DNA from: Panicum virgatum
Taxonomy: Eukaryota; Streptophyta; Magnoliopsida; Poales; Poaceae
Direction: 5' to 3'
Length of the DNA: 64,000 nt
NCBI RefSeq assembly: GCF_016808335.1
Contig: NC_053141.1
Span: 30,206,241 to 30,270,240, forward strand
The notes under the pieces: model-generated
What the model was told of the DNA's origin: nothing
The model's input: only the letters and a program-made list of their open reading frames with translations
The model's database searches: none
Translations under genes and position numbers: made by a program
Shown: positions 1 to 64,000 of the stretch, piece after piece
Layout of the letters: the number at the start of each line of letters is the position of its first letter
Position numbering within the stretch: position 1 is the first letter of the stretch

Positions 1-891
1 ACAGGGAGAGGGAGGAAGAGAGGGCGCCTGGCTGCCTGTGTCCTTCTGTTGAGCGCCAGCCAGAGAACCGAGAGAGGGAGGGAGGGGCACTAGCCTTTTT
101 GTCCTGCAGGGGCAGCGCCACCCACTCCCAATTTGCCTCCCTTTCTTGCCTTCCAAGCCTTCCTCTAAAGACTACAATACCCCTAAGTGCTGAAATTAAA
201 CTAAAGGCCCTTAGGGGCAAAACCGGAAAGATACATTGAAGACCATCCGACGGCTGCGACGACTTGGAGTAGTTTGCTTCGACCCGATGCAATCCCTCTG
301 ATGTCGCCACGCGTCCTTCTGGAATCTTCACGTGGGCAGTTTTGGAAAAACTGTCGAAACCGAGTTCGGGGGGCGGTTTTGGAGCACCCGCCAAACCTTC
401 CCGCGCGATGTTTCCGGCACACCCGCCGAGCCCAATGTCGCCATGTGTCCGACCTCCCGCCGGAACCCTCTCCGACTTGGCCGAGTCGACGCATCCTAGC
501 TGTTGGTTTTTCTCGAGCTACCAACAAACTCCATGCCGTCCTGCCTTGGCTCCAGGAGTGGATCGCAACGCGGCCCAGCAGTGGCCCAAGCATCTGGGCC
601 GTCCTTCACCACCGCATGGTCGTCCGGTCGGGCCTCCAATGCCACCGCAAGGTCTCCCGCCTCCGCATGGTCGTCGAGCTCCCTGCCACCGCAACGCCGC
701 CGCATGGTCCATCGGCACGTGCCTCAGCTCTTGTCCAAACCATCTCGCTGCCCCCGCGCCATCCGTGTACCTGCACACCACAGACCAAGAACCGGCGCAA
801 TCTCCACAGAGTCGCGACTAAACACAGTTAGTCCACTCCACATATTGGCAATCACTCATCACACCAAGGAGCAGGCCTCCACTGCCTCTCA
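1..891 (-). repeat. 3' LTR of the copia element (partial)
   Basis: Matches 12254-13147 with scattered substitutions and small indels. Similarity stops exactly after CCTCTCA at 891, which on the minus strand gives an LTR starting TGAGAGG. About 1.2 kb of this LTR lies before the window. The open frames seen here on both strands lie in GC-rich LTR sequence and are not genes. Confidence 0.9.
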
Positions 892-903
892 ATCTCCCCC
901 TTG
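892..903 (-). promoter_or_regulatory. polypurine tract of the copia element
   Basis: On the minus strand AAGGGGGAGAT lies directly before the TGAGAGG start of the 3' LTR, the place where plus-strand DNA synthesis is primed in LTR retrotransposons. Confidence 0.75.
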
Positions 904-2433
904 ATGAGTGCATTGTCAACACCACACCCCACACGGGCACTGGTGAAACAAACAGATAACCAAAAAAGAAATAGAAAACAAAGAGAGCTAACTCAAGTGA
1001 TCAAAAGCGAATGAAAGCCTGAAAAGATCACTTGAAGATAGCAAAGCCAAAAGAGTCAGCCCCCAAGACAAGGGCAACGGCTCGACGCACTGACTCCAAA
1101 ACAACCCCCCAAGAAAGAGGCAAGGCTCAACACAGCCAAGCATGTGCAAAGTTGGTCCCTCCAGAAAGAGGCAAGGCTCAACACAACCCGCAAAGAGCAT
1201 GAAAAAGCTCAAAACTCCCCCTGAAATGCAGCTCCCCCTCACTATGCAACTTTCCTCCCCCTGAAATACAGCTCCCCCTCACTATGCAACTTTCCCCCGA
1301 TGTGTGCACACTCAAAAACTGGATCTCTCCCCCAAGGTTCACAATCTCTCCCCCTAAGGTACAAGAGATACCAATCAACAATCTCTCCCCTTTGTTGACA
1401 AAGCACACGTCAAGGAAACTCCCCCTGTCTAGATGCTCCCCCTGGAAATATGCCATGAAGTGCAAGCATGCGTGCCTAAAAAGCTTCCAGGTATAGAACA
1501 AGAGCATTTGCAAAGGTCGAAACAGCACAGCATATGAGGGTGCATATACATAGACAATGCATTGGGAAGCTCATAAGAATATATCTATACAGATCATGAG
1601 CAAGCATTTGTCATTTGTAAAAGAAAAGGCATCACCATAAAGGACCTAGCATACTAGAAGGTAAGCAAGCATGCTAGTGCTAGCAAGAACATACCGGTGA
1701 GCTAACCAAAGCATATCACAGCAACTGCCACTCAAGCAACTGAAAACTTGTCAAGATTTTGATACCAACTGAAAACACTTAGTTTCTCAACAAGAAGAAG
1801 TGGTGCCAGGGGTTGAAAACTTGCAAGTGCTCAACTTAGCGAATGTACCAAGCCTAGGTCAAGGACCATCAGAAGCTTAAGATAGCACTCTCAGTCATCC
1901 ACAGCCTTGTCCAAGTTCTCCAAAGGAGCAGTCTCAGAACAAGATCAGTGGTGCAAGCAATCCCACCTGGATCTTTTCACTCAGACCAAATATTGGATTT
2001 TTGAAATAGATTCCAATTATAACACACCAACTGTTTGATTTTGCAATGCAACCATGAAGCAAAAGAGGGCATCTTGTTGCATATGAGAGCAAAGGACCTA
2101 ACCACTAAGCATGATCAAGATAGCATAAGCATACAAACCTACACATGCTAGTAGCAAATCCTGAAGGTGACCATGTTTTATGATTTTCAAAGAATAAAAT
2201 AGCTAAGTTCAGAGCCAATATACAACATATTCAAAGGAGCTAGCTACACATGGTCAAAGCATATATACAACTCATAGCATAGCACAAGCAAATGCAGATA
2301 TCATACATGAGAAGCTGGTGCAAGTGTAATGCATATGAGCAGATGCAATGCTAAATGGTATGTACACAACAATGCAAGAAAAAGCAAAGAAGAAAGAAAA
2401 ACCAATCCTAAACTACAGAAACAACTACCCAAC
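904..2433 (-). other. noncoding 3' region of the copia element, rich in polypurine runs
   Basis: There is no credible open frame between the RNase H stop and the 3' LTR. The part at 1085-1445 repeats CCCCCT/CTCCCCC runs many times (purine-rich on the sense strand), including two near-identical stretches at about 1214-1252 and 1256-1295. An AT-rich stretch rich in AAGCATA-like words fills about 1500-2400. An env-like gene, reported in some Sire elements, is not visible here. Confidence 0.7.
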
Positions 2434-3219
2434 TCAAAATGGGTAGCGCACGCCAAGCTCTCCCAGCAAGCGAGCATAGGTGGCTTGTTCTAGGGGCTTA
2501 GTCAGGATGTCAGCTACTTGATTATCAGTGGATACATGGGTCAGCTCGACATCACCCTTCTCATAGTGATCTCTCAGGAAATGGAACCTCACGTCTATAT
2601 GCTTGGAGCGAGAGTGTAGGACGGGGTTCTTGGCTAAGCTTATGGCTGAGGTGCTGTCAATGAAAATTGGAACTCTGCCATAGGTTAGGCCATAATCGCT
2701 AAGAGTGCGTCTCATCCAAAGGATCTGGGAGCAGCAACTAGCAGCAGCTATGTATTCGGTTTCTGTGGTGGAAAGAGCTAAACTAGTTTGCTTGCGGGCA
2801 GACCAAGACACAAGAGAAGTTCCAAGAAACTGACAGGTACCTGAAGTCGACTTGCGATCAATCCGACACCCACCATGGTCAGCATCAGAAAAGCCAACCA
2901 ATGCAAGAGAAGAGGAAGAAGAGTACCAAAGGCCAAACTCAGGAGTGTAGCGGAGGTACCTGAAAATCTTCTTCATAGTGTTCCTGTGAGAAGTGTGCGG
3001 AGAAGCCTGGAACCTCGCGCAGAGACAAACCGCGAACTGGATGTCGGGTCTGGTGGCCATCAGGTACAAGAGCGAGCCGATCATGCTCCTGTACTCCTTC
3101 TGGTCCACAGCAACACCTTCAGTGTCCTCATCCAGCACCGTAGAAGTGCCCATAGGAGTCAGCATGGGACTGAGGTCCCCGAAGTCGAACTTCTTGAGCA
3201 TGTCCTTGGTGTACTTGGC
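2434..3219 (-). pseudogene. copia pol: end of reverse transcriptase and RNase H
   Basis: The 255-residue open frame at 2434-3201 covers the C-terminal part of copia pol. It holds the connection segment with YLMATRPDIQF, then RNase H with the SDADHGG motif, the TSGTCQFLG segment, the ALSTTETEYIAA motif and the ADILTKPL end that closes copia polyproteins. RNase H removes the RNA strand of the RNA:DNA hybrid during reverse transcription. The frame is separated from the reverse transcriptase part by a stop near 3220. It ends at 2434 with VRYPF and a stop, as expected for the natural end of pol. This is the best-preserved part of the element. Confidence 0.9.
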
Positions 3220-3890
3220 CTAGTGGACGAAGGTGCCATCCCGAGTTTGCTTGATGTGCAACCCGAGGAAGAACTGAAGCTCACCCATCATCAACATCTC
3301 AAACACCCTACTCATATCATCAGAAAAGCTAGAAACAAAAGAGTGAGAGGAGCCACCAAAGATAATATCATCCACGTAGACCTGAACCAACAGAAAATCA
3401 GTGCAACACCTGAGGAGAAACAAAGTCTTATGTACTGATCCCATGACAAACCCCTGCTTAAGCAAAAAGGCTCTCAACCTCGCATACCAGGCTCTAGGGG
3501 CTTGTTTCAGACCATACAAAGCCTTCTGAAGCTTGAAGACTCGGTCTGGAAACTTGGGACTCTCAAAGCCAGGAGGCTGCTTCACATAGACCTCCTCCTC
3601 TATAAACCCGTTCAGAAAGGCACTCTTCACATCCATCTGATACAGCTTGAACCCCTTCGAATCTGCAAAAGCTAAGAAGATCCGGATGGCCTCTAAACGA
3701 GCTACAGGAGCAAAGGTCTCCTCATAATCTATCCCCTCCTACTGGCTGTAATCCTGAGCTACTAACCTAGCCTTGTTCCTCACAACCATCCCATCCTCAC
3801 CCTGTTTGTTCTTGAAAACCCATTTGGTACCTATAGGGTGGCAATCAGGTGGAGGCTCTACAAGGACCCAGACTTGGTTTCGCTCAAAGT
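3220..3890 (-). pseudogene. copia pol: reverse transcriptase
   Basis: The enzyme would copy element RNA into DNA in the virus-like particle. Visible motifs are GTKWVFKNKQGEDG and ARLVAQDYSQ (start, about 3739-3860), [11 protein letters not shown] at the N-terminus of the 3220-3636 frame, LKQAPRAWY, the catalytic YVDDIIFGG, and [14 protein letters not shown] stop at about 3736 follows DYSQ and breaks the frame, and another lies at about 3220. The family normally encodes gag-pol as one continuous frame, so this copy cannot make active enzyme. Confidence 0.9.
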
Positions 3891-5184
3891 TTTCTAGCTC
3901 CTCATGCATGGCATTGACCCAGTTAGAATCAGATAAAGCGTGTCCAATATCTTTGGTCTCAAAGGAGTCAACAAACGCTGAATGAGCAAAACCAGCGATA
4001 CTTGTTACATTGGACCTTGTGGTTCGCTTGTTAAGGTCACCTAGCATTTGTTGAGGGGGATGACGACGCTGAATGTGTCGCGGTGCTTCCCTTGTTGAAG
4101 TCGCCTCCTCCTCAGGTGCATCTGGTGAAGCCTGAGTCACCTGCTCGATCGGCCCCCGGGATGTAGAAGCTGTGGGGAGCGGGCCGCCGTCGTCGTCAGA
4201 ACTCGATTCACCAGGAAGTGGGCCTGCAGCCGGCGCAGGGACACCACCATCATCCTCAAAAGCCTCAGGCTCATCCTCATCCTCGAAGATGTCCTGGCCA
4301 AACTCATCGTCACCTGCACACTCCACAGAAGCAGACAAAGAAGGAGTGGACTCGTCGAAGGTTACATTACAAGTTTTGACGATCCGGTTAGTCTCAAGAA
4401 TAAGAACACGATAGCCTCTAGATTGAAGAGCATAGCCAAGAAAAATGCCATCAGAGCACCTAGACTCGAACTTATCAAGATTTCCCTCCTTCAAAACAAA
4501 GCATCTGCAACCAAAAGCACGCAGGTGGGACACCTTGGGCTGTCGACCAAACCGCAACTCATACGAAGTCTTTTTCATGAATGAGCGAAGGAAGATGCGG
4601 TTGGCAACATAGCATGCGGTGTTGATCGCCTCGGCTCAAAAATGCCTAGGAGTCCTATGCTCATCAAGCATCGTCCTGGCCATCTCCACTAGGGTCCGGT
4701 TTTTGCGTTCAACCACGCCATTCTGTGGAGGAACATAAGGAGAGGAGTACTGGTGATCAAGACCGAAACCACGACAGAAGTCATCAAAACGAGCATTCTT
4801 AAATTCAGAGCCATTATCACTACGGATAGCCCTCATGGCATGTGGAAGTTCATTCTATAAACTCAAGGCAAGGTCTCGAAAGTACTGAAAAGCCTCATCC
4901 TTAGTCTCCAAGAAGAAAACCCAAGAGTACCGAGAGAAGTCGTCAACGATCACAAGAATGTACCACTTCCCACCGACAGAGCGCACATGAGCAGGGCCAA
5001 CAGTGTCCATGTGAAGAAGCTCGCCTGGGTGCGATGTCATCACCTGATTCACAGGTGGGTGCGGAAGGGAAACCATCTTCCCGTGATGACACGGGTGACA
5101 GACAAGGTCCTTGTCCATCTTGAGCTTGGGCAATCCTCGGATCAAATCAAGTGAGCTGAGCCTAACTAGTAGATCAAAGCCCAA
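3891..5184 (-). pseudogene. copia pol: integrase core and C-terminal region
   Basis: Integrase joins element DNA to the chromosome. The frame at 4855-5184 carries CHPCHHGKM of the zinc-binding region, then HMDTVGPAHV and VIVDDFSRYSWVFFL with the first catalytic aspartates. The frame at 4636-4836 carries RSDNGSEFKN and PPQNGVVERKNRTLVEM with the remaining Asp and Glu of the DDE triad. The frame at 3739-4578 carries the C-terminal GYRVL segment and an acidic, serine-rich linker to reverse transcriptase. In-frame stops at about 4854 and 4635 (TGA where Trp is expected) inactivate it. Confidence 0.9.
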
Positions 5185-5700
5185 GTGACCGAGTCTTCTA
5201 TGCCACTTTCAGAGCTCAGAGGACTGACCAGTCACCAGATAGTGAGAGGTGCTAGAAGAAGATCCAGAAAAGTCAATGCGAAACACACGACCAAGAGGAA
5301 CAATGTTGTAAACGAATTCCCCTCTGGAATCAAGAACACGCGAGCAACCTCTCTTGAAACTCACCTCAAACCCATCATCGAGAAGTTATGAAACAGAAAG
5401 CAGATTAAAACCAAGTTTATCAACAAGAGCAACCTCTCTTAGGGTGAAGTCATCAGAAATCCGAATAGTGCCAACTCCACGTACCTTTCCTCCGCTGTAA
5501 TCCCCGAAGGTGATGTACTCTTTGTCCTTCATCGGGGTGAGGCTGGAGAACCATCTGTGACTCCCGGTCATGTGGCGCAAACAACTGGAGTCCATGAGCC
5601 ATATGTTCTCCAGGCCTCGAGTGTCCTGCTCAGTAGGAAGAAAACGAGCAGGCAAATGGCCCGACACTGGGGTTAGCACAGAAAGAAGCAAACCAATATC
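5185..5700 (-). pseudogene. copia pol: protease and GAG-pre-integrase region
   Basis: The frame contains WLMDSSCLRHMTG at the position of the copia aspartic protease active site; the usual Asp-Ser-Gly has become Asp-Ser-Ser. Then come KVRGVGTI and FNLLSVSQ, and near 5185 the WHRRLGHLGF motif of the GAG-pre-integrase domain. A TGA replaces the Trp before KWHRR, and a frameshift near 5690 separates the region from gag. Confidence 0.8.
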
Positions 5701-7382
5701 GTGCCATCTGCTCGAAAGCAGGGTAAGTATCCTCAAACGAAAACTGTGGCTGGCGACCACCACACTGAGGAAAACATGGTGCGCCTCCGCCACCAAAGCC
5801 TCGGCCACGCTGACCACCACCGAAAGCACGGTGTGGAACAGGGCCGGCGAAACCACCAACAGGAGCGCAGTATCCACCACCGCCTGCCCCTCCTCCACCT
5901 ACACGACGTGGCCTGGCATCCTGCCTCTGCCCACGTCGAGCTGGAGCGTGTCCACCGGCTGGCTGGTGGAACACCTCCGGAGCGCGCCTCTCAAGATGCC
6001 TGCGCTCAAACCTCAACCTCCGAAAGCAAAACTCTGCCAAGTGACCACCCCTCTCGCACCACTCACACTGGTAAGGCTCTCTCTTGTGTGTAGGCTGTGG
6101 TGTAGGAGCTGGGGCTCTCTGAGGTACTCTGGGGGGCTGAGTCCTCACCTTGGGCTTAGGAATAGGCTTGCCACTAGGAGGGAGTGTATCCAGTCGGTTC
6201 TTGAGGTGGTTAGGCTTGGGAACCCACACTGGATTCTTAGGTGGAGCTTTGGGTGGCTCAGTGAGAATCCCATCATTGACTAGTGCTGGCTTAGGGACTG
6301 GTGCTGGCTTAGGGACTGGTGGAGCTGTGGAAGAGGAAAGTGCACTCACACTCGGCTCGAGCATCTCACCAATATTGCCATAGGGTTGAACAAAGTCAGC
6401 AGGAGTAAAAGCAAAACCAACCCCAACACCATCAGGACGCTTAAACTGCTGAACCATCATGCCCAACTGAGGCTCACGGGTGGACACCCAACTGAGAATC
6501 TCCCGAAGGTGGGAGTTCTCCTCCTCCATCCGGGTCTTGTCCTTCCATGCCTCCTCAAGCTCAGAGATCAGGCTTGGGCACACAGTACAATCAGCAGAGC
6601 AAGAGCTAGGGACTGCGGATTTCTCCAACTTCCTCAAAGCAGCAGTCTTCTCCTTAAGCTCTTCTCTAAGCGTTAGGCACTCCTTACAAGCACCCAAGAG
6701 GGTAGGCTGGGACTTGAGCTCGTCCAAGGCCTTCTTGCCCATCTCGAGCTTGAGCAAGTTCTCATCATACTTGCTCCTGAGCTCGGACAGGTTAGACATC
6801 AAACCGATGCACTGACTGCACTCATCCTCCTCCTCACAATCCTCCACTACAGGGGCAGACTGAGCAATCTCTAGAGCTAGCTTAACTTCCTTCAGCTCCT
6901 GTCTCAAAGCTCTAAACTGCCTCTTAGCATCCTTAATGATCAAGTCCTGATTATCTAGAGCAATGTAAAGGATCCTCCAACTCCTCAGTGAGTGGGGTGC
7001 TTGGGACGTACCTCAGAGCTTGGCTCTGGCTGAAGTACAGGCTCTGCCATAGTGGAAGGAGTCCCGTCAGCATCGGAGTCAATAGCCATGGTGCAGAAAC
7101 CGGCCGCCTTCCCAGCATGGAGGCAAAGGCCAGTGAAGCCCTCCATGGCCTTCTTCTTGCTGCTCCGCTTCTTCTCGCCGCGGTGGTGTGAGTTGGAGTC
7201 ACTGGAGCTGGATGAAGACGAAGACGTCGAGCTCTGGCTGGTGGAGGAATGATCCTCACTCTGGGTGACGAACGCTTGCTTGCTCTTGTACTTGCCGATG
7301 TTCTTCTTCTTCTGCTCGTGGTGCCGCTTGGAGCGTCCGCCCTTCTTCTTGTGGGAGTCCCCACTCTTGTGCTTGTGGCGGT
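5701..7382 (-). pseudogene. copia gag, C-terminal part: coiled coil and second zinc knuckle
   Basis: Just 3' of the solo LTR the frame is Lys/Ser/His-rich. From about 6943 it becomes a coiled coil (repeated ELK, LRSKYDENLLKLE and LREELKEK heptads). A Pro/Lys-rich spacer and a second CCHC knuckle, CEWCERGGHLAEFC, follow at about 6030-6075. The tail is Gly/Arg-rich. Two knuckles separated by a coiled coil are unusual for copia gag and point to the Sire/Maximus lineage (family knowledge). A stop at about 6990 (PTH then stop) and a frameshift near 5690 break it. Confidence 0.8.
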
Positions 7383-10027
7383 TGTCACACCCGGTTTTAA
7401 GAAGAAAACCAAATGCATATCTATATGTATGCCAGGATCAAGTTTCATACATATAGAGACATCATAAGTGAATAATCAGTAACAGTATCATGTAAAAGAG
7501 AATTACAACAAATAGAAGATTATCAGAGTTATACAGCTTATTCTGGAAACGAAGGCTTCAACTTCACAGGCAATCGACTGGGGGTTGCGTACTCTTAGAA
7601 CTCAGCAACATCTTCAACAGACTTCATACATCTTTCCTTCTGAGCAGCAGTAAGCAAGGGTGAGTACACTTATGGTTGGTACTCAGCAAGGCCACAAGAA
7701 ATAACCAGAATGTGATTTAAATCCATCTTTAAGTTTATTAATCATGTGAGGGTCCAAGCCGCTCTTGACCGTGAGCACGGCTAACCGGTTAGTTTTAACT
7801 CTGCAGAGGTTGTACACTTTCACCACAATTCGCGTAAAAGTTCCGAAGAACTTTGAACCCAACCACGCATATGTGCTGATCAGGCACAATACCACACTTT
7901 CGAGGTGTGATTGCATAGGGACGCTATGAGGCCTTTACAAAGAATCCCTATATGTATGTGTTGGTCCCTGCCGTGCGGTCCCTCAGAAGACACAGCTTCC
8001 TTCACCCGCTCCACAACACAAACTCATAACCACCAAGCGGAACAACCCCAACACAACATATAGTTCATCTAATTAATTAGCCAAGACCAGAGCCATATAG
8101 TATTGTGGTTGTACGGTTTTCTTGGGTGGTTCTCCATGTTCCAATTATATCATAGTACTCTTGTATATAAGCATAGATAGAAGGATGGTTAGGGTCACTT
8201 GCCTTTCTCCAATGAAAAGCTACTCTTACTGCTCTTCAGCTTTTGCTCACTTGGAACTCTTGATCTTCAACCTTCAAACAGCGATCCTTCTACTCGGAGC
8301 AAACATCGGGCAAACATTCAAAGCAAACAACAAGATACATCTAAGAACAATACACCAAAACAAAAGAAAGACTTTAAAAGAACACACTAAAGGATAGGGC
8401 TCATTGCTACGATTACGAGGGCGCAAGAAACACAGAAAACGGAACTAAAATGGTGATTCTATAGACTAAACGATGCTTCAGAGATCTAGTCGCGATTAAC
8501 TAAAGGTTAAGGACTAACAGAAAAGATTCGTAAGACACAACAAAGTGTGCTCACAGCAGATAAAAAGGTTATAAAGCTATTTCACACGTCACAAGGATCA
8601 CGTGAGCGCAAGAATCACTGAAAACGGAGTTAAAACGTGAAAGATATGGCTAAAACAGTGCACTAGGGACTTGTTTGCGATAGATTTAAACTTCCAGGGG
8701 CTAGCTTTAAAGAAACCATGGACTAAAACATAATTAAACCTAACTCACGAGGGTTAGAAAGCAAAACTACACTTCCTGGACGGCGGGTTCTATTTCCTAA
8801 AAGGTCAGGGTCTAAAACAGAAATAAAAGGACTTAAACCTAATTACTTTTGAACTATGCTGGACTGCGGGTTTATTTCCATAAAACATAAGGGCTCTTTC
8901 GCAAAAGTGGCTCGGTTGACCGGTATTGGATCTGTTGACCTCGGGTCAGATCTAATCGGGGCCGTTGGATGAGGATCGAACGGCTAGGGTGAAATGGGGC
9001 GAAAGGAGCGGCGGCGCACTGCGCCGGCGGCGAGCTAGCGGCGGCGAGCGGCGGCGCGGTAGCCGGACTTCGCCGAAAACGGCCGTCCGGGGCTCGGATT
9101 TAGGCGTGGATCGGCCTGGGATCTAGAGCACGATACGGGGAACGCGAGGGCGGGGTCTGCTCGAAGCCTAGACGTGGCGGAGAGCACGTTCGACGGCGAG
9201 GTTGCTCGGCAGGGCGATGGCAAGCGAACGGGCATGCACGGGAGCGAGAGGGAGAGGGGAAGGTGACCAGTGAATGTTCTCACCACAATGCAGGAGCTCC
9301 GGAGGCGGCTTGCGGAGGCGAGCAAGCGGCGGAGCGGCGAGATTTACGGCAGAATCGAGCTCGAGGGGGGCTCCAATGGCGGCGGCGATTTAGGGCTAGG
9401 GTTTGCGCGAACTGGGGGGGGCGACTGCGGTTCGATAGGGTTTCCATGGGGAGCGGCGTCGCTTAAATAGGGGTGAGGTGGGGCCACCTTGGCGTGCGCA
9501 CCAAGGCGACGGGCGGCGAGGCGTGGCGTGGCCGGACTCTGGCTCGAGTCCGAGCCGCGCACGGGAGGAAGGAGACGGTCCCGACAGGTGGGGCCTACCT
9601 GTCGGCGGCAGAGAGGAGAGGGGGCGCGAGCTGGGCCGGGGAGAGGGAATTGGGCCGGCGGGATTGGGCTGCGCGGGGAGAAAAGGGGAAAAGAAAAAGG
9701 GCTGGGCCGGCTGAGGCGTTTTGGGCCGAAAGAGGCTTTTTTTTCTTTCTTTTGCAAGAGATTCAAACAAATTCAATTTGAATTCAAATTTGAAGAATTC
9801 AAATTCAAATTGAAACACAACATTAAAACAATGCAAGGGTAGCATGAGTGCAACACACAACCAACTTCATTTTAATTTTTTTAAAATTCAAACAAACTTT
9901 ATTTATTTTTACTAAATTCCCTGTGAAGAAAAGAAAATGTTGCGAAAATTTTAAAATTATGAGAAAATTGATTATTTATTTTTAATTTTAATCACATCCT
10001 GAAATTCAAAAATTTCAGGGTGTGACA
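7383..10027. mobile_element. solo LTR (probably Ty3/gypsy) inserted in copia gag
   Basis: The segment begins TGTCACACCC and ends GGGTGTGACA. The 5-bp target GCGGT is present on both sides (7378-7382 and 10028-10032), and the copia gag frame resumes on either side. There are no pol domains, tRNA primer site or internal region, so this is a single LTR left by recombination between two LTRs. The long size (2645 bp) and the TGTCACACCC/TGTAACACCC-type ends resemble long-LTR gypsy families of grasses such as RetroSat2; that family name is inference. The GC-rich part at 8990-9720 has open frames on both strands but no recognisable protein. The part at 9740-9990 is AT-rich with AAATTCAAATTT-like words. 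Confidence 0.9.
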
Positions 10028-10965
10028 GCGGTGCTCAGCGGTACTCCTCGTGCCTGGAGCGGTCGTCCTCATCCTTGGAACTCTTCTTCTTGGGACACTC
10101 GGTGGCGAAGTGACCGGTCTTGGCGCAGTTGAAGCAGGTCTTCGCTCGTGCTTGTCTGTTGTTGAAGGCACTGGAACTTGTGGATGATCAGTGCAAGCTC
10201 CTCATTTCCCAGCACCTCCAACTGCTCATCTATCACAGACACAAGAGACGACAAGCAAAAACCTCCAAGAGAAGGGTTAGAGTTAGCTCCAGAGTTGCCT
10301 ACCAGGGCCATCGACTTGGAGGCGGAGGCATCAGCATGATTACCTTCCATCTTAGCTCGAGAGAGCTTCTCCGCCTCCGAAGCCTTGAGCTTGTTGAATA
10401 GCTCATCCACGGTGAGGGTCTCATAGCTAACAGACTCTATGATAGTCTGGACCTTCACCTCCCAGACCTTGCGATCAAGAGCATAGAGAAGCTTCATAGC
10501 CTTCTCATGATCAGAGTAGGTCTGGGTGCCCTGTGGCTGGTTCGCACGCAGCTTGTTCACAATCGACTAGAAACGACTGAACATGGTATCGATGCTCTCA
10601 CCCGGCAACTGAGTAAAGTTCTCATATTCCCGCTGGTGAGTCTCATACAGCCTCAACTTGACATGGTTGGTTCCCTCATGGAAATTGGCCAACCGTGCCC
10701 AAATCTCCCGGGCTGTGAGAAGGTAGCTGACACGATCGAACTCAGGGCGAGCGAGACAGGCTATGAGAGCATTGTACGCCTTGCTATTGACCTAATGTCT
10801 CCTAATCTGAAGCTCGGTCGTGCGGACCGCAAGGTTCACATAGTCAGGGTCCACGCAAATCTCCCAGACTTCGGAACCTAGACTCAGAAGATAGGCACGC
10901 ATGCGCACCTTCCAATAGTCATAATCGGTTCCATCGAAAATCGGGGGTTTGCCAGGAGAACCCAT
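10028..10965 (-). pseudogene. copia gag, N-terminal part: UBN2-type domain and first zinc knuckle
   Basis: The likely start is the ATG at 10965-10963, giving MGSPGKPPIFDGTDYDYWK, a typical copia gag start 64 bases inside the 5' LTR. The region continues through a UBN2-type capsid domain (ARPEFDRVSYLLTAREIW, FTQLPGESIDTMF, LRANQPQGTQTYSDHEKAMKLLYAL). In a shifted frame near 10100-10145 the first CCHC knuckle CFNCAKTGHFATEC follows. Stops at about 10790 and 10568 and a frameshift near 10180 inactivate it. The coding sequence is then interrupted by the solo LTR at 7383-10027. Confidence 0.85.
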
Positions 10966-11014
10966 GGTCACACAACGGTTTTGAACCGAGGAAGGCTATA
11001 GAGAAACCATCCCG

Positions 11015-11026
11015 GCTCTGATACCA
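11015..11026 (-). promoter_or_regulatory. primer binding site of the copia element
   Basis: The minus strand reads TGGTATCAGAGC two bases inside the 5' LTR end. This is the standard copia site complementary to the 3' end of initiator methionine tRNA, and it fixes the LTR boundary at 11029 and the element orientation. Confidence 0.95.
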
Positions 11027-11028
11027 AT

Positions 11029-13147
11029 TGTAGGACCGAGAAATGCGACCAGAGGGGCGGTGAATGGGAGCCATTGAAAATTATCGCAATCAACAACTTT
11101 GACTCAAGATCCAAGTGTGCACCCTAACCCAAGAGTTCTAGGCAAGGTGTGAAATAGCTATGAGGAGTTACACCAACACAAGAATGCCCTAGGAATCCAT
11201 GAGACAAAACACGGAAGCAAATGCGAAGAAACAGCGCAAAAACCAGCAAGGTATATATCACAGGTTGATCCGACGGACAAAGGATTGAGGGCGTCGGTCA
11301 AACCGATGATACTGAGCCTGCATTGAAGACAATCGAACACCGGTTGATCCGACGCTCATGTTTGAAAGGCGTCGGTTCAACCGACGACACTGCACCGGAT
11401 AAACCGACAAATTCAAACACAATGTCGGTGCAGTTGTCCAGAGCGGCCACAAAACGCACACAATGATCACCGGTTAAACCGACGATAGCGCACCGGATGA
11501 ACCGATGAAATCAGCAATAACACCGGTGCAGTTGTCCAGAGAAGCTGCAAATCGAATTCAACTGAGCACCGGTTAAACCGGTGTGGAGAAAACTGAACCC
11601 GTTAGTTAAACGACTAAAACTGCGAATCCTGTGGTAACGCCGGATGAACCGATGCACGTAGAGGCTAATGCACCTGTGCAACCAACAGAAACCCCAAAAA
11701 CCCTAATAGGCGACAAAACCACTCACCGGTTGATCCGACGCACAAGAATGCAAGCATCGGTTCAACCGGCGATAAGGAAAAATTCTGCCCGAGCAGAGCA
11801 GAGTTTTTCCAGCCCGCGACCTGGGAAAAATTCGATGATTGAATGATCAAATCAGGTCCAAAGCAGCTCAAATTTTGGGGAGATGAAGATGATGACTTCA
11901 AGAACCCATCCCCAAAAGATATCCAAGAAATTCCTCACGGTTGAAGAGGAATCAAAAGAAATCGGAGCAAGAACGGGGTTTTCGGGATTTTCTAAAAACT
12001 CTGTTCTTGAGGGATCGCGACTCGCGGGGGATTTAGCACTTGGCTAGGGTGATTCAGGTCGCAAGGAAAGTCCTCAAGGAACTCAAGACCATGGAGGAAT
12101 CAAACACCAAAATCTCCAAACAACATGAAACAGAGTTTGATTCAAAAGCCAGGAGGGCACAAGGAGGGAAGGGCCTCCTCTCCCACACTAATTCCTTACA
12201 AAAGCTTCAAGAATCCATCTCTCAAATCTCACCTTACAGGAGGAAGAGAGGAGGACAGGGAGAGGGAGGAAGAGAGGGCGCCTGGCTGCCTGTGTCCTTC
12301 TGTTGAGCGCCAGCCAGAGAACCGAGAGAGGGAGGGAGGGGCGCTAGCCTTTTTGTCCTGCAGGGGCAGCGCCACCCACTCCCAATTTGCCTCCCTTTCT
12401 TGCCTTCCAAGCCTTCCTCTAAAGACTACAATAACCTTAAGTGCTGAAATTAAACTAAAGGCCCTTATAGGGGTAAAACCGGAAAGATACATTGAAGACC
12501 ATCCGACGTCTACGACGACTTGTTGTAGTTTGCTTCGACCCGACGCAATCCCTCTGATGTCGCTACGCGTCCTTCTGGAATCTTCACTGGGGCAGTTTTG
12601 GAAAAACTGCCGAAACCTAGTTCGGGGGGCGGTTTTGGAGGACCCGCCAAACCTTCCCGTGCGATGTTTCCGGCACACCCGCCAAGCCCAATGTCGCCAC
12701 GTGTCCGACCTCCCGCCGGAACCCTCTCCGACTTGGCCGACGTCGACGCATCCCAGTCGTTGGTTTTTCCTGAGCTACCAACAAACTCCACGCTGTCCCG
12801 CCTTGGCTCCAGGAGTGGATCGCAACGCGGCCCAGCAGTGGCCCAAGCATCTGGGCCGCCCTTCACCACCGCACGGTCGTCCGGTCGGGCCTCCAATGCC
12901 ATTGCAAGGTCTCCCGCCTCCGCATGGTCGTCGAGCTCCCTGCCACCGCAATGCCGCCGCATGGTCCATCTGCACGCGCCTCGCTCTTGTCCAAACCATC
13001 TCGCTGCCACCGCGCCATCCGTGTACCGGCACACCACAGACCAAGAACCGGCGCAATCTCCACAGAGTCGCGACTAAACATAGTTAGTCCACTCCACGTG
13101 TTAGCAATCACTCATTACACCAAGGAGCAGGCCTCCACTACCTCTCA
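11029..13147 (-). repeat. 5' LTR of the copia element
   Basis: It is 2119 bp and runs TGAGAGG to CCTACA on the minus strand; its last part matches the partial LTR at 1-891. It would hold the promoter and polyadenylation signal. The part at 11255-11765 has many copies of a short, partly palindromic motif of the form CCGGTTNANCCGACG. The 320-residue plus-strand frame at 12125-13087 lies wholly in the LTR, has no known domain, and is broken in the other LTR, so it is not called as a gene. Confidence 0.9.
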
Positions 13148-14225
13148 ATAGCTGCACAAGATCTTCCTCGAATCCCCACTTTCCCTTGTGTTCATCTAGT
13201 TCTTGGTCACCTTCTTGCACTCTTTGTTGCATCCAATCCGAGAGTTCTCTTGATCTTTTTTAGTAGATATTTTGTGGATAGACTCTCTTATGGATTGAGG
13301 TTGTGCTCCTAAAGTTTCATGTGTTTTAGTGAAGGTTTGCCCAAGATTTGATTCATTCCCGTGTGAGTTCACCAGCTGTCCAGATTTTAGAGTTTTGGTC
13401 AGGTGCTCAAACACCGGACAGTCTGGCGTACCAAAACTCTTCCAATTGAGCTGAAACTTCGTGGAGATGTTATTTATGATCACTGTGATTCTCCAGATAA
13501 AATTTCATAATTTTTGGAGCTCATTGGGCTGGGTTTTGAGAATTGTTTTGTGAGTGGTGTCAGGCTGACAGAGACACCGGACCGTCCGTCGCTTGCTGTC
13601 CGGCGTGCTTGTCTTTTTCAGTTCATGATCCAAAAATATTATCCAAATAAGCTGAATTTTTAGGACAACACTTCTGAGGCCTTTTAGTAGCTCCAGTAAT
13701 TTTTACAGAATTTTTGGAGCACATTTGATTAGGGTTTTGCTCTTCCTTTTGGAGCTGTGTCTGCTGTCAAACGCCGGACCGTCCTGCGTAGCAAACTTGC
13801 TCCTTTTGAGCTGAGTTTTTCTGAGCTGGTTCCCAATCCTCTGGAGTTGCTGTGGTAATTTTTGGGGATTTTTCTTATGCCTTTTGGCTGGCCTTTGTCC
13901 ATTTCTTTTGGGACCCTATCGCGCAAGTGCTCCTCTGTCCTTGTCGTCCGGCATGTCACGGCAGAACGTCCGGTGTGACACGGCGGACCATCTGGCATGT
14001 GCTGGCCTATGTCTTTTCGTGTGGAGTGCTCTCAGTTCCTCTCATCTGACGTGCATCGGCGGACCATCCGGCGTTCATCGGCGGACCGTCCGGCGTGTGC
14101 TGCCGAGGCAAGCTTGCCCTCTTCGTGCACCTTTTTCAATAGGCGTTTTCACGAGGGCTTTTTCATGTTTGGTCCTAGTCTAGTAGCTATCCTTAGCTAT
14201 GTGGGCCTTTTCGGTCCTTCAGAGA
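13148..14225 (+). repeat. fragment of another retroelement LTR with CCGGACCGTCCG motifs
   Basis: This stretch, into which the copia element appears to have inserted, has no coding potential. It has repeated motifs of the form CCGGACCGTCCGNCG (about 13408, 13575, 13770, 13935-13995, 14050-14100), a hallmark of the U3 part of some grass LTRs. The same motif is in the solo LTR at 41106-41599 and in 63840-64000. Neither LTR end nor any internal region can be placed. The right boundary, before the CACTA-like sequence, is approximate. Confidence 0.5.
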
Positions 14226-14464
14226 GCCATAAATGAGAGACAGAGCATCATAAATGAGAGTAATATAAGTAGATTCACCAACTTTTCCTTCATGATACTT
14301 AAATCTAACAAAGGGATAGTGCAGCCTTACCTCAATAAGTTTGGATCTTCAAAGAAATAAAAATGAAAACCTCCCCCTCTCCTTTTCAATTCTTGGAAGC
14401 CATTGTTAGGCTCCAAGCTCCTCCAAATGTCGCGAGGAGAAAGAAAGTGTCTTATATACGCTTG

Positions 14465-14817
14465 GATTAGCAGAGGTAGTCCAAAACGTAGGCCGCCTCT
14501 GATAAATAAATAGCAGAGGCGGTCCATAACTTAGGCCCCCTCTGACAAATAAATAGCAGAGGTGGTCCAGGGGACGGGCCGCCTCCGCATACAGCAGAGG
14601 CGGTCCGTGCTGCACGCCGCCTCTGATAAATAAAATAACAGAGGCGGTCGACCGCATGGACCACCTCTGCTATTTGCGGAGGCGGCCCACGGCAAGCACC
14701 GCCTCTGCTGTTCCCTTACTAGCAGCGGCTCATGCCCTTGGGCCCACTGAAAGCACTGCAGAGGCAGCTCCATTTTTAAGCCGCCTCTGCTGTAAAAAGT
14801 GGGGCGATGCCGTAGTG
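14465..14817 (-). mobile_element. CACTA transposon end, subterminal repeat type B (AGCAGAGGCGGT)
   Basis: Eight or more copies of AGCAGAGGCGG and its inverse CCGCCTCTGCT alternate about every 30-50 bp, the subterminal array that CACTA transposase-associated proteins bind in this superfamily. The segment ends CGTAGTG at 14817, giving an outward CACTACGGCATCGCC terminus. The same repeat type is at 42352-42620. The other end of the element is not visible, so this is a truncated or rearranged copy. Confidence 0.7.
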
Positions 14818-15315
14818 TGTGCGGGAGCAGAGAAAGTGGGAGCGGGAGGGAGAGCGGCGAAGGAATGTGGGACGCTCTGCTCTAGCGTGGTCGATTTGTT
14901 TGTGAGGCAAGGACGACCGCCACACACGCGGCGATCATCTCTGCACCGCGTGAATCGAACGCATCATCCGGTCTACAGCAATGATATAGAATGATGTCGC
15001 CACTGGCCAGCCTGCACGGCCGACAGGGTGGGAGGCAAGAGGACGAGGGCAGGCGATCTGATCATTCGATACATGCAGGCCAGCGCGGTTTGCAGGGGTG
15101 ATGTTGAGGCAAACCACCAACCAGTGTCAAGTGCAAGGAGACCTTTTGAATTGACCTGACGAATGCTCACCTAACGCAGCAATCCTAAAAGCATAGTAGT
15201 TCACCTTGATAAAGGAAGCGTCATAGCTAGTAGAGCCACCACCAAAGTTCCCCGGCCTTCTGCCTCAAAAGCTCAGATTTGCGCACAGTGATACAGAGCA
15301 TAGGGGGAAGAAAGG
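14818..15315. other. unassigned intergenic sequence
   Basis: This is mixed-composition sequence between the CACTA end and the first NLR flank. No gene, RNA or repeat could be recognised; the short frames are not supported. Confidence 0.5.
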
Positions 15316-16452
15316 AGGAATACGTCTGGCGATTGCAGGTGGCACAGCCAGAAGCAGCAGATCTGAGCTCCTGGTACATGTTTTATCTGTTTTAATCAAT
15401 GACATCTCAAGTCCTCTGTTCATTTTTTCTTTCTCCAGCAAAGTTGGTCGATTTCTTCTCCCACGATCAATGAATATACACATTCTGCTTTCGCTGCAAC
15501 TGTTTTGAGCAAACAAAACTGGTGATTGTTCTGCCCATTATCAAGTACTAGGGGCAGGAAACTCAAAAGTCATATATCATAAGTACAATACGTAGCCAGA
15601 GGAGAGGACGAATAGATCTGAGCTCAACTGGTACATCTTCTGTTCTAACCAAGGACAGCTCAAGTCCTCTGTTTAGTTTTTCTTGCTCCATACTCCATTG
15701 AGGTTCATCGATTTACAATCAACATCGACACCTTCTGCTCTGAATGCAACTGTTTTCAGCAAACAAACACTGATGATTATTGATCTGGTGGCTATTGTCA
15801 GGTACTGAAGGCAGGATACTCACAAGTCATACATCACAAGTAGGAAACCTACGTGATAACGCTTGGTTCTTCTAAGCTAGAGGCTATTTATCTTCAGGGA
15901 CTAATCGACCACATCGTTCTCCCAATTCTCATCTACCGAAGGCTGAAAGCTCAAAAGGCATAAATCATAATTACAGCACAAGATCCTATTCAATTGCTTT
16001 GTGAGTTGAAGCTACGGTATGTTAATCTTAAACACCATTACTTTTCTATTTGACATGCTCAAAAGTCCTAAATCTCCTCATACATACATATGTACATATG
16101 CATGAGAAAATGCGCGTACACGCATCTGATTCTGTTGCCGCTGACCACGCATCTCTGCAAAACACCAACCGACCAGCGTCCATCCCCATGGACGCACGTC
16201 TGTCTCTGCAACACAAAGCGCGATGCACGCAGCATGCGTTTATCAGTCTCATGTGCTTATTGCATGGCAGCCTGTAGCAATAATTACGTTTTGCGTACAA
16301 GCTAAACAAACAGACTTGCCAAGTTTTTAATCTCCTATTGCAGCCATAAAAAGATAGGCAGAAAATCGTGTGACCCATGTTCGCTAGCTACAACTAGTCT
16401 ATATTTCTTCAGTGCATATAGTTGCAAGTAACTCACTTAAAATTAGGCAATA

Positions 16453-16482
16453 CTAGTCCACTAACCCGTGCTCCTCCACGGG
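16453..16482 (-). mobile_element. Helitron-like 3' terminus
   Basis: On the minus strand a hairpin CCCGTG...CACGGG (16465-16482) is followed after 8 bases by CTAG and then T, the arrangement of Helitron 3' ends (stem-loop, CTRR, insertion before T). The copy at 50181-50210 is the same site in the duplicated flank. The other end was not found, so extent and family are unknown. Confidence 0.45.
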
Positions 16483-17645
16483 CTAGAACTATAGCAAATA
16501 TAAACATTAATTAGGTGGTTGTGGATAAATTTAATACATACAACTAATAAAAATACTTATATTTGTTTTTTTCTTTCTCTGTCATCTGTCCACGCGCTCA
16601 CATTTTCTAACTGTAATAATGCTTTCTTAGTTTGTATTCTATATTGATTGCGATAAACTAATAATTAATTATATAACTTTTATCATCTACGTTGATAGTT
16701 TCACTCTTCAAAATGTGTCCTTAACATATTATTTTACGATTTAAAATTTGTCCAGAGGAACTAAAAGTTAGGAGATTAATAACATAAGGAAAGTGATCAA
16801 CATAGGTAACACGTCAATAAGGGGACACATGTGCCTTAACTCAACCTTACTAAATTAAACTGTATGAGAATTTCTAAAACATAAATTATCAGGGAACATA
16901 GGGAGTACCTTGAAATCTATGTTTAAATATGTCATCTACTTTTTTATCCCTGATGTGGTGATGTACGAATCTAAATTTCCTTTTAAACTTTTGTTAATTT
17001 AGTTACTTTCTATTTATCTATTTTCTAATAATAGCTAATACTGGTAATTGTAGATGTAGTTTTTTAATTTTAAAATGACATAGATGTCTAATTTATATGA
17101 ATATATTGGGTGTGTAGATTATTTACTATAATATATAATATGGTTTTCTATTTAACTTTATAAGATTATATTAAAGAAATTAAACATGTGTGAAAAATTA
17201 CATGTAATTTTTAGGGTTATTTTAAATAATATTTCATAATGTAAGTGGGTAATTCAAATACAATTAAAGGGGTTACCCTAAATCATCTCTTATAATATAG
17301 ATAATTTGAATATATAAATTTAGTGTGCTTCTTTAAGTTCTATTTTATAGGGTTATACCTGAATTTGTTTAAAAATAGAATGAATGCAATAATTATTTCT
17401 ATAGATATATGTTTTTTAAAATATTTAATACTTACTCTGTCGGTCTAAAACTATAAACTACAACTAAGATTTGATTCAATGTTTGGCTATCTATTATATT
17501 TAATAAAATTGTATGTATAATATTTATTTGTTGTGTTTTTCGTTCCTTCTAAGTATTTTATGTATTATGTTTATTGAGTATTTTCACTAATTATTTTAAT
17601 ATTACTGGCTAGATGTTGTACCACAACGAAAAAGTAAAACTTTAA

Positions 17646-18015
17646 ATGGTCCTCCAAGATGTATCGATGCATGGATTGATTGAAAGTTAATAATAAGAAG
17701 AAATAGAAAAAAGATTTTTAATGGTCCTCCAAAAAGTATGGATTTAAAGGTTGAATAAAGTGGGACATAGGTTAATAATAAGAAAAAATAAAAAAAATGA
17801 TCCTCCAAAAGGAATCGATGCATAAATTGATTGTGGTGGGAGGTGGGTTAACAATACGTGAAAATAAAATAAAAAATTAAATGTTCCTCTGTGAGGAATC
17901 GATGCATGGATTGACTGTGGTGGGAGGTGTGTTAATAATAAGGAAAAATAAATAAAGAGAATTTAAATGATCCTTTATGAGGAATCGATGCATGGATTGA
18001 TTGCGGTGGGAGATG
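17646..18015. repeat. minisatellite of about five 70-80-bp units upstream of NLR copy 1
   Basis: Each unit carries variants of GGAATCGATGCATGGATTG, GGTGGGAGGTGGGTTAATAA, an A-rich spacer and ATGATCCTC. The first units are the most diverged. The array is shared by all three NLR units. Confidence 0.75.
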
Positions 18016-18203
18016 GGTCACCAATGGCTACTAATAATCATGGATATAAATAGAAGGCGAGATGTTTCTGATTATTGTAGGATTTTCTAGACTTTTTTCT
18101 TTTTTTCTAGAGCGCTTCATAAGCTGTGCATGCTTTTCATCTCCAATTAGTAATAGTAAGATGCTCAGTTGCAGTTGTTCTCATCCACAACTACAAACCA
18201 TTT

Positions 18204-18535
18204 CAATGTCCCAGTTACAACTAGGATCATTAAAACCGTTGCATCTAGGACCGACGAGGCGATTGCAATTACAACAAAGGAATATACTCAGTCGCAATTG
18301 GCCAGATCCCGTGCGTGACTGCAACCGCTTCACTGCCGCCGTAATTACAACTAGGATCTTTAAATCGGTTGCAACTAGGACCAATAAAGCAATTCCAGTT
18401 ACAACTAGAGAATATGCTGAGTTGCAATTGGCCTGACACCACAATTGCAACTGCTTCAATACCCTGGTTACAACTATGATTATTAAGCCTGTTGCGACTT
18501 AGCTAGGACCAGTAAGACGAGTGCAATCCGGCTTA
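18204..18535. repeat. three tandem 115-140-bp units upstream of NLR copy 1
   Basis: The units start near 18204, 18345 and 18462. Each has GTTACAACTAGGAT-like, CGGTTGCAACTAGGACCA-like and CAGTTGCAATTGGCC-like segments. Copies of the array precede NLR copies 2 and 3. Confidence 0.7.
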
Positions 18536-19155
18536 GTTAGTTATATGACAGAGGGTAACTAAAAAAGTAATTACTCTCGTGCAACTAGCTTACTATCCTA
18601 GTATATGTTTTGTTCTAACCAAAGACTACTTAAGTCCTTTATTTTGTTTTTTCTTGCTCGATCCATACTCCTATTAAGTTCGTCAATTACCATCAACATC
18701 CACACTTTCTGCTTTCAGTGCAACTATTTTCAGCAAATAAAAATATATTATTATCCTGCCTATTGTTAGGTACTGAATCCAGGAACTCAGAAGTCACACA
18801 TCACAAGTAGGAAATAAACGTAATTAGAGTTGATTCGTCCGAGCTAGAGGCTATGGTATGTTCATCTTGAGGAACTAATCAGCCATCTGTTCGAGATCCT
18901 CATCTGCTCCTTTGTGAATCTGAGGCTATGGTACGTTAATCTTAAACACTATTACCTTTCTCTTTTACATGCTCCAAAGTACGAAGTCCCCTCGTATATA
19001 AGCGCCATAGGATTCAGTTAGTTTGGAACATGCATAACCCATAATTTATTGAGAGTACAGCTAGTTTTTGCAGATCATTTTTTTGTTTCAAAAGTACCAG
19101 CTCATGTTCAATTTGGTCTGCAGGATTTTTGGGCAAGGAGACACTTTCAAAATAA

Positions 19156-19227
19156 ATGATGGCCAGTATCGAAGGTGCTGCTATGTCTGCAACTTTGAAA
19201 ATTTTGGCAAACAAGTTAGCTCCATCG
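19156..19227 (+). pseudogene. NLR copy 1: first 72 bases only
   Basis: The ATG at 19156 and the next 70 bases match the start of the NLR at 26000 and 53102 (MMASIEGAAMSATLKILANK). Identity ends after TCCATCG at 19227, where a CACTA tnpA-like exon begins abruptly. Only the beginning of the coiled-coil domain remains, so the copy is dead. The full upstream flank shows it was once a complete unit. Confidence 0.9.
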
Positions 19228-19660
19228 TCTAGGCCCGGGTGGGTACCAGGCACAAGTGGAGAAGTCGAAGAAAGAGAGGGAGGACGCGATCACCAGAGGG
19301 GAACCCGACCCATATGAGGGCCTGGACGAGCGTTGCTTAAACTGGGTCAAGGTCTGGGAAGTAAAGGATGCCACGGGGACCAAAAGTTTTGCCAAGCCCA
19401 AGACAAGAGAAGTCGTGGGCAACATTAAAAGGTTTGCAGAGGCACAGAAGGCAGGAAAATTCGTGCCTGACAGAGAGAAAGACTCTCTGACCGTAGCCTT
19501 AGGTACAAAGGAGCATTGTGGCCGTGTCCGAGGCATCTCCTCCAAGCTGAACTGGAAGGAGGGGTTCGCTAAGGACTTAGATAAATATAAAAAGCATGAC
19601 CGCTACAAGGAAGAGATGAGAGAGATGAACAAGGAAGAGATGAACACCTGCTCTAATTAG
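19228..19660 (+). pseudogene. CACTA tnpA-like (Transposase_24-type) exon fragment
   Basis: The open frame (134 residues from the Met at 19256; open from the junction) is lysine- and glutamate-rich. It has LNWVKVWEVKDATG, then DSLTVALGTKEHCGRVRG and WKEGFAKDLDKY, which resemble the conserved C-terminal segment of the second protein of plant CACTA elements (ALGT.EH.GRVRG). That protein is a DNA-binding helper rather than the catalytic transposase. It lies on the plus strand, opposite to the transposase gene of element A1, so it may belong to a different CACTA element. It is fused directly to the NLR copy 1 fragment with no terminal inverted repeat between them. No promoter or complete gene is present. 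Confidence 0.6.
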
Positions 19661-19935
19661 CAGGGGCTCACTCCACTTAGCAGCAGCGGTTGACTCTATC
19701 CACCAGCTGCTAATATATGTTAGCAGCAGCGGTAGATAGGGTCAACCGCTGCTGCTAACTGGAGTGGGGCCGGCCGCCCACAGTTAGCAGCAGCGGTGCA
19801 CCTTTCCAACCGCTGCTGCTAAGTCTCGTAGCAGCAGCGGTAGTAAATGTCCACCACTACTGCTAATGGAGTGGGTCCGGCCACCCTCACTTACCAGCAG
19901 CGGTGAATTTTTCCAACCGCTGCTGTTAAGTGCCT
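19661..19935. repeat. CACTA type A subterminal array (AGCAGCAGCGGT)
   Basis: Alternating AGCAGCAGCGGT and ACCGCTGCTGCT motifs form several foldbacks, separated by GGAGTGGGGCCGGCC-type spacers. More copies are at 20780-20925, and the array is repeated in A2 at 43918-44110 and 44875-45045. Confidence 0.8.
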
Positions 19936-20323
19936 TATACTTATTATATTTATTCTATAATACATTTCTCCAACCTGCATCAAGAATACATTTCTTCTAT
20001 ATTTAATTCTTCTATTTACTCCTTTACTTCTGTTTATTTCTTTTATATTTAGTTCTTCTATTTACCCCTCTACTTTTATATATTCTTGCAATATCATACC
20101 TTAAACAACAAGAACACATTTGCCATGCACTCATGTTATAGTCATCTCAATGTGAGCTGAACACAACAAGAAATAATAAAACATAAAAACTGAAATAATG
20201 ATACATAAAAGCTAACAGCTTACATCTCAGCAAGCATTTTCTCCACAATGATAAAAAAATGTCAACGTACACACAATTTATCCACTAACTTGATGGATTT
20301 GCAACCGTCTTTGTAGAACTTGC

Positions 20324-20406
20324 AGGTGGTGTACACCTCAGCGAGTATTTTCTCCGCCGGTGGGTAGGACTCATATTAACTGAGATGTACACCACCTGCA
20401 GGTTCT
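20324..20406. repeat. 27-bp inverted repeat (foldback) in CACTA A1
   Basis: AGAACTTGCAGGTGGTGTAC and the following bases at about 20317-20343 are the near-perfect inverse of a segment ending at 20406, with a spacer of about 35 bp. The corresponding arms are in A2 at about 44411-44505, with different substitutions in the right arm. Confidence 0.7.
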
Positions 20407-21239
20407 ATAAAGGAGGGTAGGGCAGCTGCAAGGCAACTGGTTATGGAATAAATTCATTAGGATTTTTCCACAACCTGGAACTCCCACCGGAATAGTTGCA
20501 TCCGGCGAGAGATTAGGATTTTTCCACAACTTGGAGTTTGCATTACATGCAACCTATCCCAATAAGCAGAAAGGCAAGGAAGGAGGAGAAGAATATGTGA
20601 GGCATTGTTTCTACTGATGTAGCTTGGCAAGAGGTGGGGGGCACTGGAGGGTACTTATAGGCCCAAGACGAGCAAAAAACCAAAACAACTTTCGGTGGAG
20701 GGTCACAAGAACACAGTTTAAAAACTGAAATCGATGTTGAAAAAAATCTGGGACACTATCAGAATCGGTGAACGTAATCCACAGCGGTGGATAAATTGTC
20801 CACCACTGCTGATAAGTGGAGTGGGGCCGGCCGCCCACAGTTAACAGCAGCGGTGGACTTTCCAACCGCTGCTGCTAAGTCACTTAGCAGCCGCGGTGGA
20901 TAGCGTCAACTGCTTCTGCTAACTTATTTATAATTTATAATTTACTTATTCATATTTTCTTGTTTTATATAATCTTTTATTTACTTCTTTTATACAGAAT
21001 TATCTTATATTTACTTGTTATATCCCTTATTTTATATTTACTCCTTTTCATATTTTCTTGTTTTATATTGTCTTTTATTTACTTCTTTTATACATAATTA
21101 TCTTAGATTTACTTGTTATATCCTTTTTTTATATTTACTCCTTTAATATTTACTTGTTTTTGAAAAACAGAAGACAAATTTTGATCAAACTCAAAATATT
21201 TGACGTGCAAAGGTTACAATGTGAAATTAAATAACAATA

Positions 21240-24028
21240 GTGCATTAGGCGGTTACAAATCTTGGCTCTCCATCGAGCCGTGACCATGGTTTAACATCCT
21301 TTATGCTTGCTTCTACAATCTTGATCTTGGTTGGTAGATCTGTGAAGACCTACATGTCATCATAGTCATTGAAGGCCTCCACAACGTTCACACCATCAAC
21401 CCCGATAATAGTCTATTTGTCCGAGGCAACTATGTGCTTCTCATTCTTCTGGCTTGGGTCGACGACATATACAACCTGTGCAACTCGTTTGGCGAGTACC
21501 CAAGGGTCATCTTTGTAGCCAACCTTGGCCAGGTCAAAAATCATCAGGCCGTAGTTGTCCACCTCTACACCTTGTGGGTGTTTGACCCATTGGCACCTAA
21601 ACACAGGAATCTATATGGTCCTTCCATAGTCAAGCTCCCATATGTCCTCTATAAGGCCAAAATATGACCTTGTTTCCCGTCGTATCATCGATGGCGTCTA
21701 TCCAAACTCCACTGTTTTGGCAGACACTTTTCTTATCCTTAGTAGATGTGTAGAATGTATACCCATTAATATCGTATGACTGCCATGTCCTGACCTGTGC
21801 AAAAGGACCCAAAGCCAGCCGTTTCAATGTGATTCCCTCAACAGTTGTTCCCTCCTCTTTGTTTTGGTCCATGAGCCAGGTGGTGAATCGTTGTTTGTGC
21901 TCCTTCATGAACCAAGCCTTTGATCGGCCGTTGCTTTCTGCGCGAACAATATTAAAGTGCTGCTCGATGAACGGAGACATAATCTCCAACTGGTGTAGGA
22001 CATTGAAATGAGCGCTTGCCACTTGATGGTATGCCCTATCAACGAATGTTTTCCTCCCCCTCGTTCCTTTCCCTTCTAACTTTCCCGTGTGATGAGATGC
22101 AATCACGCCAATACCTTTCTTGTCCACCAAGTAATCCTGATAGCATTCTACAATCACTTCGGTGCAGTAAGCCTCTATCATGAACCCCTCAGGACAAGCA
22201 CAATTGAGAACATAGCGGTTTAGAGTTGCCATGAAACGCTTGTATGCCCACATTTCATGTAAGTAGGTAGGACCAAGTGCATGGATCTGGTCGACCATAT
22301 GTACCATGAGGTGTGGCATTATGTTGAAAAGTGATGGAGGAAAACACATCTCTAGCTAGGCCATAGTCTCCGTGCAGAACTGTTGCAGTGAATCCAATTC
22401 ATCTAAACGAATTTCCTTTTGCGAGATTTTGCTGAAGAAGTAGACCATCTGAGTTAATACCATACGCACAAATGCAGGCCTGGCAACCCTTATAGCAACC
22501 ACGAGGAATATCATTAGCATCATGTGACAATTGTGAGGGTTGTATCCGCTTAGCGATAAATCTTTCATGGATACTAGCATCTTTATTTTAGATGACAGCC
22601 CGGTTGGCAGCATAATTTTCCCATTCGCATGTTCCACGAGGTGGAGGTCACTTCTTATTCCCATGTTTACCAGGTCCCAACGTGACCTCAAGCCATCCTT
22701 TGTCTTGCCTTTTACAGCCATCAACAAACAGATAGTGCTATCGAACACGTTCTTCTTTATGTGCATAGCATCGACGGCATGTGGAACCTCCAAGTCCTTC
22801 CATCATGGCAAATACTTAAAGAACATTGACATCTTCTTGAAAGGCACGCCCTCTACAGGGGTTTTAGTTATCTTGATCTTCTTGCCATAGCTGATGTTAA
22901 TCTTCCTTACCATATCAAAAACATATTTGCTGTTGTGTCTTCTTATTGGTATTGAACCTGACTCTGCCTTACCATCAAAGAGGGCGTAGAATGCCTTCCT
23001 GTGGTATTTGTGCCTTTCAACAAGGAACCGGCAGTACTTCAGATACACAAATTTTTTTGAACCATCCAGGTACACAAACATCGTGCCATCCAGCCATACT
23101 AAACATCCCGTCTTTCCTTTGATCTGTCCAGAGATCGAGAACAATGCAGGGTAGTCATTGATGGTAACAATTATAATTCCATTGCATGTGAAGTGGTCCT
23201 TAGCATACTCATCCCACATTCGCACACCCTCATTCCAAAGCTTCACCATATCAGCCATCCATGGCTCAAGGAAGAAATCTATATCAATGCCCGGTTGTTT
23301 CGGCCCTTGTATCAGAATACACAACATTATGTACTTCCTCTTCTGGCAAAGCCAGGTCGGTAGGTTGTATATGGTCAATATAACTGCCCATGTGTTGTGT
23401 ATGCTGTTTCTTTCCCCAAAAGGATTCATTCCTTGTGTCCTTAGTGCAAACCTCACATTCCTTGGGTCCTTCGCAAACTCGGGGTACATCTCATCAAACC
23501 TTTTCAACTGTGTGCCATCGGCCGGGTGTGAAAGCTTACCCTCGTCCTGAATCCGCTCTTCATGCCACCAACACATCAGCTTTCCTTCTCGAGGGTTTGC
23601 AAACATACACCTTAAGCGGTCGATTGGATTGAGATACCACATACCAATTTGGGGAATCTCCTCTTGTTCTCGTCTATGCCTAAGCATGTATCTTCTTTGG
23701 AAGGTTCAGGCACACCCTTTTTCTTCCTCTTCTTCCATTTTGAGGATGCTTGATCGTCGTCCTTGTAAATGTCATTCTGCTTGTAACGGCTAGTGCCACA
23801 TGGTGGACATTTCTCTAGTTTCCCAAATGTTTCCCCTCGATATAGTATGCAGTAGTTCGGGCATGCGTGTATTCTCTCAATTCCCATTGTCAATGGGCTA
23901 ATGATCTTCTTTGCCTGGTACGTGTTCTCAGGCACAAAGTTAGGCTTCGAAAGCAACCAGGATAAGAGTTTCATCAGATCGTTGAAGCTAGAGTCAGACC
24001 ACCCGTACTTGGCCTTCAGAATACATGT
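21240..24028 (-). pseudogene. CACTA tnp2-like transposase, A1 copy (N-terminus deleted)
   Basis: From the 5' end (24028): WSDSSFNDLMKLLSWLL, IHACPNYCILYRGETF and LEKCPPCGTSRYK of the Transposase_21 family. Next come GERNSIHNTWAVILTIYNLP, DFFLEPWMADMVKLWNEG and CNGIIIVTINDYPA of the catalytic region, then VPHAVDAMHIKKNVFDS. DUF4218-type (YVLNCACPEGFM) and DUF4216-type (YTFYTSTKDKKSVCQNSGVW) segments close it. The enzyme would cut and move the element. Lesions are a 710-bp deletion removing the Transpos_assoc domain, a 1-base deletion near 23641, TGA at 22803-22805, TAG at 22356-22358 and a 1-base insertion near 21670. The last three are shared with A2. Confidence 0.9.
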
Positions 24029-24245
24029 GCTTATAAAAACATACGTTTAAAAAACTTGAATTTCGTACGTTGTAAACGTACACCTATGTTGCTTGGTTCG
24101 ATTAAAATATATATAGACGTTAAACACATGCTTGGGTTTTCTTAAGATCCAAAGACAGTACATATATAAGAGTATATTGAGTATTTTCACTAATTATTTT
24201 AATATTACTAGCTAGATGTTGTACCACAACGAAAAAGTAAAACTT

Positions 24246-24620
24246 TAAATGGTCCTCCAAGATGTATCGATGCATGGATTGATTGAAAGTTAATAATAAG
24301 AAGAAATAGAAAAAAGATTTTTAATGGTCCTCCAGAAAGTATGGATTTATAGGTTGAATAAAGTGGGACATAGGTTAATAATAAGAAAAAATAAAAAAAT
24401 AAATGATCCTCCAAAAGGAATCGATGCACAAATTGATTGCGGTGGGAGGTGGGTTAACAATACGTAAAAATAAAATAAAAAAATAAATGTTCCTCGGTGA
24501 GGAATCGATGCATGGATTGACTGTGGTGGGAGGTGTGTTAATAATAAGGTAAAATAAATAAAGAGAATTTAAATGATCCTCTATGAGGAATCGATGCATG
24601 GATTGATTGCGGTGGGAGAT
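24246..24620. repeat. minisatellite upstream of NLR copy 2
   Basis: Same 70-80-bp units (GGAATCGATGCATGGATTG, GGTGGGAGGTGGGTTAA) as at 17646-18015 and 51376-51735, with small length differences between arrays. Confidence 0.75.
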
Positions 24621-24818
24621 GGGTCACCAATGGCTACTAATAATCATGGATATAAATAGAAGGCGAGATGTTTCTGATTATTGTGGGATTTTCTAGACTT
24701 TTTTCTTTTTTTCTAGAGCGCTTCATAAGCCGTGCATGCTTTTCATCTCCAATTAGTAATAGTAAGATGCTCAGTTGCAGTTGTTCTCATCCACAACTAC
24801 AAACCATTTCAATGTCCC

Positions 24819-25140
24819 AGTTACAACTAGGATCATTAAAACCGTTGCATCTAGGACCGACGAGGCGATTGCAATTACAACTAAGGAATATACTCAGTCG
24901 CAATTAGCCAGATCCCGTGCGTGACTGCAACCGCTTCACTGCCGCCGTAATTACAACTAGGATCTTTAAATCGGTTGCAACTAGGACCAATAAAGCGATT
25001 CCAGTTACAACTAGAGAATATGCTGAGTTGCAATTGGCCTGACACCACAATTGCAACCGCTTCAATACCCTGGTTACAACTATGATTATTAAGCATGTTG
25101 CGACTTAGCTCGGACCAGTAAGACGAGTGCAATCCGGCTT
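24819..25140. repeat. three-unit tandem repeat upstream of NLR copy 2
   Basis: Same 115-140-bp units (GTTACAACTAGGAT-like) as at 18204-18535 and 51928-52245. Confidence 0.7.
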
Positions 25141-25999
25141 AGTTAGTTACATGACAGAGGGTAACTAAAAAAGTAATTACTCTCGTGCAACTAGCTTACT
25201 ATCCTAGTATATGTTTTGTTCTAACCAAAGACTACTCAAGTCCTTTGTTTTGTTTTTTCTTGCTCGATCCATACTCCTGTTAAGTTCATCAATTACCATC
25301 AACATCCACACTTTCTGCTTTCAGTGCAACTGTTTTCAGTAAATAAAAATGTATTATTATCCTGCCTATTGTTAGGTACTAAATCCAGGAACTCAGAAGT
25401 CACACATCACAAGTAGGAAATAAGAGTAATTAGAGTTGATTCGTCCGAGCTAGAGGCTATGGTATGTTCATGTTGAGGAACTAATCAGACATCTGTTCGA
25501 GATCCTCATCTGCTCCTTTGTGAATCGAGGCTATGGTACGTTAATCTTAAACACTGTTACCTTTCTCTTTTACATGCTCCAAAGTACGAAATCCCCTCGT
25601 ATATATAATGCTTCTTGTTTCATGTGATAACAGGAACAAGAAGGCTAGACGAGACTGTTTGCGGCCACAATTGTGCAGCTCAAAGACTAAAAGGCTAAAG
25701 AGCTCAGCTTCAGGCTAGCAGTCTACCTGTTTTCCCAGGTCAGACATCAATGTCATCAACTACTGTTTCATATAGGTGTATCAGATGGTGCCAGTCATAC
25801 ATCATGTTAGCAAAATAACAAAGAAACAATCATGCATGAAAAAAGCGCCATAGGATTCAGTTAGTTTGGAACATGCATAACCCATAATTTATTGAGAGTA
25901 CAGCTAGTTTTTGCAGATCATTTTTTTTGTTTCGAAAGTAGCAGCTCATGTTCAATTTGGTCTGCAAGATTTTTGGGAAAGGAGACACTTTCAAAATAA

Positions 26000-28900
26000 A
26001 TGATGGCCAGTATCAAAGGTGCTGCTGTGTCTGCAATTTTGAAAATTTTGGCAAACAAGTTAGCTCCATCGATGTTGAAGCAGTACAGCTCTATAGTGGG
26101 TGTGACAATGGATCTCCAGGATCTCAAGGGTCGATTTGAGGATATCAGCTCCTGGCTAGAAAAAGCAGGATGTAAAACAACGGATAATGATCAATTTTTC
26201 ATCAGAAAATTGAAACACGTCGCATACGACGTTGATGATATTGTTGATGAGTTCCATCTAGAGGCTGAGAAGCATGAAGCTGAAGTTGCCAACAATATTG
26301 TGTCAAAATGTCTCTGCACAAAACCAAAATCATATATGTTTCAATTCAAGGCTGCCCTCAAGATCAAGGCTATAAAGAATAGATTTGATGCAATAGTGAA
26401 GCAAAGAACTGACTTCAGTGCAATAGTAAACAGTTTGCCGGAAGGTCATCCTGTTCCACACATGAACAGGACTGCCAAGGCAACTCCAACAGTGCCAAAT
26501 GTTGCTGTGGCATCAATAATATGTGGAAGAGAGCGAGAAAAGCAGGAAATAATATCTAAACTGGTGGACAAAAATAACCAACAGATAATCAAGATAGTCT
26601 CCATAATTGGGCTTGGTGGCTCTGGGAAAACTGCCTTGTCTAACCTAGTTTTCGGTGATGGTAACACCGTAAAGGATCATTTTGAAGTAAGAATATGGGT
26701 TCATGTGCCCCAAGAATTTGATGTCCAACAGCTTATGATGAAGATGTTTGAAGCCATTACTTATCAAAAATCTGAACATCATTCCATACAGAACATAATT
26801 CAAACTATAGCAGATACATTGACTGGAAAGAGGTATTTGCTTGTATTAGATGATGTCTGGACTGTGGACCGAAGTCAATGGGAAGATTTTATGTTATATA
26901 TAAAGAGAGGAGCACCTGGAAGTAGTATTTTGTTGACAAGTCGCAACAGAAATGTTGCAGAAGCAGTGGAATCAACAGATCTGTCGAAGTTGTCGTCCTT
27001 GTCTAAGGATGATACCTGGACAGTGTTCACTCAGATCATTGGTGAGGACATAAAAGGTTTGGACTCTGAATTATTGGAAGTTGGGAGAGAGATTGTGAAT
27101 AAATGTGGTGGGGTGCCACTTGCAATTAAAGTTCTTGCAAATGTCCTTCGTGGCAAGACACGTATAGAACAATGGAAGGCCGTGAGAGACAGTAATCTAC
27201 TAGATGCTGAGGATAAAGAGCATAGAGTATTAGCAAGCTTGATGTTGAGCTATTCCCATTTACCATCCCATCTGAAACGGTGCTTCACAATATGTTCATT
27301 GTTTCCTAAAGGCCTTCCGCTCGATAAACAACAATTGGTTGACCAATGGATTGCTCACAATGTGATTAGTTTGACTCATGGTTACAATTGCTTGGAGGAT
27401 GTTGGCGACGAGTGCTTCAATTCACTTGTGCAAGTTTCTTTTCTCCAGGATGTGAAGGAATATTTTGGGAGAGTGTGTTACGAGATGCATGATTTGCTTC
27501 ATGATCTTGCCCAGTTCATCTTGGATGAGCAAATTTCAACTAATGTGCCAAAGGATGCAACCAGTTCCACAAAATACCACAAATACTTTTCCTTAGTTCA
27601 ACAGCCAAAAAAACCTTTGCCTAGAATGTTTTTCAAGAATGCACGTGCTATATATGTTGATGGTGGTGATTGTGATGATATAATATTCAACAAGGCCAAG
27701 AATGCAAAGCACTTGTGCAGTATCATTGCAAACAATAATCTATCGACAACAATGCTCACTGCCATATTTCAGACAAAACATTTGAAATATCTTGAGATGT
27801 CAAGATTGCAATGTGAATCACTCCCTGAAACTATGTCAGATATTTGGAGCCTGCAAGCTCTGCATCTAGAATGTAGTAGCCTTCTCGAGTTGCCCAAATC
27901 TATTGGTAAGCTGCAAAAGTTAAGAACACTGAACCTATCATGGTGTATGAAGCTAAAGTTTTTACCAGATTCAATTGGTGACTGTAATATGCTTTCAAGC
28001 ATTTATCTTTGCCAGTACATGGAGCTTGCAGCCTTGCCAAATTCTATTGGTAGAAATAAAAAGCTAAGAGTTCTTAAACTAGATCATACCAAGATTAAGG
28101 AGCTACCTGTAGTTATAACAAAATTGAGAAATCTACAATGTTTGAGTCTACGTAATTGTTATAGGCTGGTAGAGTTGCCCAAAGGCATCGGAAATTTGGA
28201 TAAGCTTCAAGTTTTGAACCTAGAATATTGTGTGCAGCTGGTAGAGCTACCTAAAGACATTAACAACTTGGAGAAGCTTCATGTTTTGAACTTGGAAAAT
28301 TGTGGGGAACTGGTAAATCTACCTGAAGGCACTAGCAAGTTGGAGAAGCTTTAAGTTTTGAACCTCGAAGGCTGTAGGAAGCTGGTAGAGCTGCCTGATG
28401 GCATTGTCAAGTTTGAGAGGCTTCAAGTTTTGAACCTGAAAGATTGTGAAGAATTGAGAGGGATGCCTGTAGGCATTGGACAATTCAGCAGTCAACTACA
28501 AAAGTTGCCCTTATTTGTTGTGGTAACGGTGAAAAGTTTGCTGGAATATCAGAGCTCGCAAATGTAGGTAGGAATAGTGAAGGTCTAATTATCAGAGGTA
28601 TTTCACATGTGTTGGAGAAAGATGATGCACATAAGGCATGCTTGAAAGAGAAGACAAATTTACAGAGGTTGAAGCTAGAATGGAAGATGCATCAGAAAGG
28701 TGAGGTGAACACTGAGTTTTTCTTTAATGAAAAGGTGGACACTATGTTGGAGGAGGCTGTACTTGATGGCCTAGAACCGCCAGCTGGGATTAAAGAGCTA
28801 GAAATTTGTGGGTACTCAGGCGAGAAATATGCATGGTGGATGCATAATCAGGTTGTTGGTACTCAAGTAAAGGGGCAAGCTTGCTTCCAATTTTTGAGGG

Positions 28901-30141
28901 CGATGAAGCTATCTGATTTCCAAGGATTGAAGCATCTACAAGGGCTTGTGGAACTTCCTTGTCTGGAGGAGCTTGAGCTGCACAAGATGCCTTCTCTTGA
29001 GAGCATAAGCTGTGGCCCATTTCCTTCACTGGTGAAGTTATTAATGGATGATCTACCTAGATTGGAAGAAGTGTGGTTGGTAGCAGAGAGGACCATGTCT
29101 GATGGAGAAGAGGGAGGAAACTGCAGCAATTGTGCACCTCACTCGAGACAGGTCCGAGTTGGTAATTGCTTGACATGTCTGAATATATCAAATTGTCTTA
29201 CATTGAAGATCAAGACATTCCTACCTTTGTCTTGTCACCTGAAGCATTGGAAGTTGTCTGAGTGTGCTGGGAAGTGGACCACAGAATCTAATTACCACTG
29301 CCAATTCAATTTCGAGAGGTCCAATTCATTCTTCTATCATAGCCACCTACAAAACACCGGACGTGAGTGGGAGGTGGTGCAACACATGACAGCATGGGAA
29401 TTATTGAAGACTTTTCTCATGGATAATGCACTAGGGGAGCTTCGATATCTACAAGAGCTAAACATTCTGAACTGCTGTCGCCTTAGTAGCCTTCCTCAAG
29501 CAATGGGGCAACTCACATCCCTCCAGGTGCTACGGATAGGAACGTGCGATGGACTTAAGCAGTTGCCGGAATGCTTGGGCGAGCTCTGTTCTCTTCGAAC
29601 TCTACATGTTGAATGGCTGCCCAAAATAAAGAGCCTTCCCCAATCGCTACAGCATCAGCATATCACATCACTTGAGGATCTCAGGATTCATGCATGTCAT
29701 GCACTTCATGAGCTGCCTAAATGGCTGGGAGATCTCTGTGCTCTATGCAAACTCCACATTTCTGGGTTGGATGGGCTGGCTTGCTTTCCCGAATCCATGT
29801 GCCGGCTCACGTCTCCTAAAGAGCTCTACATCGACAGCTGCCCACGCATCACATCCTTTCCGCAGGGGATGGAAAGCCTGGCCTCCCTTGAAAAGCTATG
29901 CATCTCTAGGTTAGGAGGAATCGTATCCTTGCCAGAGGGCATAAAAGGCTTCACCGCTCTGAAGAAATTGGAGATCATTGACTGTCAGGGAATAAAATCC
30001 TTGCCATAGGGTATAAAATGCCTCACCACTCTGAAGAAATTGGTGATCAAGAAGTGCCCTGATCTGGCGAGGCGCTCCGAGGAAGGAAAGGGGAAGGACT
30101 GGCACCTCATTTCCCACATCCCTGATGTGTGGATTGATTGA
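26000..30141 (+). pseudogene. CC-NB-ARC-LRR disease resistance gene, copy 2 (stop in LRR; could make a 784-residue truncated NLR)
   Basis: NLRs are cytoplasmic receptors that detect pathogen effectors and trigger immunity. The first 784 codons (26000-28354) are open. They hold a coiled-coil N-terminus with VDDIVDEFHLEAE (about residue 78, EDVID-like) and the P-loop GLGGSGKTAL (204-213). Then follow LLVLDDVW (280-287), GSSILLTSRN (307), CGGVPLAIK (369), CFTICSLFPKG (428) and the MHD motif (496-498). LRRs start near residue 590. A TAA at 28352-28354, where the repeat pattern expects Gln, interrupts the LRRs. A 1-base deletion near 28525 shifts frame; the rest reads 28609-30009, then TAG at 30007-30009 and a natural-looking TGA at 30139-30141. 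The start is the first of two adjacent ATGs. No intron is evident. A 30-bp in-frame gap relative to copy 3 lies after QTIA near 26815. RGA-like, by inference. Confidence 0.92.
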
Positions 30142-30164
30142 GGTGAGTCATGGGCCCTTTTTTT

Positions 30165-30215
30165 CTACTCCCTCCGAATTTAAATATTTGTCGCGGTTGA
30201 CTTTTTTTGCAACAT
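30165..30215. mobile_element. half of a Stowaway-like MITE
   Basis: TACTCCCTCCGAATTTAAAT followed by ATTTGTCGCGGTTGAC resembles the terminal part of grass Stowaway MITEs (TA target, CTCCCTCCG start). Only one end is present. The same half element follows NLR copy 3 at 57297-57341, so it was duplicated with the gene. Confidence 0.55.
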
Positions 30216-30230
30216 TGAATCATCCGTGTT

Positions 30231-30253
30231 TGTGTGTGTGTGTGTGTGTGTGT
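30231..30253. repeat. (TG)n microsatellite
   Basis: About eleven TG dinucleotides in a row, preceded by an imperfect TG stretch. Confidence 0.95.
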
Positions 30254-30271
30254 ATACAAGAGTGGTTTTTT

Positions 30272-30317
30272 TGGGTATAGCAGGACTTGAACCTGCGACC
30301 TTTAGGTTAAAAGCCCA
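30272..30317 (-). pseudogene. 3' half of a mitochondrial-type tRNA-Lys(UUU)
   Basis: The minus strand has an anticodon arm with loop CTTTTAA (UUU anticodon), the variable region, a T-arm reading GCAGGTTCAAGTCCTGC, and a TATACCCA end. From memory this matches plant mitochondrial trnK. The D-arm and 5' acceptor strand are missing, so it cannot fold as a tRNA. It is read as organelle DNA in the nucleus. Confidence 0.65.
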
Positions 30318-30784
30318 GTTCGAGAGAGGGGGTTTAGGAATTCTATGCCATACAGCAGTATCTACAACCCCTTTTCGGGCTCCGTAGCACCAACGTAGTC
30401 TTAGCCCTAGAACACATGGGGCTTGGAGCACTGATAATAAGTCTGTATGATACTAGGTCAACTGTACCCGGGCAAGTACTCCCCTAATGTGCCGATTGCT
30501 AGCGCATCTAGGGCCCCCCCTTTTTTCCCAGAATGATGACATCAGCATGACCTCCATAGTATCCCCTACGAATAAACTCCTCAGCAGTCCACCTTTCCTT
30601 TTGATGGCTTGGCTTTCTTTTCTGTCGCTCCTATGTAGTGGTCGGAGGTTGACTTGCACAAGGAAAAGAAGAAAGGGAGATCTCTCGTTAGGTCTTGGTG
30701 ATGACCGCCTATGGACTTCTTCCACTTAGCAGCTTCCGACATAGCTTACTCTTAGCTATACTGCTAGGAACCGGATAAAATCAT
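30318..30784. other. possible continuation of a mitochondrial DNA insertion (NUMT)
   Basis: The stretch next to the tRNA-Lys fragment is not AT-rich and has no transposon features. Its texture (CCCGGGCAAGTACTCCCC, GGCTTTCTTTTCTGTCGCTC) resembles plant mitochondrial intergenic DNA. No mitochondrial gene is recognisable, so the call rests mainly on the adjacent tRNA. Confidence 0.35.
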
Positions 30785-31250
30785 ATATCAAAACAACTTC
30801 TGGCATCACCGGAGGGATCGAAACCAACTATCATTTTTTTACCATTTGCTACAGTCACTATCACTGAACTAGTACCGTACTTTCCACTCAACCAAAGAAA
30901 GATAATGGAGAGTTGACCGAAGTGAGCACTACCTTATCGAACCTACAGAAAACCTAATTAAATTTATTTAGGCTCCTAATTTGAAAATACGGGTGTTACA
31001 AACCTACCCCCCTTAAAAGGAATGTTGTCCTCGAGATTCGGCTGGGCTAGCAAAGAGCTGAGAGAATTCTGCCTGTAACTCATCTTCTCTTTCCCAAGTA
31101 GCCTCATCCTCTGCATGATGACTCCACTGAACCTTACACATTCGTATCCTCTTACTCCGAGTAATTCTCTCTAGTGTATCCAAAATTTTGACTGGATACT
31201 CGGTATAAGTCAGATTATCCTGGGTCCGAAGGGATTTGAATTCCACCGCT
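30785..31250 (-). mobile_element. Ty3/gypsy remnant: chromodomain-type end of pol, polypurine tract and partial 3' LTR
   Basis: The minus-strand frame at 31013-31246 encodes LTYTEYPVKILDTLERITRS, KMCKVQW-like (RMCKVQWS) and EDEATWEREDELQ. This is the C-terminus of gypsy integrase in RetroSat2/Tekay-type elements. It is followed by a purine run (minus strand, about 31003-31017) and the LTR start TGTAACACCC (plus-strand 30991-31000). About 215 bp of LTR remain before the sequence changes near 30785. The element is truncated on both sides. Confidence 0.8.
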
Positions 31251-33302
<2,052 letters not shown>

Positions 33303-33911
33303 TTTATCAATGAGTAAAATCCATCTCCGGTCCCTAAACTTGTCACGCTATGTCATCCCAGTCCCTAAAGTCTCAAAGTGACTATCCCAGTCCCTAATCT
33401 ATGTTTGGGTCTCATCGAGGTCCAAACGGGCATAGGGCAGACTCGTTAGCTAACGTGGCACCGGACTCCACAATGACGTTAGCTCGACCTACTATGAAAT
33501 ACGGCAGTTTCCTGCCCAAATCTGAGTGTCAAATAAACTTCCTACAAATAGAAGCATAAAACAATAAAATAAAATCTGAGTGTTAAATTAGCCTCTTTAT
33601 CTCTAGCAACCGTAATACCCATCAATTGCTAGAAACAATTATGATAGAATGAAAAACACGACAACAAAACCATAAATATAACAAGTGAAATTACTATGAA
33701 TTGTAGTAATTATTTGATTTCTACGAATGTATAAAGTGAAAATACATCGGTATTTCACACTCAAAGATTATATTAATTTCCTACCGATACATCAATATTT
33801 CACATAGGAACGTCATCAAATCGACGGTAAGTAACCCGTTGAATGGTGATTTAAACCTATAAGGATTACAGAAGCACTGTTTGCACAATTTCAATCTTTT
33901 TTTTTCTAAAG

Positions 33912-35124
33912 GGGCTATTGCAAAACTACCCTCATTTCGTCCTCTAATTGCATGTTTGCCCCCTTTTTTTTACTTTGCATGTTTGCCCCTTTTTTTTTGA
34001 ATCTAAAGCTTCCAGTTGCCCCTATTCTGTTAAGAGCCGGTGACGGTGTTAAATGGCAGTTGAAAAGACACATAAGCCCTTGTGGGACCCACTCGTCAGC
34101 ATCAACAAAGAGTCAAAGACATCCGCTCACCGGTGGAGGATGAGGCGGCGCTCTACGGCGCTCGTCGGCGTGGGACTGGGAGGCAGCTGGCCGCGCCCGG
34201 CGCCGCCGCGCGGGTGCACAACTGGATGCTGGAGGAGCGGGCCCCAGTGCGCAGCCTCGCCCACGCGCCCCTCAACGACGCCGTTGCCGCGTGGGACTGG
34301 CACGGCCGCTGCGGCGATGACGGCGGTGGTGGCGTCGCCGCCTTCTCTACGCTCACGGGCGACCTGAGCCACTGCTTCCGCGTCGCGCACGGCCGCCAGC
34401 CCAGGTCCTTCACCGCCGACGCGCTAGCATTCAGCTGGGGTGCTGGCGGTCGAGCTCCGGACCTCCGGCGGCGTGCGCTGGCAGTCGTGGAGCAGGCTGT
34501 TGGCGTCGAGCGGGAAGACCAAGGCGCTCGGCGGGACAGCGCGCCACCTCCGCTCCTGCTAGCCGCCGTCGTGAGGAGGAGCGGGCCGGGCCCATGGCCG
34601 GCGCCACGGGCCTCGTCCCTGTCTTCACCCCGGTGGCGGCGAGGCAGGAAGAGGCGGAGAGGCGACGTTCGCCGGCGCGGGACGAGGGCGCGGGGGAGGA
34701 GAGAGGCGACGCTCGCAGGCTGCCACAGGCTCGGCCGTCGGTGGCCACGGGCTCCGCCTGCTCCTCCGCACTACTGGCGGGCGGCCGCGGCCTCCCGACC
34801 CCCGCGCGACTCCGGCAGCCCAGGCAGCCCCACCCGCTCCCTTCGCCCCTCTGCCTTTCCCCCGCGCCTCAATCTTCTGCCACCTCCGCCGGTCCTCCCC
34901 CAATGAGAGAGCCAACAGAGCAGGGGTAGGAGAGACATTTCCTATCTAGATTTTCCATACTTCCTTTTCTTTATTCGCTGGAAGCTGCCTCGGTGGACGC
35001 CGTTGGAAATCAGGGGCAAACGGATGATTCACACATGAAAAACAGGGGCAAATATGCAAACCTTAAAAAGAAGGGGCAAACATACAGTTGTAGGTACAAA
35101 CGAGGGCAGATATGCAATTTGCCC
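33912..35124. mobile_element. second Mutator-like element nested in the first
   Basis: The termini are inverted repeats of the type GGGC(A/T)A(A/T)TTGCA...CTACCCTC and repeated TTTGCCCC(T/C)TTTTT words at both ends (33912-34010 and 35000-35124). The flanks TTTCTAAAG (33903-33911) and TTTTTAAAG (35125-35133) form a 9-bp target duplication with one mismatch. Its interior, 34080-34920, is strongly GC-rich, typical of sequence taken up by grass Pack-MULEs. No transposase is present. Confidence 0.75.
34082..34906 (+). other. GC-rich 274-codon open frame inside the nested MULE, probably a captured host fragment
   Basis: The frame is open from 34082 to 34906. Its N-terminal half (AARVHNWMLEERAPVRSL, AAWDWHGRCGDDGGGG, LTGDLSHCFRVAHGR) looks more protein-like than the Arg/Pro-rich second half. 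It could come from one host exon joined to a GC-rich leader. I do not recognise the family. Other frames on both strands are also open here because of the base composition, so expression or a function is not supported. Confidence 0.3.
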
Positions 35125-35322
35125 TTTTTAAAGTATTGTGGCCTTAAGGATTGAAGCTATAACCTTCGGCTAACACACAAGCAGAACCTCAAATTTAGTT
35201 TCTATATTGAAAAGTTGACCAAGTAGCACATACTACTAGCATGTTAATCCAGGCAAAAACAAGTGACCTACTCCTGCAAACAATAAGTTCAGTAGTGCAA
35301 CTGGGGACGGCCCTGCTCAGAC

Positions 35323-35620
35323 TCAGTGGAGCTTCTCCACTTGGATCTCCACCTGCAGGGTGGAGCCGCGGACGGGCTCCCCCGGCAGCGACACGACGCC
35401 GGCGACGTCCACACGAACTCCCAGCTCAGCCTCGCCGCGAACCGTGCCATCCCCGCCGGCCACCACGCACTGCACGGTGCCCGCGCCCTGCCGCAGCACT
35501 AGGAACACCACGCGACGCCCCACGCCGCGCACGCGCCCGCGGCCCGCAGCACCTGTCGGCTCCAGCAACGCCAAGTCCGCCCACGCGTACCCCTCCTGTA
35601 GCCGTCGGACCTCTCCCATG
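35323..35620 (-). pseudogene. captured fragment of cytosolic aspartyl-tRNA synthetase (anticodon-binding OB fold)
   Basis: Read from the ATG at 35620, the minus strand encodes about 98 residues. They include VRGVGRRVVFLVLRQGAGTV, QCVVAGGDG and VDVAGVVSLPGEPVRG, then STLQVEIQVEKLH and a stop. Plant cytosolic AspRS has at the same place VRG..Q..., FVVLRQ..STVQCVL, and VEGVVSLPKEPLK..TQQVEIQVRK (recalled, not searched). The full enzyme charges tRNA-Asp. Here only the N-terminal OB fold remains, with no catalytic domain. The segment lies between the nested MULE and the right inverted repeat of the outer MULE, so it was carried by that element. A longer open frame extends to 35838 into the inverted repeat, which could act as its leader. 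Confidence 0.75.
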
Positions 35621-35967
35621 GTGGCCGCCGTAGTCCTCCCCCTCGTGGTGCTCACGTCCGAAAGCCATGGGTGTCTGGGAGCATAGGAACAAAAGAAGAA
35701 GGCGACGGCCACACAGTTTGACGGCCGCCGAAGTCTGTTCAAAGAGGAACGAATGGATTCGGGAGGAAAAGATAGGGGATTGGTGGGGGGAAGAGGAGGG
35801 TGTGCGTGGGGGTCCCACATGACAGTCCAAGGTGGCATACCCGTTTGGACCTCGTTGAGACCCGAACTGAGTTTAGGGACCCAATCAGCTACTTTCAGAG
35901 TTCGGGGACCGGGATGACACAGCGTGACAAGTTTAGGGACCGGAGATGTATTTTACTCTTTATCAAT

Positions 35968-38310
35968 CTTATCTGCTTGTCTTTTCACCTCAATTTTCGT
36001 CCAAAGGAAGCTAAAATATTACATTAAATGTATCATCATACCCCAAAAAACTAATTATTTCACGTTACAAAAACTAGCCAATGCACTGTCACGGGTTGAT
36101 CGGCTGGTGTCATAAGAATGCGAATACTCTTGGCTAGTCTATCTAGTATGGTTATGCTTGTTACCTATAGGCTATAGCAAGGAGAGGACGAGGACACTGC
36201 AGCCACCCATAGGACCCACGGCGCCGGACATGCGGCGCCATCCCCCTTCCTATCGCACCCCTCCAACGCCCGCAGAACCCCTCATCACATCCCACTGCTC
36301 CCGGCTACGGGGCCCGTGCTCGGGACGCTGCGCCACAGGGCCGGGCTTTGCCTCCTCCCTCGGCTCCACCGGCGCCACCCCCCCCACCTGCGCCAGAGCA
36401 ACCGTCGTTTGGCACCCTCATCCCACTGCCCGTGGAGGCGCCAAGCTGTCCACACGCTGGTGAAGAGCAAGGTGCGAGCGCCGAGCGACGAAGAAGGCCG
36501 GTGCTCCGCGGGTCCTCCTGGCGCCTGGGCAGCTGCCTGGATAGTAACAGCAGCACTGTCTTCGGCGCACACCTACTGTCATAGATTTGCTAGCTTGCCA
36601 AATGTCTGACACACGCTGCATGTGTTCGACAGAATGTCGACTAATAATATGTCCGTTTAGATCGCAGTGATCAAGGCTTTATTTGTCCAGTAAGTAGGCA
36701 GAACCGGTCCACTGATTACTTGAGCCACTCGCTATTCCTTTAGGCAAAAATTATTTCTAGGTATAATGGCCTTATATTTTGATCCAGTGATTTCAGTGGA
36801 CAATGCTATGCTACTATTTTTAATATCCGTAGACTTAATATGCTTCACAAGGTACTGAAATTCAAACATGGAATAGGTAACAAAGGCTACCCTACTTGTA
36901 CGACCTTTGTTAGCGTTTCTGGTACTTTAATTGTAAATTAGTAGTCGCTTGCATCTCGTTTTCCGTTGTGCAAGGCCAACTGAAGACTACGATTACATTG
37001 TATATTACCTTGCTAAATGAGCTTCCACCCTGAACTGTCAAACAACATTCTTTCAAAATAATAGGGAATTGCCTGAACAAAAAGATTGATTTTTTCCAAA
37101 CATACAAACTAAAACTGAGTACTCCTAGCTAACACATGTAAACTATAAATCTTATTTGAGAGTTTTGCATTGTAATTTTTCTCATGTTCATAGTTGGCCA
37201 TAATACTAGTGTGTTCAGGCAATATTGGTCACAGTACCAGCGTGCATTGGACAACATGAGCCATGTTGAAGTTAAAGAAAAGAAACAATAAATAAATCTC
37301 TATGCCTTCATAACATCACAAAGATACTAGTGGGACAATATGATAAGGAATCTGCCAGTACTGAATTTTCATTATTCCAAAGATACATGCACAAAGGCTG
37401 ACTGTCCAGGCACAAACTATGACAACGAGTAAGCTACTTTTGCTTATACTCTCCCCCGAATCAGTTCTTCATACTTTCCTGTCTGTTAACCTTTTGATGC
37501 TAAAGCATCACTGATTCACTGTGATTTGAATCTTAATGCTACAATGCTTTGTATTGTCCTTATGCAAAAATGAGTGGGCTAAGTATCACAAATTAAAATT
37601 TTTATTGCTATTTTACCTTATGATCTATACTTCCTACTATACTGTAACTTTCAGAGCATGCAAGCTGATCCCAAAGATATCAAACAACTGAGCAGAAGAA
37701 GACCACCTGATTGAGTGCCATCTATAGTTCTATACATGTAGCATGTTGCTTAGCATTTTGGTGCCATCATAGCATTGTGATAGTTAATCTTTATATTATC
37801 ATGGATTGGTTCACTCTGGTACTTCACTTTGATAGACACATTTTCTTGCTAGGGGTCGGGCGAGATAGGCCAACAAGTGCACTTGAATGCTGGATCTAGG
37901 CAAATGCTTCCATACTAGGAACAATACTCTAATGAAACATCGAGTTCCTCCAGAACAATAACAATGCACAAGACGGAATTTTCTGACCCAAATCTTAAGC
38001 TGGCCATCAGATTTTAACTCAGGTGACAAATTTACCTTTTTTATTATTACACAACATTGTCCTTTTGCAATATGATCATCCTACGTATGCAACAGCTAAC
38101 TATATACTCAGAATAGGCTATGGAACCATTAAAACATGGGATTAATCTGTTTTTTTAATGAACCTGCAGGAGAGCTGCATGTTATATTGAAAAGTAGGAA
38201 ACGCCCAGAGGGGCGAAGGTAAAATTTACAAGGCAGAACAAGAAAAACGGAGCTCCAACAGCTGCCAAGTGGGATTAATATGTTTGATCTTGCTAATATT
38301 GACATAGTGT
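35968..38310. other. no gene recognised; GC-rich island at 36180-36600
   Basis: The 36180-36600 part is GC- and CpG-rich with overlapping open frames on both strands but no recognisable protein; it may be another captured fragment. 36620-38160 is ordinary AT-rich intergenic DNA. 38165-38275 (CTGCAGGAGAGCTGCATGTT, then GGAAACGCCCAGAGGGGCGA) resembles a dispersed grass repeat of unknown class. Confidence 0.4.
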
Positions 38311-38332
38311 ACTGGTCAACTCCATTGAGGGT

Positions 38333-38358
38333 GCGGCAAAGCCGCGCTGTGTTTCTAG
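38333..38358 (+). mobile_element. Helitron-like 3' terminus
   Basis: A perfect 5-bp stem GCGGC-AAA-GCCGC (38333-38345) is followed after 9 bases by CTAG (38355-38358) and then T, as in Helitron 3' ends. The 5' TC end was not found, so it is unknown how much of the gene-fragment patchwork to the left belongs to it. Confidence 0.55.
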
Positions 38359-38857
38359 TATATACTTATTATCATTTGAATGGACAACACACAATCAGGA
38401 GCTAGCACAAGTGCACAACTATTAACTACTACGAATAGCTACGTCAGTGCACTAATTAGTTGGACGATCCTTCAAGTTCGTGCTAGTGCACCTTGTTTGA
38501 AATCTTTCTTCCCTTTTCCTGCTTCTCCTATGAGTGGGAAGACTGCTGTTGATGTATGCAGATGAGTCACAACTCTTCAGTCTCTCAATCTTTCTGCTTG
38601 TGTGCCGTGTTTGTATACTGAATTCTGGGTGAGCTTTTTTCTTTGGTCCTGGTTCTACTTTTTGTATGTAGCAGTGCTGTTTTTTCTGTGAGGAGATGGT
38701 GTGATGATCAAATTTTTTCCCTATTGGTTTTATTGGCCACCATGATGGTTCAAACTGTATTAGCTCTATCTGATCATTTCCTTCACAATCTAATTTTTTG
38801 AAACCGTTGAAGCCTTTATTTTATCTCTGCCGTGTTGTTTCAACGATGTTTCAACAA
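38359..38857. other. no gene recognised
   Basis: A short intergenic stretch between the Helitron-like end and the LINE; the small open frames in it are unsupported. Confidence 0.5.
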
Positions 38858-38932
38858 TGCCGGTCCCAAGCCCGGATAAAGGAGGAGGGTTGTGTTAGGC
38901 GTGGCGAGCCAATGTAGAACCCAGCTACTCTT

Positions 38933-39960
38933 ATGGAGATGAAACCCAAGAGAAAACCATTGGGGCGTAACCCTCTTAGCTGCGCGCCATATCGCAACCC
39001 GGGTATGGTGTTAAATGAGCAAGGGCCGGGCCGTCACCCCCTTGGTGCCGCGCCGTATCGTGATCTGGACACGGTGTTAAGTGGGCAAGGATCGGGTCGT
39101 CGCTTCCTCAGTGGCGCGCTACATCGTCTCCTGGGTGTAGTGCTAAATGAGCAAGGGTCTTCGCACCTGACTCGGCTAGTGCGAGGGGTAAGGAAGCTAG
39201 TCGTGCCAACTAGGATCCATCTAGGTAGCTGGAATGTAGGGTCCCTCACAGGTACGTTAAGAGAGTTAGTTGACACAGCGATTAGGAGACGTGTAAATAT
39301 CCTATGCGTCTAGGAGACGAAATGGAAGGGTCAGAAAGCGAAGGAGGTGGAGAACACAGGCTTCAAGCTTTGGTACACAGGAACAGTTGCAAACAAAAAT
39401 GGAGTGGGCATCTTGATTGACAAGAGTCTGAAAAATGGAGTGGTGGACGTCAAGAGGCTGGGGGGTAGGATCATCCTAGTCAAGCTTGTTGTTGGTGACT
39501 TAGTCTTCAACGTTATAAGTGCGTATGCTCCCCATGTAGGCCATGATGAGAGTACAAAGAGGCAGTTTTGGGATGACCTAGATAGCTTGGTTAGAGCGGT
39601 ACCCACCAGTGAGAAGCTTTTCATAGAAGGAGATCTCAATGGCCATGTAGGGTTGTCTAATGCAAGTTACGAGGTGGCACATGGAGGGTTTGGGTATGGT
39701 AGTAGGAATCAGGAGGGAGAGGAAGTCTTAGACTTTGCTATAGCTTACAATCTGATGGTAGCCAACAACTTCTTTAGGGAGGTGACCTTCTGTAGTGGCC
39801 ATCACGCTTGTCAGATTGACTTCATTCTCAAAAGAAGAGAGGATAAGAGGACATGCTTGGATTGTAAGGTAATACCGGGAGAGTGTGTTGTCTCTCAACA
39901 CAAGCTCGTGTGGCTGATTTCCGCTTTCGTCTACGTACTAGATGGGATGAACAAGTCAAA
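38933..39960 (+). pseudogene. RTE LINE endonuclease domain
   Basis: The likely start is the Met at 38933 (MEMKPKRKPLGRN). After a repeat-rich leader come LGSWNVGSLTGTLRELVDTA and, past a TAG at 39311-39313 where Gln is expected, ETKWKG. Next are NGVGILIDKSLKNG, FNVISAYAPHVG, the catalytic GDLNGHVG and QIDFIL, and the final His in SQHKLV. These residues (Asn, Glu, Asp, Asn, Asp, His) form the active site of AP-type LINE endonucleases, which nick target DNA to start target-primed reverse transcription. A 1-base deletion just after HKLV moves the frame to that of the reverse transcriptase part. Confidence 0.88.
38970..39165 (+). repeat. three imperfect 70-bp direct repeats in the LINE 5' coding leader
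   Basis: The units encode variants of GRNPLSCAPYRNPGMVLNEQ: a (C/G)(C/A)(P/L)(Y/H)R core followed by VL(N/S)(E/G)QG, repeated three times at 38965, 39035 and 39105. They lie before the endonuclease domain. Confidence 0.7.
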
Positions 39961-42250
39961 GCCGTGAGAACGAAGTGGTGGAAACTAAAAGAGGCGGCGT
40001 CGGAAGACTTTAAGAGAAGGGTTATCACGGAGGGCTCTTGGGAAGAAGGGGAAGATGCAAACAACACGTGGAAGAAGATGGCAACTTGCATTAGGAAGGT
40101 GGCTGCGGAAGTGCTTGGTGTTACCAAAGGGAGCAAAGGTGCAACTAAAGAGACTTGGTGGTGGAGCGAGGATGTACAAAAGGCCCTTAAGGAGAAGAAA
40201 GAGCGATACAAATGTGTGTTCTATGATAGGAGTACAGATAACATAGAGAGGTACAAGGTGGCAAAGAAGTTTGCAAAGCGAGTAGTGAGTGAGGCAAAGG
40301 GCAGAGCATATGATGACCTTTACCAAAGGCTGAGTACAAAGGAAGGAGAGAAGGACGTTTACAAGATGGCTAGGGTTCGTGATAGGAAGATAATGGACCT
40401 CAATCAAGTCAAGTGTATTAAGGATGCAAGGGATCAACTCTTGGTTACGGAGGAGGACATCAAACTAAGGTGGCGTGAGTACTTTGATAACATGTTCAAT
40501 GGGGAGAGTGAGAGCACGTCCATTGAGTTGGACGACTCCTTTGATGATGGCAATAGACACTTTGTGCGTAGGATTCAAGAGTTTGAGGTTAGAGAAGCCA
40601 TAAAAAGGATGAAAGGGGGCAAGGCACTGGGCCCTGGTGCGGTCCCAATTGAGGTGTGGAGATGCCTAGGAGATATAGCTATTGTTTGGCTAACAAAGCT
40701 TTTTAACCAGATTGTGCGATCGAACAAGATTCCCAAAGAGTGAAGGAGAAGTATATTAGTACCAATCATCAAGAACAAGGGAGATATCAAAAGCTGCACT
40801 AACTACACAGGGATTAAGCTGATGAGCCATATGATGAAGCTATGGGAGAGAGTTATAGAGCATCGTTTGAGAAGATTGATGTGTATTACCATGAACCAAT
40901 TTGGGTTCATGCCAGGGAGATCAACCATAGAAGCAATTTTTCTTTTAAGACAAGTTATGGAGCGGCATAGGGAGCTAAAGAAAGACCTACACATGGTTTT
41001 CATAGACTTAGAGAAGGCTTATGATAAGATACCAAGGAAGGTTATGCGGTGGGCTTTGGAAAATCATAAAGTCCTAACAAAGTATGTGGCCTTCATTAAG
41101 GACATTGAAAGTGAACCGGACGCCTAAGAGGGGGGGGGGGGGGAAATCATAAAGTCCTAACCGTTCGTCGTGTAGAGTTGCTTTGCCTGTTGTCTTGAAT
41201 ATCTCTCGTTCCTTGTCATCCATCGTGTAGCGATGGACCGTCCGTCTTTTGTAGACTTTGTCGCCGGGCTGTTGTCGGATGCCATGCAGCCGCAGGTCCG
41301 TGGACGCCAGACCGTCCACCATTACACGGCGGACTGTCCGTCGTGTGAAAGTTGATTCTGCAGCTTTGTCCTCTCACCGTATTTCTTTGCCGTGACTTGG
41401 GTCTTTGCTTAGTCTTCACTTGTACCTCTTCTATAGCCTTTTGATGCCTTCAATGAGGTGTTTTACACACCAAGCCATCATCTTCATCCCTGGGACTTAA
41501 TCACATACAACATGACACAATCTTAGTCCCATTGGTTAATGTTGTCATCAAACCCCAAAACCTTTAAGGTATAATGGGTAGGGGTCCATTTTCCTTACAG
41601 ACATGTACAACAATGTTGTGACTAGTATTCGAAGAAATGACAGTGACACAAGTGACTTCCCAATCAACATAGGACTACATCAAGGATCAGCTTTGAGCCC
41701 TTACCTTTTTGCCTTGGTGATGGATGAGGTCACAAGGGATATACAAGGAGATATCCCATGGTGCATGTTGTTTGCTGATGATGTAGTACTAGTGGATGAA
41801 AGCCAAGCAAGAGTAAATAGGAAACTAGAGTTGTGGCAGCAGACTCTAGAGTCGAAAGGTTTTAGAATTAGTAGGACTAAAACTGAATATATGAGATGTG
41901 ACTTCGTTACTGCTAGACAAGAGGAAGGAGATGTGAGTTTGGAAAGTTAGGTAGTGCCCAAGAAGGATACTTTTTGATACTTGGGATCGATGCTACAAAA
42001 AGATGGGGATGTCGATGAAGATGTGAGCCATAGAATCAAAACAGGATGGATGAAATGGCGTCAAGCATCTGGTGTTCTATGTGACAGGAGGGTACCACAA
42101 AAGCTAAAAGGCAAGTTCTATAGGACGGCTATTAGACCTGCGATGTTGTACTGTGCAGAGTGTTGGCTCACTAAAACAAGACATATTCAACAACTAAGTG
42201 TTGCGGAGATGCGTATGTTGCGTTGGATTTGTGGGCATACCTGTTTCTAA
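39883..42250 (+). pseudogene. RTE LINE reverse transcriptase domain
   Basis: A basic linker (39900-40430) leads into the polymerase. The motifs are GPGAVPIEVWRCLG, then after a TGA at 40741-40743 (Trp expected) NYTGIKLMSHMMKLWERV, NQFGFMPGRSTIEAIFLLRQ and FIDLEKAYDKIPRKV. The solo LTR (41106-41599) interrupts the next helix. After it come [20 protein letters not shown], the catalytic FADD of [13 protein letters not shown], and [17 protein letters not shown] stop near 41948 precedes the thumb-like [20 protein letters not shown] and [16 protein letters not shown], where the sequence ends. The enzyme would copy LINE RNA at the nicked target. Confidence 0.9.
41106..41599. mobile_element. solo LTR (494 bp) inserted in the LINE reverse transcriptase
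   Basis: It starts TGAAAGTGAACCGGACGCC and ends TTTTCCTTACA, flanked by the 5-bp duplication GACAT (41101-41105 and 41600-41604). The LINE frame continues cleanly on the other side. It carries CGGACTGTCCG/GACCGTCCG motifs (41228, 41300-41340) and a run of 14 G at 41130-41143. Immediately after the G run an 18-bp segment repeats LINE sequence lying 70 bp upstream. Confidence 0.9.
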
Positions 42251-42351
42251 AGAATCCAACCCGTGCGAGAGCCTAGATCGACGGTCTAGTGCAAGCCAAA
42301 CATAAAACATACAAGTTAAAATAATCTCCAGCATTGTGGAGGGCGAGAGTG
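42251..42351. other. unassigned 100 bp between LINE and CACTA B2
   Basis: It does not continue the LINE protein and has no terminal repeats. It could be LINE-unrelated target DNA or a rearrangement scar. Confidence 0.4.
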
Positions 42352-43200
42352 CCACTAGTACACAAACGCACTACAGAGGCGGTCCCAGAGGCCACAGCAG
42401 AGGCGGTGGAAAGATCCGCTGCTGCGCTAGTGTTGCTACTAACCCGAAGCTAGCAGCAGCAGTGATTCGAACCGCCTCTGCTATGTACTTAGCAGAGGCG
42501 GTGGACTCTGTGCACCGTCTCTGCTATTTGGTCTAGCAGAGGCGGTGGGTTGTACCCACCGCCTCTGCTAACTCTGTAGCAGAGGCAGTGTAATGAATTT
42601 TCCACCGCCTCTGCTAATGTTTGAATATTGGCGCAACATTTGAATGTCCTGCTCTGTTTATGTTTCCCGCCATTTTAAAAGCATTTGGTTCCCGCTATTT
42701 GTGATAGCATTTGCCGTTTGATTTGAAATGCAGATATTTAGTATTTTCGAAACACATCAACAAAATGGGATCACCGGTATTGTAGCACACCTCGAATATA
42801 TAATTGAAATGCATTTTCGTTGCTTTTTCTCTAACACATGCGATAATAAAGCTGTGACAAAGTTAACACACATTTGTTATCCTATATACATCCAGCTTCA
42901 CCAGATATACATATATATATTTACACATATATACAAACATACAATATATGCACAGAAGGCTGCACAGAAATAATTAATACAAGTTCATTAAAATGAATGG
43001 TGCTCCCAGTCGATAAGCCATTTGAATTTGTCGTCGCGTGTTAGGTATGACTCTGGATCAAAGAACCGACCTTGCCGGTTGCATACTTCGTGCATTGTGA
43101 AACGGCAGAGGTCGGCCACAATGTTCATAAGATGCCTTTCAGTTAGGGGCCAACAATACATAGGGATTTTCGGGAATTAATAGTTGATAAAGCAAACATT
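42352..43200 (-). mobile_element. CACTA element B2, left end
   Basis: CACTAGTACACAAACGCACT at 42352 is a CACTA terminus, followed by an array of AGCAGAGGCGGT and ACCGCCTCTGCT (42370-42620) identical in type to 14465-14817. Then comes AT-rich DNA and the tail of a Ulp1-like gene. The right end is not visible; past about 43200 the sequence passes into a tandem duplication and CACTA A2. Confidence 0.75.
42990..43160 (-). pseudogene. C-terminal tail of a Ulp1-like cysteine protease domain from a CACTA element
   Basis: The minus strand encodes IVADLCRFTMHEVCNRQGRF, then FDPESYLTRDDKFKWLIDWEHH. This resembles the last segment of Ulp1-like (SUMO protease-type) domains captured by many grass CACTA and Mutator elements (DLCRFI..E, FFDPE..L). 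The catalytic His/Asp/Cys part is absent, so only a remnant is present. Confidence 0.5.
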
Positions 43201-43261
43201 ATTAGTGATTTATACATATACAGAAACGTTGTGTATTGCATTATTAATTGAGATGTTTCAT

Positions 43262-43910
43262 GGAGCACATATGTTACCCCTCCACCAAATATATTTATTT
43301 TCCGAGGCTATTTGTGTATTATTAATTTCTTTTTGCAGTAAATCATTAAAAATGCAATTAAATTCATAAAATATTGTAGTATTGACCAAAAAATGCAAAT
43401 AAGTTATCTAGTTCAATAAACATGCTATACTAAGGTAATATCAAGCCTCCACATGAAAAGGATAAAGTGAACTATGTATCACGTTGAAATTTAGACGATG
43501 AGGCTAACTTCACAAGTAATCCACGTGGCGAGTGGAAGCCATATGAAAGAAACACCGGCAACATATGGATTTTCTTGTCCAAACTTTTTGGGATGCTATA
43601 TGGACATATGATACCCCTCCACAAAATATATTTATTTTCCGAGGCTATTTGTGTATTATTAATTTCTTTTTGCAGTAAATCATCAAAAATACAATTAAAT
43701 TCATAAAATATTGTAGTGTTAACAAAAAAATGCAAATAAGTTCTCTAGTTCAATAAATATGCTATACTAAGATAATAGCAAGCCCCCACATGAAAAGGAT
43801 AAAGTGAACTATGTATCACGTTGAAACTTAGACGATGAGGCTAACTTCACAAGTGACCCAGGTGGTGAGTGGAAGCTATATGAAAGAAACACCGGCAATA
43901 TGTGGATTTT
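43262..43910. repeat. two tandem copies of a ~340-bp AT-rich unit
   Basis: 43262-43575 and 43602-43910 match almost throughout: CACATATG(T/A)TACCCCTCCAC at the start, ATTTATTTTCCGAGGCTATT in the middle, GGAAGC(C/T)ATATGAAAGAAAC near the end. A short spacer of about 27 bp lies between. There is no coding potential. Confidence 0.85.
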
Positions 43911-43914
43911 AGGG

Positions 43915-46900
43915 ATAGGGTCAACCGCTGCTGCTAACTGGAGTGGGGCCGGCCGCCCACAGTTAGCAGCAGCGGTGCACCTTTCCAACCGCTGCTGCTA
44001 AGTCTCGTAGCAGCAGCGGTAGTAAATGTCCACCACTGCTGCTAATGGAGTGGGTCCGGCCACCCTCACTTACCAGCAGCGGTGAATTTTTCCAACTGCT
44101 GCTGCTAAGTGCCTTATACTTATTATATTTATTCTATAATACATTTCTCCAACCTGCATCAAGAATACATTTCTTCTATATTTAATTCTTCTATTTACTC
44201 CTTTACTTCTATTTATTTCTTTTATATTTAGTTCTTCTATTTACCCCTCTACTTTTATATATTCTTGCAATATCATACCTTAAACAACAAGAACACATTT
44301 GCCATGCACTCATGTTATAGTCATCTCAGCAAGCATTTTCTCCACAACTATAAAAAAATGTCAACATACACACAATTTATCCACTAACTTGATGGATTTG
44401 CAACCGCCTTTGTAGAACTTGCAGGTGGTGTACACCTCAGTGAGTATTTTCTCAGCCGGTGGGTAGGACTCATATTAGCTGAGATGTACACCACCTTCAA
44501 GTTCTATAAAGGAGGGTAGGGCAGCTGCAAGGCAACTGGTTATGGAATAAATCCATTAGGATTTTTCCACAACCTGGAACTCCCACCGGAATAGTTGCAT
44601 CCGGCGAGAGATTAGGATTTTTCCACAACTTGGAGTTTGCATTACATGCAACCTATCCCAATAAGCAGAAAGGCAAGGAAGGAGGAGAAGAATATGTGAG
44701 GCATTGTTTCTACTGATGTAGCTTGGCAAGAGGTGGGGGCACTGGAGGGTATTTATAGGCCCAAGAGGAGCAAAAAACCAAAACAACTTTTGGTGGAGGG
44801 TCACAAGAACACTGTTTAAAAACTAAAATCGATGTTGAAAAAAATCTGGGACACTATCAGAATCGGTGAACGTAATCCACCGCTGCTGCTAACATATAGC
44901 AGCAGCGGTGGATAAATTGTCCACCGCTGCTGATAAGTGGAGTGGGGCCGGCTGCCCATAGTTAGCAGCAGCGGTGGACTTTCCAACCGCTGCTGCTAAG
45001 TCACTTAGCAACCGCGGTGGATAGCGTCAACTGCTGCTGCTAACTTATTTATAATTTATAATTTACTTATTCATATTTTCTTGTTTTATATAATTTTTTA
45101 TTTACTTCTTTTATACATAATTATCTTATATTTACTTGTTATTTCCCTTATTTTATATTTACTCCTTTTCATATTTTCTTGTTTTATATTGTCTTTTATT
45201 TACTTCTTTTATACATAATTATCTTATATTTACTTGTTACATCCTTTTTTATATTTACTCCTTTAATATTTACTTGTTTTTGAAAAACAGAAGACAAATT
45301 TTGATCAAACTCAAAATATTTGACGTGCAAAGGTTACAATGTGAAATTAAATAACAATAGTGCATTAGGCGGTTACAAATCTTGTCTCTCCATCCAGCCA
45401 TGACCATGATTTAACATCCTTTATGCTTGCTTCTACAATCTTGATCTTGGTTGGTAGATCTGTGAAGACCTGCATGTCATCATAGTCATTGAAGGCCTCC
45501 ACATCGTTCACACCATCAACCCCGATAATAGTCTGTTTGTCCGAGGCAACTATGTGCTTCTCGATCTTCTGGCTTGGGTTGAGGACATATACAACCTGTG
45601 CAACTCATTTGGCGAGTACCCAAGGGTCATCTTTGTAGCCAACTTTGGCCAGGTCAACAATCGTCAGGCCGTAGTTGTCCACCTCTACACCTTGTGGGTG
45701 TTTGACCCATTGGCACCTAAACACAGGAATCTGAATGGTCCTTCCATAGTCAAGCTCCCATATGTCCTCTATAAGGCCAAAATATGACCTTGTTTCCCGT
45801 CGTGTCATCGATGGCGTCTATCCGAACTCCACTGTTTTGGCAGACACTTTTCTTATCCTTGGCAAATGTGTAGAATGTATACCCATTAATATCGTATGCC
45901 TGCCATGTCCTGACCTGTGCAAAAGGACACAAAGCCAGCAGTTTCAATGTGACTCCCTCAACAGTTGTTCCCTCCTCTATGTTTTGGTCCATGAGCTAGG
46001 TGGCGAATCGTTGTTTGTGCTCCTTCATGACCCAAGCATCTGATCGGCTGTTGCTTTCTGCGCGAACAATATTAAGGTGCTGCTCGATGAACGGAGACAT
46101 AATCTCCAACTGGTGTAGGACACTGAAATGAGAGCTTGCCACTTGATGGTATGCCCTATCAACGAATGTTTTCCTCCCCCTTGTTCCTTTCCCTTCTAAC
46201 TTTCCCGTGTGACGAGATGCAATCACGCCAATACCTTTCTTGTCCACCAAGTAATCCTGATAGTATTCTACAATCTCTTCGGTGCAATAAGCCTCTATCA
46301 TGAACCCCTCAGGACAAGCACAATTGAGAACATAGCGGTTTAGAGTCGCCATGAAACGCTCGTATGCCCACATTTCATGTAAGTAGGTAGGACCAAGTGC
46401 ACGGATCTGGTCGACCATACGTACCATGAGGTGTGGCATTATGTTGAAAAGTGATGGAGGAAAACACATCTCTAGCTAGGCCATAGTCTCCATGCAGAAC
46501 TATTGCAGTGAATCCAATTCATCTAAACGAATTTCCTTTTGTGAGATTTTGCTAAAGAAGTAGACCATCCGAGTTATTACCATACGCACAAACGCAGGCA
46601 TGGCAACCCTTATAGCAACCGCGAGGAATACCGTTAGCATCATGTGACAATCGTGAGCGTTGTATCCACTTAGCGATAAATCTTTCATGGATACTAGTTT
46701 CTTTATTTTAGATGACAGCCCGGTTGGCACTTTTAGACGACGTAGACATAGGCAAAGTTCCCTTTTCTCTCCTAATGTCAGGTTGTAGCTAGCGGCTGGC
46801 AGCATAATTTTCCCATTCGCATGTTCCACGAGGTCTCAACGTGACCTCAAGCCATCCTTTGTCTTGCCTTTTACATCCATCAACAAACAAATAGTGCTAT

Positions 46901-49035
46901 CGAACACGTTCTTCTTTATGTGCATAGCATCGATGGCATGTGGAACCTCCAAGTCCTTCCATTATGGCAAATACTTAAAGAACATTGACATCTTCTTGAA
47001 AGGCATGCCCTCTATAGGGGCTTTAGTTATCTTGATCTTCTTGCCATAGCTGATGTTTATCTTCCTTACCATATCAAAAACATATTTGCTGTTGTGTTTT
47101 CTTATTGGTATTGAACCTTGACTCTGCCTTACCATCAAAGAGGGCGTAAAACGCCTTCCTGCAGTATTTGTGCCTTTCAACAAGGAACCGGCGGTACTTC
47201 AGATAGACAAATTTTTTTTGAACCATCCAGGTATACAAACATCGTGCCATCCAGCCATACTAAACATCCCGTCTTCCTTTGATCTGTCCAGAGATCGAGA
47301 ACAATGCAGGGTAGTCATTAATGGTAACGATTATAATTCCTCTGCATGTGAAGTGGTCCTTAGCATACTCGTCCCACATTCACACACCCTCATTCCAAAG
47401 CTTCAGATGGCTCAAGGAAGACATCTATATCAATGCCCGGTTGTTTCGGCCCTTGTATCAGAATACACAACATTATGTACTTCCTCTTCTGTTAAAGCCA
47501 GGTCGGTAGGTTGTATATGGTCAATATAACTGCCCATGTGCTGTGTATGCTGTTTCTTTCCCCAAAAGGATTCATTCCGTCTGTCCTTAGTGCAAACCTC
47601 ACATTCCTTGGGTAATTCGCAAACTCGGGGTACATCTCATCAAACCTTTTCCACTGCGTGCCATCGGCTGGGTGTGAAAGCTTACCCTCGTCTTGAATCC
47701 GCTGTTCATGCCACCAACACATCAGCTTTCCTTCTCGAAGGTTTGCAAACATACGCCTTAAGCGGTCGATTGGATTGAGGTACCACATAACCAATTTGGG
47801 GAATCTCCTCTTGTTCACGTCTATGCCTAAGCATGTATCTTCTTCGGAAGGTTCAGGCACACACTTTTTCTTCCTCTTCTTCCTTTTGGAGGATGCTTGA
47901 TCATCGTCCTTGTAAATGTCATTCTGCTTGTAACAACTAGTGCCACATGTTGGACATTTCTCTAGTTTCCCAAATGTTTCCCCTCGATATAGTATCCTGT
48001 AGTTCGGGCAGGCATGTATTCTCTCAATTCCCATTGTGAATGGGCTAATAATCTTCTTTGCCTGGTACATGTTCTCAGGCACAAAGTTAGGCTTCGGAAG
48101 CAACCAGGATAAGAGTTTCATCAGATCGTTGAAGCTAGAGTCAGACCATCCGTACTTGGCCTTCAGAATCAATAGCTCGAGTACAAACCGTAGCTCAGAC
48201 CAATGAGTTGGACACCCCCTTTCTCGTACATGCTATGGTGTGCAGCATCCTCTACCACCTTGAAATGCTCTAACCCTTTCGCGCTCCCAATAAGGACATC
48301 CGCCTTAAAGTGCTTCAGCATTTGTTCCAGCTCATCTGCATCACTATCATCATCACCATATTGGCCTTCTAAACTCCCCGAAGGTATGCTTATGTATCCA
48401 CCACCGCCGTCATCATTTCCATCAACATGAGAACACGTCATGTGAAGGTCGGCATCGAAGAATGTTTCACTATCATCCGCATCTCCACATCCTATAAACC
48501 CGTATGTTCCTTGATCGGTTACTGGTAGTTCCGAAGGAGTGTCATGCTCTCCATGATGGATCCAAGTGGAGTAGTCATCAACAAATCCTTCAATGATCAC
48601 GTGTGACCTGATGGTGACTGCGTCTGCCCAGACCTTCAGATTTTTACACTTCCTATAAGGGCAACATATACCGGAAACCCCCTTGATCCTCGCATCCATC
48701 TTCGCAACATCAATGAATTTATCCAATTCAACACGGAAAGCCCTCTCCGTCCTTTTCATGGTATACATCCACCGACGAGCCATCTACAAATTGAATTTTC
48801 ACAAAACATTCCGTGGCACATCTTGAGATAATAGACTATTGATCTCGTAACAAACTTACATTATTTGACTGGTACAAATACATGTGCTTATAAAAACATA
48901 CGTTTAAAAAACTTGAATTTCGTACGTTATAAACGTACACCTATGTTGCTTGGTTCGATTAAAATATATATAGACGTTAAACACATGCTTGGGTTTTCTT
49001 AAGATCCAAAGACAGTACATATATAGGAGTATATC
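43915..49035 (-). mobile_element. CACTA element A2 (ends not intact)
   Basis: Colinear with A1: subterminal arrays at 43918-44110 and 44875-45045, a foldback near 44411-44505, AT-rich units at 45050-45270, and a tnp2-like gene at 45370-48783. It starts in the middle of the A1 array (A1 position about 19738), so its left end is lost. Its right end stops at the same GAGTATAT point as A1. The stretch 44110-45370 holds no gene. Confidence 0.82.
45370..48783 (-). pseudogene. CACTA tnp2-like transposase, A2 copy (with N-terminal domain)
   Basis: The 204-residue frame at 48169-48783 is a Transpos_assoc domain: MARRWMYTMKRTERAF, then GICCPYRKCKNL, VIIEGFVDDYSTWIHHGEH and an acidic linker. A frameshift near 48200 leads to SELRFVLELLILKAKYGWSD of Transposase_21 (47492-48172: IHACPNYRILYRGETF, LEKCPTCGTS, GERNSIHSTWAVIL). 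A TAA near 47492 (Cys in A1), a small deletion near 47405, TAA at 46962-46964, TAG at 46476-46478 and a 1-base insertion near 45790 break the rest. That rest includes the DUF4218/DUF4216-type regions (YVLNCACPEGFM; YTFYTFAKDKKSVC). It is longer than A1 because it keeps the 710 bp that A1 lost. Confidence 0.9.
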
Positions 49036-51375
49036 CATATTGAAGGAATACATCTGGCGATTGCAGGTGGCACAGCCAGAAGCAGCAGATCTGAGCTCCT
49101 GGTACATGTTTTATCTGTTTTAATCAATGACATCTCAAGTCCTCTGTTCATTTTTTCTTTCTCCAGCAAAGTTGGTCGATTTCTTCTCCCACGATCAATG
49201 AATATACACATTCTGCTTTCGCTGCAACTGTTTTGAGCAAACAAAACTGGTGATTGTTCTGCCCATTATCAGGTAATAGGGGCAGGAAAATCAGAAATCA
49301 TATATCATAAGTACAATACGTAGCCAGAGGAGAGGACGAATACGTTTGAGCTCAGCTGGTACATCTTCTGTTCTAACCAAGGACAGCTCAAGTCCTCTGT
49401 TTAGTTTTTCTTGCTCCATACTCCATTGAGGTTCATCGATTTACAATCAACATTGACACCTTCTGCTCTGAATGCAACTATTTTCAGCAAACAAACACTA
49501 ATGATTATTGATCTGGTGGCTATTGTCAGGTACTGAAGGCAGGATACTCACAAGTCATACATCACAAGTAGGAAACTTACGTGATAATGCTTGGTTCTTC
49601 TAAGCTAGAGGCTATTTATCTTCAGAGACTAATCGACCACATCGTTCTCCCAATTCTCATCTACGGAAGGCTGAAAGCTCAAAAGGCATAAATCATAATT
49701 ACAGCACAAGATCCTATTCAATTGCTTTGTGAGTTGAAGCTACGGTATGTTAATCTTAAACACCGTTACTTTTCTATTTGACATGCTCAAAAGTCCTAAA
49801 TCTCCTCATACATACATATGTACATATGCATGAGAAAATGCGCGTACACGCATCTGATTCTGTTGCTGCTGACCACGCATCTCTGCAAAACACCAGCCGA
49901 CCAGCATCTGTCCCCATGGACGCACGTCTGTCTCTGCAACACAAAGCGCGACGCACGCAGCATGCGTTTATCGGTCCCATGTGCTTATTGCATGGCAGCC
50001 TGTTGCAATAATTACGTTTTGCGTACAAGCTAAACAAACAGACTTGCCAAGTTTTTAATCTCCTATTGCAGCCATAAAAAGATAGGCAGAAAATCGTGTG
50101 ACCCATGTATGCTAGCTACAACTAGTCTATATTTCTTCTGTGCATATAGTTGCAAGTAACTCACTTAAAATTAGGCAATACTAGTCCACCAACCCGTGCT
50201 CCTCCACGGGCTAGAACTATAACAAATATAAACATTAATTAGGTGGTTGTGGATAAATTTAATACATACAACTAATAAAAATACTTATATTTGTTTTTTT
50301 CTTTCTCTGTCATCTATCCACGCGCTCACATTTTCTAACTGTAATAATGCTTTCTTAGTTTGTATTCTATATTGATTGTGATAAACTAATAATTAATTAT
50401 ATAACTTTTATCATCTACGTTGATAGTTTCTCACCCTTCAAAATGTGTCCTTAACATATTATTTTACGATTTAAAATTTGTCCATAGGAACTAAAAGTTA
50501 GGAGATTAATAACATAAGGAAAGTGATCAACATATGTAACACGTCAATAAGGGGACACATGTGCCTTAACTCAACCTTACTAAATTAAACTGTATGAGAA
50601 TTTCTAAAACATAAATTATCATGGAACATAGGGAGTACCTTGAAATCTATGTTTAAATATGTCATCTACTTTTTTATCCTTGTTGTGGTGATGTACGAAT
50701 CCAGATTTCCTTTTAAACTTTTGTTAATTTAGTTACTTTCTATTTATCTATTTTCTAATAATAGCTAATACTGGTAAATGTAGATGTAGTTTTTTAATTT
50801 TAAAATGACATAGATGTCTAATTTATATGAATATATTGGGTGTGTAGATTATTTACTATAATATATAATATGGTTTTCTATTTAACTTTATAAGATTATA
50901 TTAAAGAAATTAAACATGTGTGAAAAATTACATGTAGATTTTAGGGTTGTTTTAAATAATATTTCATATTGTAAGTGGGTAATTCAAATACAATTAAAGG
51001 GGTTACCTTAAATCATCTCTTATAATATAGATAATTTGAATATATAAATTTACTGTGCTTCTTTAAGTTCTATTTTATAGGGTTGTTTGTGAATTTGTTT
51101 AAAAATAGAATGAATGCAATAATTATTTCTATAGATATATGTTTTTTAAAATATTTAATACTTACTCTATCGGTCTAAAACTATAAACCACAACTAACAT
51201 TTGATTCAATGTTTGGTTGTCTATTATATCTAATAAAATTGTATGTATAATATTTATTTTGTTGTGTTTTTCGTTCTTTCTAAGTATTTTATGTATTATG
51301 TTTATTGAGTATTTTCACTAATTATTTTAATATTACTGGCTAGATGTTGTACCACAACAAAAAAGTAAAACTTTA

Positions 51376-51735
51376 ATTGGTCCTCCAAGATGTATCAATG
51401 CATGGATTAATTGAAAGTTAATAATAAGAAGAAATAGAAAAAAAGATTTTTAATGGTCCTCCAAAAAGTATGGATTTATAGGTTGAATACAGTGGGACAT
51501 AGGTTAATAATAAGAAAAAATAAAAAAATAAATGATCCTCCAATCGATGCATAAATTGATTGAGGTGGGAGGTGGTTTAATAATACGTAAAAATTAAATG
51601 TTCCTCTGTGAGGAATCGATGCATGGATTGACTGTGGTGGCAGGTGTGTTAATAATAAGGAAAATATATAAAGAGAATTTAAATGATCCTCTATGAGGAA
51701 TCGATGCATGGATTGATTGCGATGGGTCACCTTTG
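51376..51735. repeat. minisatellite upstream of NLR copy 3
   Basis: Same unit as at 17646 and 24246 but slightly shorter, with small deletions at about 51542, 51590 and 51720. Confidence 0.75.
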
Positions 51736-51927
51736 GCTACTAATAATCATGGATATAATTAGAAGGCCAGATGTTTCTGATTATTGTGGAATTTTCTAGA
51801 CTTTTTTCTCTTTTTCTAGAGTGCTTCGTAAGCCGTGCATCCTTTTCATCTCCAATTAATAATAGTAAGATGTTCAGTTGCAGTTGTTCTCATCCACAAC
51901 TACAAACTATTTCAATGTCCCAGTTAC

Positions 51928-52245
51928 AACTAGATCATTAAAACCGTTGCATCTAGGACCGACGAGGCGATTGCAATTACAACTAAGCAATATACTCAGT
52001 CGCAATTGGCCAGATCCCGTGCGTGACTGCAACCGCTTCACTACCGCCGTAATTACAACTAGGATCTTTAAATCGGTTGCAACTAGGACCAATAAAGCGA
52101 TTCCAGTTACAACTAGAGAATATGCTCAGTTGCAATTGGCCTGACACCACAATTGCAACCGCTTCAATACCCTGGTTACAACTATGATTATTAAGCCTGT
52201 TGCGACTTAGCTAGGACCAGTAAGACGAGTGCAATCTGGCTTAGT
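51928..52245. repeat. three-unit tandem repeat upstream of NLR copy 3
   Basis: Same GTTACAACTAG-type units as at 18204 and 24819. Confidence 0.7.
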
Positions 52246-53101
52246 TAGTTACATGACAGAGGGTAACTAAAAAAGTAATTACTCTCATGCAACTAGCTTA
52301 CTATCCTAGTATATGTTTTGTTCTAACCAAAGACTACTCAAGTCCTTTGTTTTGTTTTTTTCTTGCTCGATCCATACTCCTGTTAAGTTCGTCAATTACC
52401 ATCAACATCCACACTTTCTGCTTTCAGTGCAACTGTTTTCAGCAAATAAAAATGTATTATTATCCTGCCTATTGTTAGGTACTGAATCCAGGAACTCAGA
52501 AGTCACACATCACAAGTAGGAAATAAATGTAATTAGAGTTGATTCGTCTGAGCTAGAGGCTATGGTATGTTCATCTTGAGGAACTAATCAGCCATCTGTT
52601 CGAGATCCTCATCTGCTCCTTTGTGAATCGAGGCTATGGTACGTTAATCTTAAACACTGTTACCTTTCTCTTTTACATGCTCCAAAGTATGAAATCCCCT
52701 CGTATATATAATGCTTCTTGTTTCATGTGATAACAGGAACAAGAAGGCTAGACGAGACTGTTTGCGGCCACAGTTGTGCAGCTCAAAGACTAAACGGCTA
52801 AAGAGCTCAGCTTCAGGCTAGCAGTCTACCTGTTTTCCCAGGTCAGACATCAATATCATCAACTACTGTTTCATATAGGTCTATCAGATGGTGCCAGTCA
52901 TACATCATGTTAGCAAAGTAACAAAGAAACAATCATGCATGAAAAAGTGCCATAGGATTCAGTTAGTTTGGAACATGCATAACCCATAATTTATTGAGAG
53001 TACAGCTAGTTTGTGCAGATCATTTTTTTTGTTTCAAAAGTAGCAGCTCATGTTCAATTTGGTCTGCAGGATTTTTGGGCAAGGAGACACTTTCAAAATA
53101 A

Positions 53102-56100
53102 ATGATGGCCAGTATCGAAGGTGCTGCTGTGTCTGCAATTTTGAAAATTTTGGCAAACAAGTTAGCTCCATTGATGATGAAGCAGTACAGCTCTATAGTG
53201 GGTGTGACAAAGGATCTCCAGGATCTCAAGGGTCGATTTGAGGATATCAGCTCCTGGCTAGAAAAAGCAGGATGTAAAACTACGGATAATGATCAATTTT
53301 TCATCAGACAATTGAAACACGTCGCATAGGACGTTGATGATATTGTTGATGAGTTCCATCTAGAGGCTGAGAAGCACGAAGCTGAAGTTGCCAACAATAT
53401 TGTGTCAAAATGTCTCTGCACAAAACCAAAATCATATCTGTTTCAATTCAAGGCAGCCCTTAAGATCAAGGCTATAAAGAAGAGATTTGATGCAATAGTG
53501 AAGCAAAGAACTGACTTCAGTGCAACAGTAAACAGTTTGCCGGAAGGTCATCCTGTTCCACACATGAACAGGACTGCCAGGGCAATTCCAACAGTGCCAA
53601 ATGTTGTTGTGGCATCAATAATATGTGGAAGTGAGCGAGAAAAGCATGAAATAATATCTAAACTAGTGGACAAAAATAACCAACAGATAATCAAGATAGT
53701 CTCCATAATTGGGCTTGGTGGCTCTAGGAAAACTGCCTTGTCTAACCTTGTTTTCGGTGATGGTAACACCGTAAAGGATCATTTTGAAGTAAGAATATGG
53801 GTTCATGTGCCTCAAGAATTTGATGTCTAAGAGCTTATGATGAAGATGTTTGAAGCCATTACTTATAAAAAATCTGAACATCATTCCATACAGAACATAA
53901 TTCAAACTATAGCAATTAGTTTGCTTCAAAATGGGAAGTTGTTTGCACCGTTGACTGGAAAGAGGTATTTGCTTGTATTAGATGATGTCTGGACTGTGGG
54001 CCGAAGTCAATGGGAAGATTTTATGTTATATATAAAGAGAGGAGCACCTGGAAGTAGTATTTTGTTGACAAGTCGCAATAGAAATGTTGCAGAAGCAGTG
54101 GAACCAACAGATCTGTTGAAGTTGTTGTCCTTGTCCAAGGATGATAGCTGGACTGTGTTCACTCAGATCATTGGTGAGGACATAAAAGGTTTGGACTCTG
54201 AATTATTGGAAGTTGGGAGAGAGATTGTGAATAAATGTGGTGGGGTTCCACTTGCAATTAAAGTTCTTGCAAATGTCCTTCGTGGCAAGACACGTATAGA
54301 ACAATGGAAGGCCGTGAGAGACAGTAATCTACTAGATGCTGAGGATAAAGAGCATAGAGTATTAGCAAGCTTGATGTTGAGCTATTCCCATTTACCATCC
54401 CATCTGAAACGGTGCTTCACAATATGTTCATTGTTTCCTAAAGGCCTTCCGCTCGATAAACAACAAATGGTTGACCAATGGATTGCTCACAATGTGATTA
54501 GTTTGACTCATGGTTACAATTGCTTGGAGGATGTTGGCGACGAGTGCTTCAATTCACTTGTGCAAGTTTCTTTTCTCCAGGATGTGAAGGAATATTTTGG
54601 GAGAGTGTGTTACGAGATGCATGATTTGCTTCATGATCTTGCCCAGTTCATCTTGGATGAGCAAATTTCAACTAATGTGCCAAAGGATGCAACCAGTTCC
54701 ACAAAATACCACAAATACTTTTCCTTAGTTCAACAGCCAAAAAAACCTTTGCCTAGAATGTTTTTCAAGAATGCACGTGCTATATATGTTGATGGTGGTG
54801 ATTGTGATGATATAATATTCAACAAGGCCAAGAATGCAAAGCACTTGTGCAGTATCATTGCAAACAATAATCTATCGACAACAATGCTCACTGCCATATT
54901 TCAGACAAAACATTTGAAATATCTTGAGATGTCAAGATTGCAATGTGAATCACTCCCTGAAACTATGTCAGATATTTGGAGCCTGCAAGCTCTGCATCTA
55001 GAATGTAGTAGCCTTCTCGAGTTGCCCAAATCTATTGGTAAGCTGCAAAAGTTAAGAACACTGAACCTATCATGGTGTATGAAGCTAAAGTTTTTACCAG
55101 ATTCAATTGGTGACTGTAATATGCTTTCAAGCATTTATCTTTGCCAGTACATGGAGCTTGCAGCCTTGCCAAATTCTATTGGTAGAAATAAAAAGCTAAG
55201 AGTTCTTAAACTAGATCATACCAAGATTAAGGAGCTACCTGTAGTTATAACAAAATTGAGAAATCTACAATGTTTGAGTCTACGTAATTGTTATAGGCTG
55301 GTAGAGTTGCCCAAAGGCATCGGAAATTTGGATAAGCTTCAAGTTTTGAACCTAGAATATTGTGTGCAGCTGGTAGAGCTACCTAAAGACATTAACAACT
55401 TGGAGAAGCTTCATGTTTTGAACTTGGAAAATTGTGGGGAACTGGTAAATCTACCTAAAGGCACTAGCAAGTTGGAGAAGCTTTAAGTTTTGAACCTCGA
55501 AGGCTGTAGGAAGCTGGTAGAGCTGCCTGATGGCATTGTCAAGTTTGAGAGGCTTCAAGTTTTGAACCTGAAAGATTGTGAAGAATTGAGAGGGATGCCT
55601 GTAGGCATTGGACAATTCAGCAGTCAACTACAAAAGTTGCCCTTATTTGTTGTGGTAACGGTGAAAAGTTTGCTGGAATATCAGAGCTCGCAAATGTAGG
55701 TAGGAATAGTGAAGGTCTAATTATCAGAGGTATTTCACATGTGTTGGAGAAAGATGATGCACATAAGGCATGCTTGAAAGAGAAGACAAATTTACAGAGG
55801 TTGAAGCTAGAATGGAAGATGCATCAGAAAGGTGAGGTGAACACTGAGTTTTTCTTTAATGAAAAGGTGGACACTATGTTGGAGGAGGCTGTACTTGATG
55901 GCCTAGAACCGCCAGCTGGGATTAAAGAGCTAGAAATTTGTGGGTACTCAGGCGAGAAATATGCATGGTGGATGCATAATCAGGTTGTTGGTACTGAAGT
56001 AAAGGGGCAAGCTTGCTTCCAATTTTTGAGGGCGATGAAGCTATCTGATTTCCAAGGATTGAAGCATCTACAAGGGCTTGTGGAACTTCCTTGTCTGGAG

Positions 56101-57273
56101 GAGCTTGAGCTGCACAAGATGCCTTCTCTTGAGAGCATAAGCTGTGGCCCATTTCCTTCACTGGTGAAGTTATTAATGGATGATCTACCTAGATTGGAAG
56201 AAGTGTGGTTGGTAGCAGAGAGGACCATGTCTGATGGAGAAGAGGGAGGAAACTGCAGTAATTGTGCACCTCACTCGGGACAGGTCCGAGTTGGTAATTG
56301 CTTGACATGTCTGAATATATCAAATTGTCTTACATTGAAGATCAAGACATTCCTACCTTTGTCTTGTCACCTGAAGCATTGGAAGTTCTCCGAGTGTGCT
56401 GGGAAGTGGATCACAGAATCTAATTACCACAGCCAATTCCATTTCGAGAGGTCCAATTCATACTTCTATCATAGCCACCTACAAAACACCGGACGTGAGT
56501 GGGAGGTGGTGCAACACATGACAGCATGGGAATTATTGAAGACTTTTCTCATTGATAATGCGCTAGGGGAGCTTCGATATCCACAAGAGCTAAACATTCT
56601 GAACTGCTGTCGCCTTAGTAGCCTTCCTCAAGCAATGGGGCAACTCACATCCCTCCAGGTGCTACGGATAGGAATGTGCGACGGACTTAAGCAGTTGCCG
56701 GAATGCTTGGGCGAGCTCTGTTCTCTTCGAACTCTACATGTTGAATGGCTGCCCAAAATAAAGAGCCTTCCCCAATCGCTGCAGCATCAGCATCTCACAT
56801 CACTTGAGGATCTCAGGATTCATGCATGTCATGCACTTCATGAGCTGCCTGAATGGCTGGGAGATCTCTGTGCTCTATGCAAACTCCACATTTCTGGGTT
56901 GGATGGGCTGGCTTGCTTTCCCGAATCCATGTGCCGGCTCACGTCCCTTAAAGAGCTATGCATCGACAGCTGCCCACTCATCACATCCTTTCCGTAGGGG
57001 ATGGAAAGCCTGGCCTCCCTTGAAAAGCTATGCATCTCTAGGTTAGGAGGAATCGGATCCTTGCCAGAGGGCATAAAAGGTTTCACCGCTCTGAAGAAAT
57101 TGGAGATCATTGACTATCAGGGAATAAAATCCTTGCCAGAGGGTATAAAATGCCTCACCACTCTGAAGAAATTGGTGATCAAGAAGTGTCCTGATCTGGC
57201 GAGGCGCTATGAGGAAGGAAAGGGGAAGGACTGGCACCCCATTTCGCACATCCCTGATGTGCGGATTGATTGA
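53102..57273 (+). pseudogene. CC-NB-ARC-LRR disease resistance gene, copy 3 (multiply disrupted)
   Basis: Near-identical to copy 2 in order and length. The coiled coil is cut by TAG at 53327-53329 (Tyr in copy 2). The P-loop reads GLGGSRKTAL because AGG at 53726-53728 replaces GGG, losing the invariant Gly before Lys. TAA at 53828-53830 replaces the Gln after EFDV. From 53837 a 549-residue frame runs through LLVLDDVW, GSSILLTSRN, CGGVPLAIK, CFTICSLFPKG, the MHD motif and LRRs to TAA at 55484-55486. That TAA is the same stop as in copy 2, and the same 1-base deletion follows near 55657. Another TAG is at 56995-56997, where copy 2 has Gln; the last part is open to TGA at 57271-57273. It has 10 codons (after QTIA, near 53912) that copy 2 lacks. 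Clearly a pseudogene. Confidence 0.93.
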
Positions 57274-57364
57274 GGTGTGTCATGGGCCCTTTTTTTCTAA
57301 TCCCTCCGAATTTAAATATTTGTCGCGGTTGACTTTTTTTTGCCACGTCAGCCCTGCCGGCCCG

Positions 57365-57505
57365 TAGTAACTCCCATCGGCCGCTGCAGCCGACGGGAGT
57401 TAACCAATAACTCCCGTCGGCTTGACCATAGCCTACGGGAGTTATTCTGTACATAGTACAGAATAACTCCCGTCGGCTATGGTCAAGCCGATGGGAGTTA
57501 AGTTG
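57365..57505. repeat. CACTA type C subterminal array, left
   Basis: Direct and inverted copies of AACTCCCGTCGGC; two arms around 57410-57500 form a long foldback around GTACATAGTAC. Confidence 0.85.
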
Positions 57506-58324
57506 CCCCCTCAAACAGCCCTGTTTCTCTCTAAACCACCCACAAACAAAGCATATACCATATATTTTCATTCAAGTTCACAAGCACATTCACATACACA
57601 TTCATATATGTTCACAAGCACATTCACAATATAGATTCACATATCCATACATTTTAAGTCTTCAAATCCACAAGTCACAAAACATGAATTACATACGAGG
57701 TCCACAAGTTAAGCTCTCCATACACAAATCCATAAGTTTAGTCACAAAACCGCTTCCTCCCGCCGCATGCATGGTTGGAGCCATGGCCGCTTCCGCTTCC
57801 TCCCGCCGGATCCTCGTAGTGGAAGAACGAGTCCGCACAACCTCCTTGCCATCGCACTTCCAGCATCCTGGCTATCGTCGCCCTACGCACCATGAACCGA
57901 AATAATCAAAATTTGTACATATTAACTCTAGAACTCTAGTGTAGAGGTATAATACAAACCTGAGATCCAGGTGCAGGTAGATCTGCCGGCGGTGTGCTAA
58001 ACTGGGGCGGTGTAAGCACATGTCCCTGTTCAGTAGATAAAAATAGCAAGTTTAGTTACTATTATCTAGTTAGAAGCTCATCTCCTGCTGAAGCTAAAGC
58101 TAAATTCTCTAAAGCTTGTTTATATTGCGTAATTAGAGAATGGACATAGAATTTCTTACCGGAGGTGGAGGAGGGCCTATAGGGATGAACGTCCATTGCG
58201 GCGGAGGCGGTGGGGGCACCCAGGCTATGCCCTGTTGCTGAGCTAGTAACTATTAACCAAATATGTTAGTATTGTGCATGGAATGTGTAAAGCAACGAAT
58301 AATGAGTAATAATGCAATATACTG

Positions 58325-60343
58325 ACTTGAAGCAGCTGCTGTTGCTGCTCCTGGACTTGGGCATAATATTCACTTTGAGCCTTCAACTGTTCATCACGCA
58401 GACGGTTCTCCTCACGGAGCCTAGCGATCTCAAGCTCTTGCTTGGTGGGTCAACGAGAGCTACCACCGCAGCTCTGGGACGAAGAGGCCAACCTCTGAGA
58501 TGCTCTGACCTCCCGCGTGTTCATCATTCCATCAAAGAGAGAGAACCTTCAAGTGTTATCATAGAAGGCTTAAGGCATATGCTCATGTGACTAGATAATT
58601 TGTTTGTAATATAGCATCTCACCATCCATGTGCCTTCCCTCCACTGCTAGCATGCACGGCTTGAGCGTCAATCGGCATGTGCCTCCAGTCGCAGTCCGGT
58701 CCATGACGCCGAATCATCTCGTCCCTATATGCCCCCTGTACCAATTTGTTAAACTTAGTTTGATCATATGTTGCGATCATTAAGCTAATACGAAGGACAA
58801 TAGCTCACCAGCCGTTCGGAAGCTGTCTGTCTGCACAGTACGTCTGGGATAGTAGGGTCCTTTCCCTTATGCCCAGCCTCATACACCTCGACAACAGTCG
58901 GCTCAAGACCTAATTGAACACTCTGTATATATAGCAGAGTTAGTACCATATATGAACATATATGTTATAAGTCTCACTAACTAAACCTTACGAGACATTG
59001 AGCCTTCCTCGTGAAGTTGTCACCACCGAATGTGTGGTTCGGGTTTGTTCCTCGACACTCCCTGTGCTTAATCGATGTCTCGTGGAAGCCTTCCGAAGCC
59101 CAATGCTGACACCAAGCCATGTAGGCGTCCAGGATGTGAGACATCCACGGGACCATCACCTGCACAAATATGCGCGTATCAATACCGACTCATACTCTAA
59201 CAAATCCATAGACAATCCAATGAGAACAAACCTGGGAGTACTTATCCGCGGTGAGGTATTATATCGAGGCCCCATCATCCTTGGTCATTGTAATCCCTTC
59301 AACATGTTGGAAATATTGACAGGTTGCCGAAATCCTAGCCATGTACAGGGCATCCTTCACTAACCGATATGCACTCATGTTGAAAACCAATTCGACATGG
59401 TTATGGTCAACATCGTCGGGGAATCGAAACCGTAACTACAAGATAAATGCACATGTTATTTAACAAAATTATGTTTTCTACACATAAGTCATGCAGAATT
59501 AGAAATGGACATCAACTCTTTACCATGAAGTCATGGCGAACAAGTCCCTAGGCATCACCATGGTTGATGTCTTTCTTCAACTTGTACTCTTCCCAACTTG
59601 AGATGAGAACCGGTTCAGCAGCCGGATCGTCTGACGTCCGCACCAGACCAGGGCAGTGAAGCCTGACAAGGGCACCCAAGACTTGGTTCACCTATGTCTT
59701 GCGCCCTTGGGCGGTGAATGAGTGGTCGTACCACTCCCTACAAAATAAGACAAGCATCAAGCATGCATATCTTAGATGTTTAGAACATATTCTAAGCAAA
59801 AGATAGAACACTCACCTATCTCCGACGGGGGAGATCAAACGCCTCTGATCTGGCGTACTGGGGACACGTGAAGGTTTTACGCAGTGGCTCTTCCTAAACC
59901 AACGTTTAGGGCGTGGAGCTGCAGAGCCTCCGGAAGCCTCCACATGGCCCAACTGCTCCTCCTCCACTGAAGGAACATACTCCTCATTCGCCGCCTGTTC
60001 CTCCTGCCCATCGTCCACCTGCACCTGCTCCTCATCCCCCTCCTGCAACTGCTCCCCACCCCCTCGTGCACCTGCTCCCCATCGTCAGAATCTGACTCGG
60101 TCTCATCCTGCAAACAACACAATCAAGTGTTACACACATTGAAGGAATCAATATACATGAGTCGCTCTGAAACACAAGTGTTATATACCTCGTCTCTCTG
60201 AAGCGCAAGGGGATGCCCCTGTACCTTAGGGTGTGCGCTCCTCCAAGGCTGCTCCTTCCTACGGCTGCTCGAAGCACTGCCACGGAAAAGTGTCTCCTTG
60301 AGCCCCTGGAACCCCTTCACAACCTGCTTCATCTTCCTAGGCA
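58325..60343 (-). pseudogene. CACTA tnpA-like (Transposase_24-type) multi-exon gene, element C
   Basis: This is the second CACTA protein, which in the family binds subterminal repeats and helps excision. The likely start is at 60343 (MPRKMKQVVKGFQGLKETLF). Exon 1 ends with a GT splice site near 60191. Exon 2 (about 60111-59820) is acidic, then RPKRWFRKSHCVKPSR. Exon 3 (about 59738-59525) has EWYDHSFTAQGRKT and VNQVLGALVRLHCPGLVRT. Further exons have LRFRFPDDVDHNHVELVFNM (59435), MAWCQHWASEGFHETSIKHR (about 59120), GAYRDEMIRRHGPDCDWRHM (58735) and a C-terminal coiled coil, LEIARLREENRLRDEQLKAQ (58430). In-frame stops after GRKT, after NHGDA and before PTKQELE make it a pseudogene. Exon limits are by eye. 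Confidence 0.7.
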
Positions 60344-60520
60344 TCCTGTATAAATGTAAAGGCATTAGTGACCAATTATATTAAAACAAAATAATGATAA
60401 CAAATAAAGTATAACAAATCAGCATAAAAATTCACAAAAACACCATAGTTAATAACAATGGTACTTAACTTGTTAGTTATCACCATTATCAGGATCAATT
60501 TGTTTTCTTCTAATCGACGA

Positions 60521-61551
60521 TCACCACATTTGTTTTGGGTCTTGTTTCCTTTTCTGTGGCAATGTAATGTCATTAGGGTCTCCATGTAGAGAATCTAATG
60601 CAGGAGCAGGGTCTATATCAAAAGAGCATGACAACTCTTCTTCTTGGAACATCTCATCAATATGCTGAAGCAGCCACTCATGGGGGTTGGTTTTGTACAC
60701 AACCGACGACGCACTCAGCTTAGGGCATGGATATGTCGAGTAATACACCTGCTCCACCTGATGAGCAAGGACATATCTATCGCCCCCTTGAAGTATTTCT
60801 CTTCTTTCTCACGATCCTTCCAAAATAGCATGCAGTTGTCCGGGCACACATCGATCCTCTCATACGGCATTCCTAGAGCCTTTAGCAATTTCTTTGACCG
60901 GTACATGTCTTTAGGCACCTTGTGATCGGCAAGAAGAACATAACAAATCAGGTCCACAATTGCCTTATAACAATTGCCTGAGAAAGCAAACTTCGACTTG
61001 ATGCCCATTAGATGGGTCACAAACTGGAGAACTGTAACCGTTGTCTGTCCGTGCAGAGGATATTCTAAGGCTTGGAGGAGTTCAAATAATTCCTGAACCT
61101 CTTTTGTAGGCGGATCTTCACGATCTAGGTTAAACTCTGGTTGCAGATCATCAAGCATCTGATCCAACCTATCAACGTCTTCACCATCATCCACTTCCAT
61201 CTATGTTGATACTCTACTATGTGACTCGCCGTGGAAATGCCATTCCTCATATCCTGGCACGAACCCATTCTTGCATAGGTGTAGCGTGACTTGGTTCTTT
61301 TCATAGGCCACCATGTTCTGGCATTTGTTGCATGGGCATTTAATCACGCCGTGTGGTGGCTTTTAGTAAGCATGGTCCACAAACTGCTGAGTCTTCTCAA
61401 ACCATTCCTTTGTGTGAGACCTGCCTTTCTTCTAAGCAACGTACATCCACCCATAGTCGTCACCCATGCTTGCGGCTACATATTGTTCGATGCAACACAT
61501 TTCATTAGAACCGTCCATCTCTACACATCACGGCCCTACATCTATGTGTAA
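60521..61551 (-). pseudogene. CACTA tnp2-like transposase, element C (N-terminal part only)
   Basis: 61551-61200 encodes the Transpos_assoc domain (GDDYGWMYVA, VIKCPCNKCQNMVAYEKNQV, NGFVPGYEEWHFHGES) with a TAG after MYVA and a TAA after DHAY. 61200-60715 encodes the start of Transposase_21 (FELLQALEYPLHG, KVPKDMYRSKKLLKALGMPY, ERIDVCPDNCMLFWKDREKE). 60521-60757 is an unplaced tail. The catalytic region and everything after it is missing, so the element depends on another CACTA for movement, if it can move at all. Confidence 0.8.
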
Positions 61552-61566
61552 TTGATATGTCCTAAA

Positions 61567-61770
61567 CCCACCCAAGGGCGCTCGATAGAGTGTGTGTTTA
61601 TTATGACGAGCCTCAAGCGCTCAGGCAAAATTTCGGCAGCATAACCCCGCTGCTCTCCATCTGCATGCCCGATTTGGTGCAGTGGAGATCAACAAGGTTA
61701 TGCCCCTGAAATTTTGCCTGAGCACTCCAGGGCCATCATAAACACCACACTCTATCGGCCACCCCGAGGC
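61567..61770. mobile_element. 204-bp foldback element inside CACTA C, flanked by 9-bp direct repeats
   Basis: Arms 61581-61646 and 61697-61760 are inverse copies (CTCAGGCAAAATTTC and GATAGAGTGTG segments pair), and pairing continues toward the centre (CTCTCCA with TGGAGA). TGTCCTAAA occurs at 61558-61566 and 61771-61779, consistent with a 9-bp target duplication. A MULE-derived MITE or other foldback element is most likely. It lies just upstream of the tnp2-like start. Confidence 0.65.
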
Positions 61771-62279
61771 TGTCCTAAAAAGGGACCATTCCAGACCGGC
61801 ACATCTCACCCGGTCCGAAACGGGTGACGCATAGGTTTTGAAACCCTAACTGCATGCGATGTATGATTAAAGGAAACATAAATGAAACAGGAGTATTATT
61901 GATATTTTACATGTTAGAGCAACAACAATAGTAATAAAATATGTAAACAACATGTAATCCTGCTACTGCTAGCTAACTACACAATACTAACTTTAATCAA
62001 CGTTTCAAGTAACTAGCATTAGACTTCACAATATAAAACTACCCCCAATCATGCATGCCATATATTTATAGCTACCAATCAATCCTCAACCAAACAAAAC
62101 TAACTCTAACCATGTTAAAATTAACTAACAGTATCCATCATCATATAGTGTATTTACACTAATCATTATCAATAATATAAAACAAACTCTAATCACATTA
62201 AATTAACTCCCGTCGGCGGAATCCGTGCAACAACCGACGAGATTAAACAAGATTTCATACAAAAATTGTGACGCCACGG

Positions 62280-62780
62280 TCTCTAACTCACTTGGTGATT
62301 TCGAGTCGAAGTAGAACCCTAGGTGGAGCGGGAGCCGGAGCGATGGTCGGGGGCAGGGGCCGGCGCGGCAGCCGACGGCCGGCCGGGGATGTGCAGGGGC
62401 TTGGGCCTGGCTATCGGCGGCCGGCGGAGGGGCGCGGGCCAAGTAGGTTGGTGGTGACGCGCCGGGGAGCGGCGCCGGTAGGGGAGGTGTTGGGGCAGGG
62501 GCGCCGACCCGAGAGGCGACGAGGCCAGGGAAGGGCGCGGATGCGTCGGAGGAGTTGGAGCAGGGCCGCCGGACGGAGGAGCTGAAGCGGGGAGGGGGAG
62601 GGGAGGGGCAGCCGGACGGGCCAGGGGAGCCAGAGCGGGGGGCATCGGTGTCGCGGTATGGTGCAGTACCTACGGCGCGCGCGCGGTGCAGTGTGTGGCG
62701 GCGGCGGCGCGCGAGGTGAGCGAGGGAGAGAGTGAAGCAAAGAGAGAGAGGGCCGGCCTGACCGGTTGGACTAAGTCACG
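62280..62780. other. GC-rich 5' region of CACTA C, no gene recognised
   Basis: This is very GC-rich, with open frames on both strands and no domain. Its place between the right terminus and the transposase suggests the promoter and leader region of the element, or captured sequence. Confidence 0.4.
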
Positions 62781-62789
62781 GGCCCGGGC

Positions 62790-62937
62790 TAACTCCCGTC
62801 GGCCAGACACCAAGCCGACTGGAGTTAAGTTAACTCCCGTGGGCTGGGAGCCTGGCCGATGGCTGTCGCCCGTCGGCAACCCTAAAAGCCGATGGGAGTT
62901 AATTCAGCCGACGGAAGTAGTCTATTTTCCTGTTGTG
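62790..62937. repeat. CACTA type C subterminal array and right terminus
   Basis: Copies of AACTCCCGTCGGC and GCCGA(C/T)GGGAGTTAA end in CTATTTTCCTGTTGTG at 62937. Confidence 0.85.
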
Positions 62938-64000
62938 CATGCTGGTTTCGATGATTTGGGCCTCATAACCATCTCTGCCTTATTTGGGTTGGCAGAGGCT
63001 CGGATAAGATAGAAACCCTAAAAGTCGCCGTCGGACGCGTGTTGTACATCGCACGCTTGCGTAGAAGCTAAGCAACACTCCAAAGCCACGAGGATCGTCG
63101 GATGAAATCTCCTATGTATCTTTTCCAGTTTTGCCCCTACGGGCATTGAGTCGTCTAGTTAAGTGTAGGGGTAAGCGTCGTCTCAGGTCATTATTCCCAT
63201 GGCCTTCAATACCAAGGTGGGCAGCCCATTGGGGCTAACCATCACCCACTTGGTCATTTGGAGAGAGCTTTGTGAGCAGCCAAGTGCTTATTGTGAAGAC
63301 AGACTAGATTAGGAGGCTAATTAATCCCCACTTAGTCTAGGACCATCTAGTGAGAAGGATGAAGGGCGGTAGGCTATGATCGAGACTCTGTAATAACTCT
63401 AGTTGGATGAAATAAAAGCTTTTCCTTGTGCTAATTTCGTCCATGAGTTGATTCCTCTCCACCCCCCTTCTTTGTGTTGGTTTTGGCTTTCCAATCCTTG
63501 GCTTTTGCGGTGTTTGTGTTTTCCAAGGGTTGGGGCTTTTGATTCTCTCCGTACTGCGTTCAAGTCTTCATTAGAATCCTCAGATTTCACTCAAAGACTT
63601 GCAGCAGATTGAATCGGGAAGTTTTGGTGTTCTTAGTGTTCTTGAGCTTCCAACCTTCATCGCCTTGGTCCGGTAGAAATTCGTGAGATTTGGTGATTCC
63701 TTTTCGGGGATTTCTTTTGGGATAACCTACTAACAAACTCTATTCGGTGTCTTCAAGGTTTGGGGAAGATTGGGGTTCATTTGGTGAAGTTTGGTTGGAT
63801 TTGGTTTTCCCAGAAGGCTGTCTCGGGCTTGGCCTCGCGTTTTCGTACACGCCGGACTGTCCGGCATAATACGCTGGACCATCCGACGCACGCCAGACCG
63901 TCCGGCATCACACGCCGGACCGTCTGACGCTTGCGTTTGCGTGAGCGCTTGTTTGGCCGTGCTCGGGCCCTATTGTCCGACGTTCGTCGGACCGTCTGGT
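62938..64000 (+). repeat. LTR-like sequence of a copia-type element, continuing past the window
   Basis: ATGTATCTTTTCCAGTTTTG followed by CCCCTACGGGC (about 63114-63146) is the inverse-strand counterpart of a segment in the copia LTR at 205-235 and 12467-12495, so this is a related LTR in the opposite orientation. CCGGACCGTCTGACG-type motifs crowd 63848-64000. No coding sequence; the ends are not visible. Confidence 0.55.

What the first reader, a model, noticed from the sequence alone, without database searches (positions are those of the whole stretch)
19661..57340. A CACTA-plus-NLR block duplicated as one unit, with a third truncated NLR unit beside it
The order dead CACTA A transposase, NLR flank, NLR gene occurs twice in the same orientation (19661-30220; 43915-57340). 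A third flank plus the first 72 bp of the gene is at 15316-19227. Transposon and resistance gene have been amplified together, which suggests that a chimeric TE-NLR segment is the unit of cluster growth here.
Basis: partly seen in the sequence, partly recalled or inferred. Interest (0 to 1): 0.75.

Follow-up and report, generated by a model that had tools for sequence, protein, structure and literature searches.

The report
Duplicated dead transposon and resistance gene
In what looks like switchgrass DNA, a broken jumping gene and the neighbouring disease-resistance gene appear to have been copied together, the copies then decayed, and a stretch of one gene was overwritten by a sister copy carrying a stop signal; this is ordinary resistance-gene-cluster turnover with an unusually clear record.

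Summary
The repeat is real. Copy 1 (19735-30208) and copy 2 (43914-57340) share, in order and orientation, a dead CACTA transposase segment, an upstream flank and a CC-NLR gene. A third flank plus 72 bp of NLR lies at 15316-19227. Joint duplication is supported: CACTA and flank+NLR have the same transversion divergence (50/4270 versus 56/4408, p=0.70); only transitions are raised in the CACTA.

"Unit of cluster growth" is not shown. Only two chimeric copies are visible. The third flank has no CACTA at its left edge. The CACTA|flank junction differs between copies (copy 1 lacks 710 bp and 2271 bp there). No canonical CACTA terminus was found at the right end.

The clearest new result is a gene-conversion tract, 27335-28864. 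NLR1 carries alpha-type markers on both sides and beta-type markers, like NLR2, inside. The tract carries a premature stop that five alpha paralogues lack. NLR2 is a pseudogene; NLR1 is truncated.

NLR1 matches a Panicum virgatum chromosome 6K protein almost exactly; 11 further close switchgrass proteins are listed, 10 on short contigs, with CACTA context unknown. Ordinary in kind.

The parts
15316..19227 (+). F0: third copy of NLR upstream flank plus the first 72 bp of the NLR reading frame (NLR0 stub); 238 bp missing at 19000
   Evidence: 96.2% to 49044-52708, 97.4% to 52945-53171; stub ends at 19227
19228..19734 (.). Segment between NLR0 stub and A1: 143-aa open frame on + strand (19229-19657), then CACTA-type subterminal repeats from 19669
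   Evidence: No counterpart left of A2; 9 protein matches, one of them named (Paspalum vaginatum hypothetical protein); no Pfam match
19735..24177 (-). A1: dead CACTA segment (Transposase_21, DUF4218; transposase N-terminal part missing; 2 stops in the 691-codon stretch 21633-23705)
   Evidence: no TAGTG seen at right end
24172..25999 (+). F1: NLR upstream flank, copy 1, lacking the distal 2.26 kb
26000..30138 (+). NLR1 (CC-NB-ARC-LRR, alpha type outside the tract): 784-codon open frame, premature stop 28352-28354, frame break, second stop at 30007
   Evidence: Pfam Rx_N, NB-ARC, WH_DRP, LRR_14, LRR_R13L1-DRL21; lesions; P0002 = PVAP13_6KG201606 matches with 0/444, 0/252, 1/111 and 1/357 differences in the four regions
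27335..28864 (+). Gene-conversion tract in NLR1; counterpart 54467-55996 in NLR2; includes the shared stop and frame break
   Evidence: One difference between the bounding ones at 27335 and 28864; best 1600-bp window 2 differences, 2000 shuffles give at least 16; beta-type residues inside, alpha outside
43914..49034 (-). A2: dead CACTA segment (Transpos_assoc, Transposase_21), reading frame broken; no TAGTG seen at right end
49044..53101 (+). F2: NLR upstream flank, copy 2, longest of the three
53102..57270 (+). NLR2 (beta type): pseudogene with stops at 53327, 53828, 55484 and 56995, P-loop GSRKT, 30 extra bp starting at 53919
30209..43913 (.). 13.7-kb spacer between the copies, not duplicated in the window; holds an ORF with a sub-threshold endonuclease/reverse-transcriptase match, a snoRNA, an OB-fold fragment and a CACTACA end at 42369

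Best explanation
Shown: a segment made of a CACTA fragment without a recognisable right terminus, the NLR upstream flank and a CC-NLR gene is present twice in direct orientation, with matching transversion divergence of its transposon and gene parts. Inferred: one illegitimate or unequal recombination event copied it roughly 1.5-3 million years ago (recalled grass rates of 1.3e-8 and 6.5e-9 per site per year, synonymous difference 3.9%), carrying the CACTA as a passenger and not moved by transposase. Afterwards copy 1 lost 710 bp of CACTA and 2271 bp of CACTA edge plus flank by microhomology deletion, and NLR0, next to it, was reduced to a stub. Very recently a beta-type paralogue (NLR2 or a sister) overwrote about 1.5 kb of NLR1 by gene conversion, importing a premature stop. 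The net process is birth, decay and concerted evolution of NLR copies, some of them already dead.
For: Order and orientation. Transversions 50/4270 (CACTA) against 56/4408 (flank+NLR outside the tract), p=0.70. Same right-end nucleotide of the CACTA in both copies, with no TAGTG seen there. Copy 1 joints show 3-bp overlaps AAT and TAT. Conversion: 2 differences in the best 1600-bp window against a minimum of 16 in 2000 shuffles, a 990-bp identical run against a shuffle maximum of 676; synonymous differences 11/283 and 11/282 on the two sides, 0/211 and 0/67 inside. NLR1 carries alpha markers N-terminally (3 of 3) and C-terminally (3 of 3) but beta markers in the tract (5 of 5). Paralogue distances of NLR1: N region 5/444 to alpha P0005 against 17/421 to beta P0008; tract before the stop 0/263 to beta P0009 and 1/241 to beta P0008 against 9/120 to alpha P0007 and 6/130 to alpha P0097; C region 7/368 to alpha P0005 against 16/396 to beta P0009.
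Against: No junction is shared base for base on both sides between the two copies. The copy 1 deletion starts within about 10 bp of the CACTA|flank border, an uncomfortable coincidence. The CACTA end pieces (573 bp, 6 differences, no transversion) are less diverged than flank+NLR (p=0.008) and CACTA coding DNA more (p=0.0013), so divergence along the block is not uniform. The order of F0, F1 and F2 is unresolved. One beta protein, P0003, is 15/317 from NLR1 in the tract (P0004 6/316, P0015 5/286), so the protein distances alone do not separate all beta from all alpha rows there; the single-residue markers do. The shuffles assume an even mutation rate.
Confidence: 0.72

Rival explanations
1. 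Two related CACTA fragments came to lie upstream of two already duplicated F-NLR genes by separate insertions; transposon and NLR were not copied together.
For: CACTA|flank joints sit at different flank positions (49044 in copy 2, 51306-equivalent in copy 1) while the CACTA side ends at the same base, as two insertions of one element would. Raw CACTA divergence is higher (173/3783 against 126/4408), and transitions remain higher after cleaning (p=0.013).
Against: No canonical CACTA terminus is seen at the shared right end, so transposition would not be expected to create it twice. Transversion divergence is equal. The fragments are on the same side and in the same orientation.
Confidence: 0.13
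2. Copy 1 is one F-NLR gene, starting at 15316, into which a repair event inserted about 4.9 kb of filler copied from CACTA A2 and other DNA, duplicating 1.66 kb of its own flank (17569-19227 = 24172-26071). F0 would then be the 5' part of the NLR1 unit and not a third unit.
For: It explains why F1 starts at the 17569-equivalent, why the NLR0 stub abuts other DNA, and why F0 and F2 share the same left edge. F0-F1 is the closest flank pair (41/1658 against 51/1629 and 50/1634). F2 is the odd one out at 30 of 67 single-odd sites, p=0.034; with indels that I counted by eye, 38 of 79, p=0.0046.
Against: The F2 excess sits in the 84-bp repeat region (21 of 31 sites in the first 640 columns, 9 of 36 after; p=0.0006); after it the odd sites are 14, 13 and 9 for F0, F1 and F2. 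A1/A2 divergence as old as F/NLR means the capture would have to date to about the NLR split itself.
Confidence: 0.12
3. Part of the three-copy picture, or the near-identical NLR tract, is an assembly artefact of a heterozygous tetraploid genome.
For: 10 of 11 other close switchgrass NLR proteins sit on contigs of 27-70 kb, so this family is probably hard to assemble.
Against: Joints are private to each copy. NLR1 is alpha-beta-alpha with both sides diverged from NLR2, and P0001 on another contig is a different mosaic with a beta C-terminal marker.
Confidence: 0.05

Closest known systems
CACTA (En/Spm, CMC) DNA transposons, Tnp2 type
   Same: Transposase_21, Transpos_assoc and DUF4218 domains; AGCAGCAGCGGT subterminal repeats on one side
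   Different: No TAGTG seen on the right, transposase broken in both copies, so not an autonomous element now
CC-NB-ARC-LRR genes of the RGA1-RGA3 / maize rp3-like group in grasses
   Same: Rx_N, NB-ARC, WH_DRP, LRR_14 and R13L1/DRL21 LRR; rp3 proteins P0079, P0080 and P0105 appear at 44-47% identity; duplicated and recombining
   Different: Both long copies here carry premature stops; NLR2 has a non-consensus P-loop
NLR clusters evolving by unequal crossing-over, segmental duplication and gene conversion (common-bean I cluster, PMC13392006; cacao NLRs, PMC12405883; passages seen of each)
   Same: Same processes: copy-number growth, exchange between copies, pseudogenes
   Different: Here a specific dead transposon fragment is part of the copied block; [quoted passage not shown]

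Membership tests
CACTA transposon (A1, A2) | Tnp2-type transposase domains | tested here: met
   Transposase_21 E=4e-64 (A1) and 5.8e-25 (A2), Transpos_assoc 6.9e-20 (A2), DUF4218 2e-16 (A1)
CACTA transposon (A1, A2) | CACTA...TAGTG termini at both ends | tested here: not met
   No TAGTG seen at 24177 or 49034; a CACTACA end at 42369, with a different subterminal repeat, may or may not be the left end of A2
CACTA transposon (A1, A2) | 3-bp target-site duplication | not testable with these tools
   No intact pair of ends and no empty site available
CACTA transposon (A1, A2) | Subterminal repeats | tested here: met
   AGCAGCAGCGGT or its complement at 19679-19830, 20865, 43924-44009 and 44879-44986, none further right
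CC-NLR disease-resistance gene | Rx_N, NB-ARC, winged helix, LRR | tested here: met
   All four in NLR1; NB-ARC, winged helix and LRR found in the two NLR2 pieces searched
CC-NLR disease-resistance gene | Uninterrupted full-length reading frame | tested here: not met
   Stops at 28352 and 30007 in NLR1; at 53327, 53828, 55484 and 56995 in NLR2; frame break after 28354 and 55486
CC-NLR disease-resistance gene | P-loop motif GxGGxGKT (recalled) | tested here: inconclusive
   GLGGSGKT in NLR1 (met), GLGGSRKT in NLR2 (not met)
Segmental duplication of TE plus NLR as one block | Equal divergence of TE part and NLR part | tested here: inconclusive
   Transversions 1.17% against 1.27%, p=0.70 (met); transitions differ, p=0.013, and CACTA end pieces are less diverged, p=0.008
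Segmental duplication of TE plus NLR as one block | Shared TE|flank breakpoint | tested here: inconclusive
   CACTA side shared to the base, flank side 2.26 kb apart
Chimeric TE-NLR unit repeatedly amplified | Three or more units with the same TE at the same place | tested here: inconclusive
   Only two in the window and the third flank has no CACTA on its left; other genomic copies not readable

The most novel reading that the evidence does not exclude
The A-F-NLR chimera is the repeated unit of a larger switchgrass array (two copies here plus the alpha and beta copies on other contigs). Breaks in hairpin-forming CACTA subterminal repeats help create new copies, and a P-loop-altered beta lineage is the one spreading, both by duplication and by overwriting alpha neighbours. 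The cluster would then grow mainly by dead copies.
Probability: 0.12. Interest if true: 0.6.

Novelty: new member of a known kind. Interest (0 to 1): 0.3.

Why it matters
It is a compact record of how an NLR cluster turns over: a transposon fragment carried along in one duplication, small microhomology deletions, and a gene-conversion tract that moved a premature stop between subfamilies. It cautions against reading TE-NLR linkage as TE-driven amplification. The alpha/beta marker set also gives a direct test of whether pseudogene lineages dominate the switchgrass array.

Tried and rejected
Rejected: raw divergence as proof of different ages for CACTA and NLR. Part of the gap came from one misaligned stretch (22605-22690, 29 differences in 86 columns) and the rest is in transitions.

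Rejected: the shared NLR1/NLR2 stop as proof that the gene was dead before duplication. The stop lies inside the conversion tract.

Rejected: F0 as a demonstrably older outgroup unit. The three flanks are nearly equidistant.

Left out before counts: the alpha and beta sets exclude P0002 (NLR1's own entry) and the mosaics P0001 and P0011. P0005, P0006 and P0020 were not used for the tract distance because they align badly there (105/256, 107/254, 24/64). 13 of the 120 listed proteins (2035 hits) were fetched and compared.

Led nowhere: two viral-contig scans with NLR1 and transposase queries found no relatives. Ten literature searches listed no paper whose title or shown abstract describes a CACTA-NLR chimera as a duplication unit; they cover open-licence papers only, and one search returned nothing. 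The passages of PMC5974169 held nothing on transposons copied with resistance genes.
Full report
Observation. Copy 1 spans 19735-30208 and copy 2 spans 43914-57340. Each has, in the same order and on the same strands, a CACTA transposase segment (minus strand), an upstream flank and an NLR gene (plus strand). A further flank with the first 72 bp of the NLR lies at 15316-19227. Pfam identifies Transposase_21, Transpos_assoc and DUF4218 in the transposon pieces, and Rx_N, NB-ARC, WH_DRP and LRR families in the genes.

Where it comes from. NLR1 is matched by P0002 (PVAP13_6KG201606, Panicum virgatum, on a 48.49-Mb contig) with 0/444, 0/252, 1/111 and 1/357 differences in four regions. I therefore take the window to be switchgrass chromosome 6K. 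That is inferred from this protein match only; the genome search did not complete (nine attempts).

The copies are not intact duplicates. Copy 1 lacks 48170-48879 of the CACTA, the transposase N-terminal part, with a 3-bp overlap AAT at the joint. It also lacks 49035-51305, the CACTA edge plus 2.26 kb of flank, with a 3-bp overlap TAT. Copy 2 lacks 80 bp that copy 1 has between two CATCTCA repeats. The third flank lacks 238 bp. On the left, the CACTA segments stop matching at 19735 and 43914. Copy 1 continues into 19228-19734, a fragment with a 143-aa frame that has 9 protein matches, one named (Paspalum vaginatum). Copy 2 is preceded by a 337-bp tandem repeat and, at 42369, a CACTACA end with another subterminal repeat. 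No TAGTG is seen at the right end of either CACTA, and the reading frame is broken in both, so neither looks able to move by itself.

Was it one duplication? The first alignment gave 173 differences in 3783 CACTA-body columns, against 126 in 4408 for flank+NLR outside the conversion tract described below. One stretch of 86 columns (22605-22690, 29 differences) is misaligned and was dropped. With the two CACTA end pieces added, the CACTA has 150 differences in 4270 (p=0.087 against flank+NLR). Transversions are 50/4270 and 56/4408 (p=0.70); transitions are 100 and 70 (p=0.013). The excess is in transposase coding DNA (106/2422, p=0.0013) and not in non-coding CACTA (44/1848, p=0.31). In the first, uncleaned alignment, CG sites differed at 43/214 in the CACTA and 23/184 outside the tract. 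I read this as equal age with more C-to-T change in methylated transposon DNA; methylation itself was not measured. Against simple uniformity, the CACTA end pieces have only 6 differences in 573 bp, fewer than flank+NLR (p=0.008).

The junction problem. The CACTA side of the CACTA|flank joint is the same to the base in both copies (24177 = 49034), but the flank side is not: 51306-equivalent in copy 1, about 49044 in copy 2. If copy 1 arose by deletion from the copy 2 arrangement, the deletion started within about 10 bp of the border. That is a coincidence, though the spot is AT-rich and offers microhomology. Two independent insertions would explain the border but would need the same non-terminal end twice. 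I put joint duplication well ahead, not beyond doubt.

The third flank. Its homology to copy 2 begins where the CACTA of copy 2 ends (15316 = 49044), and nothing of that CACTA was found in 13150-15340. The three flanks differ pairwise by 41/1658 (F0-F1), 51/1629 (F0-F2) and 50/1634 (F1-F2); odd-one-out sites are 19, 18 and 30 for F0, F1 and F2, with 2 sites where all differ. F2 is thus odd more often than a star would give (30 of 67, p=0.034; 38 of 79 with indels counted by eye, p=0.0046), which would pair F0 with F1. But the F2 excess is concentrated in the first 640 columns, the 84-bp repeat region (21 of 31 sites, then 9 of 36; p=0.0006). After that the odd sites are 14, 13 and 9. So F0 is not a demonstrably older unit, and the order of events cannot be settled here.

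Gene conversion. NLR1 and NLR2 differ by about 3% except from 27335 to 28864, where one difference lies between the two bounding ones. The best 1600-bp window has 2 differences; 2000 shuffles of the 128 differences of 24172-30208 never gave fewer than 16. The longest identical run is 990 bp against 676 in shuffles. Synonymous differences are 11/283 and 11/282 on the two sides and 0/211 and 0/67 inside. Paralogues split into an alpha set (P0005, P0006, P0007, P0020; P0097 where it can be scored) and a beta set (P0003, P0004, P0008, P0009, P0015). Of 11 markers, NLR1 is alpha at 3 of 3 N-terminal, beta at 5 of 5 tract and alpha at 3 of 3 C-terminal markers; NLR2 is beta at all 11. Protein distances mostly agree: in the tract before the stop NLR1 is 0/263, 1/241, 6/316, 5/286 and 15/317 from beta P0009, P0008, P0004, P0015 and P0003, and 9/120 and 6/130 from alpha P0007 and P0097. 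P0003 overlaps the alpha range. P0005, P0006 and P0020 were not used there because they align badly (105/256, 107/254, 24/64); they still carry the alpha markers. P0001 is a different mosaic (alpha N-terminal, beta tract, beta C-terminal where scored), and P0011, an unnamed metagenome protein, mixes beta-like residues before about position 126 with alpha ones after. The tract contains a premature stop (28352, 55484) and a frame break. The five alpha paralogues scored (P0005, P0006, P0007, P0020, P0097) read through the stop position. The beta gene models leave that stretch out, so whether other beta genes carry the stop is not known. The donor was therefore beta-type, NLR2 or a sister.

State of the genes. 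NLR2 has stops at 53327, 53828, 55484 and 56995, 30 extra bp and GSRKT in the P-loop. NLR1 keeps a 784-codon CC-NB-ARC-partial-LRR frame, then the imported stop and a private one at 30007. Outside the tract pN/pS is 0.57 and 0.50 (23 and 19 against 11 and 11 changes), which hints at past constraint but was not tested against 1. NLR1 might still yield a truncated protein; that is untested.

Compared with what is known. NLR clusters growing by unequal crossing-over, segmental duplication and gene conversion are standard (passages in PMC13392006; [quoted passage not shown] The switchgrass NB-LRR survey PMC5100175 (passages) says that incomplete NB-LRR sequences could reflect incomplete duplication, assembly or annotation, or be pseudogenes. 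Ten search listings showed no title or abstract on a CACTA-NLR chimera as a unit. This is a well-resolved case of a known kind.

Verdict. The repeat is real and the CACTA and NLR were probably copied together. The CACTA looks like a passenger, not the engine. The finding worth keeping is the stop-bearing conversion tract and the alpha/beta marker set.

Noticed in passing
window 1-13149: Copia-like LTR retrotransposon on the minus strand: direct LTRs 1-893 and 12255-13149 (95% identical), RVT_2 and SH3_retrovirus matches at 3739-4635; the left LTR may begin before the window.
   Followed up: partly
window 15364-16086 and 18598-19000: Inside the third flank, the NLR-proximal region (18598-19000) has diverged copies (about 71-79%) at the distal end, suggesting an older duplication of the NLR 5' region.
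   Followed up: partly
[not shown]
   Followed up: no
window 35323-35952: Minus-strand ORF with an OB-fold match (tRNA_anti-codon, 21.9 bits, below the curated cut-off of 27), by eye like an aminoacyl-tRNA synthetase N-terminus: perhaps a gene fragment in the spacer.
   Followed up: no
window 14468-14817 and 42369-42620: Two ends that look like other CACTA-type elements with AGCAGAGGCGGT subterminal repeats: a right end (TAGTG at 14813-14817) left of F0 and a left end (CACTACA at 42369) left of A2.
   Followed up: partly
window 57341-57500: Right of NLR2 the match ends next to a 45-bp inverted repeat with ACTCCCGTCGGC motifs, like the subterminal repeats of yet another CACTA family.
   Followed up: no
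proteins P0001, P0003-P0009, P0015, P0020, P0097: Besides NLR1's own entry, 11 close switchgrass NLR proteins are among the 120 listed, 10 of them on contigs of 27-70 kb; some may be alleles. Of the five beta proteins, four (P0003, P0004, P0008, P0009) show the altered P-loop GSRKT and P0015 lacks that part. Beta P0003 and alpha P0005 both give 42202 as contig length, so they may lie on one contig.
   Followed up: partly
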